64,000 nucleotides of DNA from Nucisporomicrobium flavum (GTDB taxonomy: Bacteria > Actinomycetota > Actinomycetes > Mycobacteriales > Micromonosporaceae): contig NZ_JADMLH010000024.1 in the NCBI RefSeq assembly GCF_016464385.1, forward strand, positions 1 to 64,000, in the 5' to 3' direction. Shown piece by piece: positions 1 through 64,000 of this stretch. Both the position numbers and the translations under genes were made by a program. The stretch's first letter is position 1. The number at the start of each line of letters is the position of its first letter. Below the pieces are notes generated by a model that saw nothing but the letters and a program-made list of their open reading frames with translations, did not search any database and was not told the DNA's origin.

Positions 1-952
1 CCCCGCCCCGCGCGTGCCGCCCGCGGCGTGCCGTGCCGCCCGCGGCGTGCCGTGCCGCGCCGTGACGCGCGGTGCCCTGCTGCTCGCCCGCGCCTTGCCG
101 CCGCGCCTTGCCGCGCGCCCGCGTTGCCCGCGCCGGGCCGCTCGCTCGGGCCGGGCCGCTCGCTCGGGCCGGGCCGCTCGCTCGGGCCGGGCCGCTCGCT
201 CGGGCCGGGCCGCTTGGCCGGTCGGCGCTGGAGTGCTTTGCCCGGACGCGGACGCTTTGCGCGGGCTCAAGAAAATACGCAGCGCGGGTGCGCGCTAAGC
301 CCTACCCTGCGCCCCCGGCCCCTCCCCGCCGCCCCGCGCAGTGCACCCTCCCGGCGGCGAAATGGCGGGGAACGCGGTGAAATCCGGGCTGTGGATATGC
401 CGATCGTCCCGCGGTTGTTCGGGCAGAATGGGATGCACTCCAAAAGAGTGACGAATGTGGCGATCGGCCGCGCTCGGGGGCTTGACCTGCGCAGACTCCA
501 GTCGGATAAGGGTGGAACGGCGGTGGGCGGGCGCGGCGGCGGGCCTCTTGCGGGCAAAAAGCCGCGGAGCTGGGCGAACAGCCCAGACCGATGGTGGCCG
601 GGGTGCGAGCTGATTGCTTGTCGTCCCTGTTACAGCCCCTCGTCGCGTATCGGGTTGATAACACGCCTTTCCGAGATGGGCGGGGGGTGTCAGAGTTGCT
701 TCGACCTCGCGCCCGTGTCTTCCGCGGAGCTCGATCAGTCATCGCTGCCAATGGCGGTGCGCTGTGCGGCACCGACGGACGAGTGCCCGTCGGCCGTCGT
801 GGTCGGCCGGGCGACCCACCGAAGTCGAACGGTATGGAGACGCACCTGCGGTAGCTTGCACCTCACCGGGCGGCACCACCGGCCGGTGGCGGGTCCGCGG
901 AAATGCTCCGATGAGCCCACGAGGTAAGAACCTTTAGAGGAGGCCTTTCACA
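1..952. other. Non-coding region upstream of the peptide importer operon
   Basis: No convincing gene is seen. Open frames here translate to low-complexity Arg/Ala/Pro sequence without domain character. The first 250 bases are almost pure G+C and carry two tandem repeats: a 19-bp unit near positions 12-60 and an 18-bp unit at 132-217. Positions 300-950 are less biased and presumably hold the 5' regulatory region of the ABC operon. I could not identify a convincing -35/-10 pair. The only clear signal is the strong ribosome binding site GAGGAGG at about 937-943, nine bases before the ATG at 953. Confidence 0.6.
132..217. repeat. 18-bp tandem repeat, about 4.7 copies
   Basis: Four identical consecutive copies of gccgggccgctcgctcgg begin at 132, 150, 168 and 186, and a degenerate fifth copy ends near 217. 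The sequence is non-coding as far as I can tell. It is one of several locus-specific minisatellites in this window. Confidence 0.9.
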
Positions 953-2599
953 ATGAGAGTCTCGAAGCGGGCGGGCGTGGTCGCGCTGACCACCGCCGTC
1001 GCGCTCGTGGCTGCTGGTTGCAGCGGTAGCGACGACAGCGATACCGGTAAGGGCAGCGGCGATACCGCAAACGGTGCGATCACCATCGACGGCACTCAGC
1101 CTGAGGTCGGCCTGATTCCGGCCAACACCACCGAGACCGGTGGCGGCAAGATCGTCGACTTCCTGTGGACGGGTCTGGTCCAGTACCCGAACGACGGTGG
1201 TGCTCCCAAGAACGCCGTCGCTCAGGAGATCAAGACCACGGACTCCAAGGTCTACACGATCAAGATCAAGCCGGACACCAAGTTCCACGACGGCACCGTC
1301 GTCAAGGCGAAGAACTTCGTGGACGCGTGGAACTGGGCGGCGTACTCGCCCAACGGCGCGCAGAACGGCAGCTTCTTCAGCGACATCGCCGGCTTCGCCG
1401 ACGTGCACACCGAGGACCCGGACGGCGACGGCCCGAAGAAGGCGCCCGAGCCCAAGGCCAAGACGATGTCCGGCCTGAAGGTCGTCGACGACACGACGTT
1501 CGAGGTCACCCTCAACGCGCCGTTCTCGATCTTCCCGACCAAGCTCGGCTACAGCGCCTTCATGCCGCTGCCCGACGCTTTCTTCTCCCAGACGCCGGAG
1601 GAGTTCGGCAAGAAGCCGATCGGCAACGGCCCGGTCAAGTTCGTCTCGTGGCAGGACAACGTCGAGGTCAAGCTGACCCGCTTCGACGACTACAACCTTG
1701 ACGACAAGGTCAAGATCAAGGACGTCACGGTCAAGATGTACCAGGAGGACACCGCGGCGTACAACGACCTGGTGTCCGGCACGCTCGACTTCCAGCAGCA
1801 GGTCCCGGTCTCCTCGCTGGCCGGCGACAAGTGGAAGGCCGACCTGGGCGACCGCGCCATCGAGGCGCAGATCCCGGTCATGCAGATCCTGGGCATCCCG
1901 ATCTACGACAAGCGGTTCCAGAACGCGAACCTGCGTAAGGCCATCTCGCTGTCGATCAACCGCCAGGAGATCGCCGACAAGATCTTCTTCAACACCCGTA
2001 AGGCCGCCACCAGCTGGTCCAGCCCGCTGGCGCCCGGTCACACGGACAACGACTGCACGGTCTGCAAGTTCGACCCGGCGGCCGCCAAGGCGGCTCTGCA
2101 GGCGGCCGGTGGCTTCACCGGTGAGCTGGTGCTCTACTACAACGCCGACGCCAGCCACAAGGAGTGGATGGAGGCGACCGCGCAGAGCATCAAGACCAAC
2201 CTGGGCATCAACGTCCGGGCCGAGGGCATCCCGACCTTCGCGGTCTTCCGCCAGACGATCAACGACCACAAGATGAAGGGCATCTACCGCGCCGGTTGGC
2301 AGCAGGACTACCCCGACGTCGAGAACTGGATCGGTCCGCTGTACGTGACCGGCGGCTCCTCGAACGACGGCCTGTTCAGCAACGGCCAGGTGGACAAGCT
2401 CTACAAGGAGGGCACCGCGGCGCCCTCCGTTGACGAGGCGCACGCCAAGTTCGCCGACGCGACGAAGATCATCGACCAGGAAGTGCCGGCGATCCCGATG
2501 TTCGAGGTCACCCAGCAGTCGGGTGTCTCGGACCGCGTCACCGGTGTGAAGACGACCAACGTGGGAGAGATCGACCTCTCTTCGGTGCAGCTCAAGTAA
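953..2599 (+). CDS. Oligopeptide ABC transporter substrate-binding lipoprotein (family 5)
   Basis: This is the extracellular lipid-anchored receptor that captures peptides, or another solute of the family-5 (DppA/OppA) class, and hands them to the permeases encoded downstream. The N-terminus is a lipoprotein signal: basic start, hydrophobic stretch to residue 20, lipobox VAAGC with the lipidated Cys at 23, then a Ser/Asp-rich linker. The 548-residue length is normal for the family. The ATG follows GAGGAGG at a nine-base spacing. It is the first gene of the operon and is separated from the next by a hairpin with a short T run. That would make the receptor mRNA more abundant than the rest, as is common for importers. 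The ligand cannot be read from the sequence. Confidence 0.93.
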   Translation: MRVSKRAGVVALTTAVALVAAGCSGSDDSDTGKGSGDTANGAITIDGTQPEVGLIPANTTETGGGKIVDFLWTGLVQYPNDGGAPKNAVAQEIKTTDSKVYTIKIKPDTKFHDGTVVKAKNFVDAWNWAAYSPNGAQNGSFFSDIAGFADVHTEDPDGDGPKKAPEPKAKTMSGLKVVDDTTFEVTLNAPFSIFPTKLGYSAFMPLPDAFFSQTPEEFGKKPIGNGPVKFVSWQDNVEVKLTRFDDYNLDDKVKIKDVTVKMYQEDTAAYNDLVSGTLDFQQQVPVSSLAGDKWKADLGDRAIEAQIPVMQILGIPIYDKRFQNANLRKAISLSINRQEIADKIFFNTRKAATSWSSPLAPGHTDNDCTVCKFDPAAAKAALQAAGGFTGELVLYYNADASHKEWMEATAQSIKTNLGINVRAEGIPTFAVFRQTINDHKMKGIYRAGWQQDYPDVENWIGPLYVTGGSSNDGLFSNGQVDKLYKEGTAAPSVDEAHAKFADATKIIDQEVPAIPMFEVTQQSGVSDRVTGVKTTNVGEIDLSSVQLK

Positions 2600-2608
2600 G
2601 GCGCGAAT

Positions 2609-2655
2609 CTCAGGTCCGGTCTACCCTGCGAGGGGTGGGCCGGACCTGAGTTCTT
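2609..2655 (+). terminator. Hairpin with T run after the binding-protein gene (partial terminator)
   Basis: ctcaggtccgg (2609-2619) pairs perfectly with ccggacctgag (2640-2650). The enclosed loop can fold further (accc/gggt), and ttctt follows at once. It lies nine bases after the stop codon, inside what is otherwise one operon. A partial terminator or 3' stabiliser for the receptor transcript is more likely than a full stop. Confidence 0.7.
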
Positions 2656-2738
2656 CCCACGCCCGGAGTCCTGCCGACCCCCGCACGGCTCCGGTTTCGT
2701 CATGGGCGTCACCAACGCCCGTTCTAGGAGAAACATCC

Positions 2739-3665
2739 ATGGGCCGATACGTGCTGAGGCGGCTGCTCCAGCTGATACCCGTCTTCTTCGGGACCACGTT
2801 CCTCATCTATTACCTGGTCTGGGCAGTGCCCGGCGACCCCTTCGCGGGCAAGTGCGGCGAGCGCCCGTGCCCGCAGTCGTACGTCGACTTCATGACCGAG
2901 AAGTTCAACCTCGACAAGCCGATCATCGTGCAGTACGGCACGTACATGAAGAACCTGCTGCAAGGCGACTTCGGGCAGACCTTCGGCGGCCGGCAGATCA
3001 GCGACCTCATCTCGGACGCGTACCCGAACACGATCAAGCTGGCGATCGTCGCGCTTATCATCGAGGCCGTCATCGGCCTCACCGCGGGCGTCCTCACCGG
3101 CCTGCGCCGCAACGGCTTCCTGGACAACCTCGTCCTGGTCTCCACGCTCTTCATGATCGCGCTGCCGATCTTCGTGCTCGGCTTCCTGCTGCAGAAGTGG
3201 CTCGGCGTCGACCTCGGCATCGTCAAGCCCACGGTCTCCAATCCGCCCAGCTTCGGTGAGCTCCTCATGCCGGGCTTCGTGCTGGGAAGCGCGTCGATGG
3301 CGTACATCGCCCGGCTCGCGCGCACCAGCATCGCCGAGAACCGGCGCTCCGACTACGTCCGTACGGCGATCGCCAAGGGTCTGCCGATGAAGCGGGTGGT
3401 GGGTGTGCACCTGCTGCGCAACTCGCTGATCCCGGTGGTCACCTACCTGGGCACCGACCTGGGCGCGCTGATGGGTGGCGCCATCGTGACCGAGGGCATT
3501 TTCAACATCAACGGTATCGGCCGGCAGGTCTACCGTGCGATCGTCACGAAGGAGGGCGCGACCGTCGTCTCGATCGTCGTGATCCTCGTGCTCGTGTACC
3601 TGCTCTCGAACCTGCTCGTCGACCTCCTGTACGCCGCGCTCGACCCGAGGATCCGCTATGAGTGA
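2739..3665 (+). CDS. Peptide ABC transporter permease, DppB type
   Basis: Inner-membrane subunit of the importer. It is 308 residues long with six apparent membrane segments; the first starts at about residue 9 (LLQLIPVFFGTTFLIYYL). The conserved EAA loop lies in the second half (around YVRTAIAKGLPMKRVVGVHL), where the ATPases dock. The N-terminal half resembles the DppB/OppB family (VPGDPF early, then a TEKFNLDKPI segment). The start ATG is preceded by TAGGAG. The 3' end overlaps the next permease gene by eight bases, which suggests translational coupling. Substrate class is inferred from family and neighbours only. Confidence 0.93.
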   Translation: MGRYVLRRLLQLIPVFFGTTFLIYYLVWAVPGDPFAGKCGERPCPQSYVDFMTEKFNLDKPIIVQYGTYMKNLLQGDFGQTFGGRQISDLISDAYPNTIKLAIVALIIEAVIGLTAGVLTGLRRNGFLDNLVLVSTLFMIALPIFVLGFLLQKWLGVDLGIVKPTVSNPPSFGELLMPGFVLGSASMAYIARLARTSIAENRRSDYVRTAIAKGLPMKRVVGVHLLRNSLIPVVTYLGTDLGALMGGAIVTEGIFNINGIGRQVYRAIVTKEGATVVSIVVILVLVYLLSNLLVDLLYAALDPRIRYE

Positions 3666-4632
3666 GCCCATGCCCCCGTCGCTGGTGACGTCGCCGCCGT
3701 CCAGCGACCCGACCGTGGGGAACGCACTCGAGGCGGACGCGCAGGAGAAGCGGTCGCACGACAAGCCCCGCGGCCTGCTCGGCGACGCCTGGCGTGACCT
3801 GCGCCGGAAGCCGCTGTTCTGGATCTCCGCCGCGCTGATCGTGCTCTTCGTGCTGATGGCCGCGATGCCGTTCCTGTTCACGTCGGCCAGCCCCTCCGAC
3901 GGCGTGCTGTCGCGCAGCCGGGTCGGCCCGTCGGCGGACGCCTGGTTCGGCTACGACGTGCAGGGCCGCGACGTCTACGCCCGGGTCATCTACGGCGCGC
4001 GGGCGTCCATCGTCGTCTCGCTCGCCTCCACGCTCGGCACCGTGCTCTTCGGCGGCATGATGGGCGTCATCGCCGGATACCGCGGCGGCTGGGTGGACGG
4101 CCTCGTGTCCCGGCTCGGCGAAGTCTTCTCCGGTATCCCGTTCGTGCTCGGCGCGATCGTCATCCTCTTCACGTTCAACGGCCCCGGCAGCAACCGCGGA
4201 CCGTGGGCGATCATGGCGATCGTCGTGGCCTCGCTGGTCGTCCTGACGTGGCCGGTGTCGATGCGTATCATGCGCTCGTCGGTGCTGGCCGTCCGCGACG
4301 CCGACTACGTCGTCGCGGCCCGCGCGATGGGCGCCGGCCCGGGGCGGATCATCTTCAAGCACCTGATCCCGAACTGCCTGGCCCCGCTGCTGGTCTACTC
4401 GACGATCCTGATCGGCTCGTTCGTCGGCGCCGAAGCCACCCTGTCCTTCCTCGGCGTCGGTCTGCGGACCCCGGTGGTCTCCTGGGGCATCATGATCAAC
4501 GAGGCGCAGAACTACATCCGGGTCTCGCCCTTCCTGCTCTTCTTCCCCTCTGCCTTCCTGGTGACGGCGGTTCTGGCGTTCGTCATGCTGGGCGAGGCCG
4601 TCCGCGAGGCCCTCGACCCGAAACTCCGGTAG
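3658..4632 (+). CDS. Peptide ABC transporter permease, DppC type
   Basis: Second membrane subunit of the importer, 324 residues. A hydrophilic N-terminal tail of about 45 residues precedes the first membrane segment (LFWISAALIVLFVLMAAMPF). Further segments follow in the BPD-transporter domain. The EAA loop (DYVVAARAMGAGPGRIIFKH) is clear and contacts the ATP-binding subunits. The ATG lies inside the end of the preceding permease gene (8-bp overlap), and the next gene begins nine bases after the stop. All five genes read as one transcription unit, pairing a DppB-like and a DppC-like channel half as the family requires. Confidence 0.93.
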   Translation: MSEPMPPSLVTSPPSSDPTVGNALEADAQEKRSHDKPRGLLGDAWRDLRRKPLFWISAALIVLFVLMAAMPFLFTSASPSDGVLSRSRVGPSADAWFGYDVQGRDVYARVIYGARASIVVSLASTLGTVLFGGMMGVIAGYRGGWVDGLVSRLGEVFSGIPFVLGAIVILFTFNGPGSNRGPWAIMAIVVASLVVLTWPVSMRIMRSSVLAVRDADYVVAARAMGAGPGRIIFKHLIPNCLAPLLVYSTILIGSFVGAEATLSFLGVGLRTPVVSWGIMINEAQNYIRVSPFLLFFPSAFLVTAVLAFVMLGEAVREALDPKLR

Positions 4633-4641
4633 GAGATCCCC

Positions 4642-5679
4642 TTGTCCGAAGTTGTTATCACCGACCCCCGGTACGCCAGTGCGGGCAAACCCTCCGGCAG
4701 GCTGCTCGAGGTCGAGGATCTGCGTGTCGAGTTCCGTACCCGGGACGGCGTCGCCAAGGTCATCAACGGTGTCACCTACCACGTCAACGCCGGTGAGACG
4801 CTTGCGGTTCTGGGCGAGTCCGGCTCCGGCAAGAGCGTGACCGCCCAGGCGATCATGGGCATCCTGGACACCCCGCCCGGCTTCGTCACCGGCGGCAAGA
4901 TCCGCTTCCACGGCGACGACATGCTCACGATGAGCCCCGAGCAGCGCCGCCGGATCCGGGGCAACGGCATCGCCATGGTCTTCCAGGACGCGCTGTCCGC
5001 GCTCAACCCGGTCTTCACCGTGGGCTTCCAGATCGCCGAGCAGTTCCGCGTACGGCAGGGACTCAGCCGCGGGGACGCCAAGAAGCGCGCGATCGAGATG
5101 CTCGACCAGGTCAAGATCCCGTTCGCGAAGCAGCGGGTGAACGAGTACCCGCACCAGTTCTCCGGCGGTATGCGGCAGCGCGTCATGATCGCGATGTCGC
5201 TGGCGCTCGACCCGGAGGTGCTGATCGCCGACGAGCCCACCACGGCGCTCGACGTGACCGTGCAGGCCCAGATCATGGACCTGCTCAGCGAGCTGCAGCG
5301 CGAACGGCAGATGGGCATGATCCTGATCACCCACGACCTCGGTGTCGTCGCCGACGTCGCGGACCGGATCGCCGTCATGTACGCCGGGCGCATCGTGGAG
5401 GAGGCGACGGTCTACGAGCTGTACGCCAAGCCCGCCCACCCGTACACGATCGGCCTGCTCCAGTCGATTCCCCGGCTCGATGAGAAGGGCCAGGAGCTGC
5501 GCACCATCAAGGGCCTGCCGCCGAACCTCATGCGGATCCCCTCGGGGTGCCCCTTCCACCCGCGCTGCCCCATGCGGGTGGACGACATCTGCATCCCGAA
5601 CGTGCCGCCGCTGCTGCAGATCGGCCCCACCCGGGCCAGCGCTTGCCACTTCGCCGAGGACCTGGTGAACCGTGCCTGA
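4642..5679 (+). CDS. Peptide ABC transporter ATPase, DppD/OppD type
   Basis: Cytoplasmic ATPase that powers import. Walker A is GESGSGKS at residues 58-65, the ABC signature is FSGGMRQR and Walker B is VLIADEP. The C-terminal oligopeptide-transporter extension carries four cysteines in the CPFHPRC...C...SACHF arrangement. That pattern matches the iron-sulfur-binding extension known in mycobacterial OppD; cluster binding here is inference. The start is TTG at 4642, preceded by AGGAG at a suitable distance. No ATG or GTG fits before the conserved N-terminal strand. The gene overlaps the second ATPase gene by eight bases, and the two proteins would form the usual heterodimer. Confidence 0.92.
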   Translation: MSEVVITDPRYASAGKPSGRLLEVEDLRVEFRTRDGVAKVINGVTYHVNAGETLAVLGESGSGKSVTAQAIMGILDTPPGFVTGGKIRFHGDDMLTMSPEQRRRIRGNGIAMVFQDALSALNPVFTVGFQIAEQFRVRQGLSRGDAKKRAIEMLDQVKIPFAKQRVNEYPHQFSGGMRQRVMIAMSLALDPEVLIADEPTTALDVTVQAQIMDLLSELQRERQMGMILITHDLGVVADVADRIAVMYAGRIVEEATVYELYAKPAHPYTIGLLQSIPRLDEKGQELRTIKGLPPNLMRIPSGCPFHPRCPMRVDDICIPNVPPLLQIGPTRASACHFAEDLVNRA

Positions 5680-6694
5680 GACGATCCTGAAAGTCGACAA
5701 CCTGGTGAAGCACTACCCCGTGACCCGCGGGGTGGTCTTCCGGCGCACCATCGGCCAGGTACACGCGGTGGACGGCGTCTCGTTCGACCTCAAGGCCGGC
5801 GAGACGCTCGGCGTGGTGGGCGAGTCGGGCTGCGGCAAGTCGACCCTCTCCCGGGTGCTGATGAACCTCGAGAAGCCGACCAGCGGCTCGGTGCACTACC
5901 GCGGCGAGGAGCTGTCCGGCCTGCGGGGCGCGGCGCTGCGCCGGATGCGCCGGCAGATCCAGCTGGTCATGCAGGACCCGTACACGTCGCTGGACCCGCG
6001 TATGACGGTCGGTGACCTCATCGGCGAGCCCTTCGAGATCCACCCGGAGGTGGCGCCGAAGGGCAGCCGCCGGCGCAAGGTGCAGGAGCTGCTCGAGGTG
6101 GTCGGGCTCAACCCCGAGCACATCAACCGCTACCCGCACCAGTTCTCCGGCGGTCAGCGGCAGCGCATCGGCATCGCCCGGGCGCTGGCCCTGCGGCCCG
6201 AGATCATCGTCTGCGACGAGCCGGTCAGCGCGCTGGACGTCTCCATCCAGGCCCAGGTGATGAACCTGCTGGACCGGCTGCAGAGCGAGTTCGGGCTGGC
6301 GTACATCTTCATCGCGCACGACCTGTCGGTGGTCCGGCACCTGTCGGACCGGGTGGCGGTCATGTACCTCGGCAAGATCGTGGAGATCGGCTCCGAGGAC
6401 GAGATCTACGAGCGGCCGACCCACCCGTACACGCAGGCGTTGCTGTCGGCGGTGCCGGTGCCGGACCCGACGGTCCGGCACACCAAGCAGATCATCCGCC
6501 TCACCGGCGACGTCCCCAGCCCGGTGAACCCGCCGTCCGGCTGCCGCTTCCGTACGCGGTGCTGGAAGGCGCAGGACATCTGCGCGACCGAGGTCCCGCA
6601 GCTCGTGGAGCGGCGGGGCAGCGACCACCCGAGCGCCTGCCACTTCGCCGAACCGCGCGAGGTCGTGGTCACCCACGACGCGAGAGCGATCTGA
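5672..6694 (+). CDS. Peptide ABC transporter ATPase, DppF/OppF type
   Basis: Partner ATPase of the importer, 340 residues. Walker A is GESGCGKS, the signature is FSGGQRQR and Walker B is IIVCDEP. The C-terminal extension holds a four-cysteine pattern (SGCRFRTRC...C...SACHF) like its partner, so both halves could carry a metal centre. The start is GTG at 5672, inside the end of the previous gene. A strong hairpin follows ten bases after the stop, so this is the last gene of the operon. Both nucleotide-binding sites look intact. Confidence 0.92.
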   Translation: MPETILKVDNLVKHYPVTRGVVFRRTIGQVHAVDGVSFDLKAGETLGVVGESGCGKSTLSRVLMNLEKPTSGSVHYRGEELSGLRGAALRRMRRQIQLVMQDPYTSLDPRMTVGDLIGEPFEIHPEVAPKGSRRRKVQELLEVVGLNPEHINRYPHQFSGGQRQRIGIARALALRPEIIVCDEPVSALDVSIQAQVMNLLDRLQSEFGLAYIFIAHDLSVVRHLSDRVAVMYLGKIVEIGSEDEIYERPTHPYTQALLSAVPVPDPTVRHTKQIIRLTGDVPSPVNPPSGCRFRTRCWKAQDICATEVPQLVERRGSDHPSACHFAEPREVVVTHDARAI

Positions 6695-6703
6695 CGTACG
6701 GCC

Positions 6704-6742
6704 CGAGCGGCCCGCCATCCGGAAACGGGGGCGGGCCGTTCG
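6704..6742 (+). terminator. Terminator hairpin of the peptide importer operon
   Basis: cgagcggcccgcc (6704-6716) pairs with ggcgggccgttcg (6730-6742) at 12 of 13 positions, around a 13-base loop. There is no T tract, which is common in high-GC actinobacteria. It sits between the importer operon and the convergent chorismate mutase gene and could serve both. Confidence 0.7.
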
Positions 6743-6829
6743 ACGTTTCCGGCACCGCGCCGCCGGACCAGGGCCGCGCTACCGGGCCGGCTCGCGGGCG
6801 CGGGCTGAGCTGCCGCGCGGGCCGGGCTG

Positions 6830-7120
6830 TTACAGCGGGCCGCGGCCGGCGCGGAGGATCATCAGCGCGACCTGGGTGCCGTCGGCGCCGAGGGCCTCGC
6901 GGAAGCGTTCCACGATCTCGCGCTCCCGGGAGAGCACCAGGCGGGTGCCGCCGGAGGCCATGCGGGTCTTGCCGACCTCCTGGGAGAGCCGGGCGCGTTC
7001 CAGCCACAGGTCGATGATCGCCTGGTCGATTTCGTCGATCCGCTCCCGCATCGCCTTGATCTCCTCGGCGGCGGGGGGCGCTCCGGCACCGGTCGACTGG
7101 TCCATCAGGTCGGCGGTCAT
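6830..7120 (-). CDS. Chorismate mutase, AroQ class
   Basis: Converts chorismate to prephenate, the branch point to phenylalanine and tyrosine. The 96-residue protein is a single all-helical AroQ domain. It has the family pattern IDEIDQAIIDLWLERARLSQ followed by VGKTRMASGG, and the basic active-site residues (Arg in helix 1, Lys in VGKTR) are present. No secretion signal is seen, so it should be cytoplasmic. The ATG at 7120 has a good ribosome binding site (GAGGAG, about six bases away). A 17-bp perfect hairpin lies 47-84 bases upstream in its presumed leader. The gene converges on the peptide importer operon. Confidence 0.88.
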   Translation of the reverse strand: MTADLMDQSTGAGAPPAAEEIKAMRERIDEIDQAIIDLWLERARLSQEVGKTRMASGGTRLVLSREREIVERFREALGADGTQVALMILRAGRGPL

Positions 7121-7166
7121 GTCGTGCTCCTCGGGTGCTGGCGCCTCGGTCGGTCCGGCCCGGACA

Positions 7167-7204
7167 GCATCAAGCCCCGGGCTGGGAAGCCCGGGGCTTG
7201 ATGC
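7167..7204. promoter_or_regulatory. Perfect 17-bp hairpin upstream of chorismate mutase
   Basis: gcatcaagccccgggct (7167-7183) and agcccggggcttgatgc (7188-7204) are exact complements around a four-base loop (ggga). No T tract follows on either strand. On the minus strand it lies after the nucleotidase gene and before chorismate mutase. It could be a T-less terminator of the former or a structured 5' leader of the latter. Sequence alone does not decide. Confidence 0.6.
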
Positions 7205-7256
7205 AGGAATGTCGTTCAGACGCGTCCTACGGCCGCCGGACCTCCGGTGCCGTAGT

Positions 7257-7287
7257 AAAAAAATCGCGCGGTCTGAATCACGGACCG
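7257..7287 (-). terminator. Possible intrinsic terminator of the 5'-nucleotidase gene
   Basis: On the minus strand a short stem (cggtc/gaccg, 7269-7287) is followed five bases later by seven consecutive T (7257-7263). The stem is short and the gap is not ideal. It is still the only T7 tract in the gap and lies about 110 bases past the nucleotidase stop. Confidence 0.4.
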
Positions 7288-7393
7288 AGTATGCCCCCGG
7301 CCCGGGCCGCCCCGCAAGGAAACGGCCCGAAGCGTGGGATCCCGGCCCGGGCCGCCCCGTGAGGACGCGACCCGGGCCGTCGGATCAGGACGT

Positions 7394-9241
7394 TCAGCCC
7401 GCCTTGGTGATGCGGTTCGCGAGGCCCGGCGCGACCGGCGTGCCGGCGCCCAGGTAGCCGACCAGGGCGTCGATGTCGAAGCCCGGCGCGGTGGTGCGGT
7501 CCACCTTCACGTTCAGGTTGGTGAAGCCGTCGCCGCCGTTGGCCAGGAAGTCGTTCGTCGTGACCCGGTACGTGGCGGCCGGGTCGATCGGCGTGCCGTT
7601 GAGGGCCATCGCGGAGACCTTCGAGCCCGGGGCCGCCGTGCTGGTCCACGTGTACGTGAAGCCGGCCGACACCTGCAGGATGCGCTGGGTGGTCTGCCCG
7701 CCGAAGCCGACGAACTGCTGCTCGAGGACGTCCTTGAGCTGCGCCCCGGTGAACGTCTGGGTGACCACCAGGTTGTTGAACGGCTGGACGGTGAAGGCCT
7801 CGCCGTACGTGACCTTGCCGTCGGGTTCGCCGCCCGCGGACGCCTCGGCGTCGAAGTCGGCGCGGATGCCGCCCGGGTTCATCAGCGCGATCTGCGCCCC
7901 GTTGTTCTTCGTCCAGGCGAGCTGCCCGTCCGCGATGACGTCGCCCAGCGGGGACTCACCGTTGGCGCCGGCGGTCCGTACGATGTCGCCCGTGATCGTG
8001 CCGACCACGCGGTTGGCGATCGGGGCCACCGCCGTACGGTATTTGTCGGCGACCTTCTTGGCCTTGGGGTCGACGGTGTCAGGGTTCTTCAGGAAGACGC
8101 CGTTGGCGTCCTTCTGCCAGCCGCCCTTGCCGTCCGGTACGCCGTTCTCGACCACGACGTTCTTCGCCGAGATCTCGGCGAACCGGCCGGTGCGCCGGTC
8201 GATGCTGTAGTCGATGTCGGTGACCAGCTGGCCGTTCGTGCCGGCGCTGGTGACCACCGAGGAGCCCTTCGCGTTGGGCAGCGTGCACGAGTAGAAGCGG
8301 TGCGTGTGGCCGGAGACGACGAGGCCGAACTCGGGGTTCAGACCCTTGACGATGTCGACCACCGGGCCGGTGAAGTTGGTGCAGTCCGAGACGCCCGGCA
8401 CCGGGTCCGACGCGTTCTGCTGGCCGCCCTGGTGCAGCAGCAGGACCTGCGCCTTGACGCCGAACAGCTTCAGGAGGCTGCCCCACTTGTTGGCGGTCTC
8501 GACCTCGTTGGCGAAGCGTACGTTCTGGATGCCGGCCGGGTTGACGATGCCGGCCGTGCCCTCGAGGGTGAGGCCCACGAAGCCGACCGGTACGCCCTTG
8601 ACGAACTTGATGTCGATGGGCGGGAGGATCGGCAGGCCGGTCTTCTTGTTGATGGTGTTCGCGGCGAGGTAGCTGAACTTCGCGCCGCCGAACCCGTCGC
8701 CGTCCTGGCAGCCGTCCACCGGGTGGCAGCCGCCGCGCTGCATGCGGATCAGCTCGTCGACGCCCTCGTCGAACTCGTGGTTGCCCACCGAGGACACCTG
8801 CAGGCCGACCTCGTTCATGAGCTCGATCGTCGGCTCGTCGTGGAACGCCGCGCTGACCAGCGGGCTCGCGCCGATCAGGTCACCGGCGCCGACGGTCAGC
8901 GTCGAGCGGCCCTCCTGAGCGGCCTGGGAGCGCAGGTTGCGCAGGTACGTGGCGAGGTATTCGACACCGCCCGCGGGCGTGCCGTTCACGACGGCGCCGG
9001 ACCCGCCGGGCGGGTCGATGGCGCCGTGGAAGTCGTTGTAGCTGAGGAACTGGCCCTTGACGGCCGGCCCGGCGGGCAGCCCGTAGGACACGGCGGCGGG
9101 CGCCATGCCGGGCAGGTACTGCGGAGCGGCCTGCGCCTGCTCGGAGCGCGTCATCGGCAGGGTGGCGATGACAGCCAGTGCGAGGGCTGGTACGGCGAGG
9201 TGGCGCAGCACAGCCCGGCCGCTTCGGCGGGGGTGATCCAT
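7394..9241 (-). CDS. Secreted bifunctional metallophosphatase / 5'-nucleotidase
   Basis: Extracellular enzyme expected to release phosphate and nucleosides from nucleotides, and possibly from cyclic phosphodiesters. A Sec signal spans roughly residues 1-40 and ends near QAQAAP. The metallophosphatase domain follows, with YNDFHG, GNHEFDEG and GHTHRF metal-binding motifs. The C-terminal 5'-nucleotidase domain contains GGIRADFD and TNDFLANGGDG. I chose the ATG at 9241 because GGGAG lies about ten bases before it and the signal peptide starts there; an upstream in-frame extension is not signal-like. The 615-residue length is normal. It diverges from the helicase gene. Confidence 0.9.
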   Translation of the reverse strand: MDHPRRSGRAVLRHLAVPALALAVIATLPMTRSEQAQAAPQYLPGMAPAAVSYGLPAGPAVKGQFLSYNDFHGAIDPPGGSGAVVNGTPAGGVEYLATYLRNLRSQAAQEGRSTLTVGAGDLIGASPLVSAAFHDEPTIELMNEVGLQVSSVGNHEFDEGVDELIRMQRGGCHPVDGCQDGDGFGGAKFSYLAANTINKKTGLPILPPIDIKFVKGVPVGFVGLTLEGTAGIVNPAGIQNVRFANEVETANKWGSLLKLFGVKAQVLLLHQGGQQNASDPVPGVSDCTNFTGPVVDIVKGLNPEFGLVVSGHTHRFYSCTLPNAKGSSVVTSAGTNGQLVTDIDYSIDRRTGRFAEISAKNVVVENGVPDGKGGWQKDANGVFLKNPDTVDPKAKKVADKYRTAVAPIANRVVGTITGDIVRTAGANGESPLGDVIADGQLAWTKNNGAQIALMNPGGIRADFDAEASAGGEPDGKVTYGEAFTVQPFNNLVVTQTFTGAQLKDVLEQQFVGFGGQTTQRILQVSAGFTYTWTSTAAPGSKVSAMALNGTPIDPAATYRVTTNDFLANGGDGFTNLNVKVDRTTAPGFDIDALVGYLGAGTPVAPGLANRITKAG

Positions 9242-9434
9242 AGTATTCGGTCTCCCGGTCGGGTTACGGTTCAACCAACCTCGACAGCCTGGTGTATCGA
9301 TGCTGGTCAGCGCTACTACTTCCGAGTGACAGGTTGGTTGCGCCTGCATCGGCGTACGGCGATTTGGTGCGGATCCTCCCCTCGGTGCAGCCCTCCTCGG
9401 ATTGTCGGACCCCGGGCATACACTTGTCCGCGCG

Positions 9435-11855
9435 ATGCGAGTCCTTCCGGAAAATCCTCAGCCCCTGTTCGCGGTGCCCCCGGTCCAGCAGGAGCCGCCC
9501 CGGCGGCCGGCCGCCCGGCGCCTCGACCCCGAGTCGCTGCTGACCGGCCTCAACGGCCCTCAGCGCGACGCGGTGACCCATGCCGGGTCGCCGCTGCTCA
9601 TCGTGGCCGGCGCGGGGTCGGGCAAGACCCGGGTGCTGACCCACCGGATCGCCTACCTGCTGGCCGAGCGTGACGTGCACCCCGGCGAGATCATCGCGAT
9701 CACGTTCACCAACAAGGCGGCCGGGGAGATGAAGGAGCGGGTCGCCGCGCTCGTCGGCCCCCGCGCCCGGCTGATGTGGGTTTCGACCTTCCACTCGGCC
9801 TGTGTCCGGATCCTCCGCGCCGAGCACGAGCACGCCGGCCTGAAGAGCACGTTCTCCATCTACGACGCCGACGACTCCCGGCGCCTGATGCAGCTCGTCG
9901 CCCGCGAGCTCGACCTGGACCCGAAGCGTTACACCGCGCGCGGGCTCGCCGCCCAGGTCTCCAACCTCAAGAACGAGCTCGTCGACCCGGCCGACTTCAA
10001 GGAGAAGGCGAAGGGCCCCAACGAGCGCGCCGTCGCGGAGGCGTACGAGCTGTATCAGCGCCGTCTGCTCGAGGCGCACGCGCTGGACTTCGACGACATC
10101 ATCATGGCGACCGTGCACCTGTTCCAGTCGCACCCGCACGTCGCTGAGGCGTACCGGCGCCGGTTCCGCCACGTGCTCGTCGACGAATACCAGGACACCA
10201 ACCACGCGCAGTACACGCTGGTCCGCGAGCTCGTCGGCCCGTCCGGCGGCGAGGTGCCCCCGGCCGAGCTGTGCGTGGTGGGCGACGCCGACCAGTCCAT
10301 CTACGCGTTCCGCGGCGCGACCATCCGCAACATCCTCGAGTTCGAACGCGACTACCCGGACGCCCGCACGATCCTGCTCGAGCAGAACTACCGCTCCACC
10401 CAGACGATCCTCTCCGCGGCCAACGCCGTCATCGACCGCAACACCAGCCGCAAGCCCAAGCGGCTGTGGAGCGACCAGGGCGCCGGCGAGCAGATCGTCG
10501 GCTACGTGGCCGACACCGAGCACGCCGAGGCCGACTGGGTCGCCCGCGAGATCGACCGGCTCTGCGACAACCACGAGGTGCGTCCGGGAGACGTCGCGGT
10601 CTTCTACCGTACGAACGCCCAGTCGCGGGTCTTCGAAGAGGTGTTCATCCGGGTCGGGCTGCCGTACAAAGTGGTCGGTGGCGTGCGCTTCTACGAGCGC
10701 AAGGAGGTTCGCGACGCGCTGGCGTACCTGCGCGCGGTGGTCAACGACGACGACACCGTGAGCATCCGCCGGGTGCTCAACACCCCTAAGCGCGGCATCG
10801 GTGACCGCGCGGAGGCCTGCATCGAGGCACTGTCCACACGCGACCGCGTCTCCTTCGGTCAGGCCCTGCGCCGCGCCAAGGACGCCCCGGGCATCTCCAC
10901 CCGCGCGGTGAACAGCATCACCGACTTCGTCCAGCTCCTCGACGACCTGCGCGAGCTCTCCCGCACCGCGCCGCCCGAGGAGGTCCTCGAGTCGGTGCTG
11001 CAGCGTTCCGGCCTGCTGTCCGAGCTGGAGGAGAGCCTCGACCCGCAGGACCAGGGCCGCGTGGAGAACCTGCAGGAGCTCGTCAGCGTCGCCCGCGAGT
11101 ACACCGAACGCGTCGAGGCTCAGGCCGAGGAGGACGACGCCCAGGCCGCGACGCTGGCCGGCTTCCTCGAGCAGGTCGCCCTCGTCGCGGACGCCGACCA
11201 GATCCCCAGCGACGACCCCGACCACCAGGGCGTCGTCACGCTCATGACGCTGCACACCGCGAAGGGCCTCGAGTTCCCGGTCGTCTTCCTGACCGGCCTG
11301 GAGGACGGCGTCTTCCCGCACATGCGCGCGCTCGGGGACAACACCGAGCTGGAGGAGGAGCGCCGGCTGGCGTATGTGGGCATCACCCGCGCCCGCCAGC
11401 GGCTCTACCTGTCCCGCGCCGTCACCCGCTCCGCGTGGGGGCAGCCGCAGTACAACCCGCCGTCGCGGTTCACCGACGAGCTGCCGACGGAGCTGGTGCG
11501 CTGGGAGCGTACGGCCGGTTCGTACACGTCATGGTCCGGCACGGGCGGCGGCGTGGGCGGTCGCGGTGGCGACAACGGCCGCGACTACGGTCGCGGCGGA
11601 GGCTTCGCCGGGGGTACGCCCAAGGCACAGCGGCTGGCCGAACGGCTCGGGGTGGACGCCAGCAAGCTGACCACCGCCAGCGAGATGAAGCAGACCCCCA
11701 AGGTCGCGCCGGGCGACCGCGTCAACCATCAGCGGTACGGCCTCGGCCGCGTCGTCACGGTGGAGGGCCACGGGCCGGGAGCGCGGGCGCAGATCGACTT
11801 CGGCGACCAGGTGATGTGGCTGGTGCTGCGGCACGCCCCGATCGAGAAGATCTAG
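9435..11855 (+). CDS. pcrA: ATP-dependent DNA helicase PcrA/UvrD
   Basis: Superfamily 1A 3'-5' helicase acting in repair and in clearing replication conflicts. All motifs are visible in order: GAGSGKT (I, about residue 59), TFTNKAAGEMKER (Ia), DEYQDTN (II), GDADQSIYAFRGA (III), NYRST (IV), TLHTAKGLEFPVVF (V) and RRLAYVGITRAR (VI). A Gly-rich linker leads to a Tudor-like C-terminal fold (PGDRVNHQRYGLGRVV), as in actinobacterial PcrA. I prefer the ATG at 9435; an in-frame TTG at 9402 would add eleven residues. No ribosome binding site precedes the ATG, so a leaderless mRNA is possible. The stop shares a CTAG with the stop of the convergent peptidase gene. Confidence 0.92.
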   Translation: MRVLPENPQPLFAVPPVQQEPPRRPAARRLDPESLLTGLNGPQRDAVTHAGSPLLIVAGAGSGKTRVLTHRIAYLLAERDVHPGEIIAITFTNKAAGEMKERVAALVGPRARLMWVSTFHSACVRILRAEHEHAGLKSTFSIYDADDSRRLMQLVARELDLDPKRYTARGLAAQVSNLKNELVDPADFKEKAKGPNERAVAEAYELYQRRLLEAHALDFDDIIMATVHLFQSHPHVAEAYRRRFRHVLVDEYQDTNHAQYTLVRELVGPSGGEVPPAELCVVGDADQSIYAFRGATIRNILEFERDYPDARTILLEQNYRSTQTILSAANAVIDRNTSRKPKRLWSDQGAGEQIVGYVADTEHAEADWVAREIDRLCDNHEVRPGDVAVFYRTNAQSRVFEEVFIRVGLPYKVVGGVRFYERKEVRDALAYLRAVVNDDDTVSIRRVLNTPKRGIGDRAEACIEALSTRDRVSFGQALRRAKDAPGISTRAVNSITDFVQLLDDLRELSRTAPPEEVLESVLQRSGLLSELEESLDPQDQGRVENLQELVSVAREYTERVEAQAEEDDAQAATLAGFLEQVALVADADQIPSDDPDHQGVVTLMTLHTAKGLEFPVVFLTGLEDGVFPHMRALGDNTELEEERRLAYVGITRARQRLYLSRAVTRSAWGQPQYNPPSRFTDELPTELVRWERTAGSYTSWSGTGGGVGGRGGDNGRDYGRGGGFAGGTPKAQRLAERLGVDASKLTTASEMKQTPKVAPGDRVNHQRYGLGRVVTVEGHGPGARAQIDFGDQVMWLVLRHAPIEKI

Positions 11856-12859
11856 GAGCTCGCGCAGCCGGGGATGTCGACGCCGTGCCCGCGCATCCAG
11901 GCCGTCGGCTCGATCGGGTTCTTGTACGAACCCTCGTGCACCTCGAAGTGCAGGTGCGGGCCGGTCGAGTGACCCGTCGAGCCCTCCTTGCCGATCTCGT
12001 CGCCGGGTCGTACGCGCTGGCCCAGCGTCGCCGTGATCGCGGACATGTGGCCGTAGTGCGTGAGGTAGCCGTTCCCGTGGTCGATCAGCACCGCGTTCCC
12101 GTAGCCCTGCTCGACGCCGGCCGACACCACAATGCCCGCACCCGCCGCGTGGATCGGGGTGCCGCTCGGCGCGGCGAGGTCGACGCCGGCGTGCAGGCGT
12201 CCCCAGCGCTGGCCGAAGCAGGAGGTCACCGCGCCCTCGGGCATCGGGTTGACCCACTGCGGGAGCGGCTTGGCCTTGCGGAGCTGCGGGATGAAGGACA
12301 GGACGTCACCCGCCGTCTTGTCACCGGCCGTCGCGCTGATGCCCGCGGCGGACGGTCCCGCCGGCACTCCAGCCGCCGCACCTGATCCGGGGGCGGCCGC
12401 GCCGGGTCCGGCGGACGCCGCGCCGGGTCCGGCGGACGCCGCGCCGGGTCCGGCGGACGCCGCGCCGGGTCCGGCGGACGCCGCGCCTGCTCCGGTGGAC
12501 GCCGCGGCCGATCCGGTGGACGCGCCCGCGATCGCGCTCCCGTTCGCGTCGGCGGAGGTGGTGGGAGCCGGCGCGGCCGACGGGGTCGTGGCGGAGTTCT
12601 GGGCGGCGGAGTTCTGGGCGGCGCTCCTCGCGACGGCTCCGGCCGGGGACGCGCTGTCGCCGGCGGCGGACACCCCGGCCACGCTCACGCCGGCGACCAG
12701 CGCGGCGGCCACGGCGTAGCGGCCCTTGTCGGCGATCGGCTCGCGGGGCGCGCGGTGGCTGTGCAGCGGTGCCGTACGGCGGTGGCGACCGGTGGTGTGC
12801 CGGGGGGCTCGGTGCTGCACGGCGGGCTGATCCTCCAGGGCTGCGACGTCGTTCGACAT
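11852..12859 (-). CDS. M23 family metallopeptidase with Ala/Pro/Gly-rich repeat linker
   Basis: Probable cell-wall endopeptidase (LytM/M23). A basic N-terminal tail precedes one hydrophobic segment at about residues 46-66, a signal or anchor. A long low-complexity linker follows, containing seven-residue GPGAASA repeats encoded by a 21-bp tandem repeat. The C-terminal catalytic domain has HAGVDLAAP and HLHFEVH, supplying the zinc ligands, so the enzyme looks active. The linker probably spans or contacts peptidoglycan. The start ATG at 12859 lacks a strong ribosome binding site. The final codon overlaps the stop of the helicase gene. A second M23 gene lies upstream on the same strand. Confidence 0.88.
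   Translation of the reverse strand: MSNDVAALEDQPAVQHRAPRHTTGRHRRTAPLHSHRAPREPIADKGRYAVAAALVAGVSVAGVSAAGDSASPAGAVARSAAQNSAAQNSATTPSAAPAPTTSADANGSAIAGASTGSAAASTGAGAASAGPGAASAGPGAASAGPGAASAGPGAAAPGSGAAAGVPAGPSAAGISATAGDKTAGDVLSFIPQLRKAKPLPQWVNPMPEGAVTSCFGQRWGRLHAGVDLAAPSGTPIHAAGAGIVVSAGVEQGYGNAVLIDHGNGYLTHYGHMSAITATLGQRVRPGDEIGKEGSTGHSTGPHLHFEVHEGSYKNPIEPTAWMRGHGVDIPGCASS
12400..12525. repeat. 21-bp in-frame tandem repeat within the M23 peptidase linker
   Basis: Four exact 21-bp copies run from 12400 to 12483, and about two degenerate copies follow. The period is a multiple of three and encodes repeated GPGAASA on the minus strand. Linker length is therefore likely to vary between strains by slippage. 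Confidence 0.9.
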
Positions 12860-13228
12860 CTGCCTGTCGGCACGCTCCGGCCGATGATGAGCGGGGTGGG
12901 GGAGCTGCTACCCGGGTGGTTGCGGGGAGGTATCAGAGGGCGGCCCGGGAGCCTCTGACAGAGGGATCGCGTCGCCGAGCACCAGGAGACCAGGAAGGGT
13001 CAGGAGTGCGAGAAAGCACCCGCGAAAGCCGCGCTTGCGGGGAGCCCGCCGCTTACGGGGAGCGCGGCCGACGAACGGCAGGCCACTCGCGGGGAAGCCG
13101 CGCTTGCGGGCTGGCCGGGCGGCGAAGGGTGGGCCGGGCGGCGAAAGGCGGGGCCGGGCGGCGAAAGGCGGGGGCCGCGCGGCGAAAGGCGGGGCCGCGG
13201 GAGGTCGCGGCCGGGCGGGGGAGAGGGC
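12860..13228. other. Gap between the two M23 genes, with a 20-bp tandem repeat
   Basis: No gene is recognisable. A short motif (aagccgcgcttgcggg) occurs twice, near 13026 and 13096. A roughly 20-bp unit built on ggccgggcggcgaaaggcgg is repeated about four times at 13113-13205, immediately downstream of the second M23 gene. The part next to 12860 should hold the promoter of the first M23 gene, but I cannot identify its elements. Confidence 0.6.
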
Positions 13229-13960
13229 TCAGGAGGCGGCGAGCGTGCCGAGCACGGACTCGATCTTGAGCTTGATGTCGACGCCGTGGTTGCGGAGGAA
13301 GACGATCGGGTCGGTGGGGGCGCCGTTGACGTGGACCTCGACGTGGAGGTGGGTGCCGTACGAGTAGCCCGTGTTGCCGACCTGGCCGAGGACCTGGCCC
13401 GCCTTGACCGTGTCGCCGGCCTTCACGAAGAGGCGGCGGGAGTGGGCGTAGATGATCTCGGTGCCGTCGTCGTGCTTGACGGTGACCGCGTAGCCGTAGC
13501 CGCCCGTGTAGCCGGCCGACGTCACCGTGCCCGCGTGGATCGACTTGTACGGGGTGCCCTCCGGGGCCGCCAGGTCGATGCCGGCGTGCAGCTTGCCGAA
13601 GCGGACGCCGTACGCCGAGGTGAACTCGTAGTCCCCGAGCGGGAGGAGCCAGGCCTGCTCGGCGGCCTCCTCCTCGCTGACCTTGGTGCTGACGCCGCGG
13701 TCCTCGCTGCGGGAGGCGCGGTCGTTGTCCGCGGAGCGGTCCGCGAGCGCGTCCTGGGCGGCCGAGGCCTCTTCCAGGTTCTGCAGGACCGTGGGGCTGA
13801 CTGCTTTGGCGTCCGGGAGCTGTGATGCCGCTCCGAGGGCCACGACTCCGGCACCGACGAAGGCCGACGTGACGACGGCCGCATACCGGCTGCGCGGAGG
13901 TGTGGGGACGCGACGACGGCCGCGATAGCGGTCGGGCTCAGACGACAAGCGCTGACGCAC
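13229..13960 (-). CDS. M23 family metallopeptidase
   Basis: Probable exported peptidoglycan endopeptidase of about 243 residues. A short basic N-terminus leads to one hydrophobic segment (AAVVTSAFVGAGVVALGAAS). A charged, probably helical spacer follows, and then the LytM domain with KLHAGIDLAAPEG and THLHVEVHVNG, so the zinc ligands are present. I chose the GTG at 13960 because GGAGGG (13967-13972) is six bases before it; the TTG two codons earlier touches that site and is unlikely. It lacks the repeat linker of its neighbour. A 413-bp gap upstream separates it from the divergent B12-binding protein gene. Confidence 0.88.
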   Translation of the reverse strand: MRQRLSSEPDRYRGRRRVPTPPRSRYAAVVTSAFVGAGVVALGAASQLPDAKAVSPTVLQNLEEASAAQDALADRSADNDRASRSEDRGVSTKVSEEEAAEQAWLLPLGDYEFTSAYGVRFGKLHAGIDLAAPEGTPYKSIHAGTVTSAGYTGGYGYAVTVKHDDGTEIIYAHSRRLFVKAGDTVKAGQVLGQVGNTGYSYGTHLHVEVHVNGAPTDPIVFLRNHGVDIKLKIESVLGTLAAS

Positions 13961-14373
13961 GAACAACCCTCCGTCGATGGCAAAGAACGGCTTCCACCGT
14001 GGGGGAACTGAAACTGAACGGTGGTTTGCCGGGCGATCGGTCCGGCGTTAACCGGTTGACAGCCGGGAGCCACGGTAACGAAACGCAACGCCGGTCACAA
14101 GTCGCACCGCCAATTCCCTGACAGTTCCCTCAGGGCTTTCGGGGGCGAATGTCCGAGTTGGTCATCTTTTCGGAGGTCGCGCAGTGATGTCTGTGAGTAA
14201 CGGCACTCGAAACGGAAAGTCATGTGACGTGGAATACGGTAAACGGTGCTTGCGCTGGATCGCCGGGGTGGTCTGTGCCGGGCGGTAGTACGGAGCGGCG
14301 GCTACCACGGTTCAACCGGGCCGGGTTACCGTTCGTTCAGGTCGTCAGTCGTCGCGCGCCGAAGGGGTCGCAG
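13961..14373. other. Divergent regulatory gap, M23 peptidase / B12-binding protein
   Basis: No gene is seen. Base composition drops relative to the flanks, as expected for promoters. I looked for a c-di-AMP (ydaO-type) riboswitch, which often precedes actinobacterial cell-wall hydrolases, and for a cobalamin riboswitch ahead of the B12-binding gene. I could not recognise the conserved core of either. Two short dyads (gttaaccggtt near 14047; ggttcaaccgggcc near 14309) are present but not diagnostic. Confidence 0.45.
13967..13972 (-). promoter_or_regulatory. Ribosome binding site that fixes the M23 start
   Basis: GGAGGG on the minus strand lies six bases before GTG 13960 and directly abuts the in-frame TTG at 13966. 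The spacing favours the GTG. Confidence 0.7.
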
Positions 14374-14778
14374 ATGGAAGCACGGATCAGGGTCGTGGTG
14401 GCCAAGCCGGGCCTGGACGGGCACGACAGGGGCGCGAAGGTCGTGGCCCGCGCCCTGCGTGACGCCGGCATGGAGGTCGTCTACACCGGGCTGCACCAGA
14501 CGCCCGAGCAGATCGTCGAGACCGCCATCCAGGAGGACGCCGACGCGATCGGCCTGTCCGTCCTCTCCGGCGCGCACATGACGCTCTTCCGCCGGGTTCT
14601 GGAACTGCTGGCCGAACGTGACGCATCAGACATCGTGGTATTCGGCGGCGGCATCATTCCGGCCGACGACATTGCCGAACTGGAGAAGCTCGGCGTCGCC
14701 CGCATATTCACGCCGGGTGCCACGACCGCGTCCATCATCGAATGGGTACGCGCCAATGTCGCCGCACCCGTTTCCTGA
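14374..14778 (+). CDS. Stand-alone cobalamin (B12)-binding domain protein
   Basis: A 134-residue single-domain protein like the C-terminal B12 domain of methylmalonyl-CoA mutase. It has the base-off/His-on signature DGHDRG, the second motif SVLSGAH and the GGG of FGGGIIP. The His would replace dimethylbenzimidazole as lower axial ligand. No mutase barrel gene is adjacent, so it may be a small subunit working with a mutase encoded elsewhere or a B12-dependent regulator. GAAGGGG lies six bases before the ATG at 14374; an upstream in-frame extension lacks homology-like character. Downstream, after 0.9 kb of repeats, comes sucC, whose product acts on succinyl-CoA, the product of methylmalonyl-CoA mutase. 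Confidence 0.88.
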
Positions 14779-15001
14779 CGCGAATAGTCACCGCATAACT
14801 GCGAAGAGTTAAGGGGAGAGGCCGGACGCACCCCTCACACGTCCGGCCCCTCATGCACGATGCCCCGCCGCCACCCCTCGACCGACAGGGCATCGGCCGC
14901 TTTCGTCGTCGCTCAGCGCTCCGACATCACACTCAACGACGCGCTCCGTGGGCGGTTACGACGAAAATCAAGATCGTTCCACGAGTACGCGGGACCGGGT
15001 T

Positions 15002-15046
15002 CACAACCGCAGCACCGGGGCTGGACCGCCTCCGGCGGCTACCGCG
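15002..15046. repeat. Left arm of a 45-bp inverted repeat
   Basis: Matches the reverse complement of 15371-15415 at 43 of 45 positions. Similarity continues outward: agtacgc occurs at the same offset beyond both arms. The two arms could pair into a long cruciform or RNA hairpin. Confidence 0.9.
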
Positions 15047-15160
15047 CCGGGCCCCTCGGTGGTCCCGGCCGCCCCCGCCGCCGACCCAGCGGCCCGCCGG
15101 CCGGGAGCGGCCCGCCGACCGAAGCCCCCCGCCGGCCCAAGCCGTCGCCGACGGCCCAGC

Positions 15161-15274
15161 GGTCCGGCTCCTGCGCGGTGGTCCGGCTCCTGCGCGGTGG
15201 CCCGGCTCCCGCGCGGTGGCCCGGCTCCCGCGCGGTGGTCCGGCTCCCGCGTGGCGGTCCAGCTCTTGCCCGGG
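15161..15274. repeat. 19-bp tandem repeat, six copies
   Basis: Six consecutive units of the form ggtccggctcctgcgcggt start at 15161, 15180, 15199, 15218, 15237 and 15256, with 1-6 substitutions each. They lie between the arms of the long inverted repeat. The period is not a multiple of three, which argues against coding. Confidence 0.85.
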
Positions 15275-15370
15275 TGGCCCGGCGCCTGCGCAGGGCTCCG
15301 GGCCGGGGCCGGGGCCGGGCTGGGGCCGGGCCGGCGGCGGGGGACGGCCTGGGGCACCCGCCCGGCCGGC

Positions 15371-15415
15371 CGCGGTAGCCGCCGGAGGCGGTCCAGCCCG
15401 GCTGCTGCGGTTGTG
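15371..15415. repeat. Right arm of a 45-bp inverted repeat
   Basis: Reverse-complement partner of 15002-15046, with 43 of 45 bases identical. It is followed by direct repeats that have no counterpart at the left arm. Confidence 0.9.
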
Positions 15416-15427
15416 GACGCCGCTCGG

Positions 15428-15509
15428 CGTACTTATGAAGTCCGTACTTATGAAGTGGATCGTGGTTTGGTGCACGCCCCCCGATGAAGTGGATTGTGGG
15501 TTGGTGCAC
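15428..15509. repeat. Direct repeats next to the inverted repeat
   Basis: cgtacttatgaagt occurs at 15428-15441 and again at 15443-15456. A 26-bp segment at 15450-15475 recurs at 15484-15509 with two differences. Both begin at atgaagtgga and end in ttggtgcac. The A+T-richer composition stands out from the surroundings. Confidence 0.85.
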
Positions 15510-15690
15510 ACGGACCACCCGCGAGGCTGTCGTCACGGGCGGTGTGGCTAGGCTTCGAACGAGGTCCGCTGGCACCACCGGGCCGACATTTCTTCTCACG
15601 CTGGCGGCGACGCAACGACGCGCCGCGCACACAGGTCGGGACGCAGGTACGCGGCTTGCCGGGGCAAGCGTCGCGAGCGAAAGGAGACAC

Positions 15691-16869
15691 GTGGACCTGT
15701 TCGAGTATCAGGGGCGCGACCTGTTCGAACGGCACGGGCTGCCCGTGCTGGGCGGCGGCGTCGCCGAGACCCCGCAGGAGGCGCGTGCGATCGCCGAGCG
15801 CCTGGGCGGCAAGGTCGTCGTCAAGGCGCAGGTCAAGGTCGGCGGCCGGGGCAAGGCCGGCGGCGTCAAGCTCGCTGACGGCGCCGACGAGGCCGAGGCC
15901 CGCGCGACCGACATCCTGGGCATGGACATCAAGGGTCACACGGTGCACAAGGTGATGCTCGCGGAGACCGCGGACATCCAGGAGGAGTACTACTTCTCCT
16001 ACCTGCTGGACCGGGCCAACCGCACCTTCCTCTGCATCGCCAGCGTCGCCGGCGGCATGGAGATCGAGACGGTCGCCGAGGAGCAGCCGGACAAGGTTGC
16101 CAAGATCGCGATCGACGCCGTGAAGGGCGTGGACGAGGCGGTCGCGCGCGAGATCGTCGCCGCGGCGCAGTTCCCGGCCGAGGTGTCCGAGCAGATCGTC
16201 GAGATCGCGCAGAAGCTGTGGCAGGCCTTCGTGGCCGAGGACGCCACGCTGGTCGAGGTGAACCCGCTCGCCAAGGTGGGCGACGGCCGGGTGCTGCTGC
16301 TCGACGCGAAGATCACCCTGGACGAGAACGCCGGCTTCCGCCACCCCGACCACGAGGCGCTGGTGGACCAGTCCGCGGTCGACCCGCTGGAGCAGGCCGC
16401 CAAGGAGAAGAACCTCAACTACGTCAAGCTCGACGGCGAGGTCGGCATCATCGGCAACGGCGCGGGCCTGGTCATGTCGACGCTCGACGTGGTCGCGTAC
16501 GCCGGTGAGGCGCACGGCGGCGTCAAGCCGGCCAACTTCCTCGACATCGGCGGCGGCGCCAGCGCCCAGGTCATGGCGAACGGCCTCGAGATCGTGCTCG
16601 GTGACCCGTCGGTCAAGTCGGTGTTCGTCAACGTCTTCGGCGGCATCACCGCCTGCGACGAGGTCGCCAACGGCATCATCCAGGCCCTCGCCCTGCTCGG
16701 CGAGCGCGGCGAGGCCGTCTCCAAGCCGCTCGTGGTCCGCCTCGACGGCAACAACGCCGAGGCCGGCCGGGCGATCCTGGACTCGGCGAACAACCCGCTC
16801 GTGGAGCGGGTCGACACGATGGACGGTGCGGCCGAGCGTGCCGCCGAGCTCGCGGCTGCGGGGAAGTGA
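15691..16869 (+). CDS. sucC: Succinyl-CoA synthetase (ADP-forming), beta subunit
   Basis: TCA-cycle enzyme subunit that binds nucleotide and succinate; with SucD it interconverts succinyl-CoA and succinate while making ATP or GTP. The 392-residue protein starts with the typical [19 protein letters not shown] and has an N-terminal ATP-grasp domain ([12 protein letters not shown]). The C-terminal ligase domain contains [12 protein letters not shown] and [15 protein letters not shown]. The start is GTG at 15691 after AAGGAG (15681-15686). sucD follows after four bases, so the two are co-transcribed. Confidence 0.96.
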
Positions 16870-16873
16870 CGAC

Positions 16874-17755
16874 ATGGCTATCTGGCTCACCAAGGACTCC
16901 AAGGTCATCGTCCAGGGCATGACCGGCTCGGAGGGTTCGAAGCACACCCGCCGCATGCTGGCCGCCGGCACCAACGTGGTCGGCGGCGTGAACCCCCGCA
17001 AGGCCGGCACGACGGTGGACTTCGACGGCACCTCGCTGCCCGTGTTCGCCTCCGTGGGCGAGGCCATGAAGGAGACCGGCGCGGACGTGTCGGTCATCTT
17101 CGTCCCGCCGGCGTTCACCAAGGCCGCCGTGCTCGAGGCCATCGACGCCGAGATCCCGCTCGCCGTGGTGATCACCGAGGGCGTACCGGTGCAGGACTCC
17201 GCCGCGTTCTGGGCGCACAACATCGCCCAGGGGCAGAAGACCCGCATCATCGGCCCGAACTGCCCCGGCATCGCGTCCCCGGGCGCGTCGAACGCGGGCA
17301 TCATCCCGGCCGACATCACCCCGGCCGGCCGCATCGGCCTGGTTTCGAAGAGCGGCACGCTGACCTACCAGCTCATGTACGAGCTGCGCGACTTCGGCTT
17401 CTCGACGTGCGTGGGCATCGGCGGCGACCCGATCATCGGCACCACCCACATCGACGCGCTCAAGGCCTTCCAGGACGACCCGGACACCGACGCGATCGTG
17501 ATGATCGGCGAGATCGGCGGCGACGCCGAGGAGCGCGCGGCCGAGTTCATCAAGGCGAACGTGACCAAGCCGGTCATCGGCTACATCGCCGGCTTCACCG
17601 CCCCGCCCGGCAAGACCATGGGCCACGCGGGCGCGATCATCTCCGGCTCGGCCGGCACGGCGGACGCCAAGAAGGCGGCCCTCGAGGCCGCGGGCGTCAA
17701 GGTCGGCAAGACGCCGAGCGAGACCGCGCGCCTCATGCGCGAGGTCATGAGCTGA
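16874..17755 (+). CDS. sucD: Succinyl-CoA synthetase, alpha subunit
   Basis: Binds CoA and carries the active-site histidine that is transiently phosphorylated. The 293-residue protein has an N-terminal CoA-binding Rossmann domain ([13 protein letters not shown]) and a C-terminal ligase domain. The catalytic His is in [13 protein letters not shown] 16874 follows sucC by four bases with gggaag upstream. A long two-part hairpin closes the unit twenty bases after the stop. Confidence 0.96.
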
Positions 17756-17773
17756 TTTTGGTACGGCCACGCA

Positions 17774-17814
17774 CGCGCCGCCGCACGGACCAGCCCGGTC
17801 CGGTCGGCGGCGCG
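17774..17814 (+). terminator. Terminator hairpin of sucCD
   Basis: The outer stem cgcgccgccg / cggcggcgcg (17774-17783, 17805-17814) encloses an inner stem cggacc / ggtccg. It is followed by tcgcc and TTTT. It sits just after sucD. Confidence 0.75.
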
Positions 17815-17958
17815 TCGCCTTTTCCGTCCCGGCGTGGCGGCGCCCCTTCGTTCCGGGCTGTTCCGGGGCGTTGTGGCGGTGCGTCGGCCGGGGCTTGTGG
17901 CGGCGCGTCGCGGTTTTCGCGTCGCCGCAGGCCGCCCGGCGTGGAAAAGTAGTCGGCG

Positions 17959-19605
17959 ATGCCGACCACACCCGACCGTCCCGACGGTCGACCCGCCGGC
18001 TCGGGGGACCCCATCGAGGCCGCCGAGGCCACCGACGACGCTGCCCTCGGCCCGTGGGCAGACCCCGCCACCGGTCCGGGCACGCCCCTGCGTGGGGACG
18101 ACGTCGACGACGACGACTTCGCCATCGCGCGGGAAACCGTGTCGATCGGCGTACGGCCCGCCGCACCCGGCCCCGCCGCCGGTGGTGTCTCGGCCGGTCC
18201 TGCTGGCGGGAACGCCTCGGCTGGTCCCGCCGACGGTGCCTCGGCGGCCGCCGGTTCCGGGGCGGGGGGCGACCACGCCACGGTCGGGATCGATCCGCGG
18301 AACCGGCCCACGGTCCGCGTCGACCCGCGCAATCACCAGACGGTCAAGCTTCCCGGTCAGCGGCGCCCCGCGGAGTACCGGAGCCGGCGCGCACCCCTGC
18401 CGGTCGCCGCGGCTTTCGCGACTCTGTGGGCCGCGCTGCTGTCGTACGTGCCGGTGGCGGCGGTCATCGGGCTCGCCCGCACGCTCGAGGGGCAGGGCGG
18501 CCTCGGCGGCGCCGCCCATGCCGGGCTCGCCGGGTGGCTGCTCGGGCACGGCGTACCGATCGGCACGTCCATCGGCCCGCTCGGCCTCGCGCCGCTGCTG
18601 CTCACACTGCTCGCAGGGTGGCGGCTCAACCGCGCCGGGCTGCACGTCACCCGCGCCATCGGGGCCCGGCGCAGCGGTTCGCCGCGGGCCGCGCTGCTGG
18701 TCGCGGCCACGATCGGGATCGCGTACGCCATCCTCGGCACGCTGGCGGCCCTCGTGGTCGACGGCCGCGGCACCGCGGTGACCCCCGGCCGCGCCGCGCT
18801 CCACCTCTTCCTGGCCGGGCTGGTCTTCTCACTCATCGGCTCCCTGCGCAGCACGGAAGCCCTCGTGGTCGTCGCCCGGCGCATGCCGCCGCCCCTACGG
18901 CACGGCCTGCGTACCGGCGTTGTGGCGGCCCTGCTGATCCTCGCCGCCGGGGCTGCGTTCGCCGGCCTGTCGGTCGCGATCGGCGGGGGCCAGGCGGCCG
19001 ACATGATCGGCGCGTACCGCACCGGGGTGGCGGGGCAGGCGGGCATCACCCTGGTCAGCCTCGCGTACGGGGCCAACGGCGTGGTGTGGGCGGCGGCGTA
19101 CCTGCTCGGCCCGGGATTCTCGCTCGGCACCGACTCCGCCGTACGCCTGACCGAGCTGACCGTCGGCCCGCTGCCCACGCTGCCACTGCTCGCCGGGCTG
19201 CCCAACGGCCCGATGGGCGCGAGCGGAGCGGCCCTGCTCGCCGTACCGGTCCTCGCCGCGATGGCCGCGGGCTGGCTGCTGACCCGCCGGCTCATGGGCG
19301 TGCACCACGTGGTGGACGGTCACCTGGTCGATGGCCGCCACCCGTCGCGATCCGGCGACACAGCCCCCGCCGAACCGGCATGGCACCTGGTGCTCGCCTC
19401 GGCGGCGTTGGCCGGTCCGGTGGCGGGCCTCGTTCTCGGCGTCCTGTCGTGGCTGTCGGGCGGCCCGCTGGGCAACGGCCGGATGGCGGAGATCGGACCG
19501 GTGCCGTGGCAGGTGGCATTCATCGCGACCGTGGTGGTCACGGTGTCGGCGTGCATCGGCGCGGCGGCCGGGCGAGCGTTCCGGGCGCCGGTCCACCACA
19601 AGTAG
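17959..19605 (+). CDS. DUF6350 integral membrane protein, PerM-like
   Basis: A 548-residue protein. The first ~130 residues are acidic, Pro/Gly-rich and probably cytoplasmic, and contain repeated DPRN motifs. A large polytopic membrane domain follows, with about nine or ten hydrophobic segments. Family and gene order (between sucD and purN) match mycobacterial PerM (Rv0955), a cell-division-associated membrane protein needed for persistence. Assignment rests on this synteny plus topology. The ATG at 17959 has no clear ribosome binding site, and tagtcg lies just before it, so a leaderless message is possible. The long disordered N-terminus seems larger than in mycobacteria. Confidence 0.78.
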   Translation: MPTTPDRPDGRPAGSGDPIEAAEATDDAALGPWADPATGPGTPLRGDDVDDDDFAIARETVSIGVRPAAPGPAAGGVSAGPAGGNASAGPADGASAAAGSGAGGDHATVGIDPRNRPTVRVDPRNHQTVKLPGQRRPAEYRSRRAPLPVAAAFATLWAALLSYVPVAAVIGLARTLEGQGGLGGAAHAGLAGWLLGHGVPIGTSIGPLGLAPLLLTLLAGWRLNRAGLHVTRAIGARRSGSPRAALLVAATIGIAYAILGTLAALVVDGRGTAVTPGRAALHLFLAGLVFSLIGSLRSTEALVVVARRMPPPLRHGLRTGVVAALLILAAGAAFAGLSVAIGGGQAADMIGAYRTGVAGQAGITLVSLAYGANGVVWAAAYLLGPGFSLGTDSAVRLTELTVGPLPTLPLLAGLPNGPMGASGAALLAVPVLAAMAAGWLLTRRLMGVHHVVDGHLVDGRHPSRSGDTAPAEPAWHLVLASAALAGPVAGLVLGVLSWLSGGPLGNGRMAEIGPVPWQVAFIATVVVTVSACIGAAAGRAFRAPVHHK

Positions 19606-19919
19606 GCCCTGCCGGCCCGTCAGCGATCAGCGTGCTTGTTCGCGGTTCGGTGAGGGGGTCGGCCGCGGCGGAGCACGTGTCGGTCAGTCGGTGCTCCGCG
19701 CTGGGCTGTGTCGGTCATGGCGCTGCGTGGGGCTGCGGCGGTCATTGGGCTGCGGCGGTGATTGCGCTGCGCTGGGCTGCGGCGGTGATTGCGCTGCGCC
19801 GGTCGGTCGGTCGGTCGGTGCTTTGTGGCCCGGGTGGCGGGTGGGTGCGGTGGGGCGTGCTGGAACGGACGACGGGCGTCCCGGCCGGAGCCGGAACGCC
19901 CGTCGTGGGCCCTGGTCGA
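19606..19919. repeat. Convergent gap with 27-bp and CGGT repeats
   Basis: No gene is seen. Two near-exact 27-bp units occur at 19747-19773 and 19774-19800, preceded by degenerate copies from about 19700. They run into five tandem CGGT at 19800-19819. The hairpin 19869-19906 closes the gap on the side of the minus-strand gene. Confidence 0.7.
19869..19906 (-). terminator. Terminator hairpin after the DUF4190-like gene
   Basis: acgacgggcgt (19869-19879) and acgcccgtcgt (19896-19906) are exact complements. The loop can itself pair (ccggcc/gccgg). It lies 14 bases beyond the stop of the minus-strand gene and has no T tract. Confidence 0.65.
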
Positions 19920-20186
19920 TCAGGGAGAGGTCAGGTTCGACAGCGTGCCCGTCGCGGCCAGGATGATGTTGATGATCAGGGCCAGCACGATGACGCCGAA
20001 GGTCACGTAGGCCAGCGTCGGCTGCTTGCCCACCTTGCGGGCCTCGAGCAGGCTCAGCACACCGAAGACGATGCCGAGCGGCCAGCAGCAGAACGCGAAG
20101 ACGATGCCCAGGACACCCCAGAGCGTCGTCTTGTCGTTGCCCGCGGCGGGCGGCGGCTGCTGTCCGTAGTAGGGCGGTGGCGTCAC
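19920..20186 (-). CDS. Small DUF4190-like membrane protein
   Basis: An 88-residue protein with a Pro/Gln/Tyr-rich N-terminus (PPPYYGQQPPP) and two hydrophobic segments separated by the LSLLEARKVGKQP loop. This is the DUF4190 pattern (GIVFGVLSLLEARK). Function is unknown; such proteins are common in actinobacterial membranes. The start is GTG at 20186, with GGAGGATT about six bases upstream. It faces the PerM-like gene convergently and diverges from purN. Confidence 0.75.
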   Translation of the reverse strand: MTPPPYYGQQPPPAAGNDKTTLWGVLGIVFAFCCWPLGIVFGVLSLLEARKVGKQPTLAYVTFGVIVLALIINIILAATGTLSNLTSP

Positions 20187-20600
20187 GGGCGAATCCTCCA
20201 GATAATTCCGCGCTCAGGCGGGGGGTGTGCAATCCATGCGCACGCGGACCATCGCGTGAGCGGCCCGCAGCCTAACCGATGATCAGGTGTTTTCGCTGTC
20301 CACGGAACGAACCGTGTCCTCCCGGCGCGCCCGGCGGCGGGCCTCACGCGCCCGGCGGTGTCCTCGCGGTGCGACCAGTGGTGGCTTGGCGGGACGCCCG
20401 ACGATTTGCGTGCGACGCACTCGGCGGTGCCTTCGCCAGGCGACCGTTGGTGTCCTTCGGCGCGCCCGGTGGTGTCTTCGCGGGGCGTCCGGCCGTGGGG
20501 TCGACCGGCTTGAACCCTGTTCGTCCGGCGGGGTGCCGTCGCCGGCGGGCGCGCTCGGCCCGGGTGCGGCTGGGCGGGGGCGCGACGATAGGGTGCTCGG
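20187..20600. other. Divergent gap, DUF4190-like gene / purN
   Basis: No gene is seen. Bases 20330-20500 contain irregular, diverged repeats of a motif like ggcggtgtcctcgcgg at 35-60 base intervals, reminiscent of a decayed minisatellite. Promoters for both flanking genes must lie here, but no clear consensus is recognisable. I found no purine riboswitch core. Confidence 0.45.
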
Positions 20601-21218
20601 GTGACAGACCCCGCGCCCGCCCGCCTGGTCGTCCTCGTCTCCGGCTCCGGCAGCAACCTGCAGGCCCTGCTCGACGCCGCCGCGGATCCCGCGTACGGCG
20701 CGAAGGTCGTCGCCGTCGGGGCTGACCGGGACGGCATCGCCGGCCTCGACCGTGCCGCCGCGGCCGGAGTGCCCACGTTCGTGGACTCCGTCAAGGCGTA
20801 CCCGACGCGTGACGACTGGGACGCCGCTCTGACCGCGCACGTCGCCGAGCACGAGCCGGACCTGGTCATCTCGGCCGGGTTCCTCAAGCTCGTCGGCAAG
20901 CAGTTCCTCGACGCGTTCGGCGACCGGTACGTCAACACCCACAATGCGCTGCTGCCGGCGTTCCCGGGCATCCACGGCCCGCGCGACGCCCTCGCGTACG
21001 GGGTGAAGATCGCCGGCGCGACGCTGTTCTTCGTCGACGCCGGCGTCGACACCGGACCCATCATCGCCCAGGTCAGCGTCCCCGTGCTCGATGGCGACAC
21101 GGAGGAGACGCTGACCGAGCGGATCAAGGAAGCCGAGCGTCGGCAGCTCGTCGAGCAGGTCGGCCGGCTGGTCCGCGAAGGCTGGACCATCACGGACAGG
21201 AAGGTCACCATCCCATGA
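20601..21218 (+). CDS. purN: Phosphoribosylglycinamide formyltransferase 1
   Basis: Third step of purine synthesis: transfers formyl from 10-formyl-THF to GAR. The 205-residue protein has [10 protein letters not shown] (phosphate binding), [15 protein letters not shown] (catalytic His, with Asn ahead of it) and VDTGPII (catalytic Asp). The start is GTG at 20601. Its stop overlaps the ATG of purH (ATGA), so the two are translationally coupled. Confidence 0.95.
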
Positions 21219-22771
21219 GCGCCGACGGCCGTCGTCCGATCAAGCGGGCACTGCTCAGCGTGTACGACAAGACGGGGCTGGTCGAGCTGGCCCAGGCCCT
21301 GCACGCCGCCGGGGTGCAGATCGTCTCCACGGGTTCCACCGCGTCGACCGTCGAGGGCGCCGGCGTGCCGGTGACCCGCGTCGAGGAGCTCACCGGCTTC
21401 CCGGAGTGCCTCGACGGCCGGGTGAAGACGCTGCACCCGAAGGTGCACGCGGGCCTCCTCGCGGACCTGCGGCTGCCGGCGCACGAGCAGCAGCTGGCCG
21501 AGCTGGAGGTTCAGCCGTTCGACCTGCTCGTCAGCAACCTGTACCCGTTCACGCAGACGGTCGCGTCGGGCGCGAGCGTGGACGAGTGCGTCGAGCAGAT
21601 CGACATCGGCGGGCCCGCGATGGTCCGGGCGGCGGCGAAGAACCACCCCTCCGTCGCGGTGGTCACGTCGGTGTCGGCGTACCCGCTGATCCTGGAGGCC
21701 GTGAAGGACGGCGGGTTCACGCTGACGCAGCGCAAGCTGCTCGCGGCCCGCGCCTTCGCCGACATCGCCGAGTACGACGTCGCGGTCGCCAACTGGTGCG
21801 CCACGACGCTGGCCCCGTCGGAATGGCCGGAGTTCACCGGGCTGGCGCTCAAGCGGGAGAGCGCGCTGCGCTACGGCGAGAACCCGCACCAGCAGGCGGC
21901 CCTCTACGTGGACCCGAACGCGCCGGCCGGCCTCGCCCAGGCGCAGCAGCTGCACGGCAAGGAGATGTCGTACAACAACTACGTCGACGCGGATGCCGCG
22001 TGGCGCAGCGCCAACGACTTCACCGACCCCTGCGTCGCGATCATCAAGCACGCCAACCCGTGCGGCATCGCGATCGGCGCGGACGTGGCCGAGGCGCACC
22101 GCAAGGCGCACGCGTGCGACCCTGTGTCGGCGTTCGGCGGCGTCATCGCGGTGAACCGGGAGGTGACGCTCGAGCTCGCCCAGCAGCTCGACGGCATCTT
22201 CACCGAGGTCATCGTCGCGCCGTCGTACGCGCCGGACGCGCTGGCGGTCTTCCAGGAGAAGAAGAACCTGCGCGTGCTGGTCGCGCCGGCATGGAACCCG
22301 CCGCCCGCCGAGGTGAAGCAGATCGGCGGCGGCGTGCTGGTCCAGGTGTCCGACCGGATCGACGCGGAGGGCGACGCCCCGGCCAACTGGACGCTCGCGA
22401 CCGGCCCGGCTGCCTCGCCGGAGGACCTGCGCGACCTGGCCTTCGCCTGGCGCGCGATCCGCTCGGTGAAGAGCAACGCGATCCTGCTCGCCCACGACGG
22501 CGCCACGGTCGGCGTCGGCATGGGCCAGGTCAACCGCGTCGACTCGGCCCACCTGGCGGTCAACCGCGCCGGCGCGGACCGGGCGAAGGGCAGCGTGGCG
22601 GCCTCGGACGCGTTCTTCCCGTTCCCCGACGGACTCGAGGTGCTGATCGCGGCCGGGGTGAAGGCCGTGGTCCAGCCCGGCGGCTCGATCCGCGACAACC
22701 TGGTGATCGAGGCGGCGGAGAAGGCGGGCCTGACCGTCTACCTCACCGGTACGCGGCACTTCTACCACTGA
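21215..22771 (+). CDS. purH: Bifunctional AICAR transformylase / IMP cyclohydrolase
   Basis: Last two steps of IMP synthesis. The N-terminal cyclohydrolase (MGS-like) domain shows [15 protein letters not shown] and [13 protein letters not shown]. The C-terminal transformylase domain shows [21 protein letters not shown] and DAFFPFPDG and ends in TGTRHFYH. The 518-residue length is standard. It overlaps purN by four bases and is followed after one base by a pentapeptide-repeat gene. Confidence 0.96.
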
Positions 22772-22772
22772 C

Positions 22773-23372
22773 GTGTCCGACGTCGAGGTCATCCGCAACG
22801 AGACCTTCTCCGGTAAGGACTGGGCGCTGGCGGAGGTGGAACGCGCGGTCTACGAGGACTGCGCGTTCCACGACGTCGACTGGTCGGAGGCGCGCCTGAC
22901 CGGCTGCACGTTCCGGCACTGCGAGTTCGGCAACGTCCGCTTCAACGCGGCGGAGCTGACGACCTGCGCGATCATCCAGTCCCGCCTGCGCCGCTGCTCG
23001 TTCTTCGACGCGACGCTGACCGGCTGCAAGCTCACCGGCGCCCAGTTCCTCGACTGCTCGTTGCGACCGCTGACGGTCGACGGCGGGGACTGGGGCTTCG
23101 TGTCGCTGCGCGGGCAGAACCTGACCGCGGCGAAGCTGGGCGGCCTGCGGCTGCGGGAGGCCGACTTCGAGGGAGCCAACCTCACCCGGGTCGATCTGCG
23201 CGGCGCGGACCTCTCCTACGCGCGGCTGAAGGATGCGGTGCTCAAGGGCGCCGACCTGCGCGGCGCGGACCTCGACGGAGTCGCGTTGCGGGAGGTGGAC
23301 CTCACCGGGGCGAAGATCGACATCTCCCAGGCCGGGCTGGTCGCGCAGGCCTACGGAGCGATCCTGGGCTGA
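22773..23372 (+). CDS. Pentapeptide-repeat protein
   Basis: A 199-residue protein. From about residue 25 onward it is built of A(D/N)LXX-type pentapeptides (for example ADLRG, ADFEG, ANLTR), predicted to fold as a right-handed quadrilateral beta-helix. Early repeats are Cys-rich (DCAF, GCTF, HCEF). Some family members mimic DNA and shield gyrase, but nothing here proves that. GTG 22773 starts one base after the purH stop, so it is probably the last gene of the purN-purH operon. Its place in purine metabolism is unknown. Confidence 0.85.
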   Translation: MSDVEVIRNETFSGKDWALAEVERAVYEDCAFHDVDWSEARLTGCTFRHCEFGNVRFNAAELTTCAIIQSRLRRCSFFDATLTGCKLTGAQFLDCSLRPLTVDGGDWGFVSLRGQNLTAAKLGGLRLREADFEGANLTRVDLRGADLSYARLKDAVLKGADLRGADLDGVALREVDLTGAKIDISQAGLVAQAYGAILG

Positions 23373-23431
23373 ACGCGAGTGGCTTATCTCCCGCCGGGCG
23401 GACCTGCCGGGTAATGCGCCGTTAACCGACT

Positions 23432-23439
23432 GATACGGT
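23432..23439 (+). promoter_or_regulatory. Candidate extended -10 of mdh
   Basis: TGATACGGT reads as an extended -10 (TG, one base, TACGGT) about 36 bases before the mdh ATG. No convincing -35 is seen, which extended -10 promoters can tolerate. Confidence 0.35.
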
Positions 23440-23474
23440 CCGGAAAAACCGTCCCGCGGACTGGGAGTAAGAGC

Positions 23475-24425
23475 ATGGGCAAGAAGGTCACCGTCGTAGG
23501 CGCCGGTTTCTACGGGTCCACGACCGCACAGCGTCTGGCCGAGTACGACATCTTCGAGACCGTGGTGCTCACCGACATCGTCGAGGGCAAGCCCGAGGGC
23601 CTCGCGCTCGACCTCAACCAGTCGCGCCCGATCGAGGGCTTCGAGACAAAGATCGTCGGCGCCACGACCGGCCCGAACGGCGAGGGCTACGAGGCCATCG
23701 AGGGCTCGGACGTCGTCGTGATCACCGCCGGCCTGCCGCGCAAGCCCGGCATGAGCCGCATGGACCTGCTCGGCGTCAACGCCAAGATCGTCCGCCAGGT
23801 CGCCGAGAACGTCGCGAAGTACGCCCCCAACGCCGTCGTCATCGTCGTGTCCAACCCGCTGGACGAGATGACCGCGCTGGCCCAGATCGCCACGCAGTTC
23901 CCGAAGAACCGGGTGCTCGGCCAGGCCGGCATGCTCGACTCGGCCCGCTTCACGAACTTCGTCGCCGAGGAGCTCAAGGTCCCGGTCGCGAGCGTGAAGA
24001 CCCTCACGCTGGGCTCGCACGGCGACACGATGGTGCCGGTGCCGTCGAAGTCCTCGGTCAACGGCAAGCCGCTCACCGACCTGCTGCCCGCCGACAAGGT
24101 CGAGGAGCTCGTCACCCGTACCCGCAACGGTGGCGCCGAGGTCGTCGCGCTGCTGAAGACCGGATCGGCGTACTACGCCCCGTCGGCGGCCGCGGCCCGC
24201 ATGGCCCGCGCTGTGGCTGAGGACTCCGGCGCGGTCATGCCGGTGTGCGCGTGGGTCGACGGCGAATACGGCATCTCCGGCGTCTACCTGGGCGTCGAGG
24301 CCGAGATCGGCGCGACCGGCGTGCGCCGCGTCGTGGAGACCGAGCTCACCGACTCCGAGCTGGCGGGCCTCAAGGAGGCGGCCGAGGCGGTTCGCGCGAA
24401 GCAGGCCGACGTCGCCGACCTCTGA
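23475..24425 (+). CDS. mdh: Malate dehydrogenase
   Basis: NAD-dependent oxidation of malate to oxaloacetate in the TCA cycle. The 316-residue protein belongs to the LDH-like MDH class. It has the nucleotide-binding GAGFYGS, the substrate-loop arginines in GLPRKPGMSRMDLL and the catalytic His in GSHGDTMVP. The loop Arg pair indicates malate rather than lactate specificity. ATG 23475 follows GGGAG. A near-perfect terminator with a T run follows the stop. Confidence 0.94.
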   Translation: MGKKVTVVGAGFYGSTTAQRLAEYDIFETVVLTDIVEGKPEGLALDLNQSRPIEGFETKIVGATTGPNGEGYEAIEGSDVVVITAGLPRKPGMSRMDLLGVNAKIVRQVAENVAKYAPNAVVIVVSNPLDEMTALAQIATQFPKNRVLGQAGMLDSARFTNFVAEELKVPVASVKTLTLGSHGDTMVPVPSKSSVNGKPLTDLLPADKVEELVTRTRNGGAEVVALLKTGSAYYAPSAAAARMARAVAEDSGAVMPVCAWVDGEYGISGVYLGVEAEIGATGVRRVVETELTDSELAGLKEAAEAVRAKQADVADL

Positions 24426-24434
24426 CAGATCGCG

Positions 24435-24473
24435 ATGAGGGCCGGGCCGTTTCGGCTCGGCCCTCATTCTTTT
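24435..24473 (+). terminator. Terminator of mdh
   Basis: atgagggccgggcc (24435-24448) pairs with ggctcggccctcat (24454-24467) with one G-T wobble and a five-base loop. tctttt follows. The minus-strand neighbour's stop codon (24464-24466) lies inside the right arm. Confidence 0.85.
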
Positions 24474-25264
24474 CCCACCCGCCCCCACACCGTCGACAGA
24501 TGCGACACCGCCAGCACCGAGCCACGGGAGGCGGCCCGCTGCAGCGCCGCGATCCGTGACCGCCGCGCCGACTCCGGGTCCAGGTCATGGCCGTACGCCA
24601 GCTCGGGCCGGACCAGCTGCACGGCGTGGACCAGCAGATCCCCTGTCACGAGCAACGACTCGTCGCCCGACTCCACCAGCACCGACTGGTGCCCCGGCGT
24701 GTGACCCGGCGTCGCGACGATCCGCACCTCCGGTGACAGCGTGGTGTCCCCGTCGACCACCTGCAGCCGGCCCTGCTCCCGGAGCGGACGCAGCAATACG
24801 TCCTCCTGCGCTCGCGCGGCGAAGGCCTCCGCGTCCGCCCGTTGCACAACCACCCGGGCGTTCACGAACGGTGAATCCGCCGGCACGGCCCAGCCGATGT
24901 GATCGGTGTGCAGGTGGGTCAGCACGATCGCCTCGACGGCGCCCGGGTCGAGACCGGCATCGAGGAGCGCGGACGGCAGCCGGCCCGGCACCGGCGCCCA
25001 GTCGGCGGCCAGGGAGCCGGCCGGCCCGATGCCCGCGTCGACGAGGGTGACCCGGCCGTCGGCGCTTCCGATCGCGAAGCTGCGGAAGCTCAACCACCAT
25101 CGGCCGTCGGCGGTCAGCGAACCCGGGTCGAGCGCGTCGGCGGCGGCCCAGTCCTGGGCGGTCGCGGCGGGGAAAGCGTCCTCGCGCTGATCGAAATGCG
25201 GCCCCTGGGCGTCGTCGAGGGCGATCACGGTCAGGGGCCCGATCTTGCGGGTGGCGTCGGTCAT
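24464..25264 (-). CDS. MBL-fold metallo-hydrolase
   Basis: A 266-residue metallo-beta-lactamase-fold protein. It has the zinc motif HLHTDHIGW, a downstream ATPGHTPGHQ histidine and later an Asp in LVTGDLLVH. The shape resembles the quorum-quenching lactonase or glyoxalase II branches rather than true beta-lactamases, and there is no signal peptide. The substrate is unknown. The start ATG at 25264 has only a weak ribosome binding site. It converges on mdh so closely that its stop is inside the mdh terminator. Confidence 0.8.
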   Translation of the reverse strand: MTDATRKIGPLTVIALDDAQGPHFDQREDAFPAATAQDWAAADALDPGSLTADGRWWLSFRSFAIGSADGRVTLVDAGIGPAGSLAADWAPVPGRLPSALLDAGLDPGAVEAIVLTHLHTDHIGWAVPADSPFVNARVVVQRADAEAFAARAQEDVLLRPLREQGRLQVVDGDTTLSPEVRIVATPGHTPGHQSVLVESGDESLLVTGDLLVHAVQLVRPELAYGHDLDPESARRSRIAALQRAASRGSVLAVSHLSTVWGRVGKE

Positions 25265-25625
25265 GGCCGCGACTTTATCGATGGCGGCCGGGCCCGGCCG
25301 GAGTTATCCACATCAGGGCTCTGTCCACAGGAACGCCGGTGCGGCGTTGCGGGCGGCCGGGGCCGACGGGCAGCCTCGTGGGCATGAAGATCGATGATCG
25401 GCCCGTCGCGAGGGCTGCCGGCGGCCTGAGGATGAGGTGCTGTGCCGCCCTCACGAGGGCTGTCCGCCGGATGGCAGCGGGCGCCCGCGCGGGCCTTCGT
25501 CAGCTGCGCGCCGGCCTCCATCAGCCGTGTGCCGGCCTTCGTCAGCTGCGCGCGGGCCTCCATCAGCCGTGCGCCGGCCTTCGTCAGCTGCGCGCCGGCC
25601 TTCGTCAGCCGTGCGTGGGCCTTCG
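25265..25625. other. Gap between MBL hydrolase and small membrane protein genes
   Basis: No gene is seen. The first 130 bases should contain the promoter of the MBL-fold gene; no clear elements were recognised. The rest is occupied by a 21-bp minisatellite that runs into the 3' end of the next gene. Confidence 0.55.
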
Positions 25626-25640
25626 TCAGCTGTGTGCGAC
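25494..25640. repeat. 21-bp tandem repeat, seven copies, overlapping a gene end
   Basis: Seven head-to-tail units of the type ccttcgtcagctgcgcgccgg start at 25494, in two alternating variants (cttcgtcagctg and ctccatcagccg). The last unit overlaps the final codons of the minus-strand gene that ends at 25626, so the array seems to have grown from that gene's end. Confidence 0.88.
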
Positions 25641-25871
25641 GCCCAGGCCGAGCAGGATGAGCCCGGTCGCGGCTGCCAGGGTCGCCACGGTCGAGGTGGC
25701 CGAGCCCTCCGACGTCGTCTCCCGCAGCACGAGCGCCGCGACCGGCACGACAGCGGCCGCGACCAGCCACACGGCGTTCACGGTGACGGCCAGCACGAGG
25801 GCAGCCAGAACCACCGTGACCAGGATCGGGCTGGTCCGGTGGGGCGGGAGCGGAGGCTGCGCGCTGGACAT
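25626..25871 (-). CDS. Small membrane protein, DUF3017-like
   Basis: An 81-residue protein with three hydrophobic segments (about 15-30, 33-49 and 62-79) separated by LRETTSEGS. Size, topology and position beside mdh/icd fit the DUF3017 family seen near malate dehydrogenase in actinomycetes. The match is by memory of synteny, not a search. Function is unknown. ATG 25869-25871 has a weak ribosome binding site. The last codons coincide with the end of a 21-bp repeat array. It diverges from icd. Confidence 0.6.
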   Translation of the reverse strand: MSSAQPPLPPHRTSPILVTVVLAALVLAVTVNAVWLVAAAVVPVAALVLRETTSEGSATSTVATLAAATGLILLGLGVAHS

Positions 25872-25931
25872 CGTCAGAAAGCGTAGAACCCTCGCGCCAC
25901 GTGAGGCCCGGCGGCGATCTTCAACCGGCAG

Positions 25932-25949
25932 GCAGTACGCTCGTACTGC
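25932..25949. promoter_or_regulatory. Perfect 18-bp dyad before icd
   Basis: gcagtacg and cgtactgc flank a two-base centre (ct), 34 bases before the icd start and inside the gap to the divergent membrane-protein gene. Size and symmetry fit an operator for a dimeric regulator. No regulator is identified. Confidence 0.5.
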
Positions 25950-25982
25950 TAAGCATGTGTCCCGGGAGAGGAGCGCCGGCCG

Positions 25983-27203
25983 ATGGTGGCGAAAATCAAG
26001 GTCAACAACCCGGTCGTGGAGCTCGACGGCGACGAGATGACGCGGATCATCTGGAAGCAGATCCGTGAGCAGCTGATCCTGCCCTACCTCGACGTCAACC
26101 TCGAGTACTACGACCTGTCGATCCAGTACCGCGACGAGACCGACGACCAGGTGACCATCGACGCGGCCAACGCCATCAAGCGCCACGGCGTGGGCGTCAA
26201 GTGCGCGACGATCACCCCGGACGAGGCCCGCGTCGAGGAGTTCGGCCTGAAGAAGATGTGGCGGTCGCCCAACGGCACCATCCGCAACATCCTCGGTGGC
26301 GTGGTCTTCCGCGAGCCGATCATCATGTCGAACGTCCCGCGGCTGGTGCCGGGCTGGACCAAGCCGATCATCATCGGCCGGCACGCCCACGGCGACCAGT
26401 ACAAGGCCACCGACTTCGTGGCGCCCGGCCCCGGCAAGCTGACGATGACCTTCACCCCGGAGGACGGCTCGCAGCCCATGGAGTTCGTGGTCACGGACTT
26501 CCCGGCCGGCGGCGTCGCGATGGGCATGTACAACTACGACGAGTCGATCCGCGACTTCGCGCGCGCCTCGTTCCGGTACGGCCTCGCCCGCAACTACCCG
26601 GTCTACCTGTCGACCAAGAACACGATCCTCAAGGCGTACGACGGGCGCTTCAAGGACCTGTTCGCGGAGATCTTCGAGACCGAGTTCGCCGAGGACTTCA
26701 AGAAGGCCGGCCTCACGTACGAGCACCGCCTCATCGACGACATGGTCGCCGCGGCCCTGAAGTGGGAGGGCGGCTACGTCTGGGCCTGCAAGAACTACGA
26801 CGGTGACGTGCAGTCGGACACGGTGGCGCAGGGCTTCGGCTCGCTCGGCCTGATGACCTCGGTGCTGATGACCCCGGACGGCAGCACGGTCGAGGCCGAG
26901 GCGGCGCACGGGACGGTCACCCGGCACTACCGGCAGTGGCAGAAGGGCGAGAAGACGTCGACGAACCCGATCGCGTCGATCTTCGCCTGGACCGGCGGCC
27001 TCAAGCACCGCGGCAAGCTGGACGGGACCCCGGAGGTCACCCAGTTCGCGGAGACCCTCGAGCGGGTCTGCATCGACACCGTCGAGGGCGGCCAGATGAC
27101 CAAGGACCTGGCGCTGCTGATCGGCCGGGACGCGCCGTGGCTGACGACGGACGAGTTCATGAACGCGCTGGACGAGAACCTGGCGCGGAAGCTCGCCGCC
27201 TGA
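25983..27203 (+). CDS. icd: NADP-dependent isocitrate dehydrogenase
   Basis: TCA-cycle oxidative decarboxylation of isocitrate to 2-oxoglutarate, producing NADPH. The 406 residues follow the homodimeric, eukaryote-like class: [17 protein letters not shown] at the start, [12 protein letters not shown] (substrate Ser/Asn/Arg) and [14 protein letters not shown] (metal Asp). [10 protein letters not shown] near the end is the NADP-binding region. The ATG at 25983 is preceded by GAGAGGAG. The gap after the stop is filled by a 30-bp minisatellite. Confidence 0.95.
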
Positions 27204-27684
27204 TCCGACAGCTTCGACGAAGGCCCGCCGGCACCTGCGCCGGCGGGCCTTCGCGCGTCCGGAGGACCGGCCGGCCCGGGCCGGAGCGTCTCGGGGGATC
27301 GGCCGGGCTGGGTCGGAGGATTGGGGGGTCGGCCGGCCTGGGTCGGAGGGTCCCGGGGGACCAGGCGGCCCGGGCTGGAGCGTCTGGGGATCGGCCGGCG
27401 TGGGCTGGAGCGTCTGGGGGTCGGCCGGCGTGGGCTGGAGCGTCTGGGGGTCGGCCGGCGTGGGCTGGAGCGTCTGGGGGTCGGCCGGCCCGGGCTGAAG
27501 TGTCCGGGGGGTCGGCCGGCCCGGGCGCTGCGGGCCTGGTCGGAGGCCTGCCCGGCCGGAGGGCCGGACTTGACCGGGACCTTCGGCCCGGATGGTCGTG
27601 CCCTTGCGCCGCATCGCCGCACGGGCCCGGCCAGCGAGGATGATCTCGGCGGATGGGCCGCCAGCCGATCACGAGGGGCCGACG
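27204..27684. repeat. Gap after icd with 30-bp tandem repeat
   Basis: No gene is seen. Exact 30-bp units lie at 27391-27420, 27421-27450 and 27451-27480, with degenerate copies from about 27266 to 27510. There are no unique spacers, so this is not a CRISPR array. An imperfect hairpin (ggcccgccggc / gccggcgggcc) right after icd, at about 27222-27249, may terminate icd. I found no Rex-type operator ahead of adhE. Confidence 0.75.
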
Positions 27685-30555
27685 ATGAGCCACAGGAATG
27701 CCACACGAGTTCCGGCAGCGGGGACGCAGGCCGTAGCCGCCGAACCGGTCGCACCTGCCGAGCAGGCCGCGGCCGTCAAGCCCACCGCGCCGACGACGCC
27801 GGCCGCGAAAGCCCCGAAGGACGCATCAGGCGCGAATGCCCCGAAGGCCGCACCGGCTCCGGAGGTCGCGAAGGCCGCGAAGACGGCGGAGAAAGCACCG
27901 GCCGCGGAGGCCGCGAAGACCGCCGAAGCCGCGAAGACTGCGACGGCCGCGGAGGCTGCGCCGACGGTGGTGGACCAGGCGGTGGGTGCGCTCGTGACGG
28001 CCGCGGAGAAGGCGCTCGCCGACTACGCCTCGTACACGCAGGAGCAGATCGACCACATCGTCGCGAAGGCTTCCGTTGCCGCCCTGCACCAGCACGGTGA
28101 GCTGGCGCGGCTGGCCGTCGAGGAGACCGGGCGGGGTGTTTTCGAGGACAAGGCCGTCAAGAACATGTTCGCCGCCGAGCATGTCACCCACCACATGGCG
28201 GGGCTCAAGACGGTCGGTGTGATCGCGCGGCACGAGATCGAGGGGATCGTCGAGATCGCCGACCCGGTCGGGGTCGTGGCCGGCCTCACCCCCGTGACGA
28301 ACCCGACCGCCACCGTGATCTTCAAGGCGCTGCTGGCGCTCAAGACCCGTAACCCGATCGTCTTCGCCTTCCACCCGAACGCGCAGCGCTGCAGTGCCGC
28401 CGCCGCGCGGGTGGTGCGCGACGCCGCGATCGCCGCCGGTGCCCCGGAGCACTGCGTCGGCTGGATCGAGGAGCCGTCGCTCGAGGCGACCCGGGCTCTC
28501 ATGCACCACGACGGGGTTTCCACGATTCTCGCGACCGGCGGCAACGCCATGGTGCGGGCCGCCTACTCCGCCGGTAAGCCCGCGCTGGGTGTCGGTGCCG
28601 GCAACGTTCCGGCGTACGTGCACGCCACCGCGGATGTCGGGCGGGCCGTCAACGACATCGTGCTGTCGAAGACCTTCGACAACGGCATGATCTGCGCCTC
28701 CGAGCAGGCCGTGATCCTCGACGAGCAGATCGCCGCCGAGGCGCTGGCCGAGTTCCGGCGGCTGCACGCGTACGTGGCGAGTGCCGAGGAGAAGGCGCTG
28801 CTGGAGCGGTACGTGTTCCCGCCGGAGAAGAACGGCGGCCTCAACAGCGCCGTCGTCGGGCAGTCGGCGGCGTGGATCGCCGAGCGGGCCGGTTTCGCCG
28901 TACCCGAGGACACCTCGCTCATCCTGGCCGAGGTCGCCGCCGTCGGGCCCGCCGAGCCGCTCAGCCGCGAGAAGCTGTGCCCGGTCCTGGCGCTGCTCCG
29001 TTCCGACAGCGACGAGCAGGGCATCCGGTACGCCGAGCAGATGGTCGCGTTCAACGGCCTGGGCCACAGCGCCGTCATCCACGCGAGGGACAACGCCCTG
29101 GTCGAGGAGTTCGGCTCCCGGGTGAAGGCCGTCCGCGTGATCTGGAACGCCCCCGCCTCGCAGGGCGGCATCGGCGACATCTACAACGCGTTCGTGCCCT
29201 CGCTGACCCTGGGCTGCGGCAGCTACGGGCGTACCTCGGTGTCGGACAACGTGTCGGCCGTGAACCTGCTGAACATCAAGCGGATCGGCCGGCGCACCAA
29301 CAACCTGCAGTGGTTCAAGGTGCCGTCGAAGACGTTCTTCGAGCCGCACGCGATCCGATACCTGCGCGACATGCCGGGCGTGGAGCGGGTCACCATCGTG
29401 ACCGACCCGACGATGACCCGTCTGGGCTATGTGGACCGCATCCAGCAGGTGCTGCGCCAGCGCGGCGGCGGGGTGACCGTCCAGGTCATCGACGACGTCG
29501 AGCCGGAGCCGAGCATCGACACGGTGCAGCGCGGTGCCGCGGTGATGCGTTCGTTCCGCCCCGACACGATCATCGCGCTGGGCGGCGGGTCGCCGATCGA
29601 CGCCGCCAAGGTGATGTGGCTGCTGTACGAGCACCCGGACGTGGTCTTCGCCGACATGCGCGAGAAGTTCGTCGACGTGCGCAAGCGCGCCTTCCGCTTC
29701 CCGACGCTCGGCAAGCTCGCCCAGCTGGTGTGCGTGCCGACGACCTCGGGCACCGGCGCGGAGGTGACGCCGTTCGCGGTGATCACCGACACCGCCACGG
29801 GCCAGAAGTACCCGCTCGCGGACTACGCGCTCACCCCGAGCGTGGCGATCGTCGACCCCGAGCTGGCCGCCGCGCTGCCGCCGGCGGTGACCGCGGACAG
29901 CGGCTTCGACGCGCTCACGCACGCGACCGAGGCGTACGTGTCGGTCTACGCGAACGACTACACCGACGGCCTCGCGCTGCACGCCATCAAGCTGATCTTC
30001 GGCAACCTGGAGCGCGCGACCGTGGCGGGCGCGGCGGACCCGGCGGCCCGGGAGAAGATGCACAACGCGGCCACCATCGCCGGCATGGCGTTCGGCAACG
30101 CGTTCCTGGGCATCGTGCACGCCATGGCGCACACGCTGGGGGCGACGTTCCACATCGCTCACGGGCGTACCAACGCGGTGCTGCTGCCGCACGTGATCCG
30201 GCACAACGGCAAGGTCCCGGCGAAGCTGACCGGCTGGCCGAAGTACGAGCGGTACGTGGCGCCGGAACGGTTCCAGGACATCGCCCGGATGCTCGGCCTG
30301 CCCGCGGAGACCCCGGAGCAGGGCGTGGAGTCGTACGCGGCAGCGGTGGAGCGGCTGCGCACGGCCGTCGGCATCCCGCCGTCCTTCCAGGCGATCGGTG
30401 TCCCCGAGCGGGAGTTCGTGGACGCCCTGCCCCAGCAGGCCATGAACGCCTACCTGGACCAGTGCGCCCCGGCGAACCCGAGGATGCCGATGCTCGCCGA
30501 CCTGCAGCGCCTCATGCGCGACGCTTATTTCGGGACCGGTGTCGACGAAAAGTAA
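27685..30555 (+). CDS. adhE: Bifunctional acetaldehyde-CoA / alcohol dehydrogenase with long N-terminal extension
   Basis: Fermentative enzyme reducing acetyl-CoA to acetaldehyde and then ethanol. The N-terminal aldehyde dehydrogenase half has its catalytic Cys in DNGMICASEQ. The C-terminal iron-dependent alcohol dehydrogenase half has GGGSPIDAAK and the metal-binding DALTHATEAY and GIVHAMAHTLGATFHIAHG. AdhE normally forms spirosomes. The 956-residue protein is some 80 residues longer than usual because of an Ala/Lys/Pro-rich leader (residues ~12-95, repeats of AKTAEAAK type). ATG 27685 is preceded by GAGGGG. A full-length AdhE is notable in an otherwise aerobic-looking gene set. Confidence 0.93.
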   Translation: MSHRNATRVPAAGTQAVAAEPVAPAEQAAAVKPTAPTTPAAKAPKDASGANAPKAAPAPEVAKAAKTAEKAPAAEAAKTAEAAKTATAAEAAPTVVDQAVGALVTAAEKALADYASYTQEQIDHIVAKASVAALHQHGELARLAVEETGRGVFEDKAVKNMFAAEHVTHHMAGLKTVGVIARHEIEGIVEIADPVGVVAGLTPVTNPTATVIFKALLALKTRNPIVFAFHPNAQRCSAAAARVVRDAAIAAGAPEHCVGWIEEPSLEATRALMHHDGVSTILATGGNAMVRAAYSAGKPALGVGAGNVPAYVHATADVGRAVNDIVLSKTFDNGMICASEQAVILDEQIAAEALAEFRRLHAYVASAEEKALLERYVFPPEKNGGLNSAVVGQSAAWIAERAGFAVPEDTSLILAEVAAVGPAEPLSREKLCPVLALLRSDSDEQGIRYAEQMVAFNGLGHSAVIHARDNALVEEFGSRVKAVRVIWNAPASQGGIGDIYNAFVPSLTLGCGSYGRTSVSDNVSAVNLLNIKRIGRRTNNLQWFKVPSKTFFEPHAIRYLRDMPGVERVTIVTDPTMTRLGYVDRIQQVLRQRGGGVTVQVIDDVEPEPSIDTVQRGAAVMRSFRPDTIIALGGGSPIDAAKVMWLLYEHPDVVFADMREKFVDVRKRAFRFPTLGKLAQLVCVPTTSGTGAEVTPFAVITDTATGQKYPLADYALTPSVAIVDPELAAALPPAVTADSGFDALTHATEAYVSVYANDYTDGLALHAIKLIFGNLERATVAGAADPAAREKMHNAATIAGMAFGNAFLGIVHAMAHTLGATFHIAHGRTNAVLLPHVIRHNGKVPAKLTGWPKYERYVAPERFQDIARMLGLPAETPEQGVESYAAAVERLRTAVGIPPSFQAIGVPEREFVDALPQQAMNAYLDQCAPANPRMPMLADLQRLMRDAYFGTGVDEK

Positions 30556-30744
30556 GAATGCATCAAAGGGGATGTTTAGGATCCGTAACCGAGGGGTAGG
30601 CCGTTCGTTTCACTGGACAGAACGGATGACGGTCCGCCGCATGACGGAGGTCGCCCGCCGATCTGGCCGCCTTGTCCCGGGCGCCGATCGGCTCTCCGCA
30701 AGCGGTGCCGACCAGTAGGTGTGCACGCCTGCCGTCCCTTCCCT

Positions 30745-30772
30745 GCGGGGGGCCTTGTCCCGGGCCCCCCGC
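30745..30772. terminator. Terminator-like hairpin after adhE
   Basis: gcggggggcc (30745-30754) pairs exactly with ggccccccgc (30763-30772) around ttgtcccg. No T tract follows. It lies in the convergent gap between adhE and galT. Confidence 0.65.
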
Positions 30773-30791
30773 CCCCTATGTCCGCCGCGAA

Positions 30792-30822
30792 GAGCCGGCG
30801 CCGCGAGAAGCGGCGCCGGCTC
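30792..30822. terminator. Perfect 13-bp stem hairpin at the head of the 43-bp repeats
   Basis: gagccggcgccgc and gcggcgccggctc are exact complements around gagaa. This looks like the founder of the repeated hairpin in the array that follows. Confidence 0.75.
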
Positions 30823-30828
30823 CGGCGT

Positions 30829-31000
30829 GAAGAGGCTCCGGCGCCGCGGGATGCGGCGCCGGCTCCGGCGTGAAGAGGCTCCAGCGCCGCGGGATGCGGC
30901 GCCGGCTCCGGCGTGAAGAGGCTCCAGCGCCGCGGGATGCGGCGCCGGCTCCGGCGTGAAGAGGCTCCAGCGCCGCGGGATGCGGCGCCGGCTCCGGCGT
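30829..31000. repeat. 43-bp tandem repeat, four copies, each with a hairpin
   Basis: Units start at 30829, 30872, 30915 and 30958; copies 2-4 are identical and copy 1 has one difference. Each unit contains a stem of about 10 bp (cagcgccgc / gcggcgccg type) around gggat. The period of 43 rules out conserved coding. The array ends 22 bases before the galT stop. Confidence 0.92.
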
Positions 31001-31021
31001 GAAGCGCCGGGGGTGGGACAG

Positions 31022-32113
31022 TCAGATCGCGTCGCGGAGCAGCTGTGCCGCCTTCTCCGGCACGATGTCGTTGATGAACGCGCCCATCGCGGATTCCGAC
31101 CCGGCCAGGAACTTCAGCTTGTCCGCCGCCCGCCGGATGCTGAACAGCTGCAGGTGCAGGTAGCCCAGCTCCCGCCCCTCCCCGATGACCGCCTGGTGCC
31201 AGGCGGCGATGTACGGCATCGGCTTGTCGAACAGCGCGTCGAAGCGCTTCAAGATGTCCAGATACAGCGGGGCGAACGCGTCACGTTCGGCGTTCGTCAG
31301 CGCCGGGATGTCCAGGACGTGGCGGTTGGGCGCCAGCTGCACCTCGAACGGCCAGCGCGCGGCGGCCGGGACGTACGCGGTCCAGTGCTCGTTGGCGCCC
31401 ACCACCCGGATGCCGGCCTGCTGCTCAGCGGCGAGGACGTCCGCGTACAGGTTGCGGCCACCGGTGCGGTCGGCGTGGCGGCGGGCGGCTGCCAGCATCG
31501 CCGTCGTGCGGGGCGGGACCATCGGGTACGCGTAGATCTGGCCGTGTGGGTGGCTCAGCGTCACGCCGATCTCGATGCCGCGGTTCTCGAACGGGAAGAC
31601 CTGCGCCACACCCGGCAGCGCCGACATCTCGGTGGTGCGGTCGGCGAGCGCGTCGACGACCGTACGGACCCGCGCGGGTGAGAGGGCGCCGAACGAGCTG
31701 GTGTGGTCGCTGGTGAAGCAGACGACCTCCGCGCGCCCGACGCCGGGGCGTACCGGAACCATCTCGGTGAGCTGTGTGATCTCGTCGGGCTTGACCCGGT
31801 CGCTGAACGACGGGAACTGGTTCTCGAACACGACGACGTCGTAGTCGGGGGCCGGGATCTCGCTGGCGAAGTCCGGTGTGGACGGGCACAGCGGGCACTT
31901 GTCGGTGGGTGGCAGGAACGTGCGGGTCTGGCGGTGCGCCGCGACCGCGACCCACTCGTCGACCAGCGGGTCGTAGCGCAGCTGCGAGGTCGGCGGCGGG
32001 GGCGGCAGCCGGCGGGTGTCGGGCCACTTCGTCCGGTCCACGCCCGTCGACTCGTCGAAGTAGATCAGCTCCCGGCCGTCCGACAGCTCGATCGCCGTCC
32101 GCTGCTCAATCAC
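31022..32113 (-). CDS. galT: Galactose-1-phosphate uridylyltransferase
   Basis: Leloir pathway: swaps UMP between UDP-glucose and galactose-1-phosphate. The 363-residue protein has CPLCPS near residue 60 (zinc-type Cys pair) and the active-site SHPHGQIYAYP, with HPH carrying the nucleophilic His. The start is taken as GTG at 32113 because the conserved N-terminus (RTAIELSDGRELIYFD) begins there. A GTG at 32206 overlapping the stop of the regulator gene (GTGA) would add 31 unconserved residues and is the alternative. It is co-transcribed with the DeoR gene just upstream. galK and galE are not in the window. UDP-galactose could feed the adjacent polysaccharide locus. Confidence 0.92.
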   Translation of the reverse strand: MIEQRTAIELSDGRELIYFDESTGVDRTKWPDTRRLPPPPPTSQLRYDPLVDEWVAVAAHRQTRTFLPPTDKCPLCPSTPDFASEIPAPDYDVVVFENQFPSFSDRVKPDEITQLTEMVPVRPGVGRAEVVCFTSDHTSSFGALSPARVRTVVDALADRTTEMSALPGVAQVFPFENRGIEIGVTLSHPHGQIYAYPMVPPRTTAMLAAARRHADRTGGRNLYADVLAAEQQAGIRVVGANEHWTAYVPAAARWPFEVQLAPNRHVLDIPALTNAERDAFAPLYLDILKRFDALFDKPMPYIAAWHQAVIGEGRELGYLHLQLFSIRRAADKLKFLAGSESAMGAFINDIVPEKAAQLLRDAI

Positions 32114-32202
32114 TGAACTTTTTTCAACGTGGCGAGGCCGATCCTGGCCGCCGCCGTTGGACGGCTGGGCGCCGTCGGGCTCGATGCCAGGTTGAAAATG
32201 GT

Positions 32203-32979
32203 TCACTGAGCGCTCACCACCATGAGGTCGTTCACCTGTTCCGCGAGGATCGTGCGCGCGCTCTCGTCGAGCTGGTCGTCCGTGATCACCACGTCGGCGC
32301 GGTTCAGCGGCACGATGGAGGAGATGCCGACGGTGCCCCACTTGGTGTGGTCGGCGAGCACGACGAGCCGCTCCGCCGCCTCCACGAGGGCCCGGTTGAC
32401 GTCCGCCTCCATGAGGTTCGGCGTCGTGTAGCCGGCGCGCTCGCTCATCCCGTGCACGCCGAGGAAGAGCATGTCGAGGTGCAGCGTGCCGATCGCGGCC
32501 ACCGCCACCGGGCCGACGAGCGCGTCCGAGGGGGTCCGCGTGCCGCCGGTGAGCACCACCGTCTGGTCGGGCCGCCCGGCGCGGTAGAAGATGTCCGCCA
32601 CCGGGATCGAGTTGGTGACCACGGTGAGCGCCGGCACGTCGACGAGGCGCTGGGCGAGGCCCGCGGTCGTGGTGCCGGCCGAGAGCGCGATCGCGTCGCC
32701 GGGGGACACCAGCGCCGCCGCGCGCATCGCCATGGCCGCCTTCTCGGTGCGCTGGCGCACCGACTTGGCCGCGAAGCCCGGTTCGTGCGTCGAACCAGGG
32801 CTCACCGTGGTCGCGCCGCCGTGTACCTTCGCCAGCAGACCCCGGTCCGCGAGGGACTCGAGGTCGCGGCGGATGGTCATGTCGGACACGCCGTACTCGG
32901 CGGCCAGCTCGCTGACCCGGACGCCGCCGGCCGCCCGTACCCGATCGAGGATCGCCGCCTGGCGCTGCTGGGCCAGCAT
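32203..32979 (-). CDS. DeoR-family transcriptional regulator
   Basis: Sugar-responsive repressor of 258 residues. The N-terminal DeoR helix-turn-helix is clear (QRQAAILDRVRAAGGVRVSE then VSDMTIRRDLESL). The C-terminal sugar-phosphate sensor domain has LSAGTTTAGLAQRL and the GVHGMSERAGYTTP segment. ATG 32979 starts the conserved domain. Two CGAACAC copies 10 bp apart overlap a promoter-like sequence just upstream, so autorepression is likely. galT follows on the same strand, so the effector is probably a galactose-derived phosphate; this is inference. Confidence 0.9.
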   Translation of the reverse strand: MLAQQRQAAILDRVRAAGGVRVSELAAEYGVSDMTIRRDLESLADRGLLAKVHGGATTVSPGSTHEPGFAAKSVRQRTEKAAMAMRAAALVSPGDAIALSAGTTTAGLAQRLVDVPALTVVTNSIPVADIFYRAGRPDQTVVLTGGTRTPSDALVGPVAVAAIGTLHLDMLFLGVHGMSERAGYTTPNLMEADVNRALVEAAERLVVLADHTKWGTVGISSIVPLNRADVVITDDQLDESARTILAEQVNDLMVVSAQ

Positions 32980-33019
32980 CAGAGACCCGCCGCCGTCGGC
33001 CGTGTGAACCGCACTATTT

Positions 33020-33060
33020 CGAACACGTGCGAACACTACCCGCCGATCGGGTGTGCGCAA
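33020..33060 (-). promoter_or_regulatory. Promoter and operator of the deoR-galT unit
   Basis: On the minus strand TTGCGC (33055-33060) and TAGTGT (33033-33038) are separated by 16 bp, a plausible -35/-10 pair. Two direct copies of GTGTTCG (33030-33036 and 33020-33026), one helical turn apart, cover the -10 and the likely start site, where a repressor would bind. The leader to ATG 32979 would be about 45 bases. Confidence 0.55.
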
Positions 33061-33069
33061 AAGAGTGTG

Positions 33070-33984
33070 TTAGATACCTCGTCCGCGTTTGTGCAGGGCG
33101 GAGAGCACATTCTCGACCTTCACCGCGCCGGTCATGGCCGCGAGCGCGATCGCCGTACGCGGTTCCTTCCAGTTCGCGCGCACCGCCTCCTTGCTGAACT
33201 GCCAGGCCTGCGACCGGTTGCCGGTGGCCGCGGACCAGCAGGCGAGCTGTCCGTAGACGCGCGCCGCGCCGGGCCGGCAGCCGCTGATCTCCGGATGACG
33301 TTGCATCATCCAGCGCAGGGAGGAGATCTTCGTGGCGTATTCGTACGCATAGTGCGAGGTCCGGCCCCACAGCACCCGGACGAGCGGCTCGTCGAGGTGC
33401 ACGATCGGCGCGCGCCGGGCCGCCCGCAGCAGCAGGTCCCAGTCCTCGTTCTGACTGCCGGGCGCGTCCTCGGCCACGAGCCCGATCGCGTCCTCGTGCA
33501 GCGCCTCCCGGCGGACCAGGAACGACGAGGAGTGCAGCATCGCCATCCGGGAGCGGGCCAGCTCGTCGACCGTGACCCGGCTGCGCCCGGCCAGCCGTGG
33601 CGTGCACTTGCCCTCGTACTCGACCTCGATCGCACAGGTGGCGAACTCGGCGTCCGGCTCGGCCACCAGCGCGGCGACCTGGCGGCGCAGCTTGTCGGGG
33701 TCCCAGCGGTCGTCGTCGTCGCAGAACGCCACGAGCTCGGTGTCCAGCGCCAGGATGCCGGTGTTGCGCGCGCCCGCCAGCCCGGACGTACGCCAGTTCG
33801 TCAGCACCAGCACCTGGGTGCCCTCGGTGGAGGCGAGCAGGTAGTCGGGCTCGGTCTGGTCGTACACGACGACGACCTTGACCTCGCCGGGGTAGCGCTG
33901 GCCGCGTACCGAGGCGATCGCCTTGCGGACCAGCTCGGGGCGGTTGCGGGTGGGGATCACAACGCCGACGGACGGCCAGTTCAT
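33070..33984 (-). CDS. Glycosyltransferase family 2
   Basis: Inverting GT-A glycosyltransferase, 304 residues. It opens with VGVVIPTRNRPELVRKAI and has the nucleotide/metal motif FCDDDDRWDP, then NEDWDLLLR as probable base region. Donor and acceptor are unknown. Its start (ATG 33984) shares a base with the stop of the sulfotransferase gene upstream (TGATG), so the two are coupled. The natural reading is that it adds a sugar to the glycan made by the adjacent locus. Confidence 0.87.
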   Translation of the reverse strand: MNWPSVGVVIPTRNRPELVRKAIASVRGQRYPGEVKVVVVYDQTEPDYLLASTEGTQVLVLTNWRTSGLAGARNTGILALDTELVAFCDDDDRWDPDKLRRQVAALVAEPDAEFATCAIEVEYEGKCTPRLAGRSRVTVDELARSRMAMLHSSSFLVRREALHEDAIGLVAEDAPGSQNEDWDLLLRAARRAPIVHLDEPLVRVLWGRTSHYAYEYATKISSLRWMMQRHPEISGCRPGAARVYGQLACWSAATGNRSQAWQFSKEAVRANWKEPRTAIALAAMTGAVKVENVLSALHKRGRGI

Positions 33985-34934
33985 CACGCCTCCTGGGGTG
34001 CTTCTGCGGGGTTGAGCGGGTACCCGTACGCGCGCAGCATCGGCGCGCACACCGCGCCGACGAGCCGCCGCTGGCTGCTGGGGAGCGAGCGCACCCAGGC
34101 GTCGTCGCGGCGCAGGGGCAGCCGGCCGACCGTGAAGCGCATGGGGTTGCCCGCGGCGCTGTGGCCCACGCCGAGGTCCGCGTACCCGTCACCGAGGAAG
34201 CTCAGGTCGGCCTCGCCGGCCGGGACGCCCGCGTAGTCGGCGAGCTCGCGCAGGGCGCCGCGCGGGTCCGTGAGGAACTGCTCGTAGCGGATCCGCTTCA
34301 CCGGCACGCCGCGGCGGGCGAGCAGACCGAACGCCGCGTTGTGCGCGTTCCACAGCAGGGCCGAGCGGCCGGGGGAGTAGCGGGTCATCTCGTCGCTGCC
34401 GTCGGTCTCCGGCCGGGAGATGGTCTTGGTCCAGGAGTACGCGACCCCGCGGGCGTCCCGGACGACGTGCACCACGCGCAGGTCCACGTCCTCCGCCCAG
34501 CGCAGCACGTGAGCGAGCGCGCTGTGCTTGGAGGAGTCGACGACCACCTCGGCGCCGGAAACTTCGGCGGCGGCGGCGTACACGCGGGCGTAGAAGCCGG
34601 CGTACTCGCGGACGTCGGCGAGCTGGGCCGGGGGCAGGGTCGCGGCGGCGAGACGGGGGATGAAACGGGTGCGTTCGACGGCGTTGCGCAGCGCGTGGAT
34701 GCGGTCGACGTCGACGTTGTGCCAGCCGCCGTACGCCCGCTCGCCGACCCGCCGCCAGAACGTGCAGGCCGCGAACCGTGCGCCGCAGCCGCACCGCTCG
34801 TTGTCCCGGATGTCGCGCTGCCAGAGGTGGACGATCTCGCCGAGCGCGCACACCGAGGGCAGCTGACCGAGCAGGCGCTCCACGAGCGTCGTTCCGCTTC
34901 GCCCTAATCCGCCCAGATATACAACGCGTGCCAC
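33984..34934 (-). CDS. PAPS-dependent sulfotransferase
   Basis: A 316-residue sulfotransferase. The 5'-phosphosulfate loop is GLGRSGTTLVERLLG, and the 3'-phosphate region is RVVHVVRDARGVAYSW with Ser/Arg. It lacks a signal or membrane segment and so acts in the cytoplasm, presumably on a lipid-linked or nucleotide-linked glycan. A CGCGARF Cys pair and later Cys residues might bind metal. The start is GTG at 34934 after AAGGTGGG. It is coupled to the GT2 gene and is distinct from the second sulfotransferase at 39486-40364. Confidence 0.87.
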   Translation of the reverse strand: MARVVYLGGLGRSGTTLVERLLGQLPSVCALGEIVHLWQRDIRDNERCGCGARFAACTFWRRVGERAYGGWHNVDVDRIHALRNAVERTRFIPRLAAATLPPAQLADVREYAGFYARVYAAAAEVSGAEVVVDSSKHSALAHVLRWAEDVDLRVVHVVRDARGVAYSWTKTISRPETDGSDEMTRYSPGRSALLWNAHNAAFGLLARRGVPVKRIRYEQFLTDPRGALRELADYAGVPAGEADLSFLGDGYADLGVGHSAAGNPMRFTVGRLPLRRDDAWVRSLPSSQRRLVGAVCAPMLRAYGYPLNPAEAPQEA

Positions 34935-34948
34935 TTCTGCCCACCTTC

Positions 34949-34980
34949 GCTCGTTTCGCTCCTATAACGAGCGAACGAGC
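34949..34980. promoter_or_regulatory. Inverted repeat in the divergent sulfotransferase / WecG gap
   Basis: gctcgtttcgctc and cgagcgaacgagc form an imperfect dyad (one-base offset) around ctataa. TATAAC at 34963-34968 could be a -10 for the plus-strand glycosyltransferase. An operator controlling both divergent genes is plausible. Confidence 0.45.
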
Positions 34981-34994
34981 TGGAAGGAGGCGCG

Positions 34995-35774
34995 ATGTCC
35001 ATCGAGGCTTTCGACCGCGTCCACCTCGACGGGACCGGGTTCGACCCGATCACCGAAGGGGAGGTGGTCGCGCTGGTCCGCGAGGCGATCGCGGCCGGTC
35101 GCGGGGGCCGGATCCTCACCCCGAACATCGACATCATGCGGCAGGCGCAGGGCGATCCGGAGGTGCGCGGGTACCTCGCCGACGCGGACCTGATCGTCGC
35201 CGACGGCATGCCGCTGGTCTGGGCCAGCCGGCTGAGCGGCACGCCGCTGCCCGAGCGCGTCGCGGGGAGCAGCCTGGTCTGGTCGCTGTCGCGCGGGCTC
35301 GGCCACGACGGCCGGTCGGTCTTCGTGATCGGGGGTACGCCGGCAGCCGACGGCGTGACCGACGGTGCGACCCGAGCCGCGGACCGGCTCGCCGCCGAGT
35401 GTGAGGGGCTGCGCGTCGCCGGCACGCTCTGCCCCGCCTTCGGCTTCGAGCGGGACGAGGCGGCGTACGCGGACTTCTGCAGCAAGGTCGCCGGCGCCGA
35501 GCCGGACATGGTCTTCGTCGGCCTGGGCTTCCCCAAGCAGGAAGCCGTCATCACCCGGCTGCGCGCGCTCATGCCGCGGGCGTGGTTCATCGGCTGCGGG
35601 GCGGCGGTCAACTTCGTCGCCGGGGACGTGGACCGGGCGCCGCGGTGGATGCAGCGGACCGGCCTCGAGTGGGCGCACCGGCTCGGCACCGAACCGCGGC
35701 GGCTCGCGGGGCGCTATCTCAAGCACGACGCCCCGTACGCGCTGCGGCTGCTCGCCCAGGCGCGCCGCCGCTAA
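34995..35774 (+). CDS. WecG/TagA/CpsF-family glycosyltransferase (GT26)
   Basis: A 259-residue GT26 enzyme. Such enzymes typically add ManNAc or a related sugar to an undecaprenyl-linked GlcNAc, an early step in wall or exopolysaccharide assembly. The motifs TPNIDIMRQA, ADGMPLVWASR and VGLGFPKQE are characteristic. No transmembrane segment is seen; family members bind the membrane peripherally. ATG 34995 follows GGAAGGAGG. It diverges from the sulfotransferase/GT2 pair. The initiating phosphoglycosyltransferase that should act before it is not in this window. Confidence 0.88.
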   Translation: MSIEAFDRVHLDGTGFDPITEGEVVALVREAIAAGRGGRILTPNIDIMRQAQGDPEVRGYLADADLIVADGMPLVWASRLSGTPLPERVAGSSLVWSLSRGLGHDGRSVFVIGGTPAADGVTDGATRAADRLAAECEGLRVAGTLCPAFGFERDEAAYADFCSKVAGAEPDMVFVGLGFPKQEAVITRLRALMPRAWFIGCGAAVNFVAGDVDRAPRWMQRTGLEWAHRLGTEPRRLAGRYLKHDAPYALRLLAQARRR

Positions 35775-35809
35775 CAAGACGGACGTACGGTTTGGGTTAG
35801 GGTGGCGGC

Positions 35810-36187
35810 ATGGCATTCACGTTCGAGCGTCTCCACCATGTCCTGCTGGCCATCCCGCCCGGCGGCGAGGACGTCGCCCGCGCCTTCTACGGCGGCGTCC
35901 TCGGCATGACCGAGCTGGCGAAGCCGGAGTCACTGCGGCAGCGCGGCGGCTGCTGGTTCCGTGGGGGCGGCTGGGAGGTGCACCTGGGCGTCGAGAAGGA
36001 CTTCGTGGCCGCGCGCAAGGCGCACCCGGGCGTCCTCGTCGACGACCTCGACGCCCTGGCCGCCGCGCTGAGCGAGGCCGGGCGGCCGGTGGACTGGGAT
36101 CCGGACTTCCCGGGCCACCGCCGCCTCTACTCGTTCGACGACCACGGCAACCGGCTCGAGTTCCTGCAACCGCTTTCCGCGGAATGA
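35810..36187 (+). CDS. VOC (glyoxalase-like) family protein
   Basis: A 125-residue protein with two beta-alpha-beta-beta-beta modules. It has LHHVLLAIPPG at the start, FYGGVLGM, VHLGVEKDF and the C-terminal DDHGNRLEFLQP, whose Glu is a typical metal ligand. His/Glu placement fits a metal-dependent VOC enzyme, but the substrate is unknown. The ATG 35810 is preceded by only weak Shine-Dalgarno sequence. It sits between WecG and the convergent GH26-like gene and has no obvious role in glycan synthesis. Confidence 0.82.
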   Translation: MAFTFERLHHVLLAIPPGGEDVARAFYGGVLGMTELAKPESLRQRGGCWFRGGGWEVHLGVEKDFVAARKAHPGVLVDDLDALAAALSEAGRPVDWDPDFPGHRRLYSFDDHGNRLEFLQPLSAE

Positions 36188-36197
36188 CAAAGGCCGG

Positions 36198-37196
36198 TCA
36201 CTGCGGGTTGAAGTACGGGTCCTTCGTCAGCCGGGTGAACGCCTTGAACGCCGGCCGGTCCCCGGCGAGCTGGAACTGCTGCTTCGGCCCGTTGCCCTCC
36301 GGATCGGACTCGAAGTAGACGACCGCCTTGATCTGCGGGTTGGCCTTGAACGTGCGCTGCGCGTCCCGCAGCCACGCCGCCCGGCCGGCCGAGCCCCACG
36401 CCTTGGCCACGCCGAACTCGCCGATGATGACGGGCTTCGGCCGCTGCGCCGCCCAGGTGAGGAACGGGCCCATCAGCTGCCCGATCGGCTGGAACAGGTT
36501 GCCGGCGTACACGTCGACGCAGGTCCAGTCGACCTGGTCGTCGCCGGGGTAGAACGCCGGGGCGTCGCCGCGGATGAACCCCTCCGCGGTGGGACACCAC
36601 ACCCACGAGACGTTCTTCACCCGCTCCTGCGCGAAGATGCCGCGGATGTGCTTGTACGCGGCGATGTAGTCCTCGCCGGACCACATCGTCGCCCGCAGGT
36701 TGGGCCGGTCCATCTCCCAGCGCACCCGCAGCAGCAGCGGCTTTTTCACCTTGCGGATCGCTTTGGCCTGCTTGCGGATCAGCCGGTCGTGCTCGCCCGC
36801 GGTGATCGAGCGGTTGTCCCCGGTCGCCCAGCTGACCATCAGCGTCGCGCCCTGGTCCAGCAGGTCGGCGTCGGACTCGGTGCCGACCATCTGCTCGAAC
36901 CGGCGGTACGTGTTGACGATGTCCAGCCGCCGGCCGAGGTCGTCCTCGAGCCCGTCGACCGCCTGGAGGCGGCCCTCGTGGGTCAACTCGTCCGGCTTGA
37001 TCCACGCGCCGACGTACGCGCCCTCGGCGGGCGCCTCGAACGGTCCCGCCTCGAACGGTCCCGGGTTCACCGCGACGGCGACCGGCGGGCTGGTCAGGTC
37101 GGGTGACGGCGTCGGCTCGGGCTCGGCCCGCCGGTGCGAGGTGCAGCCGGCGAGCACGAGCGCGACGACGCCCAGGAGGGCGACAGGGCGGCGCAC
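36198..37196 (-). CDS. GH26-like glycoside hydrolase lipoprotein
   Basis: A 332-residue extracellular lipoprotein: signal with lipobox LAGC (lipidated Cys18), a Pro-rich linker to about residue 55, then a TIM-barrel glycosidase domain. The likely acid/base Glu is E161 in RVRWEMDRPN and the likely nucleophile is E260 in VIIGEFG. This is the clan GH-A arrangement, closest by eye to family 26 (beta-mannanase-like). The start is GTG at 37196, six bases after the methyltransferase stop. It is the last gene of the exopolysaccharide operon and probably trims or releases the polymer at the cell surface. Confidence 0.8.
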   Translation of the reverse strand: MRRPVALLGVVALVLAGCTSHRRAEPEPTPSPDLTSPPVAVAVNPGPFEAGPFEAPAEGAYVGAWIKPDELTHEGRLQAVDGLEDDLGRRLDIVNTYRRFEQMVGTESDADLLDQGATLMVSWATGDNRSITAGEHDRLIRKQAKAIRKVKKPLLLRVRWEMDRPNLRATMWSGEDYIAAYKHIRGIFAQERVKNVSWVWCPTAEGFIRGDAPAFYPGDDQVDWTCVDVYAGNLFQPIGQLMGPFLTWAAQRPKPVIIGEFGVAKAWGSAGRAAWLRDAQRTFKANPQIKAVVYFESDPEGNGPKQQFQLAGDRPAFKAFTRLTKDPYFNPQ

Positions 37197-37201
37197 GGCG
37201 G

Positions 37202-37933
37202 TTACTTCTTCCGGCGCGCCGTGTAGACGACGTTCACAGCGAAGCCGTCGGTGCCGGGCAGGGCCCGGGCCGCCGCGTCCGCCGCCCGGGCGAGCGGGTT
37301 CTTGTTCAGCGACTCGGTCAGCATCGAGAAGCCTCGCCGCTCGACGATCTCGAAGCCGTGCCGGGCCAGCAGCGCCTCGACGTCGGCGTGCGACAGCTCG
37401 GCGAACCAGCGCTGCCCGGAGTGCCGGCGCGCGCGCAGGTGCCGTACCGAGCCGGCGTTGCCGTGGTTCTCCACCACCAGCACGCCCGCGTCCCGGGTCG
37501 GCAGCGCCTTGGCGGCGAAGGCGATCGCCCGCTCGCGGACCGTCTCGTCCACGTTGAGCAGCAGTCGGAACATCGTGACGATCGCCGGGTGCCCGGCCGG
37601 CACGGGGTTCGGCACCGGGCCGTCCGCGGGGATCTGGTGCCACTGCGCCCGCGAGCCGACCTCCTCCGCCTTCGCCATCATCTCGGCCGAGGTGTCGTAG
37701 CCGTGCGCCTCCCGGACCAGCCCGTGCAGCGTCCGGATCGCCCGGCCCGTCCCGCAGGCGAAGTCGTGCTGCACCGGCTGCTTCGCCCCGAACTCGCGCT
37801 GCACGAGCTTGCGCAGGTACGCCTGCTGCCGCTCGTTGATCTGCGAGGCGTAGCTGTCCGGCGCGTACGTGACGTGCTCGTACTTGGCGACGGCGTCGGC
37901 GTCCTGGAACACCTTGGTGTATTCGGTGGTCAA
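37202..37933 (-). CDS. SAM-dependent methyltransferase
   Basis: A 243-residue class I methyltransferase. The SAM-binding motif I is degenerate-looking but recognisable (HDFACGTGRAIRTL), followed by GYDTSAEMMAKAEEV (acidic motif). The start is TTG at 37933, with AAGGAGG five bases before it. This TTG overlaps the stop of the flippase gene (TTGA). The acceptor is unknown. Given its place between flippase and glycosidase genes, it may methylate a sugar or lipid carrier of the exopolysaccharide. Confidence 0.82.
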   Translation of the reverse strand: MTTEYTKVFQDADAVAKYEHVTYAPDSYASQINERQQAYLRKLVQREFGAKQPVQHDFACGTGRAIRTLHGLVREAHGYDTSAEMMAKAEEVGSRAQWHQIPADGPVPNPVPAGHPAIVTMFRLLLNVDETVRERAIAFAAKALPTRDAGVLVVENHGNAGSVRHLRARRHSGQRWFAELSHADVEALLARHGFEIVERRGFSMLTESLNKNPLARAADAAARALPGTDGFAVNVVYTARRKK

Positions 37934-39489
37934 CCGGTCCTCCTTGACATGAGCTTGCGTGGCTTGAAGGCGTCGAGTGCGAGGGGGCGGCGCAGCAGCC
38001 AGGCGCCCGCGGCGAACGCGGGCACCGCCACGCCGGCCGCCAGCGCCAGACCGGTCGTGCCGGTCCCGGTCAGCACCGTCACGGCCCGGGGGAGTACGCC
38101 GAAGCAGGCCACCGACAGCGCCCCCGCAGCGAGCGTTCCCCGACCGAACGGGTGCAGCCGCGCCACCCGGCCCACCTGGACGAGCGGCAGCAGGTTGTTG
38201 GCGACCATGGCGCAGGCGAGCCCGATCGCGGCGCCGAGCGCGCCGTACCGGGGGATCAGCAGCACGTCGAGGCCGATCGTGACGACGAGCGCGACCAGGA
38301 CGTTGTAGAGGTTCCACGAGGTACGCCCGGCCATCGCGAGCACCATGTCGACCATGCCGCACCCGGTGGCGACGAGCATCGCGCAGGCCAGCACCACCAC
38401 GACGGGCGTACCGGCGACGTAGGACTCGCCGAACAGCCGCAGGTACAGCGGCGCGAAGAGGATGACCAGCAGGTTGATCGGCCAGGTCACCAGGACGAGC
38501 CAGCCCGTCGCGGTCTGGTAGAGGTGGTTCGCGCTCGCGCGGTCCCCGACGGCCAGGGCCTCGGCGAGGCGGGGCTGCACGGACTGCGAGATGCCCTGGT
38601 TGGCGAACTGGATCAGCACGACGAACCGGCCGGCGACCGCGTACACGGCGGCCGGGACGAGGCCGCCCAGCGCCGCCACGAGCAGCACGTCCACCCGCTG
38701 CAGGGCGAGCTGCGCGACGCTGGCGAGCGCGCGCGGGCCGGTGAACCGCCAGAAGTCCCGGCGCAGGTCGAGGCGTTCGCTGCGCCGGGTCCGGAACCGC
38801 TCCGGCTTGCCGGCCAGGTAGATCTTGCGCAGCGCGAGCGCGGCCAGGACCGTGACCGGCAGGTACGGCGCCACCCACGCGAGCGCGAACGCGGGCAGCG
38901 AGGCGCTGGTCCACATCGCCGCCGCCCCCGCCGCCCCGATGCACAGCAACTGCAGCGTGCTGCGCAGGACGCGGTCGAGGGTGACGGTGGGCCGCATCGC
39001 CTTGTACCCGCGGGTGGCGGTCAGCAGGGCGTCGGTCATCGCCTGCAACGGCAGGAACAGCGCCAGGACGCGCAGCCCGGCGATGTGCTCGTGGCGTACG
39101 TGCGGCGAGTCGGCGGCGGTGAGCCCGGCGATCGCGGGCGCGGCGAGCCACATGGCGACGCCGAGCACGACCGCCAGCACCAGCACGGGTGTCAGCCCGG
39201 TACGCAGGCACGCGCCGAGCAGGTGGTCGCGGCCGGTGGCGCGCAGCCGGGCCGGCCAGTACACCAGGCCCGTCTGGGTGCCGAGCTTCGCCAGACCGCC
39301 GACCAGCACGAACGCCGCGGTCGCCGCGAAGAACGCGCCGGCCTGCTCGGCGCCGAGGGCGCGCGCGACCACCCAGGTGACCACGACGCCCGTGCCGCCG
39401 GCCAGCGCGGACCCCACCATGTTGGCGAGACCCCCGCGGGCGACCCCTCGAGCCTTCGATGCGGTGGGGGCCTCGAGAGTGGCCGTCAC
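37930..39489 (-). CDS. Wzx-like oligosaccharide flippase
   Basis: A 519-residue MOP-superfamily membrane protein with about 12-14 hydrophobic segments and the N-terminal pattern of polysaccharide flippases (ARGGLANMVGSALAGGTGVV). It would move undecaprenyl-linked repeat units across the membrane. I take GTG 39489, which overlaps the stop of the sulfotransferase gene (GTGA). A GTG at 39522 would add eleven residues. The neighbouring Wzy- and Wzz-like genes fit a Wzx/Wzy-dependent pathway. Confidence 0.85.
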   Translation of the reverse strand: MTATLEAPTASKARGVARGGLANMVGSALAGGTGVVVTWVVARALGAEQAGAFFAATAAFVLVGGLAKLGTQTGLVYWPARLRATGRDHLLGACLRTGLTPVLVLAVVLGVAMWLAAPAIAGLTAADSPHVRHEHIAGLRVLALFLPLQAMTDALLTATRGYKAMRPTVTLDRVLRSTLQLLCIGAAGAAAMWTSASLPAFALAWVAPYLPVTVLAALALRKIYLAGKPERFRTRRSERLDLRRDFWRFTGPRALASVAQLALQRVDVLLVAALGGLVPAAVYAVAGRFVVLIQFANQGISQSVQPRLAEALAVGDRASANHLYQTATGWLVLVTWPINLLVILFAPLYLRLFGESYVAGTPVVVVLACAMLVATGCGMVDMVLAMAGRTSWNLYNVLVALVVTIGLDVLLIPRYGALGAAIGLACAMVANNLLPLVQVGRVARLHPFGRGTLAAGALSVACFGVLPRAVTVLTGTGTTGLALAAGVAVPAFAAGAWLLRRPLALDAFKPRKLMSRRTG

Positions 39490-40364
39490 GCTTGGCGCCA
39501 GATGGGTACGCGGCCCAGCCACGTGATCAAAGCGTCGTCGTGCGGCGCGTAGTGGTTGGTCAGCTCACGGCGGATCCCCGGGTCCATGTCGGACTGCCGG
39601 GGCCGGGCGTTGTGCCGCTCGAACTCCGGGTGCCCCAGGTTGATCGGCAGCCCGAGGAACGCGCAGACCTCGTCGTACACCTGCTCCGGCTGGCTGAAGA
39701 AGCGCTCGCTCTCCACCACGTGGATGCGTTCCCGGCCCACGTGCTGCGCCATGACGCTCAGGTAGCGGGCGTACTCGCCGCGGGCGCGGTAGGCGTGGTG
39801 CTGGTGGGCGAACGAGTAGTACTTCGGGTCCGCGGCGAGCATGTCCTCCTGGCGGTGCAGCCGCGCCGGTTCGAGCGCGAGCGCGTTGCCGAAGTCGTGC
39901 TCCGGTTCGAAGTCGCGGGCCACCTCATGGTGGTGCTGCGAGTACGCCCGCTCCACCGGGTCGCGGACCAGCACCACGAGCTTCGCCCCGGGCAGGTCCG
40001 CGGCGATCCGGGCGGCCGCCTGCGGGTGGTACATGTAGTACGGGCTCGACTCGAACGTCTGCGCCGGTACGCCGTGACGCTCGTACACCTTGTCGGCCTG
40101 GCGCTGCAGCGGGAAGTGCGCCTTGTACCAGGACATGCCGCGCTCGTACGAGACGTCGAAGTAGTGCACGCCCTTGTGCAGCACGGCCTTGAGCACCGCC
40201 GGGTGCTGCGACAGCGCCCGGTACAGCGACGTGGTGCCGCACCGCTGGCCGCCGCAGATGAGGAACGACGGGATCATCCGGCTGGGCGCGGTGAGCCGGC
40301 CGTACGACCTCGACCCGAGGTGCACGACGCGCTTGACCGGCGCGGGAACTTTGCGAACGTCCAT
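39486..40364 (-). CDS. PAPS-dependent sulfotransferase (domain 1 type)
   Basis: A 292-residue sulfotransferase resembling heparan- or glycolipid-type enzymes. The PAPS 5' loop is ICGGQRCGTTSLYRAL, the 3'-phosphate site is KLVVLVRDPVERAYSQ, and the FESSPYYMYHP segment is typical of bacterial glycan or nodulation-factor sulfotransferases. It is cytoplasmic. ATG 40364 shares its A with the stop of the phosphotransferase gene (TGATG), and its 3' end overlaps the flippase gene. Embedded in the exopolysaccharide operon, it is the strongest evidence that the repeat unit is sulfated. Confidence 0.88.
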   Translation of the reverse strand: MDVRKVPAPVKRVVHLGSRSYGRLTAPSRMIPSFLICGGQRCGTTSLYRALSQHPAVLKAVLHKGVHYFDVSYERGMSWYKAHFPLQRQADKVYERHGVPAQTFESSPYYMYHPQAAARIAADLPGAKLVVLVRDPVERAYSQHHHEVARDFEPEHDFGNALALEPARLHRQEDMLAADPKYYSFAHQHHAYRARGEYARYLSVMAQHVGRERIHVVESERFFSQPEQVYDEVCAFLGLPINLGHPEFERHNARPRQSDMDPGIRRELTNHYAPHDDALITWLGRVPIWRQA

Positions 40365-41590
40365 CAGAGTTGCTCGACCCTTCGGATCAGTACGGGCAGC
40401 AGCCACGTGCCGAGCACGCCCAGGCGCGCGCCGGCCTCGGCCTGCCGGTCGGTCAGGTAGCGCACGGCCAGGTCGACCAGGTACAGCAGCGCGGTCAGCT
40501 CCTGCGCGTCCGGCGCGACCCCGAACGGCTGGAGGAGCTCGCCGGCGCGGCGTACGGTCGCCTCCACCGCGCCCTCGGCGTCGCCGGAGGCCTGGATGCG
40601 GCGCTGCAGCTCGTGGTGGACCGCGTCGAAGCCGGTCGGCACGCCCTTGGTGAACCGTTCCCAGTCCCACACCAGCAGCGCGTCCGCGAGGTTCGCCATG
40701 TTCCACGGCGCCCAGTCGCCGTGCCAGGCGCCGTACCGCAGGGTGGTGTGACCGGCGTGCGTGGCCAGCAGCTCCGCGGCCGACGCCAGCGCGGCCCCCT
40801 CCGGCCGGTCCGCGACGGCCGTGAGGCGCCCGCGCAGCTCCGCCCAGTACGCGCTGCCGACCAGGCTCCCGCTCGTGTAGCCGCAGCACCCGGCGATGTC
40901 GAGCATGGCGGCGGTGAGCCGGCGCGGGGTCAGCGGCGCCCGCGGCAGCCACACCGGCAGCGCCGACTGGATGAGCACCTGCGAGCCGCGCCACACCCCG
41001 GCGTGCAGCACGCGCGGGACGGTCAGCTTGCTCAGGCCGACGGTCCCGAGCGCGGTCAGCGCCGCGGTCTCCGCCTTGACCAGGCGCTGGGTCAGCGGGC
41101 CGGTGCCCATCTTGCCGAAGCCGAAGGTCTCGCCCTCGGGGCTGATCAGCTGCAGCACCGGCTTGCGGTTGGCGCGCGCCGGTCCGATGTGGATGCTCAC
41201 CGACAGCTCGCGGCCCAGCGCCTCCCGCAGGTAGCCGTCGATGCTCCCGGCGGCCGGGCCGGTGATCCGGATCCGGTCGCGCAGCAGGACGCTGGAGGCG
41301 CCCGTCCGCAGCGCGGCCACGACGGCGTCCCGCTTGAGCCGGGCGGCGCGCGACTGCGGCTCGGCGTACCGGCGTACGGCCGCCGCGGAGACCCGGCGCG
41401 ACGTCGTGGGCACCAGCAGCCGGGGGCGGCGTGCGTCCGGGACGACCACGTACTCGGCGATCGCCTCGCCCCGCCGGTCCTCGGTGCTGCACGGCGCCGG
41501 ATAGAGCAGCTCGAGCACCTCGGCCAGGTACTGCGTACGCAGCGCCGAGTCGCCGGCGGTCAGCTCCGCCGGCGCGGTCTTAACGGGCAT
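40364..41590 (-). CDS. Aminoglycoside phosphotransferase-like kinase of the exopolysaccharide operon
   Basis: A 408-residue protein whose C-terminal half has the APH/choline-kinase catalytic loop WHGDWAPWN and the metal motif VWDWERF. The N-terminal ~130 residues show no motif I recognise. It probably phosphorylates a sugar, a lipid or another small molecule rather than an antibiotic, because it is locked between polymerase and sulfotransferase genes by an 11-bp overlap on one side and TGATG coupling on the other. The start is ATG 41590. The substrate is unknown. Confidence 0.75.
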   Translation of the reverse strand: MPVKTAPAELTAGDSALRTQYLAEVLELLYPAPCSTEDRRGEAIAEYVVVPDARRPRLLVPTTSRRVSAAAVRRYAEPQSRAARLKRDAVVAALRTGASSVLLRDRIRITGPAAGSIDGYLREALGRELSVSIHIGPARANRKPVLQLISPEGETFGFGKMGTGPLTQRLVKAETAALTALGTVGLSKLTVPRVLHAGVWRGSQVLIQSALPVWLPRAPLTPRRLTAAMLDIAGCCGYTSGSLVGSAYWAELRGRLTAVADRPEGAALASAAELLATHAGHTTLRYGAWHGDWAPWNMANLADALLVWDWERFTKGVPTGFDAVHHELQRRIQASGDAEGAVEATVRRAGELLQPFGVAPDAQELTALLYLVDLAVRYLTDRQAEAGARLGVLGTWLLPVLIRRVEQL

Positions 41591-42953
41591 CAGCGTCCCC
41601 CTCGAGTTGGTTGCGCCACAGCAGCGCGTAGGCCAGGAACATGAACGCCAGGGGGGTGGGGATCGCGTTGTACCAGAACATCGCGGTGAACGAGCTGACG
41701 ATGGCGGCGCCGGCTGCGATGCCGATCGGCGTACGGTCGCGCCGGAACCGCCACAAGCCGTAGCCGAAGAAACCCAGGTACGCGATCGTGCCGACGGCGC
41801 CGTGGGCGTACAGCAGCTGCCACAGCTGACCGTTGCCGCCGACGGTGAAGTTGCCGCAGCGCTCACAGCTGGCGCTCTCGCCGACCGTGATCGAGTTGCG
41901 GCCGCCGATGGTGTTGCGGGTGGACCCGTAGCCGATGACGGGCGAGTCGACGAAGCCGTCCACCGCACGTTGCACGAGGAACGAGCGCACGCCGTTGGAC
42001 TTGCCGTTGTCGAGCCGGGCGTCGACCACGTCGCCGAGGGGCGTGGCGATCAGGGCGACGACCAGCCCCACGGCGGCCAGCACCACGGCCGCGATGATCC
42101 AGAGCCGGCCCATCAGCACGTACCGGACGGCGACGTAGAGGACGACGACGCCGATGCCGATCCACAGTCCACGGTTCAGCGAGACCACCGCGGGGATCAC
42201 CGCGACCGCCAGGCACAGCACCGCGAGCAGCTTGGTCCCGGCGTTACGGGTCGCCCAGGCGGCCACCACGAGCCAGCCCATGAGCAGGCAGAAGTTGTTG
42301 CCCCAGGTGTTCGTGTAGCCCCACGGCGCGGCCGGGCGGGGCTTCTCGCCGCCGACCAGGTCCATGATCTGTGCCGCGTACGGGTGCACCAGCGACTGCA
42401 CGAAGCCCTTGGACCGTACGCCGCCCGGCAGCAGCCACTCGACCGGCGAGGTGAACTCGAACGTGCCGGCGAGGATGCCCAGCAGGCCGCCGGCGACGGT
42501 CACCACGAACAGCCAGCCGAGCAGCTTGACCAGGCGCCGCCGGGGCAGCTCGAGCTCGGTCAGGTTGCCGGTGTAGACGAGCAGGACGGTCAGGGCCGCG
42601 TACATGACGAGCCGGTAGATCACCGCGACCAGCCGGTCCGTCGCCGCCTCGGCCACCGTGCCGGCCGGGTCGGCGCCCAGCGCCGCGATGCTGATGACGA
42701 CCGCGGCCAGGAACAGCGCCCACCAGCCGAAGCCGGGCGGCAGCCGCAGCGGCCGTCCGGCTGCCCGCCGCCGGACCAGCAGCACCAGCATCGGCGCGGC
42801 CATGATCGGGAAGATCAGCACGCCCAGGCCGAGCGCCCACCACAGCGGGTACAGGGCCAGGATGCCCGCCACCGGCCAGGCCGGGAGCCGGGTGGGCCGC
42901 TCGGGTGCCGCGCTGTGCGCCGCCCGCTGCGTGCGGGGGACGACCAGGGTCAC
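41580..42953 (-). CDS. O-antigen ligase / Wzy-like polymerase
   Basis: A 457-residue polytopic membrane protein with about ten to twelve hydrophobic segments. A large extracytoplasmic loop lies between about residues 320 and 380 (around IGYGSTRNTIGGRNSITVG). That loop has the conserved GxG-type region and a CERCG cysteine pair. This is the Wzy/WaaL architecture, so it likely polymerises flipped repeat units. GTG 42953 overlaps the stop of the Wzz-like gene (GTGA). Its 3' end overlaps the kinase gene by 11 bp. Confidence 0.82.
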   Translation of the reverse strand: MTLVVPRTQRAAHSAAPERPTRLPAWPVAGILALYPLWWALGLGVLIFPIMAAPMLVLLVRRRAAGRPLRLPPGFGWWALFLAAVVISIAALGADPAGTVAEAATDRLVAVIYRLVMYAALTVLLVYTGNLTELELPRRRLVKLLGWLFVVTVAGGLLGILAGTFEFTSPVEWLLPGGVRSKGFVQSLVHPYAAQIMDLVGGEKPRPAAPWGYTNTWGNNFCLLMGWLVVAAWATRNAGTKLLAVLCLAVAVIPAVVSLNRGLWIGIGVVVLYVAVRYVLMGRLWIIAAVVLAAVGLVVALIATPLGDVVDARLDNGKSNGVRSFLVQRAVDGFVDSPVIGYGSTRNTIGGRNSITVGESASCERCGNFTVGGNGQLWQLLYAHGAVGTIAYLGFFGYGLWRFRRDRTPIGIAAGAAIVSSFTAMFWYNAIPTPLAFMFLAYALLWRNQLEGDADAR

Positions 42954-44704
42954 TTCTCGGCCGGCTTCTCGGGGCTCGAGGCGGCCTTCGGACCGCCGGC
43001 CGGCCTGGTACCGGTGGTCAGGTCGATCACCGCGGTGACCTCCTCGCTGCCGTCACCCTGGCGCGGCGGGCGGGCCGGCGGGCCGGTGGGGATCCGCATC
43101 GGCTGGGTGCGGTCGTCGTCGAGGACGGCCGTCTCGTCCGGCTTCTGCGCGCTGAGCGCCACCGCCGGCAGGTTGTCCGCCGCGGTGCTGCGGGCCATCC
43201 CGGTGAGGTGGGGCAGCACCACGGCGCCCAGCAGCGGCGTGCCGACCCGGCTCAGCTGCTCGGCCGCGTCCAGCAGCGCCGGACGCTTGGCGCGGCGCAG
43301 CTCGACCGCCAGGATCGCGGCGTCGGCGAGGCTGGCCAGGCTCTGCGCGTCGGCGCTGCTGCTGGTCGACGGGGCCTCGATGACGACGTACCCGGTCTGC
43401 TGGCGCAGGGCCTGCAGGGTGTCGCGCAGCCGCTGCGACTGCATCAGGCCGGCCGCGGTCGCCGCGCCGCCGGTGGTGATCACCCGCAGCGACGGGATCC
43501 GCGGGGTGCGCTGCATGGCCCGCTCCAGCCCGATCCGGCCGGCCAGCAGTTCGGAGAGGCCGGGCATCGCCGTGACCCCGAGCATCCGGGCCAGCGGCGC
43601 GGCGTCCACGACGCTGTCCGGCAGATGCGCGCCGACCAGGACCACGTCGCTGCCGGTACGCGCGAGCGCCGCGGCCAGGTTCGCGGCGACCAGCGTGGTC
43701 GACGAGCCCCGGCTGGCACCCGTGACGACGATGATCTGGTCGCCGGGGCTGAGGCTGGCCAGGATCTCGTTGCGCAGCCGGTTGAAGACCCGCCCGCCCG
43801 GCCCGTACGGCTGCAGCACGTCGTCGAAGCGCGGGGTGGTCCGCTCGTCCAGCGCCGCGAGCACCGGGATGCGCCCCCGGTCGCGGACGTCGGCCGCCGT
43901 CCGCAGGCGCCGGTCGAACCGCTCCCGCATGAACGCCAGCGCGAGCCCCGCGAGCAGCCCGAGCATCGTGCCGGTGGCGATGTTGAGCAGCGCGTTGGGG
44001 CTGGTCGGCTCCTCCGGCTCGCGGGCGTCGCTGATGATGCTGCCGGCGTCGACGGTCGCCGTGGTCAGCTCGTTGAGCTTGCCGGTCAGGTTGTTGAGCT
44101 GGTTCTGCGAGTTGCTGCGCAGGCTCTCCAGGTTGCTGCGGTCGGAGCTGCCGCTCGGCGCCTTGGCGAGCCGGCTGTTGATGCTGGTCAGGTTCGTGGT
44201 GAGCTGCCGGACCTTGAGGTTCAAGGTCTTGATCTTCTGGTCCAGCACCGAGCGGGCGGCCTCCTCGCGGTTGCGCAGGTACGCCTCCGCGAACGCGTGC
44301 GAGCCGGCCTGGGCGTCGCGCGGGTTGTCCGCCTCGAAGCTGATCACGAGGACCGTCGTGTTCGCCGGCACCTCGACCGACACGTCGTGCGCCAGCTCGA
44401 TCGGCGACACCGGCGATCGCAGCAGCGCCGCCGCCTTGGCGGCCACCGCGCCGGAGGGCACCAGCTGGGCCTCGGTGTCCAGGTTGATCGCGCCCTTGGT
44501 ACGCCCGCCGGACGCGTTGGTGTCCTGGTCGACGGCCTGCACGAGCACGGAGGTGGACGACTCGTAGACCCGTGGCAGCGCCTGCGTCACCGCGGCGCCG
44601 ATCCCGAGTCCGGCCCCGGTCGCGGCCAGCACCACCCACCAATGCCGGCGGAACACGCCCACGTAGTGCGAGAGGTCGGCGGTCACCGGGCGGGTTGGTT
44701 CCAT
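42950..44704 (-). CDS. Wzz-like chain-length protein fused to a degenerate BY-kinase domain
   Basis: A 584-residue protein with a Wzz domain between two membrane segments (about 21-41 and 238-258) and a long coiled-coil-prone periplasmic part (150-215). A cytoplasmic ParA/BY-kinase-like domain follows. The nucleotide motifs are eroded: the P-loop (329-337) reads GASRGSSTT without the invariant Lys, Walker A' (355-363) lacks its Asp, and Walker B (439-445) is YVVIEAP. The C-terminal tail has no tyrosine cluster. It probably sets chain length but is unlikely to be an active tyrosine kinase. I chose ATG 44704; GAAAGGG lies upstream at a longish spacing. Confidence 0.82.
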   Translation of the reverse strand: MEPTRPVTADLSHYVGVFRRHWWVVLAATGAGLGIGAAVTQALPRVYESSTSVLVQAVDQDTNASGGRTKGAINLDTEAQLVPSGAVAAKAAALLRSPVSPIELAHDVSVEVPANTTVLVISFEADNPRDAQAGSHAFAEAYLRNREEAARSVLDQKIKTLNLKVRQLTTNLTSINSRLAKAPSGSSDRSNLESLRSNSQNQLNNLTGKLNELTTATVDAGSIISDAREPEEPTSPNALLNIATGTMLGLLAGLALAFMRERFDRRLRTAADVRDRGRIPVLAALDERTTPRFDDVLQPYGPGGRVFNRLRNEILASLSPGDQIIVVTGASRGSSTTLVAANLAAALARTGSDVVLVGAHLPDSVVDAAPLARMLGVTAMPGLSELLAGRIGLERAMQRTPRIPSLRVITTGGAATAAGLMQSQRLRDTLQALRQQTGYVVIEAPSTSSSADAQSLASLADAAILAVELRRAKRPALLDAAEQLSRVGTPLLGAVVLPHLTGMARSTAADNLPAVALSAQKPDETAVLDDDRTQPMRIPTGPPARPPRQGDGSEEVTAVIDLTTGTRPAGGPKAASSPEKPAEK

Positions 44705-44812
44705 CGGTACGGCGGCCCTTTCGCAGGCGGAGTAGCGGGTCACGACGCGGGGGCCAGCCCCCGAGGGGTAAACGGCCCGTGCGCCGATGCGTAACTACTC
44801 CGCCGCGATCGG

Positions 44813-46336
44813 TTACTTCATCTCGGGCTCCACCCAGCCGCTGTCCACCAGGTACGCCAGCACGAGGTCGACGGCCTCCGGCACCGACATGTCCGTGGTG
44901 TCGAGGACCAGCTCGGCGTCGGTGGGCACCTCGTACGGGTCGTCGATGCCGGTCATGCCGCGCAGCTGGCCGGCGCGGGCGCGCGCGTACAGGCCCTTGC
45001 GGTCGCGCTGCTCGCACACCTCCAGCGGGGTCGCGACGTGCACGAGGATGAAGCCTGCCCCGGCCTCGGCGGCCATCTGCCGGACGGCGGCGCGGGCGTT
45101 CGCGTACGGCGCGATGGGACACGCGATCGCCATGCCGCGGTGCCGCGCCACCTCGGCCGCCACCCAGCCGATCCGCCGGACGTTGCGGTCCCGGTCGGCG
45201 CGGCTGAAGCCGAGGCCGGCGGAGAGCTCGCGGCGCACCACGTCGCCGTCGAGGAACGTGATGGTCCGCTCGCCGCTCTCCCGCAGCGTGTCGGCCAGGC
45301 CGCGGGCCACGGTGGACTTGCCGGAGCCGGAGAAGCCGGTGAAGAACACGACGAGCCCGCGGTGCCGGCGGGGCGGGCGCACCCGGGCCAGCTCCTTGGC
45401 GACCGCCGGCGGGGTGTGCCACTCCGGCAGCGGGAAGCCGCGGTCGAGCAGGTCGTTGATCTCGGCGGCGGACATCGCCAGGCGCCGGTTGCGCGGCGGG
45501 ATGTCGTCGCGCCAGCGCCACTGGCCGTCACGGTTGTCGTACGCGAGCTCGCGCGGCACGAGCACCCGCAGGCCGCCGCCGGAGAGCATGTCGCCGGTGG
45601 ACAGCACGTGCGTCACGCCGTACGCGGCGGCGACCCGGGCCCGCAGCAGCGCGTCGCGCATCTCGTCGCCGCGGGGGAGCAGCGGCACCGCGACGATGGT
45701 CGCGGGCGGCATCCGGTCGCGCGCGGCGAAGACCGAGCGGACCAGCGCCTCCGGCGGCAGGCCGTCGGGGCCGGGGCCGGTCACCGGGATGAAGATCAGC
45801 AGGTGGGCGGCGAGCGTGCGGGCCGCGTGCGCGATCTGCGCGAGCTGCGGGCGGTGCAGCGGCCGGTCGGCGATCACGCCCAGGACCCGGCCGGGCGGCA
45901 GCAGGGCCTTCACTTCCTCGGGGGTACGCCGCAGGCGCTGGAACGGCCCGTGCCCGCCGTCGCCCATCCGGCGCACCGTGCCACCGACGGCGGAGAGCCC
46001 GTCGGTGGTGGGCCACGCGTCACTCACCTCGATGGCCGCGACCGGTGCGCCCTCGGGGTCGGTGAGCACGACCGTCCGATGCAGCGGGTCGTCGAGGTCG
46101 AGCGCGGCGGCCATCTCGGCGGGGATCTCCAGCGTGACCGCGACCGGCCACGACGTCCCGTCGGCCAGCCGGCCGCGGCGGCGCAGCGCCTGCAGATCGG
46201 CCCGGCCCAGGAAACCGGTCAGCGGCGCGTACGCCCCCGAGAGCAGCAGCTCCAGGTCGGCCAGTTCGTGCGCGCGCGGCGTGTACGAGGGCGCGTCACG
46301 CAACACGTCCTCGGGCAGCACAGAACCGTCGTTCAC
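44813..46336 (-). CDS. Adenylyl-sulfate kinase with degenerate ATP-sulfurylase-like domain
   Basis: A 507-residue fusion. Residues 1-~315 follow the ATP-sulfurylase layout (PUA-like start with LLSGAYAPLTGFLGR). The catalytic QxRN and HxxH motifs are not conserved: the equivalent stretch at 152-164 reads LGVIADRPLHRPQ. The usual GRDHA is replaced by STGDM. Residues ~325-507 are an intact APS kinase with Walker A GFSGSGKS (334-341) and FLDGDVVRREL. It should make PAPS for the two sulfotransferases nearby from APS made elsewhere. GTG 46336 is preferred because GGGGGAG lies six bases upstream. It is first in the exopolysaccharide operon. Confidence 0.85.
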   Translation of the reverse strand: MNDGSVLPEDVLRDAPSYTPRAHELADLELLLSGAYAPLTGFLGRADLQALRRRGRLADGTSWPVAVTLEIPAEMAAALDLDDPLHRTVVLTDPEGAPVAAIEVSDAWPTTDGLSAVGGTVRRMGDGGHGPFQRLRRTPEEVKALLPPGRVLGVIADRPLHRPQLAQIAHAARTLAAHLLIFIPVTGPGPDGLPPEALVRSVFAARDRMPPATIVAVPLLPRGDEMRDALLRARVAAAYGVTHVLSTGDMLSGGGLRVLVPRELAYDNRDGQWRWRDDIPPRNRRLAMSAAEINDLLDRGFPLPEWHTPPAVAKELARVRPPRRHRGLVVFFTGFSGSGKSTVARGLADTLRESGERTITFLDGDVVRRELSAGLGFSRADRDRNVRRIGWVAAEVARHRGMAIACPIAPYANARAAVRQMAAEAGAGFILVHVATPLEVCEQRDRKGLYARARAGQLRGMTGIDDPYEVPTDAELVLDTTDMSVPEAVDLVLAYLVDSGWVEPEMK

Positions 46337-46342
46337 CAAAGA

Positions 46343-46349
46343 CTCCCCC
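46343..46349 (-). promoter_or_regulatory. Ribosome binding site fixing the APS kinase start
   Basis: GGGGGAG on the minus strand is six bases before GTG 46336 but only three before the in-frame TTG 46339, which favours the GTG. Confidence 0.65.
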
Positions 46350-46413
46350 TGCAGTGACTTGGAGGACAGTTTCGCAGCCGGACTCCACCGGGTCGAGCCG
46401 GGTCTGTGATCGA

Positions 46414-46427
46414 TCCGGCGCGCCGGA
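46414..46427. promoter_or_regulatory. Perfect 14-bp palindrome in the exopolysaccharide divergent promoter gap
   Basis: tccggcgcgccgga is self-complementary and lies mid-way between the divergent starts of the APS kinase operon and the GH26-like gene. It may be an operator for both. High G+C makes chance palindromes commoner, so confidence is modest. Confidence 0.4.
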
Positions 46428-46482
46428 CGTAACCCAGTCGGGTAGTCGACAAAACGGACTTAAGGTCGAATACTGGGCGATC

Positions 46483-47790
46483 GTGACACGTCGACGTCGT
46501 CCTCATCGCAGCCGGCTCCTGCACCTCGCCGCCATCACCACGGTCTTCACCATCTCGGCCGGGGCCACGCTCTCGTGGGCCTACACCGGCGGCGTTGACC
46601 AGATCGGCCTCCCGTACGGGCCCGGCCCGGTCGTGCTGCCAGGGCCGGCCGCCGCGACGAAGGGCCCCGGTTCCCGCCCCGAGCCGCCGGCCGTCGCGGA
46701 GCCCGGCGTACCCATGCTGCCCGGCGGTGCGATGCCGACCGGCTCGGCCACCGCGTCGCCGTCCACGTCGGCCCGGTCGGCGGCGCGGGCCACCGCGACC
46801 CCCGCGCCCGGCCTCGCGGCGCCCGGCGGGGGACCCTGCCGTACCGGCCGGAAGCTCGTCCCGACCTGCGGCATCCTCTGGGGCGTGGCGCCGGGGGCGT
46901 TCACGGACAGCCGCGGCAAACAGGCGCTGGCCCGCTTCGAGGAGAAGACGGAACGGCACCAGGACATCTACCACGCGTACCACCGGGGCAACACGCAGCT
47001 CTTCCCGACGAAGAGCGAGATCGCGATCGCGCGCGAACCCGGCCGCGAGCGCATCCTGTTCCTCAACTGGAAGCCGCGCGGCGCCTCCTGGGCGAAGATC
47101 GCCAAGGGCGACAAGGACACCGACAAGTTCCTCGACCGGCTCGCCGCCCACCTCAAGAACGACTTCCCGGAGCAGTTCTTCTTCACCGTCCACCACGAGG
47201 CGGAGGACAACGTCCGGGAGAAGGCCGGCTCGGGCTACACGGCCAAGGACTACGCGGCCATGTACCGCTACGTCGTCAAGCGCCTCCGCGCCCACGGCGC
47301 CGACAACATCGTGACCGTCCTGGTGCACATGGCGTACGTGCCGCACACCAGCCAGAAGTGGTTCTCGGACATGTACCCCGGCGACGACGTCGTGGACTGG
47401 ATCGGCTTCGACTCGTACGCGTACAGCGACCCCGGCTACGGCCACGGCGACTTCGCCGAGCTGCTGAACCGGCAGTCGTCGGCGCGACCGACGTGGCCCG
47501 GCTTCTACAACTGGGCCGTCGAACGGCACCCCGGCAAGCCGCTGATGGTGGCGGAGTGGGGCGTGTGGTCGTCGAAGAAGAACCCCGGCCACAAGGCGGA
47601 GTTCTACCAGGAGGTGGGCCGGCAGATCGGCCACTTCCCGGGCATCCGGGCGATGGTCCACTTCGACACCCCGCACAACCAGGAGGGGCGTGCCTCGTCG
47701 GTGGACGCGACCCCGGAGTCGCTGCGGGCGTACCGGAAGCTGGGCAAGCTGCCGATCTTCCAGGTGCAGGTGGCGCCGGCGTTGCCGTAG
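46483..47790 (+). CDS. Secreted GH26-like glycoside hydrolase
   Basis: A 435-residue protein with a signal or anchor segment (about residues 12-34) and a long Pro/Ala/Ser-rich linker (40-115). A TIM-barrel domain follows, with probable acid/base E239 in FTVHHEAEDN and nucleophile E358 in MVAEWGVWS. The architecture parallels the lipoprotein at 36198-37196 although the sequences have diverged. GTG 46483 is used and no strong ribosome binding site is seen. It diverges from the exopolysaccharide operon and so brackets it with a second glycan-acting exoenzyme, perhaps for remodelling or release of the polymer. Confidence 0.8.
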   Translation: MTRRRRPHRSRLLHLAAITTVFTISAGATLSWAYTGGVDQIGLPYGPGPVVLPGPAAATKGPGSRPEPPAVAEPGVPMLPGGAMPTGSATASPSTSARSAARATATPAPGLAAPGGGPCRTGRKLVPTCGILWGVAPGAFTDSRGKQALARFEEKTERHQDIYHAYHRGNTQLFPTKSEIAIAREPGRERILFLNWKPRGASWAKIAKGDKDTDKFLDRLAAHLKNDFPEQFFFTVHHEAEDNVREKAGSGYTAKDYAAMYRYVVKRLRAHGADNIVTVLVHMAYVPHTSQKWFSDMYPGDDVVDWIGFDSYAYSDPGYGHGDFAELLNRQSSARPTWPGFYNWAVERHPGKPLMVAEWGVWSSKKNPGHKAEFYQEVGRQIGHFPGIRAMVHFDTPHNQEGRASSVDATPESLRAYRKLGKLPIFQVQVAPALP

Positions 47791-47797
47791 CGCGCCC

Positions 47798-48766
47798 TCA
47801 CCGCCCCGTGACGAGCCGTGCGACGTCGCCGGCGCAACCCCAGGACAGGCTGACGCCGGCGCCGCCGTGGCCGTAGTTGTGGACCACGGTGGCGCCGGCG
47901 TGCCGCTCCAGCTCGACCCGGACGGGTACGCGGTTCGGCCGCAGCCCGATCCGGTGTCCCAGTACCTTCGCGCCGGCCAGCGCCGGCTCCACCGCCACGC
48001 AGCGCTCGACGATGCCGTCCGCGACCTTGTCGTCGCGGGCGAGCGAGTCCACGCCGTCCTGGGCGCTGCCGCCGAGCAGCACGACGTCCGGGCCCTGCGG
48101 CAGGATGTACGTGATGTCCGGCTCCTCGGTCAGCTCGGTCGTGTGCTCGGCGAAGAACTCCGTGATGCCGGGATTGGTCATCGCCACCAGCTGGCCCTTC
48201 ACCGGGGTCAGTGCCCGGTCGCCGACGAGGTCCCGCGCGCCGATGCCGGTGCAGTTGACGATCACGTCCGCCTGCCCGGTCACCTCGTCGAGGGTCGACA
48301 CCGCGCCCTCGGCCGGCGAGACGCCCATCGTGGTCAGGCGGCGCAGCAGGTGGTCGAGGTAGACAGGCATGTCCACAATGGGCGCCGTGTAGCGCCACCC
48401 GCTCAGGAACGGCTTGCGCAGCTCGTCCGGCCGGCACTCACGGAACCCGGGAAGCTGGCGCGCCCAGGCGGGCGCGGGGATCACCTCGCGGGAGGCCTCG
48501 ACGCCGCTGACCATCCGTACGCCCGTCCCCGGCACGCCGACCAGCGCGGAGAGCACCTCGTACGTCTCCGCGCTCCACCGCGGCACGTCCTCGTGCGTCG
48601 CGTAGATCGGGTCCCAGATCGCGCCCGCGTTGGCGGACGTGGTGCAGGCGGACAGCTCCTTGCTGACGATGTGGACGGTCAGCCCGCGCTCGGCGAGGCG
48701 GACGGCGGTCGTCAGGCCGGAGACACCCGCCCCGATGATCAGCGCGTCGGGTCGGACTCTCGCCAT
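47798..48766 (-). CDS. FAD-dependent D-amino-acid oxidase-like protein
   Basis: A 322-residue DAO-family oxidoreductase. The dinucleotide fold is at the start (IIGAGVSGLTTAVRLAERG), NCTGIGARDLVGD is in the middle and the FAD-closing NYGHGGAGVSLSWGCA is near the end. This order matches D-amino-acid oxidase more than glycine oxidase. No signal peptide is seen. ATG 48766 is the first sensible start. It converges with the GH26-like gene (7-bp gap) and diverges from the SCO2521-type gene. Confidence 0.85.
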   Translation of the reverse strand: MARVRPDALIIGAGVSGLTTAVRLAERGLTVHIVSKELSACTTSANAGAIWDPIYATHEDVPRWSAETYEVLSALVGVPGTGVRMVSGVEASREVIPAPAWARQLPGFRECRPDELRKPFLSGWRYTAPIVDMPVYLDHLLRRLTTMGVSPAEGAVSTLDEVTGQADVIVNCTGIGARDLVGDRALTPVKGQLVAMTNPGITEFFAEHTTELTEEPDITYILPQGPDVVLLGGSAQDGVDSLARDDKVADGIVERCVAVEPALAGAKVLGHRIGLRPNRVPVRVELERHAGATVVHNYGHGGAGVSLSWGCAGDVARLVTGR

Positions 48767-48949
48767 GATCTGCACGCTATCGGCGGTTGACAGGGCGGCG
48801 GACAGTGAAAGACGTGAATGGTCGGCATCCGAAGACCGGGCGCCGGAGGGTTGTTCCGAAGTGACGTATGGTTTATGCGCCCAACACGTACCGTTGCGAA
48901 TTTCGGCCTCATGGGTTGGAATGAGCCGGTCCACGGGGTGGGGAGAACG

Positions 48950-49885
48950 ATGGTGATCCTGGGCGAGGTGCACACCGGGCTGTTGCAGACCCGCAGCCCG
49001 CTGGAGACCGATCAGGCCGCGCGCCTGCTCGAGCTCGTGCCGGGTCAGGCCGTGCTCGTCTCGGAGCGGCCGATGCCGTTCGTGCAGTCGCCGCCCCTGC
49101 TCACCGGGGTGGACTGCGACCTGCCGGCCGCCTCCGGCCGCTCCGTGCGCGTCATCGGCGCCGTGACGGCCCGCGCCATCCTCACCGGCGGGCACGTGGT
49201 GCAGGGGTCGGCGCACGCGGAGATCACCGCGACGGAGCGTACGCATCGGCTGCCGTGGTCGCACTACCTCGCCCGGCCCGGCACGCTGGAGGCCGTCGGC
49301 CGTACGCCCGGCCCGGAAGCCGCCGCGGCGTTCCTCGGCGGCGACCAGGGCGGCACGCTCGACCTCGGCGCGATCGCCGCCCGCGTCCTCGACCGCCTCC
49401 AGCAGTCCGATTCCTTCGTCCGCGGCTCGCCCGTCAAGGCCGCGCGGACGAGGCTGCGCTGGGCCGCGTGGACCGGCGACGTGTCCGCACCCGCCGAGGT
49501 CGAGTTCCGGGTCGAGCCGCGCGGGCTGCGGACGTTGCGCCTGCGCGCGGGCGGCCTGCCGCTCGCCGGCGTCGCGGCCCTGTGCGAGGACATCGCCGTG
49601 CACGACTGGCTGCTCACCGTCCTCATCGACCTCGTCCGCAAGAGTGCCCTCGGCGTCACCGACCGCCGCACCGCCGTCCAGCGGCTCGTACCGGCGATCG
49701 ACTACCTGCTGCACCTGTGGATGCCGGGCGCCCGGCTCACCGGCGAGCTGGCCGCCGTCTGGCAGGCGCTGGAGAACCGCCCCGGCTTCACCCGGCAATG
49801 GGAGACCCTGGTCCGCCGCATCCGCGACCAGCTCTCCGTCGGCGCCGTGACCGCCCTCGCCGCGCAGCAGGCGGACGCGCGATGA
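48950..49885 (+). CDS. SCO2521-family protein
   Basis: A 311-residue protein of unknown function, recognised mainly from context: it heads a cassette whose other members match SCO2522-SCO2525 families. It begins MVILGEVHTGLLQTRSPL, followed by an internal GVDCDLP segment. The C-terminal half is predicted helical and Leu/Arg-rich. It has no signal peptide or membrane segment. ATG 48950 follows GGGGAG; in-frame codons upstream are not conserved-looking. Its stop overlaps the next gene (ATGA), so these two plus-strand genes are coupled and convergent with the other four. Confidence 0.7.
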   Translation: MVILGEVHTGLLQTRSPLETDQAARLLELVPGQAVLVSERPMPFVQSPPLLTGVDCDLPAASGRSVRVIGAVTARAILTGGHVVQGSAHAEITATERTHRLPWSHYLARPGTLEAVGRTPGPEAAAAFLGGDQGGTLDLGAIAARVLDRLQQSDSFVRGSPVKAARTRLRWAAWTGDVSAPAEVEFRVEPRGLRTLRLRAGGLPLAGVAALCEDIAVHDWLLTVLIDLVRKSALGVTDRRTAVQRLVPAIDYLLHLWMPGARLTGELAAVWQALENRPGFTRQWETLVRRIRDQLSVGAVTALAAQQADAR

Positions 49886-50856
49886 CGGACAGCAAGCCCA
49901 CGGGCGAGGTGGTGGTCGCGCCGTCCACCGTCTCCCGGAAGATCTTCTACACGGCCGCCTCCGGGGTGCTGACGTTCCTCATCACCAACGCGCTGGAACA
50001 GCCCGTGGCCACCAGCGTCACCCTGTCCATCCTCATCGGCGGCATCTTCCTGATGGTCCGCTTCCTGGTCGACTTCGAACGCCGGCTGGCCGTGGTGGAG
50101 GCGCTCTCGCGGGCCGGGCAGAAGCGGATGGAGAACCTGGTCAGCGAGGCGTTCGCGAAGATCGACGACGCCACCGAGCTGTTCCGGCTGATCGAGGCGT
50201 CGAAGCTGCCTGAGGGCCTGGTGGAGGGGCTTGTCCGGCACTCGACGAAGATCACGCCGCACTCGCCGTCGATCGTCTACCAGTTCGTGCAGGCCGAGCT
50301 GCAGGACATGTCCGAATGCCTCAAGCAGCTGTCCGAGGGTGGCACGGTCACGTACTACGGCGAGGACCGGGACTGGTTGCTGGGGCTGACGACGTACGCG
50401 ACCACGTCGATCGACGCCATCAGCCTGGCCAGCGTCGACCGCGGGCTCTGGTACAGCGAGATCGGGCAGCGGTACATGGAGGCGCAGCGGCAGGCGGTGG
50501 AACGCGAGGTCGCGGTGCGCCGCATCTTCATCCTCGAGCCGGACGACGACGCGGACATCGGGTGGGCCTGCGACGAACAGCGCAAGGTCGGCATCCACGT
50601 GCGCGTGCTCGAGCGCAGCCGCATTCCCGCGGCCCTCAAGGTGCAGGTGCTCGACTTCATCATCTTCGACGAGGTGGTCAGCTACGAGACCACGCCGGCC
50701 GCCGCGGTCACCGACACCGACCGGCCCGCCGTCGCCGAGACCCAGCTCGTGCTGCGGGAACACCGCGTCCGTGACCGCGTACGCGTCTTCGAGGCCCTGT
50801 GGGGCGCCGCCCGCGAGCCCGGCGACGCGGTCGCACCGGCTCAGAGAAACGCGTAG
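49882..50856 (+). CDS. Two-TM membrane protein of the SCO252x-type cassette
   Basis: A 324-residue protein. Two hydrophobic segments (about 19-35 and 43-60) precede a coiled-coil-prone region (65-100) and a cytoplasmic domain. That domain has DWLLGLTTYATTSIDAISLA and VRRIFILEPDDD, followed by GIHVRVLERSRI. This layout is reminiscent of phospholipase-D-like sensor domains, but no HKD motif is visible and I do not assign a function. ATG overlaps the previous stop. The last 16 bases overlap the 3' end of the convergent SCO2522-type gene. Confidence 0.72.
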   Translation: MTDSKPTGEVVVAPSTVSRKIFYTAASGVLTFLITNALEQPVATSVTLSILIGGIFLMVRFLVDFERRLAVVEALSRAGQKRMENLVSEAFAKIDDATELFRLIEASKLPEGLVEGLVRHSTKITPHSPSIVYQFVQAELQDMSECLKQLSEGGTVTYYGEDRDWLLGLTTYATTSIDAISLASVDRGLWYSEIGQRYMEAQRQAVEREVAVRRIFILEPDDDADIGWACDEQRKVGIHVRVLERSRIPAALKVQVLDFIIFDEVVSYETTPAAAVTDTDRPAVAETQLVLREHRVRDRVRVFEALWGAAREPGDAVAPAQRNA

Positions 50857-51797
50857 CCGATTCGCTCGACCACCTCGTCGGGGAGCGGAAAGCCCTCCCC
50901 GGCGGCGCGGGTGGCGACCTGGGCGGCCACCGCGGAGTCGACCGACACCTGGCTGAGGATGGTCCGCACGGCCACCTCGATGCCGAGGAACCGGGACCCC
51001 AGCGCGGAGAACGTGCGGTACGCGTGGAACGCCGCTGCGCCCGGGTTGAGCTGGACCACCGGGGGCAGCGCGTCCCACTCCGCCGGCAGCTCCGCGACCG
51101 TGATCGGGCGCGGCTCGCCCACCGGCTCCCCGTGGTGGCGCAGCAGCCCCAGCCGCTGCAGCTGCCAGACGGCGGCCAGGAACGGGCACGACCACAGCCG
51201 CCGGCCGCCCTCGTCGCGCCACAACTCCACGTCGATGAAGATCGAGTGGTTGCGGAATGCGCTCTGCCGCGGCGGCCGCCACTGCGCCGGCGCGGCCATC
51301 GCCTCGGCGGCCCGGTCCGACGGCGAGCGCTCCCCGTTGCAGAGCCACCCGCTCACCTCGCTCGGCGGCCGGCTGCCGTTGCTGCCCACCGGCGGTTCCT
51401 CGACCAGCCGCTGCTGCACCAGCGTCGCCAGGTCGACGCCGTCGGCCTGCGCGCAGGCGGACTCGCGCGCGATGTAGTCGATCTGCAGGCCGGTCTCCTC
51501 GGCGGCGCTCAGCAGGGCCGGGATGACCTCCGCGGGCGAGCTGAACCGGGTGAAGTAGTCGTCGATGAGGAAGCAGGTGCTGATCCGGGGGCGGCCGCGC
51601 ACCGAGGTGCCGCACGCCTCCGTGGCGGTCAATGCCCAGGGCCGTACGCTGCGGAAATTGTCCACCAGGCGGTCGCGGCCGGCCTTGAAATCGTCCATGT
51701 AGAGATGGCCGAGCTCGATCGACAGGTGCGACAGCTTGACCGAGCGCACCTTCGGGACGGCGGTCGCCTCGGTGAACACCCCCTCCACCGAGGTCAC
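50841..51797 (-). CDS. SCO2522-family protein
   Basis: A 318-residue cytoplasmic protein of unknown function. Notable segments are KLSHLSIELGHLYMDDF near the start, RISTCFLIDDYFTRFSSP and YIARESACAQADG. IDVELWRDEGGRRLWSCPFLAAVWQLQRLG follows in the second half (quoted in part). The regular arrangement suggests an enzyme or a structural partner of the adjacent P-loop protein. The start is GTG 51797, overlapping the stop of the P-loop gene (GTGA), with GGGAGGG upstream. Naming rests on cassette context. Confidence 0.7.
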   Translation of the reverse strand: MTSVEGVFTEATAVPKVRSVKLSHLSIELGHLYMDDFKAGRDRLVDNFRSVRPWALTATEACGTSVRGRPRISTCFLIDDYFTRFSSPAEVIPALLSAAEETGLQIDYIARESACAQADGVDLATLVQQRLVEEPPVGSNGSRPPSEVSGWLCNGERSPSDRAAEAMAAPAQWRPPRQSAFRNHSIFIDVELWRDEGGRRLWSCPFLAAVWQLQRLGLLRHHGEPVGEPRPITVAELPAEWDALPPVVQLNPGAAAFHAYRTFSALGSRFLGIEVAVRTILSQVSVDSAVAAQVATRAAGEGFPLPDEVVERIGYAFL

Positions 51798-52711
51798 AGG
51801 CCCTCCCACGCCGCGTCGTTCATGATCTGCTTGGCGAGGTTCTCGAAGGCCGTCACGGTGGCCTCGTTGGCCGTACGGTGCAGCCAGACGTCGTTGTTGG
51901 ACAGCAGCTGCTCCTGCCACTGCAGCACCGGGTCCAGCGGGATCTGGCCCAGCATCGACGTGCGGCCCACCCGGTGCCGGCTGGCCAGCTCCTGCAGCCG
52001 CCGGTCGCACAGCTCCAGCCAGGTCGCCTGCTCCGGCCGCAGACCCTCCATCTCGGACGACTTGAGGTCCAGCACGGCGGTGCGGACGAAGCGGATCGAG
52101 TCGCGCAGCTCCCGCGGGTCGTGACCGTGCGACTCGCCCGCGGCCAGGATGCCGCGTTCGCCGTGGACCAGCCCGCTCGCCGCGATGATGTGCTGCCGGG
52201 TCCAGCGGTGGAAGACCAGCCAGCGCCGGGCGACGTGGGCGAGCCGCGGCGAGGCCGTCGCGGCGAGCACGATCTCCGTCGCGTACGAGCGGCCGGCGCT
52301 CAGGTCGACGACGCAGAGGTCGAATTCCTCGTCCAGCCGCTGGAACAGCGTGGTGCAACGCTCGACCATCTCCGGGCTGGACGGGAACTCCCCGCCGCCG
52401 ACGTCGCCCGGGTACAGCACGAGCCGGCCCGCACCCGCCGGCCGGCCGCGCAGCGAGCCCCGCTCGGACTCCGTCCACACGTCCAGCGCCAGCGCCTGCG
52501 GCGACGACCCGCGCAGGTACGAGTGCAGCCCACCGCCCGGCACCCCGGCCAGCGCCCCGGGCAGGTCGAAGATCGCGCCGGAGGTGGGGGAGCCGAAGTC
52601 GAAGTCCAGGTAGCAGCCGTCCTGGCCCTGCAGGGCGAACCGGTACAGCACGTTGCTGCTGGTGACCGATCGGCCCGTACCGCCCTTGTCCGAGGTGGCG
52701 AAGACGAGCAT
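51794..52711 (-). CDS. SCO2523-family variant P-loop (MinD/ParA-like) protein
   Basis: A 305-residue deviant-Walker ATPase relative. The N-terminus reads MLVFATSDKGGTGRSV. The signature Lys9 of the MinD/ParA group is kept, but the P-loop Lys is Arg14. A second motif YLDFDFGSPTSG and the later LCVVDLSAG (Walker B-like) support the fold. Reduced or absent ATP hydrolysis is possible. It starts one base after the stop of the SCO2524-type gene and overlaps the SCO2522-type gene, so it is co-expressed with both. Partners of this kind often place or load membrane complexes; that is inference. Confidence 0.78.
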   Translation of the reverse strand: MLVFATSDKGGTGRSVTSSNVLYRFALQGQDGCYLDFDFGSPTSGAIFDLPGALAGVPGGGLHSYLRGSSPQALALDVWTESERGSLRGRPAGAGRLVLYPGDVGGGEFPSSPEMVERCTTLFQRLDEEFDLCVVDLSAGRSYATEIVLAATASPRLAHVARRWLVFHRWTRQHIIAASGLVHGERGILAAGESHGHDPRELRDSIRFVRTAVLDLKSSEMEGLRPEQATWLELCDRRLQELASRHRVGRTSMLGQIPLDPVLQWQEQLLSNNDVWLHRTANEATVTAFENLAKQIMNDAAWEGL

Positions 52712-52712
52712 G

Positions 52713-54566
52713 TCAGTTGATCCCCTTGGCGGGCCGGCGGGCGGCGGAGAGCTTGTCCAGCCGGCGCAGCACCGCCTGGGTGATCGAGACGGCCGTACCG
52801 GGCTGCGTGCGCCGTACGCTCCGCGCCCGCTGCAGCAGCACCTGGATCTGCTCCCGCTCGGCCTGCAGCGGCCGCCCGCTGTCCGACGAGCCGTTCAGCA
52901 TCTCCTGGTCGAACAGGTGGTCGGCCTCGACGATGAGGGCGGCGGCGAGCCGGGTGAGCTGGTCGCTGCGCTGCGGCGGGCTGTCGATCAGCCGGGCGGC
53001 GGCCACCAGGCAGTCGACGACCCGCTTGGTGAAGTACCACGACGCGGCGGGATCGGGGTCGTCGTCCAGCTGCGCGTACGCCAGCGACGGCCGGTCCCAC
53101 AGCCCTCGCGCCTCACCCTCGGGGATGCGCCGGGAGAACAGGTGCGCCCAGATCTCGTCGGAGAGATCCAGCAAGCGGCTGCGCCCGGCGTTGTCCGCGA
53201 TGAGCCGGGCCAGGTTGAGCGAGCGGCGCAGCAGCTGGGGGGAGAAGTCGGCGGCGGTCCAGCCCAGGTATTCCTTGCCGGGCTGGTCCTGCAGCTCCAG
53301 GCCGATCCGGAAGCCCGGATGGTGCAGCTGGAGGGCCGGGTCGCCGACGAACGGCCGGCGGGTGATCCGGGCCCGGCCGGCGAGGTCCTCGAGCACCGCG
53401 CCGACCCTGCTGAGCTCGGCGTCCGAGGCCCGCTTGGTCACCAGGTCCTGGATCACCATGCCGCTGACGAGCAGGGACAGGTAGTCGGAGTCGACGCCGT
53501 CGGTCGTCCGCCACGGCACGTCCTCCAGCGGCCAGCGCCCGCTGCCGAACGTCGCGATCGTCGACCAGTACGACTGGGTGAGCTCCCAGCGCAGCTGCAG
53601 CGACTGCGCGAGCTTGAGCTGCGTCTCGTCGAGCAGGCCGAGCAGCCGGGTGCGTTCGGAGAACAGCGTCTGGATCGCGTCCAGGGCGACGACGGTGAAG
53701 TAGAGGTACGGCGCCGCCTGCGCCACCCCCTCGCGCTGCACGCCCACGTCGACGTCCGCGGCGAGGTCGATCGGCGGTGCGTTCTTGACGATGCCCCAGG
53801 ACCAGCCGCACTCGAAGAGGCGGTTGGGGTTGTCCAGTTCGGACCCCTCCCGGGCGCCGGACCCGATCTGGACGTCGTCGCGCAGCCGGGCGTTGATCTC
53901 CCGCAACGCCTCGCGCAGCTCGTCCACGATCTGCCGGACGGGCAGGCCCTCCTGGTTGACCATGCGGCACAGCTCGACGCCGAACTCCGAGTCCGCGCTG
54001 AACACGTTGACGGCGAAGCTGCGCAACAGCCCCACCATCGCGGCGGTGAGCCGGCGGCTGGCCAGCCGCTCGAGCTCGTCGGCCTCGGCGCGCAGGTTCT
54101 CCCGGGTCAGGACGCCGCGGAAGACCCGGACGAAGCCGATGACCGCGACGGTGAGCGTGACCGAGATGGAGAACGAGTCGACCACGTCCAGGCCGAGCTG
54201 GTCGTCGTCGAGAACCTGCCCGTCCGGGGCGGCGAAGTACGAGCTGCCGGCGAAGAGGGGCGTCCCGTCCGCCGCCGAATACTCGCGCATGTAGTCGGTG
54301 AGCACCCGGATGAGGAGCTTGGGGATCTCGACGCTGTCGCCGATGCGCTGCAGGGCCGCGATGACGTCGTCGGCCGTCTCGTCGGGACGGTCCAGCCGGA
54401 AGACCGGCACCTCGGTGGCCGGGCCCAGCAGGCAGAGCAGCTGCTCGGCGTCGCTGATCGAATTCTTCTCGTTGCGCCCGCCCCAGTGCCATTCCGGTGG
54501 GGCGTAGGAGGACCGGGCCGTGGCCCGCCAGATCTCCAGTAACTGCTGACGCGGTTGAAGCTGCAT
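52713..54566 (-). CDS. SCO2524-family protein
   Basis: A 617-residue, mostly helical protein of unknown function and the largest of the cassette. It starts QPRQQLLEIWRATARSSY and has an acidic middle. One hydrophobic stretch (SFSISVTLTVAVIGFVRVFR, about 131-150) may be membrane-associated. The C-terminal half contains ADFSPQLLRRSLNLARLIAD and ends Arg/Lys-rich. I see no known catalytic motif. ATG 54566 lies 30 bases after the methyltransferase stop with only a weak ribosome binding site. Assignment rests on position and general resemblance. Confidence 0.7.
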   Translation of the reverse strand: MQLQPRQQLLEIWRATARSSYAPPEWHWGGRNEKNSISDAEQLLCLLGPATEVPVFRLDRPDETADDVIAALQRIGDSVEIPKLLIRVLTDYMREYSAADGTPLFAGSSYFAAPDGQVLDDDQLGLDVVDSFSISVTLTVAVIGFVRVFRGVLTRENLRAEADELERLASRRLTAAMVGLLRSFAVNVFSADSEFGVELCRMVNQEGLPVRQIVDELREALREINARLRDDVQIGSGAREGSELDNPNRLFECGWSWGIVKNAPPIDLAADVDVGVQREGVAQAAPYLYFTVVALDAIQTLFSERTRLLGLLDETQLKLAQSLQLRWELTQSYWSTIATFGSGRWPLEDVPWRTTDGVDSDYLSLLVSGMVIQDLVTKRASDAELSRVGAVLEDLAGRARITRRPFVGDPALQLHHPGFRIGLELQDQPGKEYLGWTAADFSPQLLRRSLNLARLIADNAGRSRLLDLSDEIWAHLFSRRIPEGEARGLWDRPSLAYAQLDDDPDPAASWYFTKRVVDCLVAAARLIDSPPQRSDQLTRLAAALIVEADHLFDQEMLNGSSDSGRPLQAEREQIQVLLQRARSVRRTQPGTAVSITQAVLRRLDKLSAARRPAKGIN

Positions 54567-54596
54567 GGGAGTGCCGTCACCCGCCCGTCGCGAAGG

Positions 54597-55403
54597 CTAC
54601 TTCTTCTTTCCTGCGCGGCCGGTGACGACGATCATCCCTGCGTAACCGGACCGCACCTCAGTGTCCTCGATGGTGTCCAGCTTCACATCGTGCGCGATCT
54701 CGGCAAAGCTGCGTCTGATATCCGACTCATCGACCGGGCACGCGGGATAGTCGCGTCCGCCGACCCGGTAACCCGAGGAGTCCTTCATGAACGCGGCGGC
54801 GAACGGTGCCTTCACCTTCAGCGAGCCGACGAAGGCATTGATCGCCCTGCGGAATTCCTTGTTCATCGTGGTGATCGACTCGGCGACGAAGAACATCGTG
54901 CCGAGGTTGTAGACCCCGGTCGGCAGCTTGAAGACGTCGCCCGCCTGGACATGAGCCCGCCGCCGCAGCGACTGCTGGAAGTTGGCGACGCGCTGGTACG
55001 GCTCGCGACCGCTGCTGATGACGCGCCAGAAGTCCGTCCACGAGGGAGCGGGCTGCTCGATCTGCGCGTCGAGCCAGAGGCGGTTGCTCTCCGCGCGCTC
55101 GCTCAGGTGCACGTCCTCGGCGAACGGGAGCATGGCCAGCGCGGGATACAGGTTGGCGCCGGCGCCGACGTCGATGGCGCGTCCGCCGGTCGGATAGAGC
55201 CGGGCGGTCTCGGCGAAGTGGCGCGCGATGATGCGCGCGATCCGGATGTCGGCCTCGCGGGCGGTCGAGTAATTGTGCTCGAAGTAGGACGCCGAATCGA
55301 AATGGTCCCAATCGCAGTCCGCGTTCGCGACGTCCTGCACGGTGGCCCCGTCGTAGATGACAGGGGTGATCGCGGCGGGTGGTCGTGCGGCGGGCTGGGT
55401 CAC
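54597..55403 (-). CDS. SCO2525-family SAM-dependent methyltransferase
   Basis: A 268-residue methyltransferase of the NNMT/PNMT/TEMT-like type. WDHFDSASYFEHNY precedes the SAM site AIDVGAGANLYPALAML, which is followed by HLSERAESNRLWL and later FVAESIT. The family methylates small amines in animals; the bacterial substrate is unknown. GTG 55403 has GGAGGAT at a five-base spacing; a longer frame to 55436 is less likely. It is first of four minus-strand genes in the cassette and probably carries their promoter. Confidence 0.82.
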   Translation of the reverse strand: MTQPAARPPAAITPVIYDGATVQDVANADCDWDHFDSASYFEHNYSTAREADIRIARIIARHFAETARLYPTGGRAIDVGAGANLYPALAMLPFAEDVHLSERAESNRLWLDAQIEQPAPSWTDFWRVISSGREPYQRVANFQQSLRRRAHVQAGDVFKLPTGVYNLGTMFFVAESITTMNKEFRRAINAFVGSLKVKAPFAAAFMKDSSGYRVGGRDYPACPVDESDIRRSFAEIAHDVKLDTIEDTEVRSGYAGMIVVTGRAGKKK

Positions 55404-55785
55404 TGTGGATCCTCCGACTTCGGACAGCTTCGTCACACGACCGGAGCCACACCGCGCCCGTCCGCGGGCGGATTATCCCGTCGTCAGGCTCGTGAGGCAA
55501 ACAATGCCGCGCGAGGAGCTCATTTCAGAATAGGACGTGCCCACGAGGGAACGACCCGGAACAGCGAACGGATTGGCGACGGTGTGCATCATCTTGTGCG
55601 AGCCGCCGCAGGGGGACGCCTTTTCCGCATAAAACGCACTAAGGGGATGTAACGATGCGCCCGTCTGGGCGTTTTTGACCGAAGATCCGACATATGTGTC
55701 TTCAGTCACTCGCTGTCATCCGCCGTCCGTTCAGGGTCTTGCCCTCGCCGGGCGCCCGCCCCCGGGGGAGCGGACGCCCGCACGG
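55404..55785. other. Gap upstream of the SCO2525-type gene
   Basis: No firm gene is seen. It should contain the promoter of the four-gene minus-strand run. On the plus strand there is a small terminator-like hairpin with five T (55658-55676) that no annotated plus-strand gene explains. A 78-codon minus-strand frame (55473-55709) with a Ser/Thr/Cys-rich tail is the only short frame of note; it lacks a clear ribosome binding site and is not called. Confidence 0.45.
55658..55676 (+). terminator. Orphan terminator-like hairpin
   Basis: cgccc (55658-55662) pairs with gggcg (55667-55671) around gtct and is followed immediately by TTTTT. It points in the plus direction, where no gene ends, so it may belong to a small RNA or act as a boundary. 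Confidence 0.45.
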
Positions 55786-56496
55786 TCAGCTGGTTTCGCC
55801 GGCCATGGAGAACGACCGAAGCCGATCGATCGATGCCAAACCGCAACCGACGACGAAGATCGCGCCCATCACGATCGAGACGGTCAGCGAGACCTTCGAC
55901 TCCAGCAGCCCGGTCGGAGAGATCTTGTCCGCGAGCGTGATCACGTACTGCTGGATGGAGAGGACCCGGGTGCCGCTCACGAACTGGCCGAGCAGCCCCT
56001 CCCACACCAGGATGTAGACCAGGCCCAGCAGCACCGGGCGCCGGGTCAGCAGGCTCAGCAGCAGGAACAGCGCCGAGTAGGCGAGCGCGCCCACCGTCGC
56101 CGCCACCGCGAGGGCCGCGCCCGTGCGGGCGGACTCCGCGAGCAGGCCGGCGATGAACAGCGGCACCGCCGAGGTGAGGGCGCTGACCACGACCGCCACG
56201 CCCAGCTTCGCCAGGATGATGTCGCGGCGGGGCAGCGGCTTGGTCAGGATGTGCACGATCGTGCCGTCGTCGATCTCCGAGCCGAGCACGCCCGTGCCGA
56301 CGATCAGCGACACCACGGGCAGCACCACGGCCAGGCCGAGGCCGACGATCACCGGGCTGCCCCAGTCCGACGGGCGGACGTCGTACGCGCGGCAGAGTGT
56401 GGCCAGCCCGACGAGCAGCAGCGGCAGGGGCAGCAGGAGCAGGGCCCGCCGGCGGCCGAACAGGCCACGCGCCGTGATCCAGGCGACTGTCGACAT
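55786..56496 (-). CDS. ABC-2 type exporter permease
   Basis: A 236-residue membrane protein with six hydrophobic segments and the ABC-2 pattern: LGSEIDDGTIVHILTKPLPRRDIILAK after the second segment (quoted in part). It pairs with the ATPase encoded immediately upstream on the same strand (1-bp gap). It is the last gene of the five-gene run downstream of the Tat-type lipoprotein. The substrate is unknown. Confidence 0.85.
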   Translation of the reverse strand: MSTVAWITARGLFGRRRALLLLPLPLLLVGLATLCRAYDVRPSDWGSPVIVGLGLAVVLPVVSLIVGTGVLGSEIDDGTIVHILTKPLPRRDIILAKLGVAVVVSALTSAVPLFIAGLLAESARTGAALAVAATVGALAYSALFLLLSLLTRRPVLLGLVYILVWEGLLGQFVSGTRVLSIQQYVITLADKISPTGLLESKVSLTVSIVMGAIFVVGCGLASIDRLRSFSMAGETS

Positions 56497-56497
56497 G

Positions 56498-57409
56498 TCA
56501 GGCCTCCAGCAGGTAGGAGAAGACGCTCTCCAGGGATTCGTCGGACGGGATCAGCTTGCGCAGGCGGATGCCCGAGTCCAGCGCGATCCGGGGCAGGGCG
56601 CGGGTGAAGCTGCCGTAGTCGGACGCCCGTACCGTCATGCCGGTGCCGTCGATCTCCACGCCGCTGACCGACTTCTCCGCGATCAGTGCCACCGCCAGCC
56701 GGCGGTCGTCGGACGACTGCACGGCGAAGACGTGCGGGCGGTTGGTCATCAGCCGGCGGATCCGGCGGTAGTCGCCGGACGCGGCCAGGCGGCCCGCCAC
56801 GATCACCTGGACCGTGCCGGAGACCTGCTCGACCTCCTCGAGGATGTGCGAGCTGAACAGGATCGTGTGGCCGCGGTCGCCGAGGTCGTGCAGCAGCGCC
56901 ATCATGTGCATGCGCTGGCGCGGATCCATGCCGTTGAACGGCTCGTCCAGCAGCAGCACCTGCGGGTTGTGCACCAGGGCCGCCGCGACCCGGGTGCGCT
57001 GCCGCATGCCCTTGGAGTACGTCTCGATGCGGCGGTCGGCCGCCGCGGCCATCTCGACCATCTCCAGCGCCCAGTCCGTGGCCGCCTTCGGGTCCGGCAG
57101 CTTCTGCATCTTGGCCGACGCCATGATGAACTCGCGGGCGGTCAGGAAGCCGTGCACGGCCTCGCGCTCGGCGACCAGGCCGAGCTGGCGGTAGACGGCC
57201 GGGTTGCGCCAGGTCGGGGTGCCGTCGATGGTGACCTCGCCCCGCGACGGCGCCAGGAAGCCCGCCATCATGTGCAGCACCGTCGTCTTGCCCGCGCCGT
57301 TGGGGCCGAGCAGGCCCGTCACGCCCGGGGCCAGGCTCATGCTGATGTCGTTGACGGCCACGACGTTGCCGTACCAGCGCGACACGTTCTGCAGGTCCAC
57401 TGTGGTCAC
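56498..57409 (-). CDS. ABC exporter ATPase
   Basis: A 303-residue ATPase with Walker A GPNGAGKT, signature YSKGMRQR, Walker B VLLLDEPFNGMDP and a switch His in FSSHILEEVE. About 90 C-terminal residues form an accessory domain typical of CcmA/GldA-type exporters. GTG 57409 overlaps the stop of the upstream permease (GTGA). It works with the permease at 55786-56496 and perhaps also with that at 57406-58269. Confidence 0.9.
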   Translation of the reverse strand: MTTVDLQNVSRWYGNVVAVNDISMSLAPGVTGLLGPNGAGKTTVLHMMAGFLAPSRGEVTIDGTPTWRNPAVYRQLGLVAEREAVHGFLTAREFIMASAKMQKLPDPKAATDWALEMVEMAAAADRRIETYSKGMRQRTRVAAALVHNPQVLLLDEPFNGMDPRQRMHMMALLHDLGDRGHTILFSSHILEEVEQVSGTVQVIVAGRLAASGDYRRIRRLMTNRPHVFAVQSSDDRRLAVALIAEKSVSGVEIDGTGMTVRASDYGSFTRALPRIALDSGIRLRKLIPSDESLESVFSYLLEA

Positions 57410-58269
57410 AGCGCGGCCACCCTCCGGTAGCGGGCGAGTAGGAGCAGCAGGCACGCCGCGATCAGCGTGACCGCCTCGATCGCGTACACGGGGCCGAAGT
57501 TGCCCACGTTCATGCCGGAGTTGGCCGTCGGGATCAGCCACTGGCCCACCCCGCTGATCAGCGTCATCGGGCTGGCGAGCCCGGCCAGCTGCTGCGCGTC
57601 CGAGGACGGCAGGATCGACAGCACGCCCACCACCGGCGTGGTCATCAGGAACACCGCGACGATGCCGCCGGCGGCGAACGCCCGCTTGCCGGTCAGCGAC
57701 GCGATGAGCAGGCCGATGCCCGTGAAGAGCAACGCCCACAGCAGGCTGTAGCCCCAGCCGGGCAGCAGGTCGCCCAGCTCGTCCCAGACGTCGGACATCC
57801 CGTTCTTGGTGGTGAAGGCGGCGCCCAGGAACATGATGAACTGCGGTACGGCCAGCAGCGCCCAGATCGCGGTCACCATGGCGGCCACCTTGGCGCCCAC
57901 GTAGTCGGCCGCGCGCAACGGGCGGCTGAAGTACAGCGGCAGCACGCCGGCACGCATGTCGCGGGAGACCAGCTCCGGCGCGACGATCGCGGCGAAGAAG
58001 ATGATCAGCCAGCTCATCGCGTCGGCGAACCCGAGGTAGGTGAGCGGCACGATGCCCGTCTGGGAGCGGACCGCCGCGAGGATCACCGCGACCAGCGTGA
58101 CGATCCCGACGACCAGCCAGGGGAAGATCTTCGCCTTCGCGGAGCGGCCGAGGCCGAACGCGGCCCGCAGGCCGTGCACGTACATCGCGCCGAACACGGC
58201 CCCGCGGCCCAGCCGGGGACCGGTGTAGCGCTGGTACCCGATGTCATGGATGACGCTCGCCTCAGACAT
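57406..58269 (-). CDS. ABC-2 type exporter permease
   Basis: A 287-residue membrane protein. A cytoplasmic N-terminus (HDIGYQRYTGPRLGR) precedes six hydrophobic segments. APELVSRDMRAGVLPLYFSRP is the ABC-2 coupling segment (the permease contact to its ATPase). The ATG lies inside the end of the upstream ATPase gene (8-bp overlap), and the stop overlaps the downstream ATPase start. The substrate is unknown. Confidence 0.87.
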   Translation of the reverse strand: MSEASVIHDIGYQRYTGPRLGRGAVFGAMYVHGLRAAFGLGRSAKAKIFPWLVVGIVTLVAVILAAVRSQTGIVPLTYLGFADAMSWLIIFFAAIVAPELVSRDMRAGVLPLYFSRPLRAADYVGAKVAAMVTAIWALLAVPQFIMFLGAAFTTKNGMSDVWDELGDLLPGWGYSLLWALLFTGIGLLIASLTGKRAFAAGGIVAVFLMTTPVVGVLSILPSSDAQQLAGLASPMTLISGVGQWLIPTANSGMNVGNFGPVYAIEAVTLIAACLLLLLARYRRVAAL

Positions 58270-59176
58270 CGGCGGTCTCCCTCGGTGCGAAGAGTTCGGC
58301 CACCCGGTGGCGGCGCTGGTCGAGGCGGTGCAGCGGGAGGTCCAGGTCGGCCACGGCCTGCAGGATCCGGTCGTACGTGTCCTCGCGGTCCAGCGGTACG
58401 AGCAGCAACCGCCCGTCCGCCTGCGCGGGCAGGCCCAGCCGGGTCAGCGCCTCGGCCAGCTCCTCCATGCCCTCCGACACCTCGACCGCGAGCACGTCGC
58501 TGGCCTCGGTCATCGCCGAGATCCGGTCCGCGCGCAGCAACCGGCCGCCCTCGATCGCGACCAGCGAGTCGCAGATCCGCTCGACCTCGCCGAGCAGGTG
58601 CGAGCAGACCACGACGGAGATGCCGAACTCGGTGCCGATGCGGTGGATCAGCGCCAGCATCGCGTCGCGGCCGGCCGGGTCCAGGCCGTTCGTCGGCTCG
58701 TCCAGCAGCAGCAGGTCGGGGTCGTGCACCAGCGCCTGCGCCAGCTTCACCCGCTGCTTCATGCCCGTCGAGTAGCCGCCGATCTGCCGGTAGCGCTCCT
58801 CGTACAGGCCGACGTGGCGCAGGGCCTCGGAGGCGCGCTCGCGTGCGGCCGTCCGCGGCAGGCCGCTGATCCGCCCGAGGTGCGTCACGAACTCGGCCGC
58901 GGACACGTCCGGCGGCAGCGCGTCGTGCTCGGGCATGTAGCCGACCTTCGCGCGTACCCGGTCCGGGTCGACCGTGGGGTCGATGTCGAAGACCCTGACG
59001 CCGCCGCCGGACGGCGGGATCAGGCCCAGGAGGATCTTGATGAAGGTCGACTTGCCGGCGCCGTTGGCGCCGACCAGTCCGATGATCCCGGGCTCGACGG
59101 AGACGGTCAGGTCGTGCAGGGCGGTCACCCGCCCGCCGTACGTCTTGGTCAACCCTTGGGTAACGATGAGGCTCAC
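58262..59176 (-). CDS. ABC exporter ATPase
   Basis: A 304-residue ATPase with Walker A GANGAGKST, signature STGMKQRVK, Walker B LLLLDEPTNGLDP and switch His in CSHLLGEVE. An accessory C-terminal domain follows. The start is GTG 59176. No ribosome binding site is evident, but TAGGCT lies seven bases upstream, so a leaderless secondary transcript is possible alongside read-through from the lipoprotein gene 22 bases away. It is the first of two ATPase/permease modules. Confidence 0.9.
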   Translation of the reverse strand: MSLIVTQGLTKTYGGRVTALHDLTVSVEPGIIGLVGANGAGKSTFIKILLGLIPPSGGGVRVFDIDPTVDPDRVRAKVGYMPEHDALPPDVSAAEFVTHLGRISGLPRTAARERASEALRHVGLYEERYRQIGGYSTGMKQRVKLAQALVHDPDLLLLDEPTNGLDPAGRDAMLALIHRIGTEFGISVVVCSHLLGEVERICDSLVAIEGGRLLRADRISAMTEASDVLAVEVSEGMEELAEALTRLGLPAQADGRLLLVPLDREDTYDRILQAVADLDLPLHRLDQRRHRVAELFAPRETADV

Positions 59177-59198
59177 GGGGTCAGCCTAGGGAGACGTG

Positions 59199-60374
59199 TC
59201 ACGTCCCGGGATCAGGTGAACCCCCGACTCGCCCCTGAGAACCGAGGACGTGGCGCAGGGTCTGCAGGCCGGGGACCCGGACGCGGCCGCGGATGGCTCC
59301 CGAGGCGGCGTCGAGCCAGACGATCTCGTCGGTGCCGCCCGCGTAGAGCAGGTCGCCGGCGTGGTTGAGGTGCAGGCCGCGCAGCGGGGACGGGACGGTC
59401 CAGCGGCTGGTGCCGCCGCCTTCGAGGAGCGTCACGGTCCGGCCGGCGCCGAGGAACGTCCGGCTCGCGTCGAGGGCCACGGCGGCCGTCCCGGCACCCT
59501 TCGGAACGGAGATCACCGAGGTGATGGCGAGGCGGTGCGTGTCGGCGTACGCGAGGGAGCCGGAGGCCAGGTCGACGACAGCGAGGCGCCTCCCGTCCGG
59601 GTCGATGGCGATGGCGTGCGACTCCGCCGGACCCTCGCCGAACGGGTGCGGCAGATCGAGGCAGTACGCCCAGCGCTGCTCCAGGTGCAGCACATGGACG
59701 AACGCGTGCACGTCGCTGCGGGTGCCCGCGAGCAGGTTCCGGGTGTGCTGGTGGCCCGGCTGGTGTGTGTAGAGCGTGTAGAGCGTCTGGCGGTCGGGGG
59801 AGAGCACCGCCTGCCGGCCCTCGCCGCGCATCTCCTCCTCGGCGCCCGCCGGGACCGGCCTCTTGTCGCGGGTGAGCAGCGGGCTCAGGGCGCCGGTCCC
59901 GAGGTCCATCAGGCGTACGCGGTAGTGGTCCGGCGCCTCCGCGGGCAGCCATTCGAGCACGAACAACCCGAGGGTGTCCGTGGTGAACGCGTCCGCTTGG
60001 ATGTTGCCGGCCACCGGGAGCCGCGTCTGGTTCTCGCCGTGGGTCACCAGCAGCGAGCCCGGCCGGCGCAGCACGCAGGCCGTACCGTCGGCCGATACGA
60101 CCTCGGGTGCCCAGCCGGCTTCGAGCTGTGCGTTTGCCGCTGGTCCGGTGAGGGTGCCGTCCTTCATCGCGTAGACGAACGATCCGTCGGGGCTCACCGC
60201 GGACCGTTCGCCCCATCGACGCGTCGTCGAGCCGTCGACGGTCACCAGGCCACCGGTGGTCCGGGCGATCAGCCGGTCCGGGACCGCGGTCACCGGGGTG
60301 CGCCGGGGCGGATCGCAGGCGCTCAGGCCCGCGACGGCACCGGCGAGAATGAGCAAGTCACGCCGCGTGGTCAT
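59199..60374 (-). CDS. Tat-type lipoprotein with beta-propeller-like repeats
   Basis: A 391-residue protein. The N-terminus TTRRDLLILAGAVAGLSAC combines a twin-arginine-like motif with a lipobox (Cys20), predicting export and membrane anchoring. The rest has repeated strands with SPDG/DPDGRRLAVVD-type turns, as in WD40/TolB-like propellers, about six or seven blades. It probably binds a ligand or protein outside the cell. It is transcribed from an ECF-type promoter facing the sigma gene; ATG 60374 is only seven bases from the -10, so the mRNA is nearly leaderless. Two ABC exporter modules follow after 22 bp. Confidence 0.78.
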   Translation of the reverse strand: MTTRRDLLILAGAVAGLSACDPPRRTPVTAVPDRLIARTTGGLVTVDGSTTRRWGERSAVSPDGSFVYAMKDGTLTGPAANAQLEAGWAPEVVSADGTACVLRRPGSLLVTHGENQTRLPVAGNIQADAFTTDTLGLFVLEWLPAEAPDHYRVRLMDLGTGALSPLLTRDKRPVPAGAEEEMRGEGRQAVLSPDRQTLYTLYTHQPGHQHTRNLLAGTRSDVHAFVHVLHLEQRWAYCLDLPHPFGEGPAESHAIAIDPDGRRLAVVDLASGSLAYADTHRLAITSVISVPKGAGTAAVALDASRTFLGAGRTVTLLEGGGTSRWTVPSPLRGLHLNHAGDLLYAGGTDEIVWLDAASGAIRGRVRVPGLQTLRHVLGSQGRVGGSPDPGT

Positions 60375-60380
60375 ACCCGG

Positions 60381-60408
60381 CCGACACCGCGGCCGGCGGA
60401 AAGGTTCC
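60381..60408 (-). promoter_or_regulatory. ECF-type promoter of the lipoprotein/exporter run
   Basis: On the minus strand GGAAC (60404-60408) and TGTCGG (60381-60386) are separated by exactly 17 bp. The -35 GGAAC and -10 with GTC are the classic ECF pattern. The element mirrors the plus-strand copy at 60417-60444. Confidence 0.75.
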
Positions 60409-60416
60409 GGGATCCG

Positions 60417-60444
60417 GGAACCTCGGCGGCCCGGGCGGTGTCGG
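60417..60444 (+). promoter_or_regulatory. ECF-type autoregulatory promoter of the sigma gene
   Basis: GGAAC (60417-60421), 17 bp and TGTCGG (60439-60444) are identical in sequence and spacing to the divergent copy. The sigma start codon (GTG 60449 or 60455) lies 5-11 bases after the -10, so the message is leaderless or nearly so. Confidence 0.75.
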
Positions 60445-60448
60445 CGCT

Positions 60449-61033
60449 GTGGAGGTGTCGGGGCTGGACGAGGCAGGCGAAGTCGACGACGCGGCCGCCG
60501 TGGAGCGGGCGCGCGGTGGTGACCTGGACGCGTACGACGTCCTGGTCGCCCGCTGGACCGCGCCCGCACACCGGTTCGCCGTGCTGCTCGGCGCGGGCGC
60601 GGAGGCCGACGACGTGGTGCAGGAGGCGTTCGTGAAGGCGTACCGGCAGCTCGCGCGCTACCGGGGCGATTCGGGGTTCCGCCCGTGGCTCTTCTCGATC
60701 GTCGCCAACGAGGCCCGCAACCTGCACCGCTCCCGCAAGCGCCGGGACGGGCTCGTGCTGCGCGCCGCCGCCAAGGAGGACCCGGCGCCCACCGATGCCG
60801 ACCCCGCGGACCACGTGCTGGCCACGGAACGCCGGCAGCGCCTCGTCGACGGGATCCGCCTGCTCGACTCCCGCGAACGGGAGGTGCTGGTCTGCCGCTA
60901 CTTCCTGGAGCTGTCGGAGGCCGAGACCGCCGACACGCTCGGCGTACCGAAGGGGACGGTCAAATCACGGACGTCGCGGGCGCTGACCCGCTTGCGCTCG
61001 CTGCTGGCCGTGGAGGAGGTGCCCGGTGCCTGA
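60449..61033 (+). CDS. ECF RNA polymerase sigma factor
   Basis: A 194-residue group 4 sigma factor. Region 2 covers about residues 27-100 (DDVVQEAFVKAYRQL, FRPWLFSIVANEARNLHR). Region 4 covers about 135-190 (LDSREREVLVCRYFLELSE, then VPKGTVKSRTSRALTRL). No extra C-terminal domain is seen. The start is GTG 60449, or GTG 60455 two codons later. It overlaps the gene for a one-TM protein by eight bases, the usual sigma/anti-sigma arrangement. Twin GGAAC promoters show it probably controls itself and the divergent lipoprotein/ABC run. Confidence 0.92.
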   Translation: MEVSGLDEAGEVDDAAAVERARGGDLDAYDVLVARWTAPAHRFAVLLGAGAEADDVVQEAFVKAYRQLARYRGDSGFRPWLFSIVANEARNLHRSRKRRDGLVLRAAAKEDPAPTDADPADHVLATERRQRLVDGIRLLDSREREVLVCRYFLELSEAETADTLGVPKGTVKSRTSRALTRLRSLLAVEEVPGA

Positions 61034-61742
61034 CGACGATCCGCTGATCGCGGAACTCCGGGCCCTCGACGCGTGGCTGGACGTGCCACCGGCCGCGGAC
61101 CAGCGCGCCGCCGTGCGGGCCCGGCTCGCGCCCCGGCGCCGCGCGCGGTGGATCGTCGCGGGCCTGGCGGCGCTGGTGGGGGCGGTCGGCGTGGTGGCGC
61201 CGGCCCGCGCGGCGGTGGTCGAGGCGGTCGGTGACGTCCTGCGGGTGGTCGGCATCGAGGTACGCCAGGACCGTACGCCCGGCGCGCTCCCGGCCACGCC
61301 GAGCCCGCTGCCCGGCGTCCGGATCGCCCGGCTCGACGAGGCGAAGCGGGCGGCGCTTTTTCCCGTACGCGTCCCCGCGGCGCTGGGCGTGCCGGACGAG
61401 GTGAAGCTGGCGGACCCGGATCCGGCCGGCGCCCCACGCGTCGTGACCATGACGTTCCGCGGCGGCGCGGTGCGGCTGGACCAGTTCGACGGGACGATCT
61501 CGCCGATGTTCCTCAAGGCCTCCGGGGGCAGCGCGGAGTGGACCGACGTCAAGGGCGAGGCGGCGATCTGGGTGGCCGGTCCGCACTCGGTCCGCTACGT
61601 CGACCGCCAGGGGTCGGAGCGTACGGAGACCGGCCGGCTCGCCGCGCCCACGCTGATCTGGTCCGGCGGCGTGGTCACGTACCGGCTGGAGGGCCTGGCC
61701 ACGCTCGCCGAGGCGCGGGCGGCGGCGAGCGACCTGAGATGA
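61026..61742 (+). CDS. Probable anti-sigma factor (single-pass membrane protein)
   Basis: A 238-residue protein with a short cytoplasmic N-terminus (about 40 residues), one hydrophobic segment (WIVAGLAALVGAVGVVAPA, about 40-58) and an extracytoplasmic C-terminal domain. There is no zinc-binding HxxxCxxC motif, so if it is an anti-sigma it is of the non-ZAS type. The assignment rests on the 8-bp overlap with the sigma gene and on topology. GTG 61026 is preceded by GGAGGAGG. A strong hairpin ends the unit. Confidence 0.75.
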   Translation: MPDDDPLIAELRALDAWLDVPPAADQRAAVRARLAPRRRARWIVAGLAALVGAVGVVAPARAAVVEAVGDVLRVVGIEVRQDRTPGALPATPSPLPGVRIARLDEAKRAALFPVRVPAALGVPDEVKLADPDPAGAPRVVTMTFRGGAVRLDQFDGTISPMFLKASGGSAEWTDVKGEAAIWVAGPHSVRYVDRQGSERTETGRLAAPTLIWSGGVVTYRLEGLATLAEARAAASDLR

Positions 61743-61745
61743 GAT

Positions 61746-61776
61746 GAGGCCGGGCACCACGGGGGTGCCCGGCCTC
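61746..61776. terminator. Bidirectional terminator, anti-sigma / ppc
   Basis: gaggccgggcacc (61746-61758) and ggtgcccggcctc (61764-61776) are exact complements around a five-base loop. They lie centrally between the convergent gene ends at 61742 and 61793. Confidence 0.8.
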
Positions 61777-61792
61777 TGCCCTGAGGGTCTGA

Positions 61793-64000
61793 TCAGCCGG
61801 TGTTGCGCATGCCGGCGGCGATGCCGTTGACCGTGGTGAGCAGGGCCCGCTCCAGCGCCGTGGAGTCCGACGGGGGACGGCGGGCGCCCGGTGCCGTCGG
61901 CAGCTGCCGGTCGGCGTCGCCCAGGTCGCGGTACTGCCGGAGAAGGGCGACCTGCAGGTGGTGCAGCGGCTCGAGGTACGTGTCGCGCACGTTGAGCGTC
62001 CGCGACAGCTCCGGCTGGGAGGCGAGCAGCTCCTCGTGGCCGGTGATGGCCAGGATCTCCTCGAGCGTCTTGGCGTACTCCTGCTCGATGAGGGCGAAGA
62101 TCGGGTGCAGGGCCGGCGGCACCAGCGTCTCGACGTAGCGCCGGGCGATGGTGAGGTCGGTCTTCGTCAGCATCATCTCCACGTTCGAGATGAAGGTGCG
62201 GAAGAACTGCCAGTTCGCGTACATCTCGTGCAGCGCGTCGCCCTGGCCCGCCTCGCGGACCGCCGCGAGGCCGGTGCCGACGCCGAACCAGCCCGGCACG
62301 ATCTGGCGGGTCTGGGTCCAGCCGAACACCCACGGGATCGCGCGCAGGCCGCCCAGCCCGGCGTCCGCGTTCGGGCGCTTCGCCGGCCGGGAGCCGATGT
62401 TCAGCGCGCCGAGCAGCTCCGTCGGCGTCGCCGCCCAGAAGTACGCGGGCAGGTCCGGGTTCTCGACGAGCGACCGGTAGCGCCGGAAGGCGGCGCCGGA
62501 GGCGGTGTCCATGGCCGCGTCCCAGCGCACCAGCGACGCGGCGTCCACCGACGGCTCGGTGTGCAGCAGGGTCGCCTGCAGCACGGCCGCCACGGTGAGC
62601 TCGAGGTTCTCCCGGGCCAGCGCCGGCAGCGTGTACTTGTCGGAGATGACCTCGCCCTGCTCGGTGACCTTGATGGCGCCGTCGAGGGTGCCGTACGGCT
62701 GGGCCAGGATCGCCTCGTGGGTGGGGCCGCCGCCGCGCCCGACCGTGCCGCCGCGGCCGTGGAACAGGCGCAGCCGTACGCCGTGCCGGGCCGCCACGTC
62801 CCGCAGCGCGCGCTGCGCCTTGTGGATCGACCACTGGCTGGTGGTGATGCCGGCCTCCTTGTTGCTGTCGGAGTAGCCGAGCATCACCTCCTGCAGGTCA
62901 CCGCGGGCCCGGACGATCTCCCTGTACGCCGGCAGCGACAGCATCTCGTCCAGCAGCTCGCCGCCGGCGTCCAGCTCGGCGGGGGTCTCCAGCAGCGGCA
63001 CGATGCCGATCCGCGCGCGTGAGGTGTGGATGTCGATGAGCCCGGCCTCGCGGGCCAGGACCGCCGCGGCCAGCACGTCGTCCACGCCGAGGGTCATCGA
63101 GATGATGTACGACTCGATGACGTCGGCGCCGAAGCGGTCCTGCGACTCGCGGATCGTGCCGAACACGTCGAACGTCTTGCGGGCCGACTCGGTGAGCGGG
63201 ACGTCCGCGGCCGCCAGCGGGCGCCGGCCGGTCAGCTCGGTGGCGAGCAGCTTGGTGCGCTCCTCGCGGCTCAGGGTGGTGTAGTCCTCGACCTCGCCGA
63301 CCTGGGCGAACATCTGCGCCAGCACCTCGTGGTGCTTCTCGGCGTGCTCGCGCACGTCGAGCGTGGCGAGCTGCAGGCCGAACGCGGAGACGGCGCGGAT
63401 GGCCGAGGCGACCGTGCCGACCGCGGTGAGCTGGCCGGAGTTGCGGGCCAGTGACGCGCGGATCAGCTCGAGGTCGGCGATCAGCTCGTCGCTGCCCAGG
63501 TAGTCGCGGCCCGGCACGTGGGCGGTGCCCTGGCGCAGGCGCTGCCGGGTGTTGGCCAGCTTCGCCTTCACGCAGCGGACCTTGAGGCGGTACGGCTCCT
63601 CGGCGTTCGTCCGCCGGAACCGGGGCGCCACCTCGGGCAGCGCGTCCAGGTCCGCCGCGAGGCTGGCGGAGAGGTCGAGGGAGACCCCGCGCAGCCGCCG
63701 GGACACCGACAGCTCGTCGATGAGGGCGTCCATCGCCGCCTCGGTGGCCTGGATGCCGTGCTCGTGCTGGATGATCAGCACGTCGCGGGTGACGGCCGGC
63801 GTGACGAACGGGTTGCCGTCGCGGTCGCCGCCGATCCACGAGCCGAAGGTCAGCGGGCGCGCGGTCGGGGCGGTCTCCACGCCCAGCTGGCGCAGCGTCT
63901 CGGCCAGGTCGTCGAGCACCTGCGGGGCAGCCTCGGCGTACAGGTCCTTGAGGTAGTAGACGGCGTTGCGGGCCTCGTCCGTGGGGTCCGGCCGGTCGAG
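61793..64000 (-). CDS. ppc: Phosphoenolpyruvate carboxylase (C-terminal part, cut by window edge)
   Basis: Anaplerotic enzyme that carboxylates PEP to oxaloacetate. The visible 735 residues run in frame to the window edge, so about 190 N-terminal residues are missing. Motifs present are [31 protein letters not shown] (catalytic), [14 protein letters not shown] and the C-terminal MRNTG. A GTG inside the frame could be mistaken for a start but lies within conserved sequence. The oxaloacetate would feed the TCA enzymes encoded elsewhere in the window. Confidence 0.96.

Follow-up and report, generated by a model that had tools for sequence, protein, structure and literature searches.

The window analysed here, a stretch of 64,000 nucleotides from Nucisporomicrobium flavum (contig NZ_JADMLH010000024.1), carries a polysaccharide locus which, judged by its sequence, is the wps-1 cluster of Actinoplanes missouriensis. 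Together with a phosphoglycosyltransferase (PGT) encoded beside cysQDN on another contig and with a two-domain APS kinase, this cluster is proposed to make a sulfated polymer of the spore matrix, a scheme to which a probability of about 0.7 is given as a whole. The initial annotation had seen an undescribed polymer in this combination of genes, but the cluster has already been published as wps-1 (main text of PMC13390465, June 2026). The additions to the published wps-1 are a candidate for the initiating PGT, a corrected reading of the APS kinase, a second GH26 enzyme as a proposed member and a wider range of genera. Among bacteria, sulfated exopolysaccharides are held to be exclusively cyanobacterial in PMC8205485 and PMC13390465. 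If this widely conserved cluster does make a sulfated polymer, a large group of soil actinomycetes would commonly have the trait.

Gene content and conservation of the wps-1 locus

The genes listed in Table 1 encode, from wpsA to the APS kinase (33070-46336), a GT2 and a GT26 glycosyltransferase, two sulfotransferases, a GH26 enzyme, a methyltransferase, Wzx, Wzy and Wzz proteins, a kinase of the APH fold and the APS kinase itself. Pfam, profile and fold searches thus bore out the content announced by the initial annotation, as well as the presence of GH26-like exoenzymes at both ends of a minus-strand run of eight genes, from the APS kinase through wpsE. The junctions of this run are mostly short overlaps (4, 11, 1, 4, 19 and 4 bp, lengths that depend on gene starts chosen by the analyst), and a 108-bp gap separates the APS kinase from wpsK. 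Flippase, polymerase and co-polymerase are all present according to Pfam, Wzx and Wzz above the model cut-offs and Wzy_C below.

Table 1. Genes of the N. flavum wps-1 locus, with positions in the window. Frames in brackets are the open reading frames searched; L034 is the locus attributed to A. missouriensis.
Gene and product	Position	Strand	Evidence
wpsA, GT2 glycosyltransferase, 304 aa	33070..33984	-	Pfam Glycos_transf_2 2.2e-20 (frame 33070-34188); 90% identity to L034; start assigned by the analyst
wpsB, predicted PAPS-dependent sulfotransferase, 316 aa	33984..34934	-	Pfam Sulfotransfer_3 5.7e-14 (frame 33984-34961); 78% in L034
wpsC, GT26 WecG/TagA/CpsF glycosyltransferase, 259 aa	34995..35774	+	Pfam Glyco_tran_WecG 1.6e-51 (frame 34968-35774); 77% in L034
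Glyoxalase-like ORF at the wpsD position	35810..36187	+	Pfam Glyoxalase 1.6e-4
wpsE, GH26 exoenzyme, 335 aa	36198..37205	-	Pfam GH26 2.7e-4 (frame 36198-37643); profile against Endoglucanase H GH26 domain 1.2e-27
wpsF, SAM methyltransferase, 248 aa	37202..37948	-	Pfam Methyltransf_23 2.8e-6; 78% in L034
wpsG, Wzx flippase, 519 aa	37930..39489	-	Pfam MatE 3.9e-11, Polysacc_synt 5.3e-9 (frame 37930-39564)
wpsH, heparan-sulfate-type sulfotransferase, 292 aa	39486..40364	-	Pfam Sulfotransfer_3/1 3e-14; profile against solved sulfotransferases
wpsI, APH/FN3K-fold small-molecule kinase, 408 aa	40364..41590	-	Invariant motifs; AlphaFold model and Foldseek
wpsJ, Wzy polymerase, 457 aa	41580..42953	-	Pfam Wzy_C 1.3e-6, 28.8 bits, below the cut-off of 31.7; 78% in L034
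wpsK, Wzz co-polymerase with degenerate BY-kinase half, 584 aa	42950..44704	-	Pfam Wzz 1.6e-8
Two-domain APS kinase, 507 aa, AMIS_7390 orthologue	44813..46336	-	Pfam PUA_2, ATP-sulfurylase, APS_kinase 9.3e-55
Second GH26-like exoenzyme, 435 aa	46483..47790	+	Pfam GH26 4.9e-6 (frame 46138-47790); profile against Endoglucanase H 8.9e-17

With the exception of wpsD, the gene order is that of wps-1 (AMIS_7280-7380) followed by AMIS_7390, whose counterpart adjoins wpsK. Identity reaches 72-90% for ten wps genes in the locus L034 and 85% for the APS kinase, and GalT and DeoR flank both loci. L034 was attributed to A. missouriensis because the Pfam match of its DUF4262 protein, at residues 27-152, coincides with the residues published for WpsD (27-152; PMC13390465). 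In place of wpsD, which is dispensable in A. missouriensis (PMC13390465), N. flavum carries a glyoxalase-like ORF. This ORF, absent from the initial annotation, occurs in 18 of 71 loci of the main set described below and in 4 of 42 of the second; it is variable and probably not part of the polymer machinery.

Conservation was followed in about 20 kb around wpsH, in the best 80 of 201 confirmed relatives, the 71 loci longer than 19 kb being counted; a second set, which shares genomes with the first, provided 42 such loci out of 45. A gene was scored as present at 1e-8, each place being given to the best scorer. In the separate locus map, some labels are cross-matches on wpsE (e.g. L059, L062). 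The genes wpsG, wpsI, wpsJ and wpsK are each kept in 70 to 71 of the 71 loci, and wpsA, wpsB and wpsC each in 68. Requiring coverage of half the protein leaves the counts unchanged, except for wpsG (70 and 41 in the two sets) and for GalT and DeoR (17 and 15 of the 42 loci of the second set). The association of these genes exceeds chance, and the conservation of the run as a block, which had been put forward as a check of the initial annotation, is found in the loci of the relatives. The second GH26 gene is present in 66 of the 71 loci, in 23 of which no APS kinase lies nearby, and it is proposed as an additional member of the cluster.

Both GH26-type proteins keep two catalytic glutamates in the alignments: E164 and E263 in WpsE, invariant in the 14 rows of a profile built from 14 sequences, and E239 and E358 in the second enzyme, invariant in 16 rows. 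The best solved match of both profiles is the GH26 domain of Endoglucanase H (2bv9), presumably the lichenase of Clostridium thermocellum, with whose glutamates those of both enzymes align; the overall similarity is low. By eye, the N-terminus of WpsE is lipoprotein-like and that of the second enzyme contains a hydrophobic stretch.

The cluster is also present in Glycomyces, Catellatospora, Asanoa and Longispora, genera which are not known to form sporangia; a literature search found no direct statement on sporangia for each of these four genera. A strict link between cluster and sporangium is accordingly rejected as the whole story. In three genomes devoid of the cluster, the APS kinase and DeoR genes lie 153-389 bp apart. 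Control by TcrA was also considered and rejected: the window contains no exact TcrA box, the four boxes with two mismatches all lie outside the cluster (9.9 are expected by chance in the window), and the exact pattern was found in one of 281 loci. This scarcity agrees with the statement that wps-1 escapes TcrA control in A. missouriensis (PMC13390465).

A candidate initiating transferase upstream of cysQDN

The initial annotation pointed out that an initiating PGT is missing and concluded that the pathway must be partly encoded elsewhere. Both remarks proved right for the Bac_transf type covered by the search: none is encoded in the window, and the six sites detected in the genome all lie on other contigs, one of them at cysQDN. 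A PGT gene lies directly upstream of cysQ-cysD-cysN in 42 of 42 cluster-bearing genomes (six genus groups) and in none of 33 cluster-lacking genomes (eight genus groups), 32 of which have pth and cysQ 60-255 bp apart. These genomes were drawn from among those listed as closest to the CysD of the window genome, a sample that does not extend to Glycomyces and other basal genera that carry the cluster; of 80 cysD loci, five were left uncounted (two cysD without cysQ and three second cysQDN copies without pth). Cluster status was read from the best E-values of WpsH and WpsJ, with inspection of the region itself in some of the genomes. In genus group g55, G352 carries the cluster and no WpsH match was obtained in G351, G353 and G354. 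The two groups of 42 and 33 genomes lack independence and reflect few separate events, between 1 and 4: four changes are required on the best tree of the flanking genes, but its well-supported branches force only one. In four of the 33 cluster-lacking genomes (G223, G290, G224 and G267) a closer Wzy relative was detected (about 1e-97 to 1e-103), and these genomes may still have a related machine that does without a cysQ-linked PGT.

The cysQ-linked enzyme passes the NCBIfam exopolysaccharide PGT model (417.9 bits for a cut-off of 295.6). Among its five paralogues in the genome, the PGT of a second cluster comes closest (58% over 467 aa, 2.5e-170), followed by another at 44% over 475 aa (9.6e-113); over the catalytic part only, the values are 66% for the PGT of the second cluster and 60% for another paralogue, which is thus nearly as close. 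This second cluster is self-contained, with its own PGT and relatives of wpsK, wpsA, wpsJ, wpsG, wpsH and wpsI. The enzyme upstream of cysQ-cysD-cysN is a strong candidate and probably the missing initiating PGT.

The alternative that survives best, unlikely but to be taken seriously, is that this PGT starts another polymer (e.g. imp) lost in the same lineages, its position being incidental, and that wps-1 is started by an enzyme of, for instance, the WecA/TagO type. GT26 enzymes of the WecG/TagA kind, to which WpsC belongs, act on the products of WecA/TagO enzymes (PF00953), and the genome search covered the Bac_transf type; six Bac_transf enzymes and the single change forced by the tree also leave room for this explanation. 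It is opposed by the nearest paralogue, which is the in-cluster PGT of a wps-like cluster, and by the placement of WpsC with a glucosyltransferase in PMC13390465.

The bolder proposal extends the cysQ-linked assignment further. In this proposal, initiation is purposely tied to sulfate activation, PGT, CysDN and CysQ being encoded in one operon; cluster and PGT were gained or lost together in Micromonosporaceae; and the polymer is a family-wide, ancestral sulfated polysaccharide of the spore sheath that predates sporangia. It is given even odds.

The two-domain APS kinase and the supply of PAPS

The APS kinase domain occupies the C-terminal half of a protein of 507 aa, whose N-terminal half, overlooked by the initial annotation, resembles ATP sulfurylase. 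In this half all 90 sequences examined, of which 80 are distinct, have lost the sulfurylase motif QTRNPxHRAH and show xADRPLHRPQ or a close variant of it; none of the residues Q, R and N of QxRN is retained. The best solved match is 3cr8 (4.7e-95), which we take to be the Thiobacillus denitrificans protein. The latter and the Entamoeba histolytica enzyme (PMC13213808, in part) likewise combine a sulfurylase-like half with an APS kinase half, but the motif loss goes further here. By its motifs, the protein is an APS kinase with a degenerate ATP-sulfurylase half and an intact kinase half, and APS should therefore come from CysDN, encoded on another contig.

The locus had been credited with its own PAPS supply. 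This view, and with it a supply dedicated to the locus, had to be abandoned: 353 genomes of the family out of 354 encode the enzyme, it persists in genomes without the cluster, and the half resembling sulfurylase is degenerate. No other APS kinase was found in the genome, which would explain the severe sporangium defects, termed "unexpected", that follow deletion of AMIS_7390 (PMC13390465); these defects also fit a supply of PAPS to WpsH. AMIS_7390 is transcribed differently from wps-1 (PMC13390465), and the main text of that paper makes no mention of PAPS, of a phosphoglycosyltransferase or of AMIS_7400.

Somewhat less probable than a PGT for another polymer is the possibility, near the framing of PMC13390465, that both activities of a PAPS synthase reside in the two-domain enzyme, or that it serves mainly cysteine synthesis, the sporangium defect being a general sulfur effect. 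The family-wide occurrence of the enzyme is compatible with such a role, and the NCBIfam bifunctional model gives 411 bits, but for a cut-off of 669. The CysH protein scores below the cut-offs of both specific models (220 bits for APS reductase, cut-off 235; 174 for PAPS reductase, cut-off 254) and above the general CysH cut-offs. Its preference for the APS-reductase model, its paired cysteines and CxxC and the presence of CysDN suggest that cysteine synthesis probably does without PAPS. The altered sulfurylase motif, the location of CysDN elsewhere and the AMIS_7390 mutant, visually like the wild type on the two agars (PMC13390465), argue against a bifunctional or mainly cysteine-directed enzyme. 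An APS kinase fed by CysDN is preferred. With the PGT and APS kinase assigned in this way, two questions left by the published work, whether the wps-1 polymer is sulfated and why the AMIS_7390 mutant is defective, become single-gene questions.

Sulfotransferases and the predicted polymer

Solved proteins matched by the profile of WpsH are 3rnl, a sulfotransferase without specific name, at 1.9e-26 and, starting at 8.7e-22, heparan sulfate 3-O-sulfotransferases. The motifs GGQRCGTT and RDPVERA.S are invariant or nearly so in 30 aligned rows. Motifs which we take to be those binding the 5'-phosphosulfate and the 3'-phosphate were recognized in WpsH by alignment and in WpsB by eye. A Wzx/Wzy polymer with predicted sulfation is the best reading of the locus.

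That WpsB and WpsH sulfate a small metabolite, a lipid or a protein, the polymer itself being free of sulfate, is improbable and the weakest of the three alternatives. Sulfotransferases of this broad family act also on lipids and antibiotics, Sulfotransfer_3 matches occur in eight reading frames of the genome, and the sulfate of the polymer is a prediction from genes. Against it stand the retention of wpsB beside the Wzx/Wzy run in 68 of 71 loci, in which the run also encloses wpsH, used as the search query, the heparan sulfate enzymes as closest specifically named solved proteins, and a wpsH deletion that resembles deletion of wzx or wzy (PMC13390465).

In the gene-by-gene study of wps-1 mutants, sporangia were abnormal: strains deleted for wpsA, C, G, H, I, J or K produced squashed sporangia, and loss of wpsB had only a mild effect (PMC13390465). 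A sulfated polysaccharide was proposed by these authors as the product, the sulfate awaiting verification. In the full scheme, whose enzyme classes rest on sequence and whose steps we infer, the cysQ-linked PGT would put the first sugar on undecaprenyl phosphate, and WpsC and WpsA would extend the chain. CysDN would form APS, which the two-domain kinase would convert into PAPS, the donor used by WpsH and WpsB to sulfate the lipid-linked repeat in the cytosol; the by-product PAP would be cleared by CysQ, whose candidate, a CysQ-like protein, scores under the CysQ model cut-offs. WpsF and WpsI would add methyl and phosphate groups, Wzx would flip the repeat, Wzy with Wzz would polymerise it, and extracellular trimming of the chain would fall to the GH26 enzymes. 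The polymer would belong to the matrix surrounding the spores, in A. missouriensis that of the sporangium.

The kinase fold of WpsI came from structure searches. Its own sequence does not match Pfam APH, nor any solved sequence at E 0.1; 12 of 52 aligned relatives match APH at E up to 1 (best 8.1e-5), and the motifs HGDW.PWN and WD.ER are invariant in the 52 rows. The AlphaFold model (pLDDT 86.6) gave a best Foldseek E of 1.4e-5, with FN3K and APH among the top matches. WpsK matches NCBIfam eps_transp_fam below its cut-off (4.8e-25), and the Walker-A loop is devoid of Lys in all 72 readable sequences of 77 relatives.

A comparable set of gene kinds is found in the xss cluster of Synechocystis PCC 6803, whose product, synechan, is a sulfated EPS and which likewise combines Wzx, Wzy and PCP proteins with two sulfotransferases of different subfamilies (PMC8205485, in part). 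The comparison concerns gene kinds. One of the eight glycosyltransferases of xss, XssP, is a priming transferase, whereas here the PGT lies elsewhere and only two glycosyltransferases are present.

The window locus and the published wps-1 cluster

This locus had initially been suggested to encode an undescribed polymer, but the cluster has already been published in a relative. In the accessible text of PMC13390465, wps-1 of Actinoplanes missouriensis comprises wpsA (GT2), wpsB (sulfotransferase), wpsC (GT26), wpsD (DUF4262), wpsE (GH26), wpsF (methyltransferase), wpsG (Wzx), wpsH (sulfotransferase), wpsI (kinase-like), wpsJ (Wzy) and wpsK (Wzz), then AMIS_7390; the gene order in the window is the same. 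The A. missouriensis locus (L034) shares 72-90% identity with the window per wps gene except wpsD, and 85% for the APS kinase, and its DUF4262 protein gives a Pfam match at residues 27-152, the numbers printed in that paper. Deleting wpsA, C, G, H, I, J or K one at a time is described there as giving squashed sporangia and deleting AMIS_7390, the APS kinase gene, as causing severe sporangium defects, an "unexpected" phenotype, while deletions of wpsB, E and F had milder or different effects and that of wpsD none (PMC13390465). Its authors propose a sulfated polysaccharide and call it unproven. The locus is real and widely conserved, and the present analysis adds a corrected PAPS claim, a candidate starter enzyme, an extra GH26 member and a wider distribution. 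No other paper linking Actinoplanes sulfotransferases to sporangia, or a phosphoglycosyltransferase (PGT) to cysQ, was found in open-licence full texts.

Pfam recovered the gene set of the initial annotation: GT2, two sulfotransferases, GT26, GH26, methyltransferase, Wzx, Wzz, APS kinase and second GH26. The Wzy_C match falls slightly under the Pfam cut-off, and the sequence of the APH-like WpsI has no APH match in Pfam. WpsI probably acts on small molecules or sugars rather than on proteins, given the resemblance of its AlphaFold model (pLDDT 86.6) to homoserine kinase, fructosamine-3-kinase and aminoglycoside phosphotransferases (best E-values near 1e-5). Overlaps of 4, 11, 1, 4, 19 and 4 bp join the genes of the eight-gene run, which has a single 108 bp gap, preceding the APS kinase. 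WpsK is a Wzz protein whose BY-kinase-like half has no Walker-A lysine, as in 72/72 readable relatives, and whose last 60 residues contain no tyrosines; this half is likely a pseudo-kinase. In Actinoplanes and several other genera, the cluster has GalT and a DeoR regulator as flanking genes; both remain beside the APS kinase in several cluster-lacking genomes. Their location suggests that they correspond to AMIS_7260 and AMIS_7270; deleting these is reported to have no effect (PMC13390465).

Coordinates of the features discussed
Feature	Sequence	Position	Strand
GalT and DeoR regulator	window	31022-33069	
wpsA-wpsK	window	33070-44704	
Glyoxalase-like ORF in the place of wpsD	window	35810-36187	
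wpsK	window	42950-44704	
APS kinase	window	44813-46336	-
Second GH26	window	46483-47790	+
Second wps-like cluster	own genome, contig C23 (L197)	527074-540772 (L197: 5075-18773)	
Sulfotransfer_3 gene and PGT	own genome, contig C9 (L196)	L196: 7006-11833	
Lone sulfotransferase	cluster-lacking genome (L089)	10956-11831	

PAPS supply

The idea that the locus carries its own PAPS supply has to be abandoned. The APS kinase is not dedicated to it, since 353 of the 354 family genomes, in all 44 genus groups, possess one; its sulfurylase motif is lost. It is the only APS kinase found in the 9.02-Mb genome, and its N-terminal half is the only ATP-sulfurylase-domain match. In that half, the canonical QTRNPMHRAH (1i2d) is replaced by IADRPLHRPQ, which itself or as a close variant occurs in 90/90 sequences (80 distinct). 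This loss suggests that APS should come from CysDN on contig C12, where CysD scores above NCBIfam cut-offs and CysN is found as a partial frame. The best solved match of the APS kinase is 3cr8, which we take to be the two-domain enzyme of Thiobacillus denitrificans. In the accessible text of PMC13213808, the sulfurylase-like half of an Entamoeba enzyme is inactive, the T. denitrificans enzyme is named as similar, and work on the absent sulfurylase activity of the latter is cited.

For CysH, the APS-reductase model outscores the PAPS-reductase model, the score being below both cut-offs, and the adjoining protein belongs to the nitrite/sulfite reductase family. The CysH sequence contains paired cysteines and a CxxC, as in APS reductases. 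If CysH uses APS, cysteine synthesis would be independent of PAPS, and the AMIS_7390 deletion phenotype would be explained by a loss of PAPS for WpsH.

A candidate initiating phosphoglycosyltransferase

The initial suggestion that part of the pathway lies elsewhere now has a candidate, based on co-occurrence and paralogy. A 622-aa Bac_transf PGT is encoded on another contig directly upstream of the gene of a CysQ-like phosphatase, itself followed by cysD and cysN; the phosphatase scores under the cut-offs of the CysQ models. With the NCBIfam exopolysaccharide PGT model this PGT scores 417.9 bits, above the cut-off of 295.6, and with the glucose-type and galactose-type models 327.7 and 313.7, both under the respective cut-offs. 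From other genomes, 80 cysD regions were compared, with 5 loci set aside. Among the genomes retained, the nearest by CysD among the matches listed, with basal genera outside the sample, the PGT lies upstream of cysQ in 42/42 that bear the cluster (genus groups g1, g32, g52, g57, g60, g62) and in 0/33 that lack it (g45, g46, g47, g48, g49, g56, g61, g66). A pth match lies 60-255 bp from cysQ in 32 of the cluster-lacking genomes; the remaining one (L275) has no pth match. The flanking-gene tree of 35 of the loci needs four concordant changes at best, of which well-supported branches force only one (quick method). In four of the 33, the relative of WpsJ is closer (1e-97 to 1e-103) and probably belongs to a divergent second machine.

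The closest of its five paralogues in the genome is the PGT of a related cluster on contig C23, with 58% identity over 467 aa (next, 44% over 475 aa), or 66% versus 60% for the catalytic part alone. Because of this co-occurrence, and because its nearest paralogue sits inside a wps-like cluster, the cysQ-linked PGT is proposed to start the Wps-1 repeat. Second copies of cysD or cysQDN, away from pth and the PGT, exist in some genomes (L220, L221, L231, L233, L240).

A glucose-containing, beta-1,4-linked repeat is plausible, since WpsC was grouped with a glucosyltransferase (PMC13390465, accessible text), the model scores of the PGT slightly favour the glucose type, and for both GH26 proteins the nearest match is the GH26 domain of an endoglucanase.

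The C23 cluster is self-contained (PGT, Wzz, GT2, Wzy, Wzx, sulfotransferase, kinase). In addition to its own PGT, it encodes relatives of WpsK, A, J, G, H and I at 29-40% identity to those of the window, and probably makes a second sulfated polymer. On contig C9, a Sulfotransfer_3 match (2e-44) lies ~2.4 kb from another Bac_transf PGT.

Distribution and absence of the cluster

Each of the 67 genomes in the genus group to which the window belongs, its own included, has WpsH (≤1.4e-156) and WpsJ (≤3.9e-107) matches, and wpsG to wpsJ are jointly present in fetched regions of 27 further genus groups. Named records, among the best 80 of 201, include Glycomyces, Stackebrandtia, Phytomonospora, Actinorhabdospora, Longispora, Catellatospora, Asanoa, Hamadaea, Phytohabitans, Pilimelia, Virgisporangium, Spirilliplanes, Couchioplanes, Rhizocola and Catelliglobosispora. 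In 71 named loci of ~20 kb, wpsI, J and K each occur in 71, wpsG in 70-71, wpsA, B and C each in 68, the second GH26 in 66, wpsF in 64, wpsE in 48, the APS kinase in 46 and the glyoxalase-like ORF in 18; wpsH, the query, is in 71/71 by selection. The second GH26 is bound to the block more tightly than the APS kinase, for example in Glycomyces, since 23/71 loci have it without a nearby APS kinase whereas 3/71 show the reverse. To our knowledge, several cluster-bearing genera form no sporangia; more generally, the polymer would therefore probably be a matrix or sheath associated with spores.

The block is present in none of 12 APS kinase regions fetched from g45, g46, g47, g48, g49, g56 and g66, chosen for weak or missing WpsH matches. 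In three of them (L077, L078, L079), the APS kinase and DeoR matches are only 153-389 bp apart, as after a clean removal of the block. In the APS kinase tree, block-lacking rows nest within block-bearing ones, with two changes (bootstrap range 2-3), of which strongly supported branches force only one. In L089, another of the 12 regions, the APS kinase and DeoR are separated by a lone sulfotransferase (52% like WpsH) that may be a remnant or a replacement. A subset of g45 (e.g. G174, G178, G223) has relatives of WpsH (~1e-93) and WpsJ (~1e-98 to 1e-108) far closer than those of the rest of g45 and, judging by these matches, has its own divergent wps-like machine.
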